Positions 1 to 43,293 of a DNA stretch of 43,293 nucleotides are shown here, one piece after another. Source of the DNA: Gallionella sp. (GTDB lineage Bacteria > Pseudomonadota > Gammaproteobacteria > Burkholderiales > Gallionellaceae); NCBI GenBank assembly GCA_030653355.1, contig JAURZN010000001.1:1-43293 (forward strand). Reading direction: 5' to 3'. The position numbers and the translations under genes are program-made. The notes under the pieces are model-generated. The model had not been told where the DNA came from and made no database searches. It saw only the letters and a program-made list of their open reading frames with translations. How positions within the stretch are numbered: the first letter of the stretch is position 1; every line of letters starts with the position of its first letter.

Positions 1-125
1 TGCAGGACTATGCAACGAAATGGATGTGGACTTACAATCACGAACGCCCCAACATGGCACTCGGCGGCATCACGCCGAAACAGAAGTTAGATTTTTTAAC
101 CAGCTCTACTTTTGACCCCAACTAA
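1..125 (+). CDS. IS3-family transposase (OrfB), C-terminal fragment, cut by window start
   Basis: The frame beginning at base 3 stays open to TAA at 123-125 and encodes about 40 residues. It contains WTYNHERPNMALGGITPKQK, the typical end of the integrase (rve/DDE) domain of IS3-family OrfB transposases, where the W-x-Y-N-x-x-R-P-H/N motif follows the catalytic Glu. The catalytic residues lie outside the window. The protein would cut and join IS ends during copy-out transposition. The gene ends only a dozen bases before the nuclease fragment on the other strand, so this is the right end of an IS inserted into that gene. Family assignment is confident; the subgroup is not. Confidence 0.85.
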   Translation, partial: QDYATKWMWTYNHERPNMALGGITPKQKLDFLTSSTFDPN

Positions 126-141
126 AAATGGGGGGATTACC
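1..141 (+). mobile_element. Right end of an IS3-family insertion sequence
   Basis: After the transposase stop the sequence reads through a G-run and ATTAC at about 129-140. This looks like the terminal inverted repeat of an IS3-type element; the other end would start with GTAATCCCCC. The exact junction cannot be fixed without the left end. The minus-strand frame of the neighbouring nuclease meets a TAA at 137-139, which fits the host gene having been broken at about 139-143. Confidence 0.6.
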
Positions 142-439
142 GCTTTACTTCGTACAACTCGTATATTTCTCCTGACGGGGTAACTCTTTTCACAAAAATA
201 TCCGCACCATATTGCTTTTGGCCGGAGTCCCCTATTGGCTCAACACTTACGATCCCATCACTTTTATCAAGCTGAGAAAATTCGTTATACAAAAGTTCGC
301 AACAAAATCTTTGAAAGATCAATGGATCAAGCTTGTTGAAGGGAAGCTCTGTTTCGTCCTTGGATGCAGGATGGGGATGTTTTTCAATTTCAATTTGCCT
401 GAGATATTCAGGCAATAAATGGTCAAGATTATTGCGCAT
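137..439 (-). pseudogene. PD-(D/E)XK nuclease-domain fragment truncated by the IS
   Basis: A 100-residue frame starts at 439 and ends in a stop within the IS end. Residues 36-50 (LDPLIFQRFCCELLY) and the spaced motifs GDSGQKQYGADIFV and YEVKR look like the N-terminal part of Mrr/restriction-endonuclease-like domains. The Asp in GAD and the E-x-K in YEVKR would be the metal-binding residues. Nothing follows the ExK motif, whereas such domains normally continue and are often fused to NTPase or sensor domains, so this is the 5' remnant of a larger gene. It lies downstream of, and in the same direction as, the SIR2 gene, suggesting both belonged to one defence locus. The fold call comes from motif spacing, not a search. 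Confidence 0.55.
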
Positions 440-471
440 TTAAACTCCGGCCAGCCTAGCGTTAGGGTCGC

Positions 472-569
472 ACTGATTTATTCGGTTTTGTCGTTCCCGT
501 GAAAGCAGGAACCCAGTTAAATCAAGGCACTGGATTCCCCGCCTGCGCGGGAATGACGATTTAATCAGT
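472..569. repeat. Composite inverted-repeat (REP/MITE-like) element
   Basis: Arms at about 490-516 and 530-558 are imperfect reverse complements of the common form CATTCCCGCG...GGAATCCAG. Each arm is itself palindromic. Outer flanks ACTGATTTA (473-481) and TTAATCAGT (561-569) extend the symmetry. It sits between the SIR2 gene and the nuclease fragment. Similar intergenic repeats are common in beta- and gammaproteobacteria; the copy number here is unknown. Confidence 0.65.
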
Positions 570-670
570 ATTTCCTTAAAATAAACGGTCAGGCCATGCT
601 GACCTTGTTAGTTACTTCAAATATCGCATCGGCTTAAAAAACATTCTGGCTCAAGTACTTTGGTGCTGAG

Positions 671-2425
671 TTAAGAGAAATTAACTTGGCTCAAGAATTC
701 ATCGAACTTTGCTTTTGCAGTCTTTGCTTGTTCAATAGAACCGCCAAAAAGCCCAGCCTTTAGCGGTGCCCAGTTTGCACCATCAGTCTCAAGCTCAATG
801 TCGATTTTGCCCATCACGCCAGTTGAGTTGAAATGGCGATTTCGCCAACCAAAACATCCAATAGGAGCCCAACACCCATCCCCATATTCATAACGATTTA
901 AATCGGCATACACAAGAGCCATAAGGTATTCAAGGTAGTCAAACTTTGCTTGATAGTCATCATCTCTCGGAATGTATTCTCGAAGCGGTAACCGTAATTT
1001 ATCGAAAAGGTAATCGCTGACAGGTGTATGGTGCCTCTCTAATCCAGGTAACTTTTGCGCAATGTCTTTATCCAAAACTCTATATGTAAAAACCTCCAAA
1101 CATATTGCTGTTTCTTTTCCACTCTCATTTTTAACTTTTGGCTGGGTGAGAATCGAAGCTAGGGTTTGATAATTTCCCGCTGTGATTGCAGCAAGCCCAG
1201 CTCCATACAATAGAAGAAGCGCTGGATAACGCCTCATATCGAGCAAATACGTTATTCCACTTCTACTGCCGGTTGAATTGGCAATTCGCTCAAGGCAATC
1301 AACCCAAAGCTTCATATGTTGACTCTCTCCCCAGTAGCAACCAGCCACAATCACCGAAAGCTGCGTCTCACATAGCGCATCATATTTTTCAAGTCGCTGT
1401 TTAATTTCTGTGGGATGCAAAGGTGCCTGTGCTGGGAATGCATTTTCATTTAACTCGCCAACAAGCTTCTCAGTCTCATCATGAATCAAATCACGAAGTC
1501 GAATTCTTGCGGTCGGCTCAACCAAATAACGCTTTATGGTGGCGACTGCCATTTTTGCCGATAGTGGATGTGGTGCAGACAAATCGCCGAGTGCTTGAAC
1601 ATTTATCCATAAGTTATCGAATAATTGATTCGCATCGCCGATCTGAAGAACCTCCGCTTTACGGTGATCAGATAAACGCTTTGCCTGATCAGACAGAGGG
1701 GGGCGCGTAGTCCAAAACGTCGTAAATCGGCGTGATGGGCACCGCTCAATCGCCGCACGGAGTGCGGCATCCCAGTCAGCAGACCAGCCGCATACAATCA
1801 GCCCGTATTCATCGAATACTCTATCAAGGAGCTTATCCAAAGCAACATCGTATGCGGCAAGCTCTGTGTCAGTGTTTTTGATTCGTGTATCGAGGTAATC
1901 ACCGTGAAGCTTGATGATGGTCGCGCCTGAGTGGGCGAGCGGCAAGGCTCCCTCAAGCTGGTCGGCTGTGCTAATAATGGTCGGCGCTACGCCAACTTCA
2001 TCTAAAGCTTTTTCCATTAACCGATCAAAGTTTGTCGTGACGATAATGCGTAGATGCCCGCTAGCCACGAGTTTCGCTATTGCTCTATGTGCAATGCTTG
2101 GCGCTTTTAATCCTTGAGCTCGCTCGTCCTCAGTTGGCTCAAAATATCCACGTAACAATTGCTGACGCTCAGTCGGAGTCTTTGCAATCTCATCGAGAAG
2201 TTTGCTGTAATCTGGCTCTGTGTGGTGCTTTTGTCTATACCACTCAGCCGGGTCAGGTTCACAATCCTCATTTTCCAGCTTTGCTGTTTTGCGTATGAGA
2301 TCAAGAACCACTTCCCAGCCAGTCGGAATTCCTGATGCTCGCGAGGTGCCTGATCCCAGCAGAAGGGCGTAAGCACCTTTGTTGGAATAAACCGAAAAAG
2401 ATAACGACACCATTGGGTCAATCAT
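671..2425 (-). CDS. SIR2-domain protein, probable NAD-degrading defence effector
   Basis: This 584-residue protein has an N-terminal SIR2-like Rossmann domain over roughly residues 18-270. Visible motifs are LLLGSGTSRASGIPTGWE (21-38, nucleotide loop), TTNFD (130-134, the Asn expected to be catalytic), KLHGD (172-176, the His general base) and VCGWSADWD (211-219). The C-terminal 300 residues match nothing I recognise and may be a sensor. Bacterial SIR2 proteins of this type (ThsA, DSR1/2, SIR2-HerA, SIR2-Ago) destroy NAD+ during phage infection; a histone-deacetylase role is unlikely because no zinc Cys set is seen. An AAGGA sits about 8 nt before the ATG at 2425. It follows the toxin-antitoxin genes by 45 bp on the same strand. 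No HerA, Ago or Thoeris partner is in the window, so it may work alone or with the broken nuclease gene. Confidence 0.8.
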   Translation of the reverse strand: MIDPMVSLSFSVYSNKGAYALLLGSGTSRASGIPTGWEVVLDLIRKTAKLENEDCEPDPAEWYRQKHHTEPDYSKLLDEIAKTPTERQQLLRGYFEPTEDERAQGLKAPSIAHRAIAKLVASGHLRIIVTTNFDRLMEKALDEVGVAPTIISTADQLEGALPLAHSGATIIKLHGDYLDTRIKNTDTELAAYDVALDKLLDRVFDEYGLIVCGWSADWDAALRAAIERCPSRRFTTFWTTRPPLSDQAKRLSDHRKAEVLQIGDANQLFDNLWINVQALGDLSAPHPLSAKMAVATIKRYLVEPTARIRLRDLIHDETEKLVGELNENAFPAQAPLHPTEIKQRLEKYDALCETQLSVIVAGCYWGESQHMKLWVDCLERIANSTGSRSGITYLLDMRRYPALLLLYGAGLAAITAGNYQTLASILTQPKVKNESGKETAICLEVFTYRVLDKDIAQKLPGLERHHTPVSDYLFDKLRLPLREYIPRDDDYQAKFDYLEYLMALVYADLNRYEYGDGCWAPIGCFGWRNRHFNSTGVMGKIDIELETDGANWAPLKAGLFGGSIEQAKTAKAKFDEFLSQVNFS

Positions 2426-2470
2426 GCAAAATCCTTAGAGTGATATAGGGGCAGCATCGTAGTTTATTCC

Positions 2471-2758
2471 TTAAGCCGCCACTTTTAGTTCAACTTTCTT
2501 TCCTGCCCTTGTCGCCAGCGTGATCAGCATGTCCAAGCTAAATTTCTCGAATTTACCGCGTATCAGGTCTGACACGCGCGATTGCGAGATGCCGAGTACC
2601 TGTGCGGCTTCGGCCTGTGTCCATCCCATGTCGCGGATTTTGATGCGCAACTCTCCCATCAGTTGAGAGCGCATCGCGAGGATGGTGGCTTCTTCCGGCG
2701 AGAAGCCGAGGTCGAGAAATACGTTGCCGCAGGAGTCGGTTATTTTGAGTTGATTCAT
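2471..2758 (-). CDS. XRE-family antitoxin (HigA-like)
   Basis: The gene encodes 95 residues from ATG 2758, whose ATG overlaps the toxin stop by 4 bp. The central helix-turn-helix reads MGWTQAEAAQVLGISQSRVS followed by DLIRGKFEKFSLDMLITLA, typical of small XRE antitoxins paired with RelE-superfamily toxins (HigB/Gp49 type). It should bind the toxin and repress its own operon. A longer in-frame start at 2896 exists but lies inside the toxin gene and is rejected. The last 110 bp are duplicated almost exactly at 5341-5450, see the separate entry. The toxin-first order is as in higBA. Confidence 0.9.
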   Translation of the reverse strand: MNQLKITDSCGNVFLDLGFSPEEATILAMRSQLMGELRIKIRDMGWTQAEAAQVLGISQSRVSDLIRGKFEKFSLDMLITLATRAGKKVELKVAA

Positions 2759-3078
2759 TTTGCCATTTCCTTGAGTTGCCTGTAGCGGGACGCCGCCAGT
2801 GCGATATCTTCCTTGCGCGTCTGCTGTGTCTTCTTCTGGAAGGCATGCAGCACATAAATCGCATCGGCGAACTTCGCTACGTAGATGACGCGCCATTCAC
2901 CCAGCATATGGATGCGAATTTCATAAGCGCCTGCGCCCACGTTCAGCATCGGTTTCCAGTCCGAAGGCATCAGGCCGAGCTGGACTTGCCAAAGCTCGTT
3001 CCCTGCCAACCCTTTGGCTTCTTTGGGAAATCCGGCCAGATCGTCTTCGCTGGAGCCGGTGAATCTGAGCGGCTTCAT
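2755..3078 (-). CDS. RelE/HigB-superfamily toxin (Gp49-like)
   Basis: This 107-residue protein begins [20 protein letters not shown] and contains [20 protein letters not shown] and [18 protein letters not shown]. That pattern is the phage-derived Gp49-like/HigB toxin family (PF05973 type), which cleaves mRNA on the ribosome. The YVLHAFQKK segment is the usual conserved strand with catalytic basic residues. It overlaps the ORF6N gene upstream (stop/start overlap of 4 bp) and the antitoxin downstream (4 bp), so translation is probably coupled. Length is normal and no defect is seen. Confidence 0.88.
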
Positions 3079-3629
3079 GCGTTCAATATATAAGTAGTTA
3101 GATAATGGCGCAAGCGGATTTGTTGATTGCGTAATCTTTTCATCACGTCACCCCCAAAGGCTCGCATGATTTCGATGTTGACTTGAATGGCGCGTTCGCT
3201 GCGGAGGACGCTGGAGAGCATGGAAACGCCTTGTTCGGTAAAGGCATGGGGTGCGTAACGGCGTCCACCCCGTCCAGAGGAATTTTCGTTTGAGGTGACA
3301 ATTTGTGACCTCAAGTTTGAGGTGCCATATTGGAACCTCAAACTTGCGAATTCATCAGCCGAAAGCTGAAACATGAAATCGTCGGGAAAGCGCTCGATGT
3401 TGCGTTTGACTGCACGGTTCAACACCTTGGTTTCCACTTCGTAAAGTGCGGCAAGGTGCGGACTAAGCATAACCTTGTCCCCGCAAGGAGGACACCGACG
3501 GGTACCCGGAGCCTTCGGCTCCACCCTCTCGCAGTGCTCGCGAATAACAAACATCCGCGATTCGATCTGGGCTACTGGTGCGATTATTTTCAATGTTTCC
3601 CCTTGTGCGAACAGTTGTGCAGCTGGCAT
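3075..3629 (-). CDS. ORF6N-domain DNA-binding protein with an in-frame insert and short C-terminus
   Basis: The 184-residue frame carries the ORF6N core: IESRMFVIR (22-30), [39 protein letters not shown] and [22 protein letters not shown]6N is a phage-associated DNA-binding domain related to KilA-N/Bro. Two things are odd. Residues 31-49 ([19 protein letters not shown]) separate VIR from GDKVML, which are adjacent in family members, and correspond to a 57-bp palindromic insert. After NIEIMRAF the protein ends in an unrelated tail ([12 protein letters not shown]...), lacking the helical C-terminus I expect for the family. Its stop overlaps the toxin start by 4 bp. It may regulate the toxin-antitoxin genes or be a decaying relic. 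The start at 3629 is the longest option; a later start inside the insert is less likely. Confidence 0.65.
3483..3539 (-). repeat. 57-bp palindromic insert inside the ORF6N gene
   Basis: The insert encodes 19 extra residues in frame and contains a perfect hairpin GGAGCC-TTC-GGCTCC at 3508-3522. Removing it restores the usual VIR-GDKVML junction of ORF6N proteins. No clear target duplication is seen. It resembles in principle the protein-coding palindromic elements known from Rickettsia, but I claim no sequence relation. Confidence 0.55.
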
Positions 3630-3806
3630 GCGCCCGACATCGCGGGTTTTGCCTTGCGCCAGCTCCTGTTCTGGGGAATTCCGCCTTTGGCCTCGCGCCG
3701 TACGTGCGGTGCGATGTGCGACGAGTAGATTTGCAAGTGGGGCGAACTGTATTCCCGCAAGGTGTGTAGTGTCAACTTGCCGTACTTAAGAGGGAAAAAT
3801 TATGCG
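3630..3806. other. Non-coding stretch upstream of the ORF6N-toxin-antitoxin unit
   Basis: No convincing gene. It should hold the promoter for the minus-strand ORF6N unit, but no clear -35/-10 pair can be called. A short minus-strand open frame (3590-3775) has no family resemblance and overlaps the ORF6N start. Confidence 0.3.
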
Positions 3807-3855
3807 GAAGCTAATGGAGCTAATCGGGTCAGAGGAGCTAATGCGGTCAGCATCG
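3807..3855 (+). repeat. Near-tandem GGAGCTAAT-SGGTCAG repeat units
   Basis: GAAGCTAAT (3807), GGAGCTAATCGGGTCAG (3816-3832) and GGAGCTAATGCGGTCAGCATC (from 3834) repeat one motif. A fourth copy, GAAGCTAATGGGGTCAGCATC, lies at 5452-5472 beside the antitoxin remnants. This marks a dispersed intergenic repeat family. Confidence 0.6.
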
Positions 3856-3895
3856 CAAATAATACCTAAGGAAGCGCTGAACAAATCTTCCGCTC

Positions 3896-4041
3896 ATCCT
3901 GAGCTTGTCGAAGGATTTTCGCAACCAAATGATTATCAAGCATTTATTCCGTTCATAGTTCGACAGGCTCTGATAAAACAACTAAGTTCTGACTAAGCAC
4001 AACAGCGTGCATGTCATCACTTAACCACGAACGGAATAAAT
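3896..4041. repeat. Inverted repeat of the GAGCTTGTCGAAGG/CCGTTC family
   Basis: CCTGAGCTTGTCGAA (3899-3913) is an imperfect reverse complement of TTCGACAGGCTC (3959-3970). ATTTATTCCGTTCATAG (3942-3958) pairs with CCACGAACGGAATAAAT (4025-4041), 15 of 17 matching. The motif type is a very common bacterial intergenic repeat. The small open frame across it (3802-3996) is repeat sequence read as protein and is not called. Confidence 0.6.
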
Positions 4042-4047
4042 CGGGAC

Positions 4048-4107
4048 AATCGGGGACAGACCACGGTTTCAAGTCGCCAAATGGGAAAAACGTGGTCTGT
4101 CCCCAAT
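4048..4107. repeat. REP-like inverted repeat, GGGGACAGACCACG arms
   Basis: Arms 4048-4070 and 4086-4107 are reverse complements except at two or three positions, separated by about 15 bp. The same core occurs at 5309-5327 and, diverged, at 5561-5579. It lies just past the stop of the EF-hand-like gene and could act as its transcription terminator. A 9-bp near-repeat (AATTTTTCC, AATTTTTCA, AATTTTTAA, 4105-4131) links it to that gene's stop codon at 4128-4130. Confidence 0.7.
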
Positions 4108-4127
4108 TTTTCCAATTTTTCAAATTT

Positions 4128-5189
4128 TTAAACTATTAGATCAACCTGTTGCAGCGTCCCTGCGCCGCCGTCTTCCTTGAGGTAAATGCCGCTGCTGCGC
4201 ACTTGACCTTGCAGGTCGTTCGCGCCGTTTTTCAGATCGAAGGGGGTGGCGACGTTACCGAGGTATAGTGCGCCCACCTTGCGTTGCGCCAGAGAACTCA
4301 GTTGATCCTTGCCGTCGGCGTCCTTGCTCCACACCTGCAGTTTCGAATACACATCGTCGTTTTCGTCTATCCACTGGTTGCCATCGTGGTCGTAGGCGGA
4401 CAGGTCGGCGAAGCCGTTGCCGCTTTGCGTGCCAAACAGTTCGGAGCCGTTGTCGATGATGCCGTTGTCGTTCTTGTCCAGCGCGAGGAAGCCACTGCCG
4501 GCCCCGACGAAGGAGGTCTGTTCGTTCTTGCCGTCCGAATCGAGGTCGAATGCGAATTTCGTATCGGTGAGTTGGGCGGCTGTACCGGCGAAGTTGATGA
4601 CTAGCGGATCCTTCCTTGCTGGGTCGCCCTGGCGTATCGAGACATTGCTTTCCTGATAAAACTCGCGCCTCATCTCCAGCGATAGGCTAAAGCTGATCTC
4701 CCGGCCATCGCTGGTCTTGATTACGCCTTCGGCCTGGAATCGGGTCACTTCGGTTTCGTGCAGCGTCTCGCGCCGGTCGTATTCCACCCCCCCGCCCTGA
4801 GGCCGGTTTTGTGCAGCGGAATGGTGAGTTTCGGTGTTGCCTGCGACTCCATCCAGTTTCATCGTGGATGGATCGAATATCCTGATCTTTTGGCCGGTCA
4901 TCGCTTCGATCAGTCGGATCATGACCTGCATTTTCGGGTCAATGGACTGCTCGGATGTTTCATTGGTTGCGGGGGTTGAATTGGTATGGTCGATGGAGTT
5001 TGCGGCAGCCTGCCGACCGGCATCCGACAGGGTTGCCACGGTCTGGTTGGCAAGGCTGCGGATTTCGTCGTTGCGTTCGAAGTCCGGACGTCGAGCGCCA
5101 GCCCAGACCCGCAACGATTCTTCGACAGTGTGCCGTCGCGTGCTGGCGTGCTGGCTATTGAGGCTAATAGCCGAATTTTCGATTTTCAT
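4128..5189 (-). CDS. EF-hand-like calcium-binding protein of unknown role
   Basis: The chosen start at 5189 (MKIENSAISLNSQHAS) has a G-rich Shine-Dalgarno about 7 nt upstream and gives 353 residues. The longer frame to 5342 runs into a REP-like element and is rejected. The N-terminal half is polar and low in hydrophobics. The C-terminal half has Asp-rich loops DLDSDGKNEQ, DKNDNGIIDNGSELFG and DHDGNQWIDENDD, the pattern of EF-hand/VCBS-type calcium sites found in a family of exported or surface-associated proteobacterial proteins (FG..SGNGFADL..YD motif). No signal peptide is seen, so export, if any, would be non-classical. It stands alone between repeat clusters. Function unknown. Confidence 0.75.
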   Translation of the reverse strand: MKIENSAISLNSQHASTRRHTVEESLRVWAGARRPDFERNDEIRSLANQTVATLSDAGRQAAANSIDHTNSTPATNETSEQSIDPKMQVMIRLIEAMTGQKIRIFDPSTMKLDGVAGNTETHHSAAQNRPQGGGVEYDRRETLHETEVTRFQAEGVIKTSDGREISFSLSLEMRREFYQESNVSIRQGDPARKDPLVINFAGTAAQLTDTKFAFDLDSDGKNEQTSFVGAGSGFLALDKNDNGIIDNGSELFGTQSGNGFADLSAYDHDGNQWIDENDDVYSKLQVWSKDADGKDQLSSLAQRKVGALYLGNVATPFDLKNGANDLQGQVRSSGIYLKEDGGAGTLQQVDLIV

Positions 5190-5302
5190 TGCAATACCCC
5201 CCATAACAGGTTGAGTCGGGATGTCTACAATTGGGTTATCGACCAAAAAAACTCGCGGATTAGTTTGGTGTGAAATTACTGGATCAAAATGTGCAATGTG
5301 GA

Positions 5303-5350
5303 ATATTTGGGGACAGACCACGGTTTCGTATTCCATGTTCAAGCCGCCAT
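5303..5350 (+). repeat. Dispersed 48-bp repeat, copy 1
   Basis: Shares about 40 of 48 positions with 5555-5602 and contains the GGGGACAGACCACGG core also found at 4051-4065. Its right end merges into the antitoxin-tail duplicate (5341-5450). Confidence 0.7.
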
Positions 5351-5450
5351 TTTTAGTTCAACTTTCTTTCCCGCCCTTGTCGCCAGCGTGATCAGCATGT
5401 CCAGGCTAAATTTCTCGAATTTACCGCGTATCAGGTCTGACACGCGCGAT
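5341..5450 (-). pseudogene. Antitoxin 3'-end duplicate (copy of 2473-2582)
   Basis: This 110-bp block matches the end of the HigA-like gene at 2473-2582 with only about three differences. It encodes the last 36 or so residues, from the recognition helix onward (SRVSDLIRGKFEKF...), and lacks a start and the first part of the helix-turn-helix. A stop is still present beyond the tail. The breakpoint is sharp: at 5451 the sequence changes to the GAAGCTAATGGGGTCAG repeat. No toxin is adjacent, so it cannot work as an antitoxin. Confidence 0.85.
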
Positions 5451-5478
5451 AGAAGCTAATGGGGTCAGCATCAATTCC

Positions 5479-5550
5479 TCAAACCGCCAACTGTTCTGCT
5501 GCAATGCCCAACGCTAGTGCGATCTTCTCGCGCGTGGTCTTCCTCACGGA
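5479..5550 (-). pseudogene. Second, unrelated XRE antitoxin tail fragment
   Basis: The minus strand reads SVRKTTREKIALALGIAAEQ followed by LAV and a stop, the C-terminal helix of a small XRE-type helix-turn-helix protein. No start or N-terminal part is present. It is bounded by the GAAGCTAATGGGGTCAG repeat on one side and by the 48-bp repeat (5555-5602) on the other, in the same arrangement as the first fragment. Confidence 0.6.
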
Positions 5551-5554
5551 TGAA

Positions 5555-5602
5555 ATATTTGGAGACCGACCACAGTTTCGTATTCCGCGTTCATGCCGCC
5601 AC
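5555..5602 (+). repeat. Dispersed 48-bp repeat, copy 2
   Basis: Diverged copy of 5303-5350 (GGAGACCGACCACAG instead of GGGGACAGACCACGG), ending in a GTTCATGCCGCC tail that parallels the GTTCAAGCCGCC junction of copy 1. Only 37 bp separate it from the next gene. The whole 5190-5639 stretch holds no intact gene, only these repeats, the two antitoxin tails and whatever promoter serves the EF-hand-like gene. Confidence 0.65.
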
Positions 5603-5639
5603 CAAGGCGTTAACATCTTGATTCTGTTAAACTCCTGCA

Positions 5640-6374
5640 ATGAGCAAATTAACCCTGGATCGCATCCTGCATACGCAGGGCTTTGGCACACGCAAGTGGT
5701 GCCGTGAACTGATCGCCCGCGGCGAAGTCAGTATCGCAGGCACCGTCATCACCGACACAAACACCGCGATAGAGACTGACGGACTGGAATTCACGATTTT
5801 TGGCGAGTTGTGGCAGTTCCGCAAGCAGGTCTATATCGCCCTGAACAAACCGACGAATTTCGAGTGCTCACGCAAGCCCAGCCATCATCCCGGGGTGCTG
5901 ACCATCCTTCCCGATCAGTTTACACGGCGCGATGTACAGCCTGTTGGCCGACTCGACCATGACACCACGGGCTTGCTGCTGATGTCTGACGATGGCGCGT
6001 TCATCCACACGCAGTCTTCGCCTAAACATCACGTCCCCAAGGTCTATGTCGCTACCACCCATGACCCGGTGACGCCGGAACTAATCGAGCTGCTGTTAAA
6101 AGGCGTCAAATTGCACGACGAACCGGGACCTCTGGCAGCGGAGACTTGCCGGATGATAGACAGAAATAAACTGGAAATCGTGCTTGAACAGGGGAAATAC
6201 CATCAAGTTAAACGCATGCTGGCAGCAGCGGGCAATCATTGCGCTGCGCTGAACCGCTCGCAAATTGGCAATCTGAAACTTGACGCGCTGGGACTGGCGC
6301 CAGGCGAATGGTGCTATCTGAATGAAGCTCAACTGGCGCTACTGACCGCGCCGATCGATCGTGTAAATCTTTAG
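5640..6374 (+). CDS. rsuA: RsuA-family pseudouridine synthase
   Basis: This 244-residue protein has an N-terminal S4 RNA-binding segment (LDRILHTQGFGTRKWCRELIARGEVSIAG, about 5-35) and the catalytic domain with GRLDHDTTGLLLMSDDG (about 103-119), whose Asp after RL is the conserved nucleophile. KYHQVKRMLAAAGNHCAAL is the second family signature. It most resembles RsuA, which converts U516 of 16S rRNA to pseudouridine, rather than RluB/E/F, but the subfamily is a judgement by eye. The gene is separated from the next by 132 bp and from the antitoxin remnants upstream by 37 bp. Confidence 0.88.
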   Translation: MSKLTLDRILHTQGFGTRKWCRELIARGEVSIAGTVITDTNTAIETDGLEFTIFGELWQFRKQVYIALNKPTNFECSRKPSHHPGVLTILPDQFTRRDVQPVGRLDHDTTGLLLMSDDGAFIHTQSSPKHHVPKVYVATTHDPVTPELIELLLKGVKLHDEPGPLAAETCRMIDRNKLEIVLEQGKYHQVKRMLAAAGNHCAALNRSQIGNLKLDALGLAPGEWCYLNEAQLALLTAPIDRVNL

Positions 6375-6506
6375 AAATCCATAGCTTTGGGATGAAGCGC
6401 AAGGAGCCGCGCAGCGAATGACGCAGGCATATCAGGTTGATAGACTAGGAATGAGCGAGCACGCGACACCGCGGTTCGCCCAAAAAATGGATTTATAGAG
6501 GTATAC

Positions 6507-7430
6507 ATGGCAATACAATGGTTTCCGGGTCACATGACCTCGGCCCGCAGAAAAGCGGCCGAAACGATGGAATTCACGGACGTGATCATCGAAGTGCTGG
6601 ATGCGCGCGCGCCCGAGGCGAGCTGCAACCCGATGATCCGTGAGCTGCGCGAACACCGCCAGCGCCCTTGTCTGAAGATACTTAACAAGATCGACCTCGC
6701 CGATCCTGTCATCACGCAGGAGTGGCTGGACTATTACAACCGGCAGGAAGGCGTGAAAGCCGTCGCACTCAGCTGCAAGAGCGCGATCGATGCAGCGAAA
6801 GTACCCCGTCTCTGCCAGCCGCTCGCCCCGCATCGCAACGACAATCATAAACCACTGCGCCTGATGATCATGGGCATACCCAATGTCGGCAAATCCACAT
6901 TGATGAATATGCTGCTCAAGCGCCGCGTTGCCAATGTCGGCGACGAACCCGCTGTCACCAAGTCGCAGCAGTGCCACAAGATCAACGACCACATGACGCT
7001 GACCGATTCCCCCGGCCTGATGTGGCCCAAGATCGAACACGAAGAAGACGGCTATATGCTCGCGGCGATTCATGCGATCGGACGCAACGCGGTGATCGAG
7101 GAAGAAATAGCCGAACATCTCGCCAACAACCTGCTGGCGCGCTATCCGGAACGCCTCGCCGAACGCTTTAATCTGGATGTGAGCGAAATGGACGGCATCG
7201 GCCTGATCGAAGCGGTCGCCAAGAAGCGCGGCTGCCTGCTCAAAGGGCGCGGCGGCGAACTCGATCTGGAAAAAGCCTCCATCATCCTGCTGACCGAATA
7301 TCGCGCCGGCAAACTGGGCCGCATCAGCCTGGAATCCCCCGCGACGCGCGAGGCGATGATCAAAAATGCGCTGGAAAATCCGGTAAAGCCGCGCGTCCAC
7401 TCGCTGCGCGGCGAGCCGGACGACGCCTGA
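6507..7430 (+). CDS. ylqF: Circularly permuted ribosome-assembly GTPase YlqF/RbgA
   Basis: This 307-residue protein starts MAIQWFPGHMTSARRKA, the hallmark of YlqF/RbgA. The GTPase motifs appear in permuted order: NKIDLAD (G4), then GIPNVGKSTLMN (G1), then DSPGLMWPK (G3). RbgA helps late maturation of the 50S subunit. GAGG lies upstream of the ATG (6507). It heads a tight three-gene run with the RIO kinase (7 bp gap) and a methyltransferase (no gap). Confidence 0.95.
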   Translation: MAIQWFPGHMTSARRKAAETMEFTDVIIEVLDARAPEASCNPMIRELREHRQRPCLKILNKIDLADPVITQEWLDYYNRQEGVKAVALSCKSAIDAAKVPRLCQPLAPHRNDNHKPLRLMIMGIPNVGKSTLMNMLLKRRVANVGDEPAVTKSQQCHKINDHMTLTDSPGLMWPKIEHEEDGYMLAAIHAIGRNAVIEEEIAEHLANNLLARYPERLAERFNLDVSEMDGIGLIEAVAKKRGCLLKGRGGELDLEKASIILLTEYRAGKLGRISLESPATREAMIKNALENPVKPRVHSLRGEPDDA

Positions 7431-7437
7431 AGCCCCG

Positions 7438-8298
7438 ATGAAAACGCCGAAAAGAATAGCGCCACTCGTTGAGGACGGCCTGGTTGACGCAGTCTTGCGT
7501 CAACTGATGAGCGGGAAAGAGGCCACCGTCTATGTCGTGCAGTGCGGCGACGAAGTGCGTTGCGCCAAGGTGTACAAGGAAGCCAACCAGCGCGGCTTCC
7601 ATCAGGCGGTTCACTATACCGAAGGCCGAAAGGTAAAAAACAGCCGTCAGGCGCGCGCGATGGAAAAGGGCACCCGCTATGGCCGCCGTGAACAGGAGTC
7701 AGCATGGCAGCGCTCCGAGGTAGATGCCTTGTACAAACTCGCCGCCGCCGGTGTACGCGTACCCCAGCCCTTTGGTTTTTACGAGGGCGTACTGCTGATG
7801 GAGCTGGTCACCGATGCCGATGGCGCAGCCGCCCCCAGACTCAACGACCTGGAACTCGATGAAGCACAGGCGCGGGACTTTCACGGCAGGCTGATCCGCG
7901 AAGTGGTGCGCATGCTGTGCGCGGGCATCGTCCACGGCGATCTGTCGGAATTCAACATTCTGGTCGATGAACACGGCCCGGTCATCCTCGACCTGCCGCA
8001 GGCCGTTGATGCGGCCGCCAACAACAATGCCTGCCGCATGCTGGAGCGCGACATTGACAATCTGGCCGCTTATTTCGGCCAGTTCGCCCCCGATCTGCAC
8101 ACCACCCAGTACGGCAAGGAAATATGGGCGATCTACCAGCGCGGCGAACTTTTTCCCGACACGCCGCTGACTGGGCAGTTCGAACAACGCGAACAGGCCG
8201 CTGACGTAAATTCCGTGATGCGCGAAATCACCTCCGCACGCGACGATCATGCAGCAAAACTGCACTATCAGCAGATAAAAAGAGAAGAAGGCCGATAA
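7438..8298 (+). CDS. RIO-type serine protein kinase
   Basis: This 286-residue protein carries the RIO kinase core: a glycine-poor nucleotide loop SGKEATVYVVQ (about 25-35), CAKVYK with the ATP lysine, catalytic loop VHGDLSEFNILVD and metal motif VILDLPQAVD. These match the PA4780/RIO1-like bacterial branch. Archaeal and eukaryotic relatives act in ribosome maturation; the bacterial substrate is unknown. Lying directly after a ribosome-assembly GTPase supports a related role, though this is inference from context. Confidence 0.9.
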   Translation: MKTPKRIAPLVEDGLVDAVLRQLMSGKEATVYVVQCGDEVRCAKVYKEANQRGFHQAVHYTEGRKVKNSRQARAMEKGTRYGRREQESAWQRSEVDALYKLAAAGVRVPQPFGFYEGVLLMELVTDADGAAAPRLNDLELDEAQARDFHGRLIREVVRMLCAGIVHGDLSEFNILVDEHGPVILDLPQAVDAAANNNACRMLERDIDNLAAYFGQFAPDLHTTQYGKEIWAIYQRGELFPDTPLTGQFEQREQAADVNSVMREITSARDDHAAKLHYQQIKREEGR

Positions 8299-9522
8299 AT
8301 GAGCGATTACCCCACAATCCACTGGAACGAGGACGGCGAAGACAAATCAGCCCGCTGGCGCTCGGAAAGCGGCACCAAACCGCCCGCCAAGGTGATGATC
8401 GCCGACGATCGCATCACCGCCGATGTCGCTTATCGTCTGGCCTGCGAAGGCACAGCGCTGCTGTGGCGCGGAGATTTTCAAAATGCACGCCAACTGTTGC
8501 AGGCAATGACGCGACGCGCAAACCAGAAACCCAAAAAAAACAAAAAGATAGCCACCTCACCTAACGGGCAAGCCCGTTTCCCTCACCTCAATCCTCTCCC
8601 GCTAGCGGGAGAGGAGGCAAACGTATCGCTACGCGAACTTCAAGCCAGGGAAGCCTTCCATCTGCATCGTCAGGCGCAATCGCAGCGCGCCCGCACGCTG
8701 GGCATGCTGCTGCTGCCGTTCAACGCAGACCACAGCGTACCGCTGCGCCGCGCACCCGATGTGCATCTGGCGTGTACGGACGCATACGGTGCCGCGTCAG
8801 AACCTTATATTGCTTCGCTGCGCGGTTTGCAGGGTCTGATAGGCGCCTACGAATGGCGCAAGAATGGCGTGGAAATACCCGCACTTCAGGCGCGCATACA
8901 TCCGCATTACGGCGTGTTCGCACCGATACGCGGCGAATACGTGGATCTGGTGAATGAGGCTCCGCTGCCCGCGCTGAAAACCGCCTTTGACATCGGCACA
9001 GGAACAGGTGTGCTGGCCGCGGTACTGGCCCGCCGCGGCATCAAACACATCGTCGCCACCGATCAGGATGAACGCGCACTGGCTTGTGCCCGTGAAAATT
9101 TGACGCGTCTGGGATTGAACGCACAGGTTGACGTTGTGCAGGCCGACCTCTTCCCGGAAGGACGCGCAGCTTTGATCGTATGCAACCCGCCGTGGGTTCC
9201 GGCTCGACCCAGCTCACCGCTTGAATACGCCGTATTCGACCCGGATAGCCGCATGCTGCTCGGATTCCTCAATGGACTGGCCGCCCACCTGGAGACTGGC
9301 GGAGAAGGCTGGCTGATACTCTCAGACCTGGCCGAACATCTGGGTCTGCGCACGCGCGCCGAATTGCTTGCCGCGATTGCGGCGGCGGGCTTGCAAGTCA
9401 TGGAAAATATAGATGTAAAACCGCACCACCCCCGCGTCTCTGACACCAGCGACCCGCTACACGCAGCGCGCGCGGCAGAACTGACCTCACTTTGGCGACT
9501 AACGGCAAAACCCACCAACTAA
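8299..9522 (+). CDS. Class I SAM-dependent methyltransferase (MTS type) with in-frame repeat insert
   Basis: Start ATG follows the RIO stop directly (TAA-ATG). The C-terminal domain (from about residue 225) has AFDIGTGTGVLAAVLARRG (SAM motif I), ATDQDERAL (motif II) and IVCNPPWVP (catalytic NPPW), the signature of N- and guanine-directed methyltransferases such as PrmC and RsmC/RlmG. The N-terminal part (LLWRGDFQNARQLLQAMTRR...AREAFHLHRQAQ) is less familiar. Residues 84-115 (IATSPNGQARFPHLN...) are a translated palindromic intergenic repeat, see 8548-8643. The stop at 9520-9522 touches the heptamer array. Substrate unknown; ribosomal RNA or protein is plausible from the neighbours. Confidence 0.8.
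   Translation: MSDYPTIHWNEDGEDKSARWRSESGTKPPAKVMIADDRITADVAYRLACEGTALLWRGDFQNARQLLQAMTRRANQKPKKNKKIATSPNGQARFPHLNPLPLAGEEANVSLRELQAREAFHLHRQAQSQRARTLGMLLLPFNADHSVPLRRAPDVHLACTDAYGAASEPYIASLRGLQGLIGAYEWRKNGVEIPALQARIHPHYGVFAPIRGEYVDLVNEAPLPALKTAFDIGTGTGVLAAVLARRGIKHIVATDQDERALACARENLTRLGLNAQVDVVQADLFPEGRAALIVCNPPWVPARPSSPLEYAVFDPDSRMLLGFLNGLAAHLETGGEGWLILSDLAEHLGLRTRAELLAAIAAAGLQVMENIDVKPHHPRVSDTSDPLHAARAAELTSLWRLTAKPTN
8548..8643 (+). repeat. Palindromic repeat inserted in frame in the methyltransferase gene
   Basis: Two hairpins lie side by side: AACGGGC-AA-GCCCGTT (8563-8578) and a perfect 24-nt palindrome at 8592-8615 with centre CTAG. The encoded text (PHLNPLPLAGEEANVSLREL) is the familiar translation of a common intergenic repeat, and interrupts a basic linker between RRANQKPKK and AREAFHLHRQ. 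The 96-bp estimate keeps the frame. Confidence 0.7.
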
Positions 9523-9598
9523 CCACTCACCACTCACCACTCACCACTCACCACTCACCACTCACCACTCACCACTAACGACTAACGACTAACGACTA
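9522..9598. repeat. Heptanucleotide tandem array: ACCACTC x7, ACCACTA x1, ACGACTA x3
   Basis: Eleven contiguous 7-bp units (77 bp) with two stepwise base changes along the array. It fills the gap between two convergent genes: the methyltransferase stop (9520-9522) shares its first base, and the last codons and stop of the amidotransferase (stop at 9582-9584) lie within it. Confidence 0.97.
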
Positions 9599-11369
9599 GC
9601 ACATCCACATTGATCTGTAGCCACCATTCCAGCAAGGCCAGATGCCACAATTTGCTACCCTGAATACGCGTCAGATGCGCCTCCGGCGCGGCCAGCAATT
9701 TCTCCACATAGCTGCGCCGATACAGGCCACGCTTAATACAAGCCTCTGAATTCAGGATGCCGCGTATCCGTTCGAGGAAATCACCGCGCAGATACTTCAG
9801 CGCGGGCACCGGAAAATAACCTTTGGGGCGATCTATCACAGCGTCCGGGATCAGGCCGCGCGCCACAGCCTTGATCGGAAACTTGCCGCCCTCCTTCAGC
9901 CTCAATTCAGGCGGCATTTTTGCGGCCAATTCCACCAGCTCGTGATCCAGAAACGGCACGCGGGCTTCCAAGCCCCAGGCCATCGTCATGTTATCCACGC
10001 GCTTCACCGGATCATCCACCATCAGCCGCGTTACATCCAGCCGCAAAACCTGATCGAGGAATTCTGTAGCACCCGGTTGTTGCAACTGTTCCTCCACCCA
10101 GGCGGTGGTAACGTCCGGGATATCGTAGTCTTCCGTCATCATTTCCAGATATTCGGCATGATCGCGATCGAAGTAATGACGCGCAAAGCGCTCCACGGGC
10201 GTGCCGTTTTCCGCCGCCATGCGCGGATACCAGAAGTAGCCGCCGAACACCTCGTCCGCGCCCTGCCCTGCCAACACGACCTTCATCTCGTGCGACACCT
10301 GCTCACCCAGCAAGTAAAACGCGGCGACATCGTAACTCGGCATCGGCTCGGACATCTGTGCGATCACATCCGGTAAATGCCCAAGCATTTCTGCGTTGGG
10401 CAACGAAAATTTGTGATGTCGGGTATTAAAAAGCTTGGCCACAAAATCGGAATACTCAAACTCGTCGGCCTGTTCGTCCGCCACTTGCTCGAAACCTATG
10501 GAAAACGTGTTTAATTCATCCGTATGCTCGGCCAGCAACGCCACCAGCAGACTCGAATCCAGCCCGCCGGAAAGCAGCACGCCTATAGGCACATCGGAAG
10601 CCAGACGATGGCGCTCCACCGCACGCCGCAATACCGTGCGCGTCGCGTCCAGCCAGTCCTGCTCAGAAAGCGTTTGCTCGGGACGGGTCGCATCCAGCGT
10701 CCAATAACGACGTTGCGTCACTTCGCCTGCAGCAGAGAAACGCAAAGTGTGCGCAGGGGGCAGTTTTTTAATCCCCTGAAGTATCGTACGCGGGGCGGGT
10801 ACTACGCCGTGCAGGGTGAAATGCTGGTGCAGCGCGATCAGATCGAGACGGGTATTCACCCCACCCCCCGCCAGCAATGCTTGCGGCGTAGAAGCAAAAC
10901 GCAGCCGGGCATCATCCAGCGTGTGATACAGCGGCTTGATACCCAGCCGGTCGCGCGCGAGGAACAGTGACTGGTCACGCAGGTCCCATATGACGAAGGC
11001 AAACATGCCGTAAAAGCGCTGTACGCATTGCTCGCCCCATGCGTGATACGCCTTGAGGATCACCTCGGTGTCGCCCTCTGAAAAGAACGCATAGCCCATC
11101 TCCACCAATTCTGCGCGCAGTTCTTTGTAGTTATAGATGCTGCCGTTGAATACCAGTGCCAGGCGCAATTCTTCGTCCAGCATAGGCTGGTCTGCGTGAC
11201 TGGAAAGATCAATGACCGCCAGTCGCCGATGACCCAATGCAAGCGGGCCATCATTGTAGTAACCCTCGTGATCCGGCCCGCGCCGCGCCAGACGCGCAGT
11301 CATGCGCTTGAGCGCCTCCATGTCGGGCGCAAGTTGATCGAAGCGTAATTCACCGCAAATGCCGCACAT
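9582..11369 (-). CDS. asnO: Asparagine-synthetase-like amidotransferase, N-acetylglutaminylglutamine amide (NAGGN) type
   Basis: The start is set at 11369 so that MCGICGE exposes Cys2, the N-terminal nucleophile of class II glutamine amidotransferases; a start 4 codons earlier would block it. The protein has 595 residues. RRGPDHEGYYNDGPLALGHRRL and FNGSIYNYKELR belong to the glutaminase domain. LLSGGLDSSLLVALLAE is the PP-loop of the synthetase domain, and GQGADEVFGGY follows it. Length and the C-terminal block RPKGYFPVPALKYLRGDF fit the branch that amidates N-acetylglutaminylglutamine to the osmolyte NAGGN rather than AsnB. Its usual partner, the ligase Ngg, is not in the window. The last codons (LVVSR-stop) are written in heptamer repeat sequence. 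Confidence 0.8.
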   Translation of the reverse strand: MCGICGELRFDQLAPDMEALKRMTARLARRGPDHEGYYNDGPLALGHRRLAVIDLSSHADQPMLDEELRLALVFNGSIYNYKELRAELVEMGYAFFSEGDTEVILKAYHAWGEQCVQRFYGMFAFVIWDLRDQSLFLARDRLGIKPLYHTLDDARLRFASTPQALLAGGGVNTRLDLIALHQHFTLHGVVPAPRTILQGIKKLPPAHTLRFSAAGEVTQRRYWTLDATRPEQTLSEQDWLDATRTVLRRAVERHRLASDVPIGVLLSGGLDSSLLVALLAEHTDELNTFSIGFEQVADEQADEFEYSDFVAKLFNTRHHKFSLPNAEMLGHLPDVIAQMSEPMPSYDVAAFYLLGEQVSHEMKVVLAGQGADEVFGGYFWYPRMAAENGTPVERFARHYFDRDHAEYLEMMTEDYDIPDVTTAWVEEQLQQPGATEFLDQVLRLDVTRLMVDDPVKRVDNMTMAWGLEARVPFLDHELVELAAKMPPELRLKEGGKFPIKAVARGLIPDAVIDRPKGYFPVPALKYLRGDFLERIRGILNSEACIKRGLYRRSYVEKLLAAPEAHLTRIQGSKLWHLALLEWWLQINVDVLVVSR

Positions 11370-11405
11370 GCCAAACTCCAATAAATTCGCAAGCCGGATT
11401 ATCGC

Positions 11406-11546
11406 TTACAGAGAGGGATTAAGGATATGCTGATTGTCATGCTCGTAAAACCAGTGAAGCGCAGTTTCGAGAGACAGTCTGCGGGTGAGCCATTTACGGG
11501 CAGCGTCACCAGCGTGCGCTGGCCGTGCAAAATGGTGTGTACTTCA
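11406..11546 (-). pseudogene. Possible 3' remnant of an unidentified gene
   Basis: One minus-strand frame reads ARKWLTRRLSLETALHWFYE, then HDNQHILNPSL and a TAA at 11406-11408. The amino-acid make-up looks like a true protein C-terminus. The frame is closed by TGA after about 46 codons upstream and has no good start, so it would be a truncated gene end. It lies 37 bp before the amidotransferase start. I do not recognise the family, and chance cannot be excluded. Confidence 0.3.
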
Positions 11547-11599
11547 AGAAATGCTCGAATGTAATCTTCAATCCGGCAGACGTGGCCTGCGCGGAATTA

Positions 11600-11623
11600 A
11601 TCAGCCGTCCGAAAACGGCTGAT
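11600..11623 (-). terminator. Hairpin downstream of the tusE-like gene
   Basis: ATCAGCCGT and ACGGCTGAT are perfect 9-bp arms around a 6-nt loop, 6 bp after the stop of the minus-strand gene. No strong T-tract follows, so its efficiency as an intrinsic terminator is uncertain. Confidence 0.6.
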
Positions 11624-11628
11624 AATAC

Positions 11629-11922
11629 TCAGACGCAACCCGTCGGTTTGGGCATGCCGCCGTATTTGGTTATCGGCTTCATCGGGCCCGTCATCCACAA
11701 CTCGAAGACCTCTTTCTGATCTTCTCCGATGTGCTTGGAAAACTTGCGTATCGGCGGCACCGAACCGAATTGCTCGTAAAATTCACGCGCCTTCATGATC
11801 TGATCCCATTTTTTTTCATTCAACTCGTAACCATCCGCCTCGGCCATCGCACGACCGATATCCTCCGACCAGTCACTCATATCAACCAGATAACCATCAC
11901 CATCACGATTTGGGAGTTCCAT
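11629..11922 (-). CDS. DsrC/TusE-family sulfur carrier protein, single-cysteine type
   Basis: This 97-residue protein (ATG 11922, AAAGG about 8 nt upstream; a GTG two codons earlier is possible) shows the family pattern: WSEDIGRAMAEADGYELNEK, then FYEQFGSVPPIRKFSKHIG, ending KYGGMPKPTGCV. The penultimate Cys (CysA) carries the persulfide. In true DsrC a second Cys (CysB) sits 11 residues earlier; here that position is Thr (ITKYGG). It is therefore TusE-like, able to relay sulfur but not to form the DsrC trisulfide/disulfide. TusE serves tRNA 2-thiouridine synthesis, but no tusBCD is present. It follows the unknown 395-residue gene by 84 bp on the same strand. Confidence 0.85.
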   Translation of the reverse strand: MELPNRDGDGYLVDMSDWSEDIGRAMAEADGYELNEKKWDQIMKAREFYEQFGSVPPIRKFSKHIGEDQKEVFELWMTGPMKPITKYGGMPKPTGCV

Positions 11923-12006
11923 ATTCACAACCTTTCACATAAAGTTAATATTAGGGAACGACTATATATTGCCCGACAAAACTAGTCAAGCATTGTACTC
12001 TTCCCT

Positions 12007-13194
12007 TTATTCCCTAGGCCAGTAGTCGGTGGCTATGCCCTCACCCAGATCAGCATCGATCAGCCGTCGGCGCACCTCAAGCAGGCGTTCGATCAGCGCG
12101 GGCTCAAATCCGGCATACGCTTCCGCGTCCGGTTTGCGACTCACCACCACACCCAGCAATTCGGTAATCGCATTGCCTATGGAGTTCTGGCTGATGGTCA
12201 CGATCAGTCTGCCCGCATCATTGCGATAGATCAGCTGCTTGAATGCGGGCTGCCAGCGTATCGCACTTGCATACTTCACATCCGCGATACAGTGATTACG
12301 CACCTTCTTCGCGGTCTTCATAAAATCGTTATTGAACAGCAGCACACTCTCCACCTGCTCAGGGAAATACACATCCGGCAGCATGGGCGCGTTATGCGTG
12401 GAAACTTGCGAAAAGAAAGTGCGATAAAAATCAATGAAGCCCTTCAGCACCTCATCGTATTCCCGCCAGAAAGATACGTCCCTGAGTGCATCCGCCCCAC
12501 CCTGTATTTCCCAACTGGGCAATCCCTGCGGATAGCCAGTCAGGCCGATGCGGGCATCGTCTCCGCTCACCGGTTTAAGGATTTTCAGATTCAGCGCCCT
12601 GGAAAAAAATTCGCGATACACATCGCGCATATAAGCCTGAAACAAACTATGCTGACCACCGTCGGTCAAGTTGGGATTGTTGCTGTCGGCCAGCCGGGCA
12701 TCGCGTAACTGTTGCTTGGGGAAAACCACAAAATGATTGTGCAGCATGCGTATACTGGGCACGCCCGGAGAAGTCAGCGGCCAGGTCGCATCCAGGCTCG
12801 CCTCACCCGCCAGAATCAGCGCCTCGTCCGGATCGGGATATTGCTCCAGCATGTAGTCGATGATGATCTGGTTCATCCGGTTCCAGACATGCTTCACATT
12901 GTCCGCAACCTGCGTGCGCCGTACCGGCCGCCCCAGGGGATTGAGTATCGTCCTGGAAGTATTGTAAATAATGGAACAATCGAACTCGGTGCTGTGTCCC
13001 AGCGCCTTGCGATAGAGCAACAGATTTTCCGGGTTGATCAGCAAACCATTGTTGTTCACCAGATCATTCAGATTCTCGGTGCTGTTGAAAAACTCGTTGT
13101 GCTTCATCCCCTCCGGCACTTCCAGCGGAATAGGTCTGAAGGGCGTTAACACTTCGCGCGGCCCGATTTGAGCCGGTTGCTGAAAAATGCTCAT
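12007..13194 (-). CDS. Unrecognised 395-residue protein upstream of the TusE-like gene
   Basis: I do not recognise this family. AAGGAG lies 6 bp before the ATG, so it is well expressed in principle. It is soluble (no signal peptide or membrane segment), with motifs that look conserved: GLLINPENLLLYRKALGHST, SRTILNPLGRP, LAGEASLDATWP, VPSIRMLHNHFVVFPK, GLPSWEIQGGAD and FYRTFFSQVSTHNAPMLPD. HNHF after a hydrophobic strand is loosely like the His motif of the HIT/GalT superfamily, but there is no H-x-H-x-Q or other supporting motif, so this is only a hint. The next gene on the strand encodes a DsrC/TusE-type protein, and a shared transcript is likely. Confidence 0.75.
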   Translation of the reverse strand: MSIFQQPAQIGPREVLTPFRPIPLEVPEGMKHNEFFNSTENLNDLVNNNGLLINPENLLLYRKALGHSTEFDCSIIYNTSRTILNPLGRPVRRTQVADNVKHVWNRMNQIIIDYMLEQYPDPDEALILAGEASLDATWPLTSPGVPSIRMLHNHFVVFPKQQLRDARLADSNNPNLTDGGQHSLFQAYMRDVYREFFSRALNLKILKPVSGDDARIGLTGYPQGLPSWEIQGGADALRDVSFWREYDEVLKGFIDFYRTFFSQVSTHNAPMLPDVYFPEQVESVLLFNNDFMKTAKKVRNHCIADVKYASAIRWQPAFKQLIYRNDAGRLIVTISQNSIGNAITELLGVVVSRKPDAEAYAGFEPALIERLLEVRRRLIDADLGEGIATDYWPRE

Positions 13195-13436
13195 CTACTT
13201 CTCCTTGCACAACTACAGGGCAAATTTCCCTGATCGTTTGTCAATTTTCAAACTCCCCTGGCCTGCTTTTCTGAACCTATACATTTCTCGCGTGTTGGAC
13301 GGACTTCTTGCGTGTTGCACACATAATCGCCACAACCTGAACGGATTGTACGCTGCTGCCGCAAACAGAAATACGCATAAAATGCTTGAGCGCCATTCTA
13401 CCTGCCACCCACAGCGATAGCAGCTTCAGCGTCCTG

Positions 13437-14747
13437 TCAGGGAATAGTCAGCCGCGCTTCCGTACCGCCGCCCTCGCGTGGCAATAGTGCTATTTTCCAG
13501 CCATTAATATCTGCTAGTTGGCGCGCAATCGCCAGGCCCAGTCCGCTACCGCCGGTAGTGCTGCTGCGCGATGATTCGAGCCGGTAAAAAGGCTGGAATA
13601 CGTTTTCCACCTGATCAGGAGGGATGCCGGGGCCACGGTCGAGCACACGGATGAGTGCAATGCTGTTTGTGCAGTCACACTCAATGTCCACCGCCTTGCC
13701 TGCACCGTAACGCACCGCATTGCCGATCAGGTTAGCCAATATGCGCCGCAGGGCCATATGACCGATAGAACGCAGACAAAAGCCTTGCGGCTGAAAGGAA
13801 ATTTCCGCACCCTCGCTTCTGGCATTGTCGGCCAGCTCCTGCAACATCTGATTAACATCAATTTCCTGAGCCGCCTCCTTTTGCAGCCCTCGACTAAACG
13901 CCAGAAACTCGCCGATGAGGCGGTTCATTTCCTCCAGATCATTTTGCAGTCGCGCGACGATTTTAGGATTCGCATTTTCCGGCAACATTTCCATCGCCAG
14001 ACGCATGCGCGCCAGCGGCGTGCGCAGGTCGTGGGAAATTCCGGCCAGCAGAATGGTGCGGTTGGCGAGCAACTCCTGCACCTGCAACGCCATTTGATTA
14101 AAGGCGCGCGCCAGATTGGCCAGCTCCTCAGGGCCGCTTTCCGGCAATGCCTCCGGAACATGGCCTTGTCCGACGTGCCTCGCCGCATCTGAAAGTCGTT
14201 TCAGCGGGCGTGTAATGCGCCGCGCCAGAATGACGGCAGTAATCAGCGTAAGCGCAATGGTTGCAGCCAATACCAGCAACAACGCCAATGGCGGCTGTAT
14301 GCCCAGTTGATCGCGTGAAAAACCGATGCGTATCAGCTTCCCGCCGGTGTGAATTTCAGCCCAGAACCAGGTCTGTTCCCATTCCGTGGTTTTGATGCGA
14401 ATATTTTCCCCGGTGCGCGCTTCAAGGGCATTTTCGAGCAGAGTCAAATAGGGGAAATAGCGCTCGTAACCTGGCATGACTGTAGTGTCATCGAACAACC
14501 AGAGGTGATGTTTTTTGGCTAATTCAAGACCAAAAGCTGCGCGCGTTTGCGGAGGCAATTCTACCCAGGTCTGGGCCGACAACACCATGAGAGCGGCGAG
14601 ATCATCCGCTGAGCGTTTAGCCATCGGCAACATGATAAAGTACGCAGTAACAGCGAGTGTGATGAGCTGAAAGGCCATCAAAGCGAGTGCCACCGTGGTG
14701 GCTGTGCTGCGAAACAGTGTGGTGCGCTTGCGACGGAAAAACATCAT
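13437..14747 (-). CDS. EnvZ-type sensor histidine kinase
   Basis: Start 14747 (MMFFRRKRTTLF) overlaps the regulator stop by 4 bp; the longer frame to 14789 lies inside that gene. The 436-residue protein has a membrane segment at about 18-40, a periplasmic sensor of about 120 residues, a second membrane segment (LALLLVLAATIALTLITAVI), HAMP (RRITRPLKRLSDAARHV), H-box GISHDLRTPLARMR with the phospho-His, N-box NLIGNAVRYG, DRGPGIPP and GGSGLGLAIARQ. The EnvZ/RstB-type layout is complete. The signal sensed is unknown. Confidence 0.93.
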   Translation of the reverse strand: MMFFRRKRTTLFRSTATTVALALMAFQLITLAVTAYFIMLPMAKRSADDLAALMVLSAQTWVELPPQTRAAFGLELAKKHHLWLFDDTTVMPGYERYFPYLTLLENALEARTGENIRIKTTEWEQTWFWAEIHTGGKLIRIGFSRDQLGIQPPLALLLVLAATIALTLITAVILARRITRPLKRLSDAARHVGQGHVPEALPESGPEELANLARAFNQMALQVQELLANRTILLAGISHDLRTPLARMRLAMEMLPENANPKIVARLQNDLEEMNRLIGEFLAFSRGLQKEAAQEIDVNQMLQELADNARSEGAEISFQPQGFCLRSIGHMALRRILANLIGNAVRYGAGKAVDIECDCTNSIALIRVLDRGPGIPPDQVENVFQPFYRLESSRSSTTGGSGLGLAIARQLADINGWKIALLPREGGGTEARLTIP

Positions 14748-15457
14748 CCAGCCTTGTTTCCGGGAGAAAACAGATAGCCTTCTCCCCATACGGTACGTAC
14801 ATACACCGGCGCGGATGGATCGTCTTCAATCTTGCGCCGCAATCGCGTCACCCTGACATCGATGCTACGATCGAACGGTGTGCGCTCATAACCTTTAAGC
14901 TTGTCCATCAGGCTGTCGCGGCTCAATACGTGATTGGGATGCTCGACAAAAACACGCAGCAGATTGAATTCTCCGGCAGTCAGGACGACATCGGCCCCCT
15001 CTCGGGACAAGCTGCGTGACTCAAGATCAAGTCGATAAGGGCCAAAACGTAACATGCCCTGCGCCGACTCTTCCGTTCGACTATCGCCGCCTTCCCTGCG
15101 CCGCAGCACAGAACGGATACGCGCCAGCAGTTCACGCGGGTTGAACGGCTTGGCAAGGTAATCGTCCGCCCCGACCTCCAGCCCGATAATACGGTCAATA
15201 TCCTCGCCGCGCGCCGACAGCATGATAATCGGTTGACCGCCCCGCATCCGTAATTTGCGCGCCAGTGTCAACCCGTCCTCACCCGGCAACATCAGGTCGA
15301 GAATAACCAGATCCGCCGCATGTTCCGCAAGATATCGTTCCATAGCAGAACCGTCGGCAACGGCAGCGACGCTGTAGCCCTGCTCAGAGAGATACTGCTG
15401 CAGCAATTCGCGCAGGCCGATATCGTCATCCACCACCAGAATATGTTTATGGCTCAT
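14744..15457 (-). CDS. OmpR-family response regulator
   Basis: The start at 15457 (MSHKHILVVDDD) is chosen because the receiver begins there; 33 upstream codons of open frame have no family match and would cover the operator. Its 237 residues comprise a receiver with acidic pair DDD, phospho-Asp in LVILDLMLPGEDG and Lys in LAKPF, then a winged-helix domain ending RSIDVRVTRLRRKIEDDP...VRTVWGEGYLF. It is co-translated with the kinase. The repeated GTAAC sites in the divergent promoter are likely its own targets, controlling this operon and the small secreted proteins at 15639 and 16036. Confidence 0.93.
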   Translation of the reverse strand: MSHKHILVVDDDIGLRELLQQYLSEQGYSVAAVADGSAMERYLAEHAADLVILDLMLPGEDGLTLARKLRMRGGQPIIMLSARGEDIDRIIGLEVGADDYLAKPFNPRELLARIRSVLRRREGGDSRTEESAQGMLRFGPYRLDLESRSLSREGADVVLTAGEFNLLRVFVEHPNHVLSRDSLMDKLKGYERTPFDRSIDVRVTRLRRKIEDDPSAPVYVRTVWGEGYLFSPGNKAG

Positions 15458-15510
15458 GTTTTTCACTATACAGCAGAGTGCTTTCCGCTGTAACGGGCGG
15501 CACGCCTCCG

Positions 15511-15553
15511 GTAACACATCGTAACAATTTGCAGCAACACGGAAATTGTTACG
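15511..15553. promoter_or_regulatory. Probable OmpR-type operator with direct and inverted GTAAC repeats
   Basis: GTAACACATC (15511) and GTAACAATTT (15521) form a direct repeat at exactly 10 bp spacing, the spacing of tandem OmpR-family sites. CGTAACAATTT (15520-15530) and AAATTGTTACG (15543-15553) are perfect 11-bp inverted arms 12 bp apart. Further GTAAC motifs occur at 15490 and 15584. All lie in the 181-bp divergent promoter between the regulator and the first secreted-protein gene. Confidence 0.75.
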
Positions 15554-15638
15554 CAATGCTTCCCCGTCATCATGGCCACATCAGTAACGCGACCTGATGA
15601 TGACAACACAACTTGAACTTAACCAACAGGAGTACAGA

Positions 15639-15938
15639 ATGAATACCAGAAACTTTCTTTACAACGCTGCGCTTATTTTCGGCCTTGCCGTTGCCGGCCC
15701 GAGTTTTGCGGACGAGCCCGTTAATATCGATCCATCAATCATGACCCAGCAGGAGCGCGAAGCCTATCGCACCGAAAGGCAGTCCAGCATGACTCCGGAG
15801 CAGCGCGCTGAAAAACAGGCATCGCGAAACCAGAGTGGTGGTGGACAGGGGCAAGGCAGCATGTCGCGCGATGGTTCCGGATCGGGCGGTCAATATGGTC
15901 GCAACGGCGGTGGCGGGCACGGCAGGGGCGGACGCTGA
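15639..15938 (+). CDS. Small exported Gly-rich protein, paralogue 1
   Basis: ATG 15639 has AGGAG 6 nt upstream. The product has 99 residues with a clear signal peptide (MNTRNFLYNAALIFGLAVAG...SFA-DE). The mature part has SIMTQQEREAYRTERQSSMT and TPEQRAEKQASRN, then a low-complexity Gly/Ser/Gln/Arg tail. The MTxxEREAYRxxxxxMTPEQR pattern recurs in the next gene and in many small periplasmic proteobacterial proteins of unknown function. It is transcribed divergently from the two-component system across the GTAAC operator and is probably controlled by it. A periplasmic stress or metal role is speculative. Confidence 0.8.
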   Translation: MNTRNFLYNAALIFGLAVAGPSFADEPVNIDPSIMTQQEREAYRTERQSSMTPEQRAEKQASRNQSGGGQGQGSMSRDGSGSGGQYGRNGGGGHGRGGR

Positions 15939-16035
15939 TCTCAGAACAAACTGTTTATATCCGTAACTGAAATAGCAGCGACATAAACACCCGGCTGCCT
16001 CTCCTCGTAATGAGATCGTTGCGAGGAGAGACAGT

Positions 16036-16431
16036 ATGAGATTTTCCTGCCAGATTATTGATCACACCATGCATGAAAATATGAATTTCTTCACCCTTTT
16101 CGCCCCGTTCATCCTTGTGCTGTCCATCTCCACGGCGGTAGCACAGGAATCCACGATCCCGGACAAGGAACGTCTGCAGAGCATGAGCCATGAGGAATAT
16201 GACGCATACCGCGAACAGATGCGTGACCGTATGAATGGATTGAACCCTGAAGAGCGAAACCTGACCGGCATCAATGAGCGCGAGCAGATGGAAAAACGGG
16301 ACGCGAATAGCCGCTATGGGCAAGGCTACGTCTCCCGCAACAGGCCAAACACCCTGCGCAGCGGATCAGGTGTCAACACAGGCAATCAACAAAGCGGCGC
16401 TTACGGCAGAGGCAGTGCCGGACGCCGCTAA
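16036..16431 (+). CDS. Small exported protein, paralogue 2
   Basis: ATG 16036 is preceded by GAGGAGA at good spacing and gives 131 residues; internal Met12 or Met16 would give a more standard signal peptide (MNFFTLFAPFILVLSISTAVAQ). The mature part repeats the paralogue-1 pattern (LQSMSHEEYDAYREQMRDRM, LNPEERN) and ends in a Gly/Ser/Arg-rich tail (GSGVNTGNQQSGAYGRGSAG). Ninety-seven bases separate it from paralogue 1, so a shared transcript is likely. Function unknown. Confidence 0.78.
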   Translation: MRFSCQIIDHTMHENMNFFTLFAPFILVLSISTAVAQESTIPDKERLQSMSHEEYDAYREQMRDRMNGLNPEERNLTGINEREQMEKRDANSRYGQGYVSRNRPNTLRSGSGVNTGNQQSGAYGRGSAGRR

Positions 16432-16502
16432 TGCAAGAATCAAAAACTGTGCGCTACGCGTACTAGCCGCGCTGGACAATATTGCAAAATAAGGAATTTG
16501 AC

Positions 16503-16691
16503 ATGTGCCAACTTAAACAAAGTAACTTCAATATCGCCGCATTGCGGCAGGCCGCCATTGATGCCGCTGTGGAGCTGGATTGGACGAAAAATGAACCTAC
16601 GATATCTCAAGAAACTCGCGAAAGGGCACAGCGCATCGTTAAGCGCGTTTTTGTTGCTTGTGAGGCGCTGGACTTAGAAGCACGGGCATGA
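16503..16691 (+). CDS. Small hypothetical protein
   Basis: The ATG at 16503 has AAGGA 8 nt upstream and encodes 62 residues, MCQLKQSNFNIAALRQAAID..., mainly helical and acidic-basic mixed. A perfect hairpin (16706-16725) follows the stop, supporting a real transcription unit. No family recognised. Confidence 0.55.
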   Translation: MCQLKQSNFNIAALRQAAIDAAVELDWTKNEPTISQETRERAQRIVKRVFVACEALDLEARA

Positions 16692-16705
16692 TTGCAAATG
16701 ATGCA

Positions 16706-16725
16706 CGGGCATGCCGCCATGCCCG
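16706..16725 (+). terminator. Hairpin after the small gene
   Basis: CGGGCATG and CATGCCCG form a perfect 8-bp stem with a CCGC loop, 15 bp after the stop. No long T-run follows. Confidence 0.55.
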
Positions 16726-16784
16726 GTTAACTTAAAAATCGTGTCCCGGCGGCGGGATACAGCAACTTTACAGGGAGTATTGTT

Positions 16785-17399
16785 ATGAGCGCAATCGGTG
16801 GTGCAGGAGGGTGTTCTTCGGCGGGTAGCATGAGCGGAATGCAGCGACCGGATTCATCGAAAATGGTCGACAATTTATTTTCAAAGCTGGATACCAAAGG
16901 CCAGGGATATATCGAGAAGAGCGATTTTCAGGGCGCGTTTGATAAAGTCGCTTCGAAAAGCGCCAGCGCGGACGATGTCTTCAAGGCGTTGGATGGCAAT
17001 GATGACGGCAAAATCACCAAGCAGGAAATGTCAGACAGCGTCACAAAACTTGCTGACCAGCTCGTCAGCCAATTGCAAAATATGCGAATGAGCGGCATGG
17101 GCGGTGTCGGTATGTCGAAGAGCGATATTAGCAGCATGGCAGACAGCAGCGGCAGCGCATCACAACAACTGAACGAACTGGCTCAGAATTTTGATGTTGC
17201 TGACACGAATCAGGATGGAACTATCAGTGCGCAGGAATTAATGGCCTATCAGGCATCGAATTCAGCCACTTCGTCCACCAGCGGTGTGCAAAATGGCGAT
17301 GCTCAGGTTATGGCTAGAATCATGGATATGATGACCACGTATGGCGCCACAGCTCAAGACGAGCAAACCAGTGGCGGCACCATTTCAACGGCAGTATAA
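16785..17399 (+). CDS. EF-hand calcium-binding protein
   Basis: This 204-residue protein starts after a GGGAG Shine-Dalgarno. Three canonical EF-hand loops are visible: DTKGQGYIEKSDF (36-48), DGNDDGKITKQEM (70-82) and DTNQDGTISAQEL (140-152). The first has Gly/Gln at usual ligand positions and may bind weakly. Between hands 2 and 3 is a Met/Gly/Ser-rich linker. No signal peptide is seen (the N-terminus is Gly/Ser rich), so it may be cytosolic or exported by another route. Similar three- or four-hand proteins occur widely in proteobacteria without known function. A hairpin follows the gene. Confidence 0.88.
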   Translation: MSAIGGAGGCSSAGSMSGMQRPDSSKMVDNLFSKLDTKGQGYIEKSDFQGAFDKVASKSASADDVFKALDGNDDGKITKQEMSDSVTKLADQLVSQLQNMRMSGMGGVGMSKSDISSMADSSGSASQQLNELAQNFDVADTNQDGTISAQELMAYQASNSATSSTSGVQNGDAQVMARIMDMMTTYGATAQDEQTSGGTISTAV

Positions 17400-17405
17400 G
17401 CAAGC

Positions 17406-17424
17406 GGGGGCATATCTTGCCCCC
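17406..17424 (+). terminator. Hairpin after the EF-hand gene
   Basis: GGGGGCA and TGCCCCC make a perfect 7-bp stem with a 5-nt loop, 6 bp after the stop codon. No T-run directly follows. Confidence 0.6.
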
Positions 17425-17480
17425 ACTGCCCCATTTATTAAATCGACCAGACAGAATTATTTATCCGAGGACAACCTGAC

Positions 17481-17930
17481 ATGCAAAAAAACCGCAATTT
17501 CATCTTCAACCTTTTCGCCTCCTCCCTGTTATTCGTCGTATCCGGTGCGCAGGCGGGCGAGCCTCTCGCCTTGCAGCAGGTTATGAGAGACCTGGGTAAA
17601 AACATGCAAGTCATCACTGACGGCATTTCCCGTGGCGACTGGGAACAGGTGGAAAAAACCGCGCCACTGATCGCCGACCACCCACAGCCACCCTTCTCCG
17701 AAAAGCTGCGCATCATGAGCTTCATGGGCACCAACATGGGCAAATTCAAGGCTCATGACAGCGAAACAAACAAGCAGGCTCAGGCGGTGGGCAAGGCAGC
17801 AAAGGCCAAAGACGGGCAGGGTGTGATTCTTGCCTTCCAGCAGCTCCAAACCAGCTGCTACAGTTGCCACAGCGAATTCCGCAAACCCTTTATCGAGCAT
17901 TTCTATGGCAAGAAAAGCGCTGATCTGTGA
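17481..17930 (+). CDS. Cytochrome c' / c-556-type monohaem protein
   Basis: This 149-residue protein has a signal peptide (LFASSLLFVVSGAQA-GE) and one haem site near the C-terminus, SCYSCHSEFRKPF (CxxCH in the last quarter), as in class II cytochromes c. The N-terminal part (ALQQVMRDLGKNMQVITDGI) corresponds to helix A with its conserved Met region. Such periplasmic four-helix cytochromes bind NO or shuttle electrons. A membrane protein gene follows 40 bp later and may be co-transcribed. Confidence 0.88.
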   Translation: MQKNRNFIFNLFASSLLFVVSGAQAGEPLALQQVMRDLGKNMQVITDGISRGDWEQVEKTAPLIADHPQPPFSEKLRIMSFMGTNMGKFKAHDSETNKQAQAVGKAAKAKDGQGVILAFQQLQTSCYSCHSEFRKPFIEHFYGKKSADL

Positions 17931-17970
17931 TACAACCCGATCACACCATTAACATTACAGGAGTCATTTC

Positions 17971-18378
17971 ATGAAGATACGCTCACAACAACGCACCCCC
18001 CTTATCGGGTTGATTTCTCTGATTGCAGTCGGTTTCGGATTGCTGACTATCAAGGAAGGCGGCACCATCCTGTTTGGCGACGAAGCGACACGCGCTACGG
18101 CCGGCAACTATGTGCCGTTCGTACTCTGGTTTAATTTTGTAGCGGGCTTTGCCTACGTTGTCGCCGGCATCGGCTTGTGGCTACAACAACGCTGGTCAGT
18201 TTGGCTGGCCACCAGCCTCGCCGCAGCGACAGCCCTCACGTTCGCCGCCTTTGGCATACATGTGCTTCTTGACGGGCTTTACGAAAAACGTACGGTAATC
18301 GCCATGAGCATGCGAACGCTGGTGTGGTCAACCATCGCAGCCCTTGCCTGGCGCCAGCTGGTGTGGCGCCGGATATGA
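17971..18378 (+). CDS. Four-helix integral membrane protein, unknown
   Basis: ATG 17971 has AGGAG at good spacing. The 135-residue product has four hydrophobic stretches, at about 11-28, 48-70, 77-98 and 110-126. No haem-binding Cys or paired-His motif is evident. It lies between a cytochrome c' and a lipid A deacylase; a quinone or cytochrome partner role is possible but not shown. Confidence 0.75.
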   Translation: MKIRSQQRTPLIGLISLIAVGFGLLTIKEGGTILFGDEATRATAGNYVPFVLWFNFVAGFAYVVAGIGLWLQQRWSVWLATSLAAATALTFAAFGIHVLLDGLYEKRTVIAMSMRTLVWSTIAALAWRQLVWRRI

Positions 18379-18431
18379 TGTCATGCTGCTGTGCCGCTTA
18401 TAACGCAGCACCGCATAAACGACGAAATGCG

Positions 18432-19613
18432 ATGAACCCGCCTTGCTTCCGTCATTTGCCGACACGACAGAAAAAAGCCGTGTGGGTGTGGGTGCTGCTT
18501 TTTCACATCGTACCGGCACAAGCCGCCAATGAAAACATTTCCGGCCTTGAGGATTGCAAGGCAGATGAGGTCGTCAGATTTCGCGGGGGAACAGCCAGAC
18601 TGGAGAACGACCTTTTTACCGGCACTGACCAGAATTACACCAATGGCGTGGCATTCACCGCCATTTCGCACGACATCGCCGGCAAGCTTAGAGTCGAATG
18701 CCTGCCCACGCCGGTGCGACTGCATGCTGAACTGATCAAATTTATGAACCCCGACTTTTGGGCCGATGCACAAAATCCTGACCACACGCAAAACGTGACG
18801 GTGAAGTTTGGCCAATCCATGTTTACACCAAAAGATCCGGCCAGAACTGATTTGATCACGGGCGATCGGCCTTATGCGGGCTTGCTGTACGTAGGCATGT
18901 CGTGGAATCGCAGGAAACATGAACCCCTAAGCAACTCGGAAATGCTCGATACGCGCGAGATCACCCTGGGTGTCATCGGCCCGTGGGCTCTTGCGGAACA
19001 ATCACAAAACCTGTTTCACGATGCCATCGGTGCCGCCAGATTTCTCGGCTGGCAACATCAGTTGAAAAATGAGCCTGCACTGCAACTGGCCATGGATCGC
19101 AAGTTCAAGGACTATCGCGAAACGGGCGCAATCATGCCGGGCTTCTCCGCCGATTCGATACGCTCACTGGGACTGCGGCTAGGCAACATCGAAACCTCCG
19201 CTAGCCTGGGCATAGAGGGACGTATCGGCTGGAATCTGCCGAACGACTTCGGCACTTATCCGATCAGACCGGGTGCCGAAAATCGCCCGCCCTCCGCAGC
19301 GTCCATCCACAGCGGCTCCGACGATGCCTCTTCTGCGGTCGCCAGGCCGCAACCGGGGATACACCTGTTCGGGACGATGGAAACGAAGCTCATCGCTCAT
19401 GACTTTTCGCTCGACGGCAACCTCTTGCAATCAAGCCATAGCGTCACTCGCCGACCATGGGTTGCCCAGGCTGCCATCGGCATCAGCGCTCAGGGCATGA
19501 TGGCCGGGCACGGTACCAAATTAGCCGTGATGCGTGTTTACCGTTCGCGGGAATTCGAAGAGCAGGGAGCAAGCCAGGCTTATGGCTCCGTCGCACTAAG
19601 CATTGAGTTCTAA
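18432..19613 (+). CDS. lpxR: LpxR-family lipid A 3'-O-deacylase
   Basis: Start 18432 gives a 393-residue protein with a signal peptide (KKAVWVWVLLFHIVPAQA-AN). The mature N-terminus has ENDLFTGTDQNYTNGVAF, the conserved block with catalytic Asn/Asp residues, followed by DRPYAGLLYVGMSW and ITLGVIGPWALAEQSQNLFH, all typical of LpxR (DUF2219), an outer-membrane beta-barrel that removes the 3'-acyloxyacyl chain of lipid A. The protein ends in Phe (ALSIEF), as expected for BamA-dependent barrels. The start is weak in Shine-Dalgarno; an upstream ATG at 18375 overlapping the previous stop is an alternative. Confidence 0.9.
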   Translation: MNPPCFRHLPTRQKKAVWVWVLLFHIVPAQAANENISGLEDCKADEVVRFRGGTARLENDLFTGTDQNYTNGVAFTAISHDIAGKLRVECLPTPVRLHAELIKFMNPDFWADAQNPDHTQNVTVKFGQSMFTPKDPARTDLITGDRPYAGLLYVGMSWNRRKHEPLSNSEMLDTREITLGVIGPWALAEQSQNLFHDAIGAARFLGWQHQLKNEPALQLAMDRKFKDYRETGAIMPGFSADSIRSLGLRLGNIETSASLGIEGRIGWNLPNDFGTYPIRPGAENRPPSAASIHSGSDDASSAVARPQPGIHLFGTMETKLIAHDFSLDGNLLQSSHSVTRRPWVAQAAIGISAQGMMAGHGTKLAVMRVYRSREFEEQGASQAYGSVALSIEF

Positions 19614-19796
19614 CGGGCCGCTGCAAAACTATTGAGATTTTATGGGGCGCGTTAAGACAGTATTCTGGCGGAGGGCGGAGTTGTTCAGTGGTCACTACAT
19701 CTGCGAACATTTCATCCCTCACCCCAGGGAACGCTCTGCTTGCGTCCGGCTCACCGGTCAAACCCGGGTGCACTCTCACCCGCCACGCTCCAAAAC

Positions 19797-19826
19797 ATAA
19801 AGGGCACTCTGACGAGTGCCCTTTAT
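19797..19826 (-). terminator. Intrinsic terminator of the tRNA-Ser gene
   Basis: Thirteen-bp perfect arms (19797-19809 and 19814-19826) with a TGAC loop, immediately downstream of the tRNA on the minus strand, followed by a T-rich run. Confidence 0.9.
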
Positions 19827-19830
19827 TATC

Positions 19831-19921
<91 letters not shown>

Positions 19922-19969
19922 GGGACGCGAATTCTACCAGATACCGGCAATTTGGTGCAGAATGATGGC

Positions 19970-21445
19970 ATGCGCAGACACGAGATTTTAATCAGGTCAT
20001 TACAGATCGGCACTTTTCTGTCGTTGTTGATGTTCGGCTATTCCAGCCTGGACAAGGCGCTGCCTTCCTGGCGAGACGAAGAGCTGGTCGTTGTCATTTC
20101 GCAGAACACGACCCTTTCGGACGAAGAATTTTCCAAACAGCTGGCGCAGCATTTCGCCAATTATCTGGGCGTGCCGCTGAAAATAGTGCTGATTCCGGCA
20201 GAGCAAATTGAAACCCACTTTCGTAATCACCGCGCCCACTTCTCCGCATCCGGCTTCAGGCTGGACGAAAAAAACAAAGCGCTGCTTTTTGGTCCGGGCT
20301 ATTTACCTGTGCGCGAACAGGTGGCATTCAATCAGAATCAGCGCGCCCCGCGTCACCTGAACGAACTCGTCGGCAAGCGTATCGCCGTGGTGGCGGGCTC
20401 AAATCACGAGAAGGCGCTGATCGCACTTAAGCAGGACATGCCCGAGCTGAGCTGGGAATCCCGCACGAAGCAAACCACCGTTGAAGATTTGCTCACAGAA
20501 ATCGCGCAGGACAAACTGGACTTCACCATTGCCAATCACGAACAAATTGAGCAGATGCTCAATTACTTCCCCAATCTTGCCGTCGCGTTCGACATCGGCA
20601 AGCCTTCCAAACTGGCATGGGCCTTTCCGGCTGATGCAGATAACGCGCTGATTGCCGCATCCGAACAATTCTTTGCCGGTATCAAGAAAAATGGGGATTT
20701 GAACAAACTGCTGGATCGTTACTATGGCCACAACGACAGGCTGGCGCCCCTAGACGCGGCCGCATTCATCAAACAAACCAGCCTGACCCTGCCCAGGTTT
20801 CAGAGCTTATTCGAAGAGGCTGGCAGGGCGGTCAACGAGGACTGGCGTCTGATTGCCGCAATCGCCTATCAGGAATCACACTGGGACCCGCTGGCGACTT
20901 CTTTCACTAACGTGCGCGGCATGATGATGCTGACCGAAGCGACAGCCGACCGCATGAACGTATCCAACCGCCTCGATGCCCGCGAAAGCACACTCGCAGG
21001 CGCCAAATATCTGCAACTGCTAAAGAAACAACTTCCATCACGCATCCAGGAACCCGAACGCACCTGGCTGGCACTGTCCTCCTACAATCAGGGGCAGGGA
21101 CATCTTGAGGATGCACGCGTCCTGACAAAACGGCAGGGCGGCAATCCTGATTCCTGGGTAGAGGTGAAAAAATGGCTGCCCTCATTAAGCAACCCTAAGC
21201 ATTTTCAGAATCTGAAATACGGCTATGCGCGCGGCGGAGAAGCCGTGATTTTCGTGGAAAATATCCGCGCCTATTACGACATGCTGACCCGGCTCACCAG
21301 CGAAACCGCCACACCCCAGAAACACGACTACCAGCTGATCAGCACACGTAAAAACCCCGCCTTTTCTCTGCACGCGCAAGGCAAGACCAGACTGTCACCC
21401 GACAGCACGGCGCGGTCTGGCTCGACCTACTCCCTGTCACCCTGA
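19970..21445 (+). CDS. mltF: Membrane-bound lytic murein transglycosylase F
   Basis: ATG 19970 is chosen; the frame extends 6 codons to a TTG. The 491-residue protein has an N-terminal hydrophobic segment (LQIGTFLSLLMFGYSSL), a solute-binding-like domain (about 35-265, with NELVGKRIAVVAGSNH and DLLTEIAQDKLDFTIANHEQ), and a SLT domain whose AYQESHWDP holds the catalytic Glu, followed by GMMMLTEATADRM and LSSYNQGQGH. MltF cleaves peptidoglycan to anhydromuropeptides at the outer membrane. No lipobox Cys is seen, unlike some family members. Its 3' end overlaps the convergent channel gene by 19 bp. Confidence 0.93.
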   Translation: MRRHEILIRSLQIGTFLSLLMFGYSSLDKALPSWRDEELVVVISQNTTLSDEEFSKQLAQHFANYLGVPLKIVLIPAEQIETHFRNHRAHFSASGFRLDEKNKALLFGPGYLPVREQVAFNQNQRAPRHLNELVGKRIAVVAGSNHEKALIALKQDMPELSWESRTKQTTVEDLLTEIAQDKLDFTIANHEQIEQMLNYFPNLAVAFDIGKPSKLAWAFPADADNALIAASEQFFAGIKKNGDLNKLLDRYYGHNDRLAPLDAAAFIKQTSLTLPRFQSLFEEAGRAVNEDWRLIAAIAYQESHWDPLATSFTNVRGMMMLTEATADRMNVSNRLDARESTLAGAKYLQLLKKQLPSRIQEPERTWLALSSYNQGQGHLEDARVLTKRQGGNPDSWVEVKKWLPSLSNPKHFQNLKYGYARGGEAVIFVENIRAYYDMLTRLTSETATPQKHDYQLISTRKNPAFSLHAQGKTRLSPDSTARSGSTYSLSP

Positions 21446-22206
21446 CGATGCTCTGCAAGCTGTCGCTCGATACGCTCCAGACGTGCGGCGATATCCTGCA
21501 GCATCACCCCGGTATCACGTTCCTCGCGTTCGATCTTTTGCACATCTGCGCCGACAAAGAAGGCCGACAGGTTGGCGGTCAGCAATGACACCAGCACGAC
21601 CCCGAACAGGATCAACAAGGCGCCGAACACCCTGCCCGCCGGACTCGACGGCACGATGTCGCCATAACCCACGGTGGACATCGTCACCCACGCCCACCAC
21701 ATGCCGTCCCACACCGTGCCGATAGACGGGTCGATGCGCACCACCAGCACGGCCGACAACAGCATGGTGATCAATGCCACGACCAGCGTGGCGCCCAGCT
21801 GATGGTAGGACAGAAGTTTACGTATCGTGCGCGACATGCGCGTAAACAGCACCAGCAGCAGGCGCAAGTTCCGCAGCAATCCTGCCAGCGGGGTATAAGC
21901 CCAGAGCAGCGGTATGCTGCCGACGATGATGAGGGAATTCATCCAGTTATGCTTCAGATAACGCCGTTTGTTTTTGGTCAGAGCGGTCAACAACACGGTT
22001 TCACTGAAGAAGGCCAGCCACACCAGCCATTCGGCGATGCGTTCCGTCAAGGGAGACATACTGCCGCTCTCGCCCAGATACCACTGAAAGGGTATCCACA
22101 GCGCGACGCACAGCATCGGCCATTCCAGCCGTCTTCCCCACAGACGCGCGGCAGGTGTCTCGCTTTCATCAACGCCTGCGATACCGAGCCAGTGGACGAT
22201 AGCCAT
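21427..22206 (-). CDS. Voltage-gated-like potassium channel, 6-TM type
   Basis: This 259-residue protein has the selectivity filter TMSTVGYGDIVPSSPAG at about 185, a pore helix (WDGMWWAWV), and four to five membrane segments before it, including an Arg-rich stretch (GLLRNLRLLLVLFTRMSRTIRKLL) that could be a voltage sensor S4. The C-terminal tail (DVQKIEREERDTGVMLQDIAARLERIERQL) is predicted coiled coil. Its ATG directly follows the serS stop, so it is translated from the serS transcript. Confidence 0.88.
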   Translation of the reverse strand: MAIVHWLGIAGVDESETPAARLWGRRLEWPMLCVALWIPFQWYLGESGSMSPLTERIAEWLVWLAFFSETVLLTALTKNKRRYLKHNWMNSLIIVGSIPLLWAYTPLAGLLRNLRLLLVLFTRMSRTIRKLLSYHQLGATLVVALITMLLSAVLVVRIDPSIGTVWDGMWWAWVTMSTVGYGDIVPSSPAGRVFGALLILFGVVLVSLLTANLSAFFVGADVQKIEREERDTGVMLQDIAARLERIERQLAEHRQGDRE

Positions 22207-24245
<2,039 letters not shown>

Positions 24246-24254
24246 GGCATCTCT

Positions 24255-25568
24255 CTACTTTATGTTTTTCGCCGCGGCATCCAGTTCACGGAGCCGCGCC
24301 AGTTTTTCGGCGATTTTGCCTTCCAGCCCGCGATCCGTAGGCTGATAAAAATCCATGTTCGGCATGCCGTCCGGAAAGTACCGCTCCCCCGCCGCATAAC
24401 CGTCCGCCTCGTCGTGCGCGTAACGATAATCGCGCCCGTAATCGAGCTGTTTCATCAATTTGGTCGGTGCGTTGCGCAGATGCAGCGGCACTTCCCGCGA
24501 GCCATCCTTGGCCACGAAGGCGCGGGCGGCATTATACGCGACATAACCCGCGTTCGACTTGGGCGCGCAAGCCAGATAGATCACGGCTTGCGCCAGCGCC
24601 AGCTCGCCCTCGGGCGAACCAAGCCGCTCATAGGTCTGCGCCGCATCATTGGCCAGCTGAATGGCGCGCGGATCGGCCAGGCCGATGTCTTCCCACGCCA
24701 TGCGCACAATGCGCCGCGCCATATAGCGTGCATCCGCCCCGCCGTCCAGCATGCGCACCAGCCAGTACAGCGCAGCATCCGGACTGGAGCCGCGCACCGA
24801 TTTGTGCAGTGCGGAAATCTGGTCGTAGAACGCTTCGCCCCCCTTGTCGAAACGACGCAGATTCTGCGCCAGTGTGTTATCGAGGAACGCACTGTCTATC
24901 ACACTGATCGCGGCTGTTTCTGCGGCAGTCTGCAACTGCTCCAGCACATTCAACAGGCGGCGCGCATCGCCGTCTGCATAGCCGATGATGCGCTCGCGGG
25001 CATCATCGGCAAAGACTATCCCCGGCAGCGCCACCTGCTGCGCACGCTCGAACAACTCTCCCAGTTCATCGAGTGACAAGGCGTGCAACACATACACCTG
25101 CGCGCGCGACAGCAGCGCGTTGTTTACTTCAAAGGAGGGATTCTCGGTGGTTGCGCCGATAAAAGTCACCAGACCCTGTTCGACGAAGGGCAGAAACGCA
25201 TCCTGCTGCGACTTGTTGAAGCGATGCACCTCGTCCACGAACAGGATAGTGTGACGCCCGTTCTGCTGCAGTACGCGTTGCGCCTCGGCAATCGCCTCAC
25301 GGATGTCTTTTACACCCGACAGCACGGCGGACAGCAGCATGAATTCGGCATCGAAGGCCGAAGCCATCAGTCGCGCCAGCGTGGTCTTGCCCACCCCAGG
25401 CGGCCCCCACAAAATCATCGAGTGCAGCTTGCCGGACTGAAATGCCAGGCGCAACGGACGTCCTTCGCCCAGCAGATGCGACTGACCGATCACCTCATCG
25501 ATGTGTTTCGGGCGCAAGCGTTCAGCGAGCGGTGCATCGGGTTGCGCGGCGGCGAACAAATCACTCAT
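24255..25568 (-). CDS. rarA: Replication-associated recombination protein A
   Basis: This 437-residue AAA+ protein has LAERLRPKHIDEVIGQSHLL (8-37 region), Walker A GPPGVGKTTLAR, Walker B ILFVDEVHRFN and sensor GATTENPSFEVN. The MgsA/Werner-helicase-interacting C-terminal part includes VRGSSPDAALYWLVRMLDGG. It acts at stalled replication forks with RecQ and SSB. Its ATG overlaps the KilA-N stop by 4 bp; in most relatives the preceding gene is lolA. Confidence 0.96.
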   Translation of the reverse strand: MSDLFAAAQPDAPLAERLRPKHIDEVIGQSHLLGEGRPLRLAFQSGKLHSMILWGPPGVGKTTLARLMASAFDAEFMLLSAVLSGVKDIREAIAEAQRVLQQNGRHTILFVDEVHRFNKSQQDAFLPFVEQGLVTFIGATTENPSFEVNNALLSRAQVYVLHALSLDELGELFERAQQVALPGIVFADDARERIIGYADGDARRLLNVLEQLQTAAETAAISVIDSAFLDNTLAQNLRRFDKGGEAFYDQISALHKSVRGSSPDAALYWLVRMLDGGADARYMARRIVRMAWEDIGLADPRAIQLANDAAQTYERLGSPEGELALAQAVIYLACAPKSNAGYVAYNAARAFVAKDGSREVPLHLRNAPTKLMKQLDYGRDYRYAHDEADGYAAGERYFPDGMPNMDFYQPTDRGLEGKIAEKLARLRELDAAAKNIK

Positions 25569-26401
25569 TCCGCACTTCCGCCCGCCAACTGTCTGACCAT
25601 ACGATTACCCAGCAATGAGCGCATCTGGCTGATGGCAATATTGTTTAACTGCGTCAGACGCGCAACCTGCTCTAGCCCTTGATGGATCAGCACCGCATTA
25701 ATGCTTTCCAGATTCGACAACACCACCAACTGCTCCAGCGTGGCCAAGTCACGCATATTACCCGCCACCTGTGGATTCGCTTGCCGCCATTGCGCAACCG
25801 TCGAACCAAACAACGCGACATTCAGCAAGTCCGCCTCGCTGGCGTAGATAATGCCCGTCTGCGCCTTGGTTAAGCGCGACGGAATCAAACGCTCCTTGAT
25901 AGCATCGGTGTGTATCTTGTAATTGACCTTGGACAAGGTGCGCTGAAAACTCCACTCCAGCGACTTTGAACGTGCCTCTTCGTCTTTAAGACGCTGGAAT
26001 TCCTTGATGAGATAGAGCTTAAACTCGGGACTCAGCCACGAGCCAAACTCGAAGGCAATATCGCGATGAGCGTAAGTGCCGCCGTAGCGCCCCGCTTTTG
26101 CATACAGCCCAATCGCACCCGTGGCATCTATCCATTTTTTGGCGGACAAGAAAAAACTATTACGCCCAGCCTCATTTCTAATTCCCTCGAATTCGGGGGA
26201 ATTAGAATTAAAGCTAGGATTGTTGAGTTGCTCCCACACCCCCAAAAACAGCACCGTGTCTTTGTTCTTGAGCCATTGCTCAATCAATGCACTACCGCCA
26301 TCAAAATTCTTGACCATATCGGTGAGCGAGATGTAATCCTGCTCCTCGCGGGTGACGATGGTGATGTCACCGCCTTTGACATTGATGGTGCGATTTTTCA
26401 C
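25565..26401 (-). CDS. KilA-N-domain protein embedded in the lolA-rarA operon
   Basis: A GTG start at 26401 has GGAGA 8 nt upstream, inside the end of lolA; 4 nt separate the two genes, and its stop overlaps the rarA start by 4 bp. The 278-residue protein has the KilA-N DNA-binding core: EEQDYISLTDMVKNFDGG, LIEQWLKNKDTVLFLGVWE, SAKKWIDATGAIGLYAKAGR and YGGTYAHRDIAFEFGSWLSP. The rest is helical, including RLTKAQTGIIYASEADLLN and RSLLGNRM. KilA-N proteins are typical of phages and mobile islands and often accompany defence genes. Its neat fit between two housekeeping genes, with no repeats or integration scars visible, is unusual. Confidence 0.9.
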   Translation of the reverse strand: MKNRTINVKGGDITIVTREEQDYISLTDMVKNFDGGSALIEQWLKNKDTVLFLGVWEQLNNPSFNSNSPEFEGIRNEAGRNSFFLSAKKWIDATGAIGLYAKAGRYGGTYAHRDIAFEFGSWLSPEFKLYLIKEFQRLKDEEARSKSLEWSFQRTLSKVNYKIHTDAIKERLIPSRLTKAQTGIIYASEADLLNVALFGSTVAQWRQANPQVAGNMRDLATLEQLVVLSNLESINAVLIHQGLEQVARLTQLNNIAISQMRSLLGNRMVRQLAGGSAE

Positions 26402-26405
26402 CCAA

Positions 26406-27020
26406 CTAATCTCCGGCGATCACATCCGCGCCCACAGGCGGTGTGAACTGAAACTGGGCTGCGGCAAGTTTAGGATTGCGTTGCATGGCAAAAAAACGCA
26501 ACACGGTTTTATGGCCAAAAGTGTCATTCAGCTCCATAACAACCAGTCCGGCATCCGCATCGAATCCCATCAACACCGCCGAAAAGCTGCTTTCCTGCGC
26601 TTTGGGTGTGGCTTGCAGCCAGTCCAGTCCTTCGCGCTGCCCGGCTTCCTTGAGCACAAAACCGCGTTCGATCTCATTGCTGCCCGCCAGCAGGGCGGCC
26701 GGACTGCTGCCCAGCGCCGCATCCAGCTTCTTGACGGTTACCTGATTCAGATCCTTGTCATACAGCCAGAATTTCGCGCCATCGCCGACGATGATCTGCT
26801 CGTAAGGTTTCTGGTAAGTCCAGCGGAAACGGCCGGGGCGCTGAAACTGCATCACGCCGGAGGCGCTCTGCATCCGCTTGCCATTCTGTTCCAGCACCAC
26901 CTGAGTAAAATTCGCCTGCGCGGAATGGGTGCCGGCAATAAAGCTCTTCAACTTTTCGATGGCACCGGCATGACCGTTGAGCGGCAGAACTGCCAGTAAG
27001 AGTGCAACGATATATTTCAT
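26406..27020 (-). CDS. lolA: Outer-membrane lipoprotein carrier protein
   Basis: This 204-residue protein starts with a signal peptide (MKYIVALLLAVLPLNGHA-GA). FTQVVLEQNGKRMQSASGVM and RPGRFRWTYQKPYEQIIVGD are the LolA signatures, including the conserved Arg and Trp that line the lipid cavity. It carries lipoproteins through the periplasm from LolCDE to LolB. The 72-bp gap before it on the transcript, after ftsK, contains the heptamer array at 27069-27100. Confidence 0.94.
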   Translation of the reverse strand: MKYIVALLLAVLPLNGHAGAIEKLKSFIAGTHSAQANFTQVVLEQNGKRMQSASGVMQFQRPGRFRWTYQKPYEQIIVGDGAKFWLYDKDLNQVTVKKLDAALGSSPAALLAGSNEIERGFVLKEAGQREGLDWLQATPKAQESSFSAVLMGFDADAGLVVMELNDTFGHKTVLRFFAMQRNPKLAAAQFQFTPPVGADVIAGD

Positions 27021-27068
27021 TATTTTTCTCTGTAGAAGGATTGAGCTAAAGGCCAGGACAGCAGGTTT

Positions 27069-27100
27069 TCCTCAATCCTCAATCCTCAATCCTCATTCCT
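27069..27100. repeat. Heptanucleotide array TCCTCAA x3 plus variant TCCTCAT, with partial fifth unit
   Basis: Units at 27069, 27076, 27083 and 27090 (last with a T for A), then TCCT. The ftsK stop codon (27093-27095, minus strand TGA) lies within the fourth unit. The sequence differs from the ACCACTN units elsewhere, but period and placement are the same. Confidence 0.95.
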
Positions 27101-29360
27101 GTCTTGCAGGCGCGATCACTTCGCGATTGCCATTGCTCTGCATAGGCGTGACGATGCCTGCTGCTTCCATTTGTTCGACCAGACGCGCGGCGCGGTTGTA
27201 GCCTATGCGCAGATTGCGTTGCACCAGCGAGATCGAAGCGCGACGGGATTTGACCACGATCTCTACTGCCTGATCGTACAGCGGGTCTGATTCGGCATCC
27301 AGCGTCGGCGACACGCCGCCGTCATCCGATGCGTCTTCGAGGGAATTGAGCACGCCGTCTATATATTGCGGCTCGCCCTGCGCCTTCAGGTATTCGGTAA
27401 TGCGATGCACTTCCTGATCTGAGACGAACGCGCCATGCACGCGCTGCGGATAGCCTGTGCCGGGCGGCAGATACAGCATGTCACCCTGCCCCAGCAGTGC
27501 TTCCGCACCCATCTGATCGAGGATGGTGCGCGAATCTATCTTGGATGACACCTGAAACGCCACACGCGTCGGCACGTTCGCCTTGATCAGGCCGGTGATC
27601 ACATCGACCGAGGGACGCTGAGTCGCCAATACCAGATGTATCCCCGAAGCACGCGCCTTTTGTGCCAGACGTGCGATCAGTTCTTCTATTTTCTTGCCGA
27701 CCACCATCATCAAATCGGCCAGTTCGTCGATAAACACCACGATCAGCGGCAATTCCTCCAGCGCTTCCGGGTCATCGGGGGTGAGCGAGAACGGATTAGT
27801 GAGCGGCTGACCTGCCTTGATGGCTTCGCGGTGCTTCTGGTTGAAGCCTGCGATGTTGCGCACGCCGAAATGGGACATCAGCCGGTAACGCTTATCCATC
27901 TCCTGCACGCACCAGTTGAGCCCGGACGCCGCCTGACGCATATCCGTCACCACCGGACAGAGCAGATGCGGAACGCCCTCATAGACCGACAACTCCAGCA
28001 TTTTGGGATCGATCAGCAACATACGCACCTGTTGCGGCGTGGCTTTATAAAGAATGCTGAGTATCATGGCATTGATCCCCACCGACTTGCCCGAACCGGT
28101 CGTTCCCGCCACCAGCACATGCGGCATCTTCGCCAGATCCGCCACGACCGGCTTGCCGGAAATATCCTTGCCCATCGCGATGGTCAGCATGGAGCCCATT
28201 TGCGCGTATACCTGAGAACTGAGAATTTCCGACAGATGCACCATCTGCCGTTTGGGATTAGGCAACTCCAGTGCCATATAGCTCTTGCCAGGTATGGTCT
28301 CAACCAGGCGGATACTGACCACCGACAGCGCGCGTGCCAGATCGCGCACCAGGTTGGTGATCTGACTGCCCTTCACGCCGACCGCAGGTTCAATCTCGTA
28401 GCGCGTGATGACCGGGCCGGGATAAGCGGCCACCACTTTGACCTCCACGCCAAAATCTTTCAGCTTGTGTTCAATCAATCGCGAAGTGAATTCCAGCGTA
28501 TCGGCGGAAACGGTCTCGACCTGATGGGTCGCCGGGTCAAGCAAATGCAGGGGTGGCAACGGCGAATCGGGCATATCGGCGAACAGCGTAATCTGTTTTT
28601 CTTCGCTTACCCGCGCCGACTGAGTCACTTCCATCAGCGGCATTTCGATGCGTATCGGCTGATGCACCTCGACGCGCTTCTTCTCCACTTCAACGACTGC
28701 GCTGCGCTGACTGGTGGCCTGTGCACCGATGCGTCTGTCCTGACGCGTCTGCCAGTACTGTTGCACTCCGCAATAAGCGGCTTCCATCTGCGTACCCAGC
28801 CAGTCCATGAATCGCAACCACGACAGGCCGCTAAACACGCTAAAACTACTCGCCATCAACGCCAGCAGCAGCAAGGTTGCGCCGGTAAATCCCAGCAAGC
28901 GCGTCAGCGCGTCACCGATCAGCAGACCGAACATGCCGCCCGGCACCAGAGGCAGGGACGCTTCCAGGGTATATAAACGGATAGCTTCAAGCGCGCTGCT
29001 GGCGAGCAACAACACAACAAAGCCGGCTATCGAAACCCACAGCGCGCGTTTACTGAAGATGCTGTCCGCCCGCAAATTACGATAACCTGCCCATAGCTGC
29101 TGCAACATGAACAGCACCAGCCACCATGCCGAAAAACCAAACAGATAAAACAGCAGGTCGGACAAATAAGCGCCCAGCACCCCCGCAGGATTATCGATCT
29201 GCGTGCCGGCTACACTATGCGACCAGGCCGAATCAGCCGGATTGTAGCCATACATGGCCACGGCGAAATACAGCGCCCCGGCCACCAGCAGCAGCCAGCG
29301 CGATTCGCGCAGCAAACTGAACAGCTTGTTTCCCGGAAATTCATCAACCGATTCAGCCAT
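27093..29360 (-). CDS. ftsK: DNA translocase FtsK
   Basis: Start 29360 ([14 protein letters not shown]) overlaps the upstream regulator by 8 bp; the longer frame to 29450 lies inside that gene. The 755-residue protein has four membrane segments in the first 200 residues, a short linker, and the motor: beta domain with [16 protein letters not shown], Walker [15 protein letters not shown], Walker [14 protein letters not shown], and a C-terminal gamma domain ([26 protein letters not shown]) that reads KOPS. It separates chromosomes at division. The last codons lie in the heptamer array. Confidence 0.96.
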
Positions 29361-30006
29361 GCTCAACCCCGACCAGACCCAGCTGCTCGGCAGCACGCAC
29401 CGCTTCCAGACGACTCTTGACATTGAGTGCCAGATACACGGCAGCCACATGGATTTTGACGGTGCCTTCGGCCAGATGGAAGGCGGATGCGATCTCCTTG
29501 TTGCTTCTCCCTGCGCAAAGCAGCTGCAAGACCTCCAGCTGCCGGGGTGTCAGGCCAAACCCGCTGGCCTGCGAATTGCGCTTGTCGACCGGCCCCGTGT
29601 CAAGCGCGTGATGACGCAATATTTCCGGGGGGACATACACGCCGCCGGACAACACCAGTTTCAGCGCATCCAGCATGGTCTGCTCGTTCGAGCTCTTGCT
29701 GACAAAACCCGCCGCCCCGTAATTCATCACCTTTTCCATGTTTGCGCTTCCTTCCTCGGCGGAGATCACCACCACCGGTATATGCGGATAACGCTGATGA
29801 AAATAGCTAACGGATCTCGGCCCGTCACTGCCGGGCATATGCAAATCCAGCAGCGCCAGATCCATATCCGGATGCAGCGCCGCAAGCTTTAAACAATCCA
29901 GAAAATTTCCCGCCTCCAATATTTCCACCACCCCGGACAGTTGCTGCAATAATTAGCACATCCATCCCCAGAACAAAGAGTGGTCATCTGCCATCAATAT
30001 TTTCAT
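29353..30006 (-). pseudogene. NarL/LuxR-type response regulator interrupted by an in-frame stop
   Basis: From ATG 30006 (G-rich Shine-Dalgarno upstream) the frame reads MKILMADDHSLFWGWMC, then TAA at 29953-29955, and continues in the same frame as LLQQLSGVVEILEAGNFLDC to a complete regulator. The first part supplies the acidic pair (ADDH), the second the phospho-Asp (LALLDLHMPGSDG), Lys (FVSKSS) and LuxR helix-turn-helix ([20 protein letters not shown]...[15 protein letters not shown]). GWMC-stop replaces the expected D-G-L-R block. Without read-through, translation could restart at TTG 29949, giving a receiver lacking its first strand. Either a pseudogene, a programmed event or a sequencing error. 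It overlaps ftsK by 8 bp. Confidence 0.75.
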
Positions 30007-30143
30007 AATTTCCCCCCGGATAAGTTAGTCTTGCTCAAATGGACGTCAATCATAACATCCGGCAGCCCCAAAAAAACGCGGTCTGCAACAGATGCGTACA
30101 GTCTCCTCATGCACGACCGCCAGCCTGGCCTTGTACACAGGCG

Positions 30144-30734
30144 CTACGATTTTCCCAGCGCCAGCAGCAGGCGTATGTCCTCTGTCAGCCACTCGGCCCT
30201 CTGCCCGTAGGGTGCAAGCAGGCGCACTTTGCCCTTGCCGTCTATCAGAAATGTACCGGCGCTATGATCCATGTTATAGCCTGACTTGGACGGTTGTTTC
30301 TGGTACATCACGTCAAAGGCCCTGGCAGTCTGAGCGGTGGCGAGTGCATCACCATACAGCCCCAGAAAGGAAGCATGAAATGCTGGCACGTACTGTGCCA
30401 GCAATTCGCGGTCATCGCGCTCCGGATCAACGGTAACGAACAGCACTTGCACACTGTCAGCATCCGCGCCCAGCGTTTCCATTGTCTGGCGCAAATCGGC
30501 CATCGTGGTCGGGCAGACATCCGGGCAATGCACATAACCAAAGAATAACACCACCACTTTGCCGCGAAAATCAGCCAGCGTGCGCGGCGTGCCGTGGTGA
30601 TCCGTTAATTTGAAATCTGCCCCGGCATACTTTGCCCCCACCTCGCTGGCATGAAACGGCGAAGGCAGCTTGGGCTCCCCGCACCCGGAAAACAACAACA
30701 CCGCCATCAGTATCAAAGCGTTACGCAGCAACAT
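30144..30734 (-). CDS. SCO1/SenC copper chaperone, lipoprotein
   Basis: This 196-residue protein has a lipoprotein signal (ALILMAVLLFSGCGE, lipobox Cys at 18). The thioredoxin-like domain has the copper-binding CPDVCP (about 74-79) and the distal His in GYNMDHSAGTFLID. SCO proteins insert copper into the CuA or CuB site of haem-copper oxidases. It overlaps the upstream SafE-family membrane gene by 14 bp, so the two probably work together in oxidase assembly. Confidence 0.93.
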   Translation of the reverse strand: MLLRNALILMAVLLFSGCGEPKLPSPFHASEVGAKYAGADFKLTDHHGTPRTLADFRGKVVVLFFGYVHCPDVCPTTMADLRQTMETLGADADSVQVLFVTVDPERDDRELLAQYVPAFHASFLGLYGDALATAQTARAFDVMYQKQPSKSGYNMDHSAGTFLIDGKGKVRLLAPYGQRAEWLTEDIRLLLALGKS

Positions 30735-31431
30735 GACAACTCCCCGCCCAGCCGTTTACATAAAAGGTATAGCCCACTTTAGCCAGACCATACACACCGA
30801 AGCTTGCCACCAGCAATCCCGCACCCATGCGCACCTGTGGTGATTGCACCCAACGCTTGATACTTTCCCAGAACAGGCCGATAGCCAGCAAATTCGGCAA
30901 TGTTCCCAGACCGAACGCCAGCATCACCAGCGCCCCGCTTTCAGCCTGACCACTGGCCAGCGCTGTAACCAGCACGCTATAGACCAGGCCACAAGGCAAC
31001 CAGCCCCACAGCGTACCCAGAAAGAATGCGCGCAACGGCGTCGTAACGGGAAACAGGCCGCGCGTCAGCGGCTGGATGCGCTTCCACAACACGCGTCCCA
31101 GACCTTCAATGCGCCGCACCGCCCCCCATATTCCGGCGAGATACAGCCCCAATGCGATCAGCATCAGGCTGGACAAGGCAAACAACAGATGCTGCATCGG
31201 CACCACATCGCGCAACAGTAGTCCGGCTTGTCCCACCGCGCCGGCCAGCGCGCCAGCCAACGTATAACTCGCCACACGGCCGCTGTTGTAAGCCAGATGG
31301 AACGGCCAGCGCGCACCCTTCCCGGGCAATTGGGTGGTGAGAATGCCCACCAGGCTGCCGCACATACCCAGACAATGCACGCCACCCAACAGGCCGACAA
31401 AAAACACCGCGATAATGCTGAATTCAGTCAT
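30721..31431 (-). CDS. SafE/TauE-family membrane protein (COG2836 type)
   Basis: This 236-residue protein has six membrane segments. It starts with FFVGLLGGVHCLGMCGSLVGIL, the CxxxC-containing first helix (HCLGMC) typical of the COG2836 family linked to cbb3 oxidase and copper handling. LWGWLPCGLVYSVLVTALASG is the matching second-half motif with a Cys-Gly pair. Copper transfer or export is likely together with the overlapping SCO gene. A heptamer array occupies the leader, ending 2 nt before the ATG, so no Shine-Dalgarno is present; translation may rely on the upstream bioD stop in the same array. Confidence 0.85.
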   Translation of the reverse strand: MTEFSIIAVFFVGLLGGVHCLGMCGSLVGILTTQLPGKGARWPFHLAYNSGRVASYTLAGALAGAVGQAGLLLRDVVPMQHLLFALSSLMLIALGLYLAGIWGAVRRIEGLGRVLWKRIQPLTRGLFPVTTPLRAFFLGTLWGWLPCGLVYSVLVTALASGQAESGALVMLAFGLGTLPNLLAIGLFWESIKRWVQSPQVRMGAGLLVASFGVYGLAKVGYTFYVNGWAGSCHVAA

Positions 31432-31433
31432 GA

Positions 31434-31468
31434 AGTGGTCAGTGGTCAGTGGTCAGTGGTCAGTGGTC
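31434..31468. repeat. Heptanucleotide array AGTGGTC x5 between bioD and the SafE gene
   Basis: Five perfect units. The bioD stop (31460-31462, TGA on the minus strand) lies within the fourth, and the SafE gene ATG (31429-31431) begins 2 bp after the array. The minus-strand unit GACCACT differs from the ACCACTC array at 9522 by one base. Confidence 0.97.
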
Positions 31469-32146
31469 AGTCGGATTTTGGCGGTTTAACAGGGCGAAAT
31501 CCAAATATCTTGCTGCATCCGTCGCATCCGGCGAGCTGTCAAAATGCGGCACGATACCCAGCAATGGCGCAGCGATGCGCTGCTGTAAAGCGGCGATATT
31601 CTCATTGAGCATAGCCATTTGTCCATCCACACAGTTCGCTACCCATCCCGCCAACTTCAGCCCTCTGGCGGCAATGGCCTGCGTCGTAAGCAGCGCGTGA
31701 TTCAGACAACCCAGCTGCATGCCCACCACCAGAATGACCGGCAATTTCAGCTGCCTTGCCATATCTGCGCCGTCCTGCTCCGCATTCAGCGGCACCAGGA
31801 ATCCACCCGCGCCTTCGACAATGACCACATCCGCCTGTCCCGCCAACTCCCGATAGGAAGTCACGATGCGATCCAGATTGATGCGTATACCCGCAAACTG
31901 CGCGGCCAGGTGTGGCGCAACCGCCTGAGTGAAACAATAGGGATTGACCTGACCGTAAGTTGCGAGCACATTGCCAGCGGCACGCAAATGCTGAGCATCA
32001 TCGTTGTGATCATGTTCATCACAGCCTGCCGCGACGGGTTTAAAGCCGACCGCGCGCAGACCCTGATCCGCAAAACCGTGAAGCAAGGCGCAACTGACCA
32101 GCGTCTTGCCGACATCGGTATCCGTACCTGTAATGAAGTAGCTCAT
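31460..32146 (-). CDS. bioD: Dethiobiotin synthetase
   Basis: This 228-residue protein has the ATP loop FITGTDTDVGKTLVS (4-18), VEGAGGFLVPL with the catalytic carbamate region, and a C-terminal GWVAN motif. It closes the ureido ring of dethiobiotin from DAPA, CO2 and ATP. Its ATG overlaps the bioC stop by 4 bp. Its last residues (NPTDH) and stop are encoded in part by the heptamer array. Confidence 0.95.
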   Translation of the reverse strand: MSYFITGTDTDVGKTLVSCALLHGFADQGLRAVGFKPVAAGCDEHDHNDDAQHLRAAGNVLATYGQVNPYCFTQAVAPHLAAQFAGIRINLDRIVTSYRELAGQADVVIVEGAGGFLVPLNAEQDGADMARQLKLPVILVVGMQLGCLNHALLTTQAIAARGLKLAGWVANCVDGQMAMLNENIAALQQRIAAPLLGIVPHFDSSPDATDAARYLDFALLNRQNPTDH

Positions 32147-33009
32147 TTTATTTTGAACGATGTCTTGATAATGGCCGAGCCATCGCTGCTCAGGCGCGCT
32201 TGCGGCTTCCAGGCATGACCATAGATGACTTCATAGGTGGCAGGCAATTTTCCGTCACGACGCAGCTTTTCATAATTTTCCAGCAGACGCGCCCAGGCAT
32301 TTTTCCCCATCAGGCCCTGCCCACGCCCCGCCGTCGCGTTGTGCGCGCCTATGGTCTTGAGGTCCTGCAACACCCCGCGCACATCGTCGTAAGTCAGCGT
32401 CATGTATTCCATATCCATCACCGGCTCGGCAAAGCCCGCCTGCATCAGCATGTCGCCTATGTCGTGCATGTCGGCAAAGCGGTTCAGATGACTGCGTTCG
32501 TCCACGCCGTTGAATGCCTGCCGTAATTCCTTCAAGGTGTCCGGCCCGAAGGTGCTGAACATCAATAAGCCTTCTGTTTTCAGCACGCGCTGCAATTCCA
32601 CAAAAGTCGCCGGCAAGTCGTTGCACCACTGCACCGCCAGATTCGACCACACCATGTCAACGCTGCCCGATGCCAGCGGCAAGGCTTCTACATCCGCGCA
32701 CAACTGCCTCACGCCGCCGAACAGCTTCTGCCACCAGCTTGAATGGCTACGCGCGTTCTGCAACATGCCGATGGCGATATCCAGCGAGATCACCGTTGCT
32801 GCCGGATATTTTTCCGCCAGCTTGCGCCCGCCCCAACCCGTTCCACTGCCTGCATCCAGCAGTTGAGCAGGTTGCAGCTTGATGTAATCCAGCCGCTCCA
32901 GCATGCGGGTGCACACTTCGCGCTGCAACACCGCTGTTGCATCATAAGCGGCCGCTGCACGGCTAAAGGAGCGCCGCATCCTCTTCTTATCTATAACAAA
33001 TTCATCCAT
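32143..33009 (-). CDS. bioC: Malonyl-ACP O-methyltransferase
   Basis: This 288-residue protein starts with the family N-terminus KKRMRRSFSRAAAAYDATAV, followed by SAM motif I LLDAGSGTGWGGRKLAEKYP and VDMVWSNLAVQWCNDLPATF. BioC methylates the malonyl-ACP carboxyl so that pimelate can be built by the fatty-acid enzymes; BioH later removes the methyl. It overlaps bioH by 8 bp. Confidence 0.95.
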   Translation of the reverse strand: MDEFVIDKKRMRRSFSRAAAAYDATAVLQREVCTRMLERLDYIKLQPAQLLDAGSGTGWGGRKLAEKYPAATVISLDIAIGMLQNARSHSSWWQKLFGGVRQLCADVEALPLASGSVDMVWSNLAVQWCNDLPATFVELQRVLKTEGLLMFSTFGPDTLKELRQAFNGVDERSHLNRFADMHDIGDMLMQAGFAEPVMDMEYMTLTYDDVRGVLQDLKTIGAHNATAGRGQGLMGKNAWARLLENYEKLRRDGKLPATYEVIYGHAWKPQARLSSDGSAIIKTSFKIK

Positions 33010-33823
33010 GCAAAAAACCCACCAGCTGTTTTACAAATATATCGGGATGCGACAGAAAAGGAGCATGTGCCGCACCCCTGATCGTTGCCAGTCGCGCATT
33101 CGGCATCTGAGCCGCAAGATAGTGTGAGGCTGGCAAAGGCGTGAGCGTATCACGTTCTCCGGCTATCACCAGCGCGGGCTGAACAACTTCCGGCAGGACG
33201 ACACGTAAATCACAGTCTCGCAAAATCTCCAGACCGGATTGCAACGCCGCCAGATCCGGTTCGCCGCGACTAAGCAGGCTGTGGCGCAAGGTCACCAGCA
33301 GCTCTCGTTCCTGTTCGCTGCCACGCACCTGTAGCGCGAGGAAACGGCGCAAGGTCGGCAGGTAATCCTGCTGCAATGAGGCGGAAAAAGCAGCCAGCGT
33401 ATCAGCGGCCATCGCGCAGGGCCAGTCGGTTTGCTGCACAAAACAGGGGGTCGAAGACACCAGCACCAGACGATTCACCTGTTGCGGATAGCGCAGCGCC
33501 CAGCGCAACGCGACCTGCCCGCCCAGCGACCAGCCGCAGACTGTGAGCGGCCCGATGTCAGAAAATTGCTCGGCCAGCTGGTCGACGATGGAATCAAGAT
33601 AGCGAGTGGTGAGTGGTGAGTGGTGAGTGTGCGGTTCGGCGCTGACCACTGGCCACTTACCACTTCCCGCACTATGCCCATGCCCCGGCAAATCCACCGC
33701 CAGCACCTGAAAATGCTGCGCCAATTGTTCCGTCACCCCGCCCCACATCCCGCCGTGCATGCCCCAGCCGTGGATGAGCAACAAAGGCGCGCCCTCACCG
33801 CTGGTTTCAACGTGCAAGTTCAC
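33002..33823 (-). CDS. bioH: Pimeloyl-ACP methyl ester carboxylesterase with a 20-residue repeat-derived insert
   Basis: This 273-residue alpha/beta hydrolase has the oxyanion strand LLLIHGWGMHGGMW, nucleophile elbow CGWSLGGQ, acid IAGERDTLTPLP and catalytic His in RGAAHAPFLSHP. It cleaves pimeloyl-ACP methyl ester. Between LPGHGHSAG and YLDSIVDQLAEQF, where relatives have a short link, it carries GKWPVVSAEPHTHHSPLTTR (residues 54-73 region), encoded by the 60-bp heptamer insert at 33605-33664. The site is a surface loop after strand beta-4 in hydrolases of this fold, so activity may survive. It overlaps bioF by 17 bp and bioC by 8 bp. Confidence 0.93.
   Translation of the reverse strand: MNLHVETSGEGAPLLLIHGWGMHGGMWGGVTEQLAQHFQVLAVDLPGHGHSAGSGKWPVVSAEPHTHHSPLTTRYLDSIVDQLAEQFSDIGPLTVCGWSLGGQVALRWALRYPQQVNRLVLVSSTPCFVQQTDWPCAMAADTLAAFSASLQQDYLPTLRRFLALQVRGSEQERELLVTLRHSLLSRGEPDLAALQSGLEILRDCDLRVVLPEVVQPALVIAGERDTLTPLPASHYLAAQMPNARLATIRGAAHAPFLSHPDIFVKQLVGFLHG
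33605..33664. repeat. Head-to-head heptamer arrays inserted in frame in bioH
   Basis: Plus strand: AGTGGTG x3 (33605-33625), an 18-bp spacer, then GACCACT, GGCCACT, TACCACT (33644-33664). The two halves are complementary, so the insert can fold into a long imperfect hairpin. Total length is 60 bp, exactly 20 codons, with no stop in the bioH frame. Confidence 0.9.
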
Positions 33824-34961
33824 GCAAGGCCTCCAGAAGACGACTTACACCCGCTGCACTGTGCGCGGCGGACAGGGTAATGCGCAGTCGCGCCGTTCCG
33901 GCGGGCACGGTGGGCGGGCGGATCGCCGCAACCCAGATACCGCGTTCGCGCAAGGCCATACTCAAATCCAGCGCCGCCTGATTTTCACCGATTAACAGCG
34001 GCTGAATTGCCGTATCCGACGGCATCAATGCCCAGGGCAAACCCTGCAACCCGGCGCGCAACTGCGCAATCAGGCTGTGCAGATGCGCGCGCAAAGCGTC
34101 GCCCTGCTCTATCAATCTCAGGCTTTCCAGCAGCGCAACCGACAAGGCGGGCGGCGTTGCCGTAGTGTAAACATAACTGCGCGCACTGTTGACCAGCGTG
34201 TCGATCACCACCTGACCAGCCGCGACGAACGCGCCAAATACACCGGCGGACTTGCCCAGCGTCGCCATGTAGATGATACGCTGCGAGTCCAGACCGAAAT
34301 GTGACAGCGAGCCGCGCCCCTGCTCACCCGTCACGCCATAGCCATGCGCGTCGTCCACCAGCAACCAGGCGTCGTAAGCCTCGCATAACGCCAGCAGTTC
34401 CGGCAACCGCGCCCTGTCGCCATCCATGCTGAACACCGCATCGGTGCAGATCAGCTTGCGCCCTTTCCCGCCCTGAGCCAGCAGGGTGTCGAGTTGCGCG
34501 ATGTCGTTATGGCGATAGCGCTTCACGGTGGCACGTGACAGCGACATCGCGTCATTCAGCGAGGCATGATTGAGTTTGTCGGCAAACACGGTATCGCCAC
34601 GGCCCACCAGGGCCTGCACCACGCCGAGGTTGGCCATATAACCGGTTGAGAACAACAACGCGGCGGGCTTGCCGACAAAGGCCGCCAGTTCATCTTCAAG
34701 TTGTTCGTGCGGAGAAAAATGTCCGCTCACCAGATGCGCCGCGCCCGCGCCCGCGCCCCACTGCTGCGCGCCCTGCTGCAGCGCGGCGATAAGCTGCGGA
34801 TGACTTGCAAGCCCCAGATAATCGTTGCTGCAAAAGGCCAGATACGGTTTGCCGTCCACCACGATATGCGGTGACTGCGGACTGGTAACAGTACGCCGCG
34901 CGCGCAACAAACCCTGCGCAGCGCGCTCGTCTAATTCAAGCTGAAGTTCAGAAAAAGGCAT
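33807..34961 (-). CDS. bioF: 8-amino-7-oxononanoate synthase
   Basis: This 384-residue PLP enzyme has FCSNDYLGLASHPQLI, FSTGYMANLGV, DDAHGYGVTGEQGRG and the cofactor lysine in MATLGKSAGVFGAF. It condenses pimeloyl-ACP with alanine. It is the second gene of the minus-strand biotin operon, 51 bp after bioB, and overlaps bioH by 17 bp. Length is normal. Confidence 0.96.
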   Translation of the reverse strand: MPFSELQLELDERAAQGLLRARRTVTSPQSPHIVVDGKPYLAFCSNDYLGLASHPQLIAALQQGAQQWGAGAGAAHLVSGHFSPHEQLEDELAAFVGKPAALLFSTGYMANLGVVQALVGRGDTVFADKLNHASLNDAMSLSRATVKRYRHNDIAQLDTLLAQGGKGRKLICTDAVFSMDGDRARLPELLALCEAYDAWLLVDDAHGYGVTGEQGRGSLSHFGLDSQRIIYMATLGKSAGVFGAFVAAGQVVIDTLVNSARSYVYTTATPPALSVALLESLRLIEQGDALRAHLHSLIAQLRAGLQGLPWALMPSDTAIQPLLIGENQAALDLSMALRERGIWVAAIRPPTVPAGTARLRITLSAAHSAAGVSRLLEALRELAR

Positions 34962-35012
34962 AAACGCTGTTGACCATAAAACGCATTTTAAAATCAGGCG
35001 TGATAATGGCTT

Positions 35013-36008
35013 TTAGTGTTTGTCGGCAAACGGATACATACCCAGCTTGTCGAGCAGGGCGCGGTCACGTTCCACTTCCGGATTGCCGGTGGTCAACAGT
35101 TGCTCGCCATAAAAAATCGAATTCGCCCCCGCCAGGAAGCATAATGCCTGTATCGCATCGGACATCTGCTGCCGCCCGGCGGACAGGCGCACGCGCGCCG
35201 TCGGCATGGTGATACGCGCCACCGCGATGGTACGCACGAAATCCAGCGGATCGAGATCGGCCTGATCGGCCAGCGGCGTACCTTCCACCTTGACGAGGTT
35301 ATTAATCGGCACGCTTTCCGGGTAGGGATTCATGTTCGCCAGTTGCGCGACCAGTCCTGCGCGTTGCGTCAGGTCTTCACCCATGCCGACGATGCCGCCA
35401 CTGCACACATGCATCCCGGCTTTACGCACCCGCTCCAGCGTATCCAGCCTGTCCTGATAGTCCCGGGTGCTGATGACATCGCCATAAAATTCGGGCGAGG
35501 TATCCAGATTGTGATTGTAGTAATCCAGCCCGGCCTGTCTTAGCTGTTCGGTCTGTTCATCGTTCAGCATGCCCAGCGTGGCACAGGTTTCCATGCCCAG
35601 TCCGCGCACTGCCTTGACCATATCCACGACGCTCAGCATGTCTGCCTCGGAAGGCTCGCGCCAGGCCGCGCCCATACAGAAGCGATCCGCACCGGCCTGT
35701 TGCGCGGCTTTCGCCGCCGACACCACGGCATCCAATTCCAGCATCTTGCGATCTTCCACGCCGGTCGAATGAAACGCGGACTGCGGACAATAACCGCAGT
35801 CTTCCGAGCAGCCGCCGGTCTTGATGGACAGCAGCGTGGAGAGTTGCACCTGATTCGGATCGAAATGTTCGCGATGCACCTGCTGCGCGCGATACAGCAG
35901 ATCGGCAAACGGCAGTCTGAACAAGGCTTCCACCTCATCCACGCCCCAGCGTTGCGGCATGTCAGATTTTTTTACGGGGGAGTGAAACGCGATCGGTGAA
36001 CTGTTCAT
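35013..36008 (-). CDS. bioB: Biotin synthase
   Basis: This 331-residue radical-SAM protein has [13 protein letters not shown], whose CxxxCxxC binds the catalytic 4Fe-4S cluster, then [28 protein letters not shown] and GGIVGMGE. It inserts sulfur into dethiobiotin. The start at 36008 ([13 protein letters not shown]) is chosen over 36077, which would overlap comF; 35960 (MPQRW) is another option. No BirA operator palindrome is visible in the short divergent region with comF. bioA is not in the window. Confidence 0.95.
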
Positions 36009-36070
36009 GTCTGATTTGTCGGTATGATGCGAATTGATTAGCCGCGCATCATCACGGAAAGGACGACACC

Positions 36071-36793
36071 TTGTCAATTCTGAGCAAGCCTATGCTAAAC
36101 ATCTGTACAAAATTTGAGCGCCTGCTGCCCGCTCAACCCTGCGTACTATGCGCCGGCATGAGTCGCCACGGCTTATGCTGCAAGGCTTGCGATGCAGCCC
36201 TGCCCTATCTCGATGCTGCGCATTGCCCGATCTGCGCGCTGCCCACGCCACAGGGAGAAATCTGCGGTCATTGCCTGAGAAAACCGCCGTCTTTCAACCG
36301 CACCCTCGCGGTTTTTGGCTACCGCTTTCCGCTCGACAGATTAATTCGGGCGATGAAATACGAGGAACAACTCGCCCTGTCGCAGCTGTTTTCCGGGAAG
36401 CTCATCCAGCTAATCAGCCCGGACAGACTGCCGGATTATGTCATCGCTATGCCGCTGCACCCTGACAAGCTGAAGCGGCGCGGATTTAATCAGGCTCTGC
36501 TGATTGCCGCCAGACTGGCCCGTTCGTTTGAGCGCCCTTTGCTGACACAGGCATGCCAGCGGCTGCGCGACACGCCATCCCAGTCCTCTTTATCATGGAA
36601 AGCACGCAAGAAGAATGTACGGGGCGCCTTCCGCTGCGACATGGATTTATCTGGGAAACACGTCGCGCTGGTGGATGACGTACTGACGACCGGCGCCAGC
36701 CTCAATGCGCTTGCCGATGCCGTTCAAAAGCGCGGCGCAGCCGAAATCAGCGCATGGGTGGTGGCGAGAACACTTCCACACGATCATTCCTGA
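36071..36793 (+). CDS. comF: ComF-family phosphoribosyltransferase-like protein
   Basis: AAAGGA lies 7 nt before a TTG at 36071, favouring that start; ATG at 36092 is the alternative. The 240-residue protein has an N-terminal zinc-binding region ([17 protein letters not shown], then CPICALP and CGHC) and the C-terminal PRTase motif [30 protein letters not shown] and [10 protein letters not shown] are further family signatures. ComF/GntX proteins take part in DNA uptake in some bacteria; the exact role is unknown. It is divergent from bioB with about 62 bp between starts. Confidence 0.92.
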
Positions 36794-36924
36794 AAATCCG
36801 CAAACGAGTAATTTATCGTGCAAATTCTCCGGGCGCTGTCTTTCATAAGCGGCGATAATTCCCGGATATTGCGCATGAGCGGTTTGCACCTGCGATCCAC
36901 ACCATCCACGACGAGGCTTAGCAT

Positions 36925-37404
36925 ATGTTTCATGTCATTCTTTACCAGCCTGAAATCCCGCCCAACACGGGCAACATCATCCGGCTATGCGCCAACACGG
37001 GTTGCCAGTTACATCTGATCAAGCCACTCGGCTTTACGCTGGAAGACAAGCAATTGCTACGCGCCGGGCTGGATTATCACGAATTTGCACAGCTGCGCGT
37101 CTATGAGGATCTGGCTGAGTGCCTGAGCGCATTTGATCCGGCACGCGTGTACGCGCTCACCACCAAGGCGTCACATCCCTTTCATCACGTGAAATTTCAG
37201 GCAGGTGACGCATTCCTGTTCGGGCCGGAGAGTCGCGGCCTGCCCGCTGACGTGCTCAACCAGTTCAAGGCCGAACAGCGTGTGCGCCTGCCCATGCTGC
37301 CCGACACCCGCAGCCGGAATTTATCCAACACGGTGGCGGTGGCGGTATATGAGGCGTGGAGGCAGACGGGGTTTGAGGGCATGCTGATTTCGGGTGATTG
37401 CTAA
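36925..37404 (+). CDS. trmL: tRNA (cytidine/uridine-34 2'-O)-methyltransferase
   Basis: This 159-residue SPOUT enzyme has the N-terminal motif YQPEIPPNTGNIIRLCANTG, FGPESRGLP (motif 2) and the C-terminal LPDTRSRNLSNTVAVAVYEAWRQTG, which forms the knot and holds SAM. It methylates the wobble ribose of tRNA-Leu isoacceptors. Length matches TrmL. GAGG precedes the ATG. Confidence 0.95.
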   Translation: MFHVILYQPEIPPNTGNIIRLCANTGCQLHLIKPLGFTLEDKQLLRAGLDYHEFAQLRVYEDLAECLSAFDPARVYALTTKASHPFHHVKFQAGDAFLFGPESRGLPADVLNQFKAEQRVRLPMLPDTRSRNLSNTVAVAVYEAWRQTGFEGMLISGDC

Positions 37405-37481
37405 AAACGTGCTTTCCAGTATGCTTAAAACCGCATAGACCGGCGGCCTGAATAACAACCAACCTCTTTGAAAAGGCAAAA

Positions 37482-37760
37482 ATGAATACTGAAAACTTAT
37501 CGAAAGAACAGCAGGTCTTGTACCTGATGCGCAAAATTCTGGCCAGCGTGGTTAAAGACACGACAACCAAGCCTGGCATGCCCCACCCGCTATCGGACAA
37601 CACCATTCAGGACATACGCGAGTGCTTCGGCCTGATCTCGGATCGCGAGGCTGAGCTTGCTGAACTGTTGGGGCAGAGCAGGAATGAAAAACCGTATTAC
37701 AAAGATCAGCCGCAGAAGACCAATGTCATCCATTTGCACATGGACAAATCCTCAGACTAA
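37482..37760 (+). CDS. Small hypothetical protein
   Basis: This 92-residue protein (MNTENLSKEQQVLYLMRKIL...) is helical in its first half (LASVVKDTTTKPG, DNTIQDIRECFGLISDREAELAELLG) with a polar His-containing tail. No motif is recognised. AAAAGG lies upstream of the ATG and a hairpin follows the stop, supporting a real gene. Confidence 0.65.
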   Translation: MNTENLSKEQQVLYLMRKILASVVKDTTTKPGMPHPLSDNTIQDIRECFGLISDREAELAELLGQSRNEKPYYKDQPQKTNVIHLHMDKSSD

Positions 37761-37778
37761 CTCTTGCAACTTCGCTCG

Positions 37779-37798
37779 GCCCCCGTTGGAACGGGGGC
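37779..37798. terminator. Bidirectional hairpin between convergent genes
   Basis: GCCCCCGTT and AACGGGGGC form a perfect 9-bp stem with a 2-nt loop. A second hairpin, GACATAG and CTATGTC, lies at 37802-37823. Both sit between the small plus-strand gene and the convergent efflux operon. T-tracts are short. Confidence 0.65.
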
Positions 37799-37832
37799 TG
37801 TGACATAGTTTATCCGCTATGTCCCCTGATAC

Positions 37833-40800
37833 TCAGACTGCCAGCTTGGCGCCGCGTTTCCAGAGGAAGTAGAGCAGCGGAATCACCAACAGCGTCAGCG
37901 CCGTAGAAGCGAAGGTACCGAAAATCAGCGACACGGCCAAACCGCCGAAAACCGGATCGGTCACCATGATGGCCGAACCCAGAATAATGGCCAGCGCCGT
38001 CAACAGGATGGGCCTGAAGCGGATCGCACCCGCCTCGATAACCGCATCTGAAACGCTGTAACCACGCGCCTCATATTCGATAATGAAATCGATCAGCAAC
38101 AGGGAATTCCTCACCACGATACCCGCAAGCGCAATCACGCCTATCATCGACGTTGCCGTAAACGCCTGATTCATCAGCCAGTGCCCGGGGAACACGCCCA
38201 CCAGCGTCAGCGGAATCGCCCCCATCACGATCATCGGGATCACGAAAGATTTGTAATAGCCGACCAGCACCAGATAAATCAGCACCAGCGCAACGATGAA
38301 GGCGCTGCCCAGATCGCGGAACACGTCCAGCGTCAGGCGCATCTCGCCGCCCCACAATATCTGGTAATCCTTCATATCCTTGGGCTGAGCGTCGTTAAAC
38401 CCCAGGTTCGCCGTCGTAAAATGCTCACCCGCCATACTCTTGTTGTCCAGCATGTCGTCGAGCGCCAGCACCGCGTAAACTGGGCTGGAGCGGATCAATT
38501 CACCCCCGACCATGACCACCGGATGCTGATCCCGGTCATAAACAGGTTTGACCGCGACCACAGGCCGCAATGTTGCGATGGAGGACAAGGGTACTTGCTG
38601 CCCCACGGCATTAACCACTGAAAGCGAGAGTATCTGCCCCGGCGACTGCCGCTCAGCGCGAGCAAGTCGCACGGTCATATTGATCGGCTCTCTGGCCTCT
38701 TCGACATGCAGCGTGCCGAGAGAGAACCCGCTGACATAATCGTGTAACAATTTGGCCACCTGCGCAGGCGCAATCCCTGCCAGTGCCGCTTTCTCGGCAT
38801 CGACGTGTATCTCATAGCTATCCACGGATGCCGTCACGGAATCGTCAACATTGATCATGCCGTAAACCGACTTGAACGCAGTGCCGACTTCCGCTGCCGC
38901 CTCCCGCAATACGTCATAGTCGGGGCCGTACAATTCCGCCAGAACCTGAGATTGCACCGGCGGGCCGGGCGGGGTCTCGTAAAGCTTGATCTTCGCTTCC
39001 GGAAAACGTTTTCTCAGTGGCATGAACGCGTCATCCAGGCCGGACACTATCTCGTGCGAGCTTTCCGAGCGTGCATGCTTGTCCAGCAGATTGATGCGTA
39101 TCTGCGCCAGGTTGGTCCCGCTTTTGAGAATGTCACCACGCACCAGTGCCGCAAAATCAACCGTAGCGGTAACGCCGAGAAAGGTCTGGTAATCGACCAC
39201 ATGTTCTGTATGCGCGAGCACATCACCCACCGCGCGCGCGACTTCGTCCGTGCGTGCCAGTGCAGTACCCGCAGGGGTATTGATTTCCAACAGGAAAGTG
39301 TTGGTATTGTCGTTCGGCAGCATTTTCAGCTCCACACCCATCGGACTGAGCGCGCCGTTCAGACCCGAGGGACGGATAAACTGCCATACCGGTTGCAGCA
39401 TGGCCATCGCGAGCAGGGCCACTACCACCAGAAACAGCCAGTTGCGGCGACGCCCGTTGTTGAGAAACGGCGTAATCACGCTGACATAGGCGCGATGCAG
39501 CGGGTCCTGCGGCCGCTCGGCCCGCTCTTCCAGCGTCGGTGTGTTTTCCATCTCCGCCAGTGCCTTGCCCTTGAGCATACGATAAGCGGCCCATGGCACC
39601 ACCATGTATGCGATAAGCAGTGAAGCAATCATCGCTACCGGCACATTAAACGGGATAGGCTGCATGAAAGGCCCCATCATGCCGGTAACGAAAGCCATCG
39701 GAATGAAAGCCAGAATGACGGCAATCGTGGCCACATTGGTCGGATTGCCGATCTCGTTGGTGGCAAGCACCAGCGCCTCTTTGAAATTGGCCGCACCGCC
39801 GTTATGCAGATGGCGATGAATGTTTTCCACCACCACAATAGCCGCATCCACCAGCAAGCCCAGCGACAATATCAGGGCAAACAACGTGATCCGGTTCATA
39901 GTCTGGCCTGCCAGCAGCCCCACGGTCAGCACTACAAAGAGGATCAGCGGCACCGTCAGTGTCACGATCGCTGCTTCGCGCCAGCCCAGGAAGAACAGCA
40001 GCACAACGACAACAGAAACGATGGCGATGCCCAGATGCTCGACCAGTGTATTCACCGCATCGTTTGCCTTGGCGCCATCATCGCGCGTCACGGTTACGCT
40101 GACGCCGTCCGGAATGGCTGCAAGCTTAAGCGTTTCGAGTTTTTCTAGCACCAGATTGGCGACCACCACGGCGTTGGTGCCCGCTTTCTTCGCAATCGCT
40201 ATGGTCACGGCCGGAGCATCTCCCTTGAAAGCAGGCTGAGTAGCCGCCGGTCCAAAGGCAAAATGCGACGAGGCCTCCACTTCAGCCGCTCCGTCCACGA
40301 TACGCGCGACATCCTTGAGAAATACAGGACGGCCATTAGGCGCGCCGAGCACGATATCGCCCACATCGCGCGCACTGGTGAGAAAACCGTTGAAGCGCAG
40401 CGGGGTATTTTTATTGTTATTGACCAACTCTCCTGCCGGCAACGAGATATTGGTGGCATTCAACATTCTATCCACCTGATCGAGAGTCAGGCCTGTGGCC
40501 GCCAGTTTCTGCGGGTCAATATAAATACTGACCGCGCGAGGGCTTCCACCGACAATCTCGGTAAAGGAAACGCCTGGGATATTGCGCAACTGTTCCAGCA
40601 CGCGCAGTGCGACATAACGCAGCTCGTAGTCGCTTTGCCCGGTTGACGCCAGTGTCAGCGTCATAATCGGCACGTCGTCCACGTTGATGGGCTTGACGAT
40701 AGGCTGCATCGCACCCGCCGGCATGCGATCCATGTTCTGCATCAACTGGTTATAAAGCTTAACCAGACTTTTTTCCTGATCCTCGCCGACATCGAACTGA

Positions 40801-41108
40801 ACTGTCACCACGCCAAAGTCATTCGCAGCAAAGCCAAAGGTGTGCTTGACGCCCGCCTGAGCATTCATGATGGCCTCTAGCGGTTTGACTATCATGTTTT
40901 GCACTTCATCCGCAGTAGCGCCTGGCTTGGCAACGATGATATTGGCTGCCGGCACGACGATCTGCGGATTGTATTCACGCGGCGTCACCATCATCGCCAC
41001 CAGGCCGACCAGTGTAATGGCCAGCATAATCATCGCGGTAATCTTCGATGACAGGAAGGTCTTGGCCAGACGCCCGGCTATGTTCATCGGCTGGTTCGTT
41101 TCGCTCAT
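37833..41108 (-). CDS. RND efflux transporter, inner-membrane pump
   Basis: This 1091-residue AcrB-type transporter has the first helix at about 18-38, IIVAKPGATADEVQNMIVKP in the porter domain, and LSLGLLVDAAIVVVENIHR in TM4 with a single proton-relay Asp (AcrB has DD). Twelve membrane segments are present, ending TLLVIPLLYFLWKRGAKLA. The TM4 motif and length fit the VexF/metal-or-drug branch rather than AcrB itself; the substrate cannot be told. Its start overlaps the membrane-fusion gene stop by 4 bp. Confidence 0.93.
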   Translation of the reverse strand: MSETNQPMNIAGRLAKTFLSSKITAMIMLAITLVGLVAMMVTPREYNPQIVVPAANIIVAKPGATADEVQNMIVKPLEAIMNAQAGVKHTFGFAANDFGVVTVQFDVGEDQEKSLVKLYNQLMQNMDRMPAGAMQPIVKPINVDDVPIMTLTLASTGQSDYELRYVALRVLEQLRNIPGVSFTEIVGGSPRAVSIYIDPQKLAATGLTLDQVDRMLNATNISLPAGELVNNNKNTPLRFNGFLTSARDVGDIVLGAPNGRPVFLKDVARIVDGAAEVEASSHFAFGPAATQPAFKGDAPAVTIAIAKKAGTNAVVVANLVLEKLETLKLAAIPDGVSVTVTRDDGAKANDAVNTLVEHLGIAIVSVVVVLLFFLGWREAAIVTLTVPLILFVVLTVGLLAGQTMNRITLFALILSLGLLVDAAIVVVENIHRHLHNGGAANFKEALVLATNEIGNPTNVATIAVILAFIPMAFVTGMMGPFMQPIPFNVPVAMIASLLIAYMVVPWAAYRMLKGKALAEMENTPTLEERAERPQDPLHRAYVSVITPFLNNGRRRNWLFLVVVALLAMAMLQPVWQFIRPSGLNGALSPMGVELKMLPNDNTNTFLLEINTPAGTALARTDEVARAVGDVLAHTEHVVDYQTFLGVTATVDFAALVRGDILKSGTNLAQIRINLLDKHARSESSHEIVSGLDDAFMPLRKRFPEAKIKLYETPPGPPVQSQVLAELYGPDYDVLREAAAEVGTAFKSVYGMINVDDSVTASVDSYEIHVDAEKAALAGIAPAQVAKLLHDYVSGFSLGTLHVEEAREPINMTVRLARAERQSPGQILSLSVVNAVGQQVPLSSIATLRPVVAVKPVYDRDQHPVVMVGGELIRSSPVYAVLALDDMLDNKSMAGEHFTTANLGFNDAQPKDMKDYQILWGGEMRLTLDVFRDLGSAFIVALVLIYLVLVGYYKSFVIPMIVMGAIPLTLVGVFPGHWLMNQAFTATSMIGVIALAGIVVRNSLLLIDFIIEYEARGYSVSDAVIEAGAIRFRPILLTALAIILGSAIMVTDPVFGGLAVSLIFGTFASTALTLLVIPLLYFLWKRGAKLAV

Positions 41109-42184
41109 GGTGCTTTGCTTCCAGTCAACTGTACGAGGTCGCCCGAGCTGAGCGCATCAGCATTGCCGACCACAATTTTCTCACCCGGATTGAGCCCGGC
41201 CGCGATTTCGACAACGCCCTCTCTGTCCTCACCTGTTCTGACCATGCGATAACGTGCGATCCCCTGCACGTCAACCACGAAGACACCGGTGATGCCCGCG
41301 CGTTGCAGAATCGCTGCTTTCGGCACGCTGATACCCTGCCCGGCGCCCACATTAAATCGCACGCGCGCGAAGGCGCCGCTGGTCAGCCCCTTGGCATCCG
41401 GCAATTCCAGCTTGACCAGATGGGTGTGCGACATGGCATCTGCGGCAGGGACCAGCCGCACGACTTTCCCTTCCAGCGCTTGCCCGGAAATTTCAATCCG
41501 CGCACTATCCCCCAGCTTGAGCAAGGAATAGGTCTCGTTGCCAACCGAGGTTTGCACCATCAGCTTGCCCGGGTTTTCCAGCACCAGCACCGGTCTGCCC
41601 GGCGCGGCCAGATCACCCCTGGAGGCCATCTTTTGCGTCACTACACCGGCGATAGGCGCGCGCACTTCGGCGTAACGCAATTGCGACTCCGCCATGTCCA
41701 GGCCTGCGCGCGCTGCACGCGCCTGGCTCTGCGCCATGCTGTATTGCAATTTCATCTTGTCGTACTGCGATTTCGAAACAGACTCTTCCTTGTACAGGTT
41801 TGAAAAACGCTCAAAATCAGACTTGGCATCGCCCAGCGCAGCTTCCGCCTGAGCCTGGCCGGCACGCGCCTGAGCCACCTGCCCCTGAATATCCGACGGA
41901 TCAATGGTAAACAGCAATTGCCCTGTTTTTACCGTATCCCCTTCGTGCACATGAATGTCGCGTATGTATCCCATGAGCCGCGATGCAAGCTGTACCTGCT
42001 GTTCGGAAATAACCGAACCCGGCGTCGAATCAAACACCGGCATTGCCGTCAAATTCACCGTCAATACCTGTGCTTCCACTTTCCGCGCCTGCACTTCAGC
42101 GGCCTGATCGTGAGGCTGACAGGCTGACAATAAAACAAGCAATATGAGCGCCAGCTTTCCCATGGAACGGTGTTGCACATTCAT
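41105..42184 (-). CDS. RND membrane-fusion lipoprotein (periplasmic adaptor)
   Basis: Start 42184 (MNVQHRSMGKLAL) has AGGGAG 8 nt upstream and is preferred over 42214, which overlaps the previous gene. The 359-residue protein has a lipobox (LILLVLLSACQP). The lipoyl/barrel-sandwich halves are VHEGDTVKTGQLLFTIDPSD and YAEVRAPIAGVVTQKMASRG, separated by a coiled-coil hairpin rich in Ala/Gln (QAEAALGDAKSDFERFSNLY). The beta-barrel and membrane-proximal domains follow. It bridges pump and outer-membrane channel. Confidence 0.93.
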   Translation of the reverse strand: MNVQHRSMGKLALILLVLLSACQPHDQAAEVQARKVEAQVLTVNLTAMPVFDSTPGSVISEQQVQLASRLMGYIRDIHVHEGDTVKTGQLLFTIDPSDIQGQVAQARAGQAQAEAALGDAKSDFERFSNLYKEESVSKSQYDKMKLQYSMAQSQARAARAGLDMAESQLRYAEVRAPIAGVVTQKMASRGDLAAPGRPVLVLENPGKLMVQTSVGNETYSLLKLGDSARIEISGQALEGKVVRLVPAADAMSHTHLVKLELPDAKGLTSGAFARVRFNVGAGQGISVPKAAILQRAGITGVFVVDVQGIARYRMVRTGEDREGVVEIAAGLNPGEKIVVGNADALSSGDLVQLTGSKAP

Positions 42185-42210
42185 CGCTTTTCTCCCTAAT
42201 CCCGTACTAT

Positions 42211-43293
42211 TCATAATTGATCACTATTGAGTTTGCCCACCGCAAGACGCAAGGCGGAGCGTTGCACCGTCAACTGGTATTTTGCGGCCACTTCATCGGC
42301 ACGTGCCTTGTCAAGCTGTGCCTGTGCAGCCAGCACCTCGACCATGGTCGTGACGCCGTTCTCATAACGCCTTGCGACCAGGCGCTGCGCCTCACCGGCC
42401 TGCGCCACGGCGGCAACCCGCGCATTGACCCGCGACTCGGCCTCGACAGCGCCCCGCCATGCATCAACCACCTGAAAGCGCACCCCTTCTTCAGCCTGTT
42501 TAAGGCGTGCCTGCAACAGGCTGCGCGAGGCTTCCGCGCGCCCCACGGCCCCCTTGGTGACACCGAAATCCAGCAACTGCCAGGAAAGCACGCCGGCCAC
42601 GGTGTAGGAAGACGCTGTTTGTTGCAGCGTAGGGGCATTCCAATCCTGCCGCACCATCGCGTTAAAATGAGGGTAGTAATCAGCACGCGCCACCTTCACC
42701 CCTGCGCCGGCCGCTTCCAGCTGATTGCGCAGCGCCATGACGCCCGGGTTGCTTTCAAGCGCCTCGGCCTGCAATCCGGCAACTTCGCCTTTCATTGCAG
42801 CCGGGGTGAAATCAGCGCCAATTTCGAGTGGCGCATCCAGTGACAGACCCAGCAGCAAATGCAACTGGTCAACTGCGGCGGCCTCCGCGCGACTGGCTTC
42901 TTCAAATTTGAGTTTGGTATCGGCGAGATTAACCTGCGCGAATAACAGATCGCTACGCACAACCACACCCTCGCGCAGCAGATTTTGTGTGGTTTTGACG
43001 TATGCTTCGGCAGCCGCCTGTGCCTGTTTCGCAACATTGACATAGGCTCTTGCCGTATGAACACCCTGATAGGCTTGAATCACATGGAAAATGACTTGCT
43101 GGCGCGCGGCCAGATCACCTTCTCGGGCCGCCTTGACGTAAGCATGAGCCTGATCGACATAAGCCGAAATCATCCCGCCGTTATACAAGGGGATTTGCAA
43201 TTCCAGCCGCGAATTGTAGTTGTTCACTGCGCCGGGATAATTCAGATTGGTGGGTGCAACAGAGAGCGCTCCGGGCGCGGCAGGATTAAATTG
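42211..43293 (-). CDS. TolC-family outer-membrane efflux protein, cut by window end
   Basis: The frame runs open through 43293 (the GTG at 43227 is internal), so the N-terminus is missing; 360 residues remain. The TolC pattern is clear: SRLELQIPLYNGGMISAYVD, long Ala-rich helices (AYVKTTQNLLREGVVVRSDL, AQAGEAQRLVARRYENGVTT) with internal duplication, and LSWQLLDFGVTKGAVGRAEA. It forms the outer channel of the tripartite pump, first gene of the three seen here (order: outer membrane, adaptor, pump). Confidence 0.92.
   Translation of the reverse strand, partial: QFNPAAPGALSVAPTNLNYPGAVNNYNSRLELQIPLYNGGMISAYVDQAHAYVKAAREGDLAARQQVIFHVIQAYQGVHTARAYVNVAKQAQAAAEAYVKTTQNLLREGVVVRSDLLFAQVNLADTKLKFEEASRAEAAAVDQLHLLLGLSLDAPLEIGADFTPAAMKGEVAGLQAEALESNPGVMALRNQLEAAGAGVKVARADYYPHFNAMVRQDWNAPTLQQTASSYTVAGVLSWQLLDFGVTKGAVGRAEASRSLLQARLKQAEEGVRFQVVDAWRGAVEAESRVNARVAAVAQAGEAQRLVARRYENGVTTMVEVLAAQAQLDKARADEVAAKYQLTVQRSALRLAVGKLNSDQL

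Follow-up and report, generated by a model that had tools for sequence, protein, structure and literature searches.

The four period-7 arrays that lie within 25 kb of the Gallionella sp. window (the whole 43,293-nucleotide stretch of DNA analysed) are probably long-lived heptamer slippage loci, with turnover of the repeat unit and tolerated at gene ends and in linkers. They would then be of the known long simple sequence repeat kind, and we put the probability of this reading at roughly two in three.

All four arrays of length 7 described in the initial annotation were found by TRF, three of them at gene ends, as it had stated, and the fourth within bioH. The first (9513–9597, no strand assigned) passes from ACCACTC to ACGACTA units between two convergent genes that encode an MTS-domain methyltransferase (8299–9522, + strand; Pfam MTS, 3.6e-13) and an asparagine synthase (9582–11381, − strand; Pfam Asn_synthase, 5.6e-83). 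The stops of both genes are at the array edge or inside the array: the TAA of the methyltransferase gene sits in a variant unit at the left edge, and the last codons and TAG of the asparagine synthase gene lie inside. The ACCACTC part carries TGA on the − strand, and the ACGACTA part carries TAA on the + strand and TAG on the − strand. The second array (27069–27100, −), of TCCTCAA units (TGAGGAT on the − strand), begins at the stop codon of ftsK (27093–29450, −; Pfam FtsK_SpoIIIE, 1.5e-74), with that TGA as the first triplet of its exact part. A short inverted copy (CTCAATCCT) comes next, ahead of lolA (26406–27020, −; Pfam LolA, 4.5e-47), which is downstream of ftsK. The third (31434–31471, −), of AGTGGTC units (GACCACT on the − strand), occupies the junction of a bioD-like gene (AAA_26; 31460–32146, −) and a DsbD_2-family gene; the bioD open reading frame (ORF) is closed within the array, which provides its TGA, and the array ends 2 bp from the next start codon. 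The fourth (33604–33664, −), of GAGTGGT units (ACCACTC on the − strand), is in frame in a variable loop of a bioH-like alpha/beta hydrolase gene (33002–33823, −); TRF detected 33604–33629, behind which a degenerate inverted copy extends to about 33664. The main units of the four arrays, in order, have TGA on exactly one strand (−, −, − and +), and the orientation of the bioH array leaves the sense strand free of stops. The claim that the gene-end arrays carry stop triplets on the strand of the gene that they end holds overall, except that the main ACCACTC run of the first array is free of stops on the + strand.

These four arrays are not a chance result. A sample of 602,985 bases from this genome, made up of the window and 60 contig stretches, holds 20 period-7 arrays with at least 14 matched bases; three Markov replicates held none, nor any array at periods 4–12. 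At the same threshold in the genus sample (1,399,728 bases, Gallionellales), period 7 accounts for 44 of the 57 arrays at periods 2–15. All other periods together contribute 13, of which 4 have period 14, and periods 4, 5, 8, 10, 11 and 13 contribute none, so that the strong bias predicted for 7 over 6-mers and 8-mers was borne out (44 versus 2 and 0 arrays). With at least 12 matched bases, the counts are 58 for period 7, 3 for period 11 and 1 each for periods 4 and 10. By length and by dominance over other periods, the arrays belong with heptanucleotide long simple sequence repeats.

Close relatives keep the sites, but the unit at them often differs. Between this genome (G000) and its relative G015, 27 junctions could be compared: 3 carry an array in both, 24 in neither and none in only one (P = 0.0003). 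The comparison with G011 gave 3, 22 and 0 of 25 junctions (P = 0.0004), and in both relatives the arrays are at the same three window junctions as in G000. At these shared sites, four of six comparisons revealed no common unit word; at the asparagine synthase site, ACGACTA occurs both in the G015 array and in the minor portion of the G000 array, and at the ftsK site the word of G011 is that of G000 in the opposite orientation. Of 13 genomes, 7 have a period-7 array at the ftsK site, in four unit families. The bioD site is occupied by GACCACT in G000, CGACTAA in G015 and G011 (about six and about three copies, respectively), CTTACCA in G003 and CTAACCA in G014; no array is visible by eye in the remaining 19 of 24 same-genus rows. 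The similarity of these bioD-site units may merely mirror the dominant units of each genome. In the relatives, the bioD TAA lies 6 bp before the arrays; this TAA, present in three close relatives, is CAA in G000, where the ORF is closed six codons further on by the array TGA. bioD is the one backup-stop case, and an array stop would occasionally be reused as the real stop of a gene.

The initial annotation had read the arrays as universal stop cassettes: as 7 = 1 modulo 3, three units with a stop triplet would shut all frames, and the arrays could insulate genes against read-through or frameshift extension. As a rival explanation, the heptamers would be kept by selection for this role. That arithmetic is valid for any period that is not divisible by 3 and so cannot account for 7: the periods 4, 5, 8, 10, 11 and 13, which are absent at 14 or more matched bases, are predicted equally. 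Unit composition gives the cassettes some backing, as stop-bearing units are mildly enriched. Of 67 unit families, 47 have a stop on one or both strands against 40.0 expected (P = 0.022), with 15 of 20 against 10.6 in the genus (P = 0.011) and 32 of 47 against 29.4 in other bacteria (P = 0.22). Stop enrichment as a rule for the units was rejected, the enrichment being mild only. The triplet with the strongest enrichment is ACT/AGT (38 versus 17.6), which is not a stop, and units without a stop are present at gene ends and at the bioH site; both observations count against selected cassettes.

The prediction on orientation held in part. Where an ORF ends in the array or at most 6 bp before it, the stop strand is sense in 15 cases and antisense in 1, whereas arrays with the gene's own stop 7–100 bp ahead have no sense preference (3 sense, 9 antisense; P = 0.15), and arrays within ORFs are 1 sense to 13 antisense, several of them near 5′ ends where the start may be in error. 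In a simulation with random orientation, 75% of arrays in the first of these classes are sense, the strands are even in the second, and all arrays inside ORFs are antisense. Most of the 15:1 ratio is therefore forced, and the pattern looks like a filter, close to the random-orientation simulation. A small point for the cassettes is that 15 of 16 is weakly above the simulated 75% (P = 0.06). Arrays 0–6 bp past a stop are 7:1 sense where the simulation gives 50:50 (P = 0.07), which argues against the filter. These counts include non-independent sites of related genomes and rest on home-made gene callers, which can misplace starts and miss genes. A further antisense case in the 0–6 bp class is the bioD gene of G003, which the gene caller overlooked. 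Real stops are supplied to genes, as with the bioD TGA, three of the four window arrays close ORFs, and the CAA in place of the bioD TAA, with the array as backup, is what a cassette would provide for. With the enrichment mild and most of the orientation bias forced, we regard selected cassettes as improbable and the interpretation in the initial annotation as partly supported. This separates a design-like story from the product of a filter on harmless positions, and setting arrays that span an ORF end against arrays beyond an intact stop is a reusable test.

Arrays occur at 7 of 110 convergent, 16 of 841 tandem and 0 of 108 divergent junctions, a deficit at divergent (promoter) junctions (P = 0.004). 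Regulatory sites, whether targets for RNA- or DNA-binding proteins or G-quadruplex elements that act on neighbouring genes, would be in keeping with the array at 31434, which nearly touches the next start, and with the 5 of 16 tandem-junction arrays that are at most 6 bp from the next start; the other 11 are nearer to the stop. The G-rich − strand of 9505–9605 folds better than shuffled sequences (z = −5.7; no RNA fold on the + strand), but the window units ACCACTC, TCCTCAA, AGTGGTC and GAGTGGT have no GGG runs on either strand. Regulatory roles have been proposed for other heptamers, as the available text of two reports has it (PMC4679880, PMC4692102), but a word that differs between close relatives at one site fits a sequence-specific binder poorly, and we consider this explanation very improbable.

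The length of the bioH loop is divisible by three in all 11 genomes, with a visible repeat insert in 10 of them and five kinds of in-frame repeat. Like Rickettsia palindromic elements, the loop insert is a palindrome placed in frame within a protein gene, the palindromy of inserts other than the window copy being judged by eye. The bioH-loop family of G000 is common to the distant G002 and not to the close G015, G011 and G003, and some unit families at the ftsK and bioH sites are unrelated to each other. Taken together, these relationships are easier to reconcile with replacement or fresh insertion than with slow drift. It is conceivable, although we think it unlikely, that fixed addresses, namely gene junctions and protein linkers such as the bioH loop and the interdomain region of mutL, have their repeats actively rewritten out of a stock of heptamers and palindromes that itself changes, through template switching, reverse-transcription or transposase-like copying. 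If that were true, species would spell common addresses in different words.

Short mobile palindromes of a REP-like or MITE-like type that re-land at permissive sites, possibly through Y1 transposases and with the heptamers as their arms, would explain the five repeat kinds at one bioH position. REP elements are GTAG-headed imperfect palindromes associated with a RAYT transposase. GTAG heads the bioH-site inserts of G015, G011, G003 and G014, and is not found at the head of the window arrays. An inverted partner within 90 bp was detected for 15 of 38 array groups (P ≤ 0.02 each), and a palindromic core adjoining arrays is found again at separate locations (L330, L349, L385 and L386). Y1_Tnp matches occur in 51 of 61 genus genomes, with two family-level matches in G000, although 5 of 14 control genomes have such matches too. 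The 27069 array has an inverted partner (P = 0.017) and the bioH array an inverted score of 15; against this, 23 of the 38 groups, including the window arrays at 9513 and 31434, have no significant inverted partner. Among the matches listed, shared flanks are mostly orthologous sites or the heptamers themselves, and arrays of ACCACTN or ACGACTN units occur at one bioD junction in five genomes, neither of which is readily reconciled with re-landing. Mobile palindromes are thus a doubtful explanation. A larger mobile element that carries the arrays was rejected on the same listed flank matches; the flank word next to bioD is unique in the genome as an exact match and occurs at five places with 2 mismatches. 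A contig scan for five ACCACTN units returned at least 120 stretches across many phyla, of which 80 were listed as loci. Among 299 genomes of the phylum, (ACCACTG)3 is present in 2, including the genome of the window itself, and the reversed control in 1, and ACCACTN as a pan-bacterial word was therefore dropped.

A hairpin or terminator as the general rule was also rejected, given the proportion of inverted partners and the uneven folds. RNA folding gave z = −2.25 for 27015–27110, no predicted structure for the 31434 array on the − strand (0 kcal/mol), and for the bioH copy z = −3.7 with 25 shuffles but −1.1 with 200 shuffles and other limits. None of the terminator-like sites in 26900–34000 coincides with an array, and at the Rfam gathering threshold a tRNA is the sole match in the window, with nothing in five loci.

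Returning to slippage, we hypothesize that the loci are heptameric simple-sequence repeats, some single and some inverted pairs, of which the site is inherited and the length and unit change fast. Slippage by 7 bp would generate and homogenize the arrays, with template switching joining in where two inverted arms exist. Selection would spare arrays only in harmless spots (past stops, at convergent junctions and in protein linkers), and those that survive would be in the reading that does not close the gene before its end. The stops found at the edges of arrays would then be mostly a trace of this position filter, occasionally reused, as in bioD. A conserved address with a changing word makes a tractable case for asking why the period is 7 and how a whole array switches its unit.

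Long simple sequence repeats with an excess of heptanucleotides were reportedly described by Mrazek et al. in 2007. In the accessible parts of two later papers, heptanucleotides are the most abundant class in most genomes, slippage is the proposed cause, and repeats in coding regions are multiples of three (PMC4679880, PMC4692102); a comparison of units at orthologous sites, as made here, was not found in these partial descriptions of long simple sequence repeats.

Among named heptamers, the TAACTGA repeats of marine Beggiatoaceae, Cyanobacteria and Bacteroidetes are similar in being dispersed short 7-mer arrays, mostly intergenic, with stops in all three frames in the forward orientation, as excerpts from MacGregor 2015 describe (PMC4679880). 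The stop-codon logic that the initial annotation offered as its own inference had thus been noted before. In the same excerpts, some arrays overlap the upstream stop codon (13 sets, as a necessary consequence), copies within ORFs are mostly near the ends, and the repeats are proposed as RNA- or DNA-binding targets (PMC4679880). TAACTGA is a single unit, mostly just upstream of starts, whereas here many units coexist, one site can carry different units in different relatives, and the arrays lean to stops and convergent junctions. It is absent from the 17 unit families in the 603-kb sample of this genome. The GGGAATC and GGGGA(T/C)T heptamers of Xanthomonas and Nostoc are likewise of period 7, under-represented between divergent ORFs, on the sense strand where they are close to stop codons or overlap them, occasionally in inverted pairs and conserved in position between species, according to the available sections of Rehm et al. 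2015 (PMC4692102). They differ in their G-quadruplex GGG tracts and four-unit preference, the window units having at most GG, and are usually preserved at a conserved place, whereas the units here often change.

Tandem repeats of Borg elements have fast-evolving locus-specific units that are intergenic or start in gene ends, and keep frame within ORFs, but extracts of that study describe units such as 18–21 nt in perfect copies on archaeal extrachromosomal elements (PMC9879509). Rickettsia palindromic elements, in the portions of the source available, are in-frame palindromes in metabolic genes, comparable to the bioH loop, but are about 150 bp long with a conserved peptide (PMC10969869), whereas the bioH loop is one position that holds different families in different species.

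The four period-7 arrays described in the initial annotation are all reported by Tandem Repeats Finder and visible in the sequence. They occupy 9513–9597, where convergent methyltransferase and asparagine synthase genes end; 27069–27100, at the end of ftsK and before lolA; 31434–31471, separating bioD from a gene of the DsbD_2 family; and 33604–33629, within bioH of a bioF–bioH–bioC–bioD run (bio gene names that we presume from Pfam domains and the known pathway). The window is contig 108 of 224 in a draft genome of 2.6 Mb. Its first 4 kb, where the gene caller saw little coding signal, include a gene for a 584-amino-acid SIR2_2-domain protein (671–2425, minus strand), near which lies a 27-bp tandem repeat (3288–3341). 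The methyltransferase gene has an in-frame insert at about 8560–8650 (RFPHLNPLPLAGEE when translated), encoded by palindrome-like DNA; it is present in the genome of the window (G000) and its close relative G015, and missing from two further close relatives (G011 and G003) and from G014, of the same genus.

We defined an array as a maximal run in which each base is identical to the base p positions on, which favours no period. The G000 sample, 602,985 bases of that genome, combined the window with 60 stretches of contigs, none longer than 20 kb. In it, 20 arrays of at least 14 matched bases have period 7, one has period 6 and two have period 14; three Markov replicates gave zero arrays at periods 4–12 under the same criterion. 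With 60 stretches covering parts of relatives' genomes, picked partly for carrying orthologues of the window, the sample reached 1,399,728 bases. The preference for period 7 is real, and the proposed bias over 6-mer and 8-mer arrays was borne out: 44 arrays of at least 14 matched bases have period 7, two each have periods 6, 9 and 15, three have period 12, four have period 14, and periods 2, 3, 4, 5, 8, 10, 11 and 13 have none, although the counts are not fully independent, as some represent one site seen in several related genomes. At 12 or more matched bases, the numbers are 58 (period 7), 10 (14), 6 (12), 4 (6), 3 each (9, 11 and 15), 1 each (4 and 10) and 0 (2, 3, 5, 8 and 13). The period had been explained by 7 being equal to 1 modulo 3, so that a stop triplet in the unit closes every frame. 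Any period not divisible by 3 does the same, and the arithmetic therefore predicts 4, 5, 8, 10, 11 and 13 equally with 7; the absence of all six from the sample at the stricter threshold counts against this explanation.

Stop triplets are favoured within units, a genuine effect in favour of the initial annotation, but a small one: in 47 of 67 unit families, one or both strands carry such a triplet, where letter-permuted units predict 40.0 (P = 0.022). Counting the genus alone, 15 of 20 families do so (10.6 expected, P = 0.011). Among families other than ACCACTN at 80 loci of diverse bacteria, the count is 32 of 47 (29.4 expected, P = 0.22). ACT/AGT exceeds expectation more than any other triplet (38 compared with 17.6 expected; TGA/TCA, 24 compared with 18.2). 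It is over-represented both in the genus, where 13 of 24 families have it (6.1 expected), and in 27 of the 47 non-ACCACTN families (13.0 expected), from loci that were chosen for ACCACTN and whose neighbouring arrays may be related.

The stop-bearing strand had been proposed to face the gene that it ends. We scored arrays as sense or antisense to the adjoining gene in 38 groups of at least 14 matched bases with any unit (set A) and in 30 groups with ACCACT (at least 11) from 26 of 27 loci located by the ACCACTN pattern (set B; L385 was omitted as a copy of L384). Excluded from sets A and B, respectively, were groups with stops on both strands (9 and 1), without stops (6 and 0), between convergent genes (3 and 1) or more than 100 bp from a gene end (2 and 4). 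Sense orientation prevails where an open reading frame (ORF) stops within the array or up to 6 bp ahead of it (15 sense, 1 antisense), but not where the gene has its own stop 7–100 bp earlier (3 sense, 9 antisense). Within ORFs, 1 array is sense, a short run in mutL (L378), and 13 are antisense. Longest-ORF gene calls at the 80 diverse loci gave 8 sense and 2 antisense for ORFs ending in the array, 7 and 4 at 0–30 bp, 4 and 6 at 31–100 bp, 6 and 7 for arrays near 5′ ends only, and 0 and 11 within ORFs.

When real arrays were placed close to 1,026 real gene ends with their orientation chosen at random, 6,557 of 7,781 ORFs ending in an array were sense, stops 0–6 bp ahead split evenly, all 4,451 arrays within ORFs were antisense, and 1,024 antisense cases read beyond the tail end. 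The observed 15 of 16 exceeds the simulated sense share of 75% (P = 0.06), and what remains over the simulation is the arrays 0–6 bp past a stop (7 sense, 1 antisense, with bioD of G003, overlooked by the gene caller, as an extra antisense case), in which the stop probably falls in a degenerate edge unit. The sense bias is therefore confined mainly to places where reading-frame logic forces it. A reversed-pattern control of the genome search (8 and 19 matches compared with 9 and 21) has no value for mirror-symmetric tandem units, GAGTGGT being an example, whose arrays are left unchanged by reversal.

Arrays can nevertheless supply a stop. In G015, G011 and G003, bioD has an in-frame TAA 6 bp ahead of the array; G000 has CAA instead, and its ORF is closed by the TGA of the array six codons on. 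The arrays can therefore serve as the imagined stops, as a by-product, although the CAA may be an assembly error in the draft genome.

Placement is uneven. Seven of the 110 convergent junctions have an array, and so do 16 of the 841 tandem ones; none was found at the 108 divergent junctions. Arrays are commoner per convergent than per tandem junction (P = 0.012) and absent from 35 kb of divergent spacer (P = 0.004). Of 38 array groups, nine lie within ORFs and 15 have an inverted counterpart no more than 90 bp away. A palindromic core (approximately GTAGCGGTCGCAGC...GCGGGTA), which may be a small dispersed element, recurs next to arrays across genomes (loci L330, L349, L385 and L386).

The sites persist while their units change. 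At 12 or more matched bases, G000 and G015 share arrays at 3 of 27 comparable gene junctions and lack them at 24 (P = 0.0003), and G000 and G011 share 3 of 25 and lack 22 (P = 0.0004); in neither comparison does one genome alone have an array. No common unit was found in four of these six site comparisons. At bioD, GACCACT in G000 corresponds to CGACTAA in G015 and G011, which differ in copy number, to CTTACCA in G003 and to CTAACCA in G014; no array was visible by eye there in 19 of 24 same-genus rows. At ftsK, where a period-7 array is present in 7 of 13 genomes and four unit families are represented, TGAGGAT in G000 corresponds to GTGGTAA in G015 and is inverted in G011 beside two GTGGTAA units. 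At the asparagine synthase junction, ACCACTC/ACGACTA in G000 corresponds to AGTAGCT in G011, and G015 retains ACGACTA without the ACCACTC run.

The loop of bioH varies similarly, and its length is divisible by three in all 11 genomes compared. It contains ACCACTN palindromes in G000 and G002, the GTAGGGTGGGCACG type in G015 and G011, the GTAGGTCGGGAT type in G003 and G014, the GGGAGAAGGG type in G005, G010 and G020, and a different palindrome in G012; the loop of G001 is short and shows no evident repeat. These types are discordant with relatedness (by BioD identity), which argues that replacement or recombination must have been at work. Heptamer arrays also lie between the two domains of mutL in G000, G003 and G011 (L173:3698–5593, minus strand, with MutL_C and DNA_mis_repair by Pfam; and L373:204–2129, plus strand, and L378:894–2873, minus strand, both approximately 80% identical to the L173 gene). 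Gain or loss of one unit would throw this mismatch-repair gene out of frame, and the array could therefore be a candidate mutator switch.

As the most likely mechanism, we suggest that slippage in 7-base steps would homogenize arrays, that template switching may occur at arrays with two inverted arms, and that selection would remove arrays that break a promoter or reading frame. Among the matches listed in the open-licence literature, we found no publication dealing with heptamers in Gallionella or with the exchange of one unit for another at an orthologous heptamer site. Heptamers are treated in MacGregor 2015 (PMC4679880), which cites earlier work for the idea of polymerase contact with seven bases, and in Rehm 2015 (PMC4692102); other repeats appear in a paper on Borg repeats (PMC9879509) and in a MITE review (PMC10969869).
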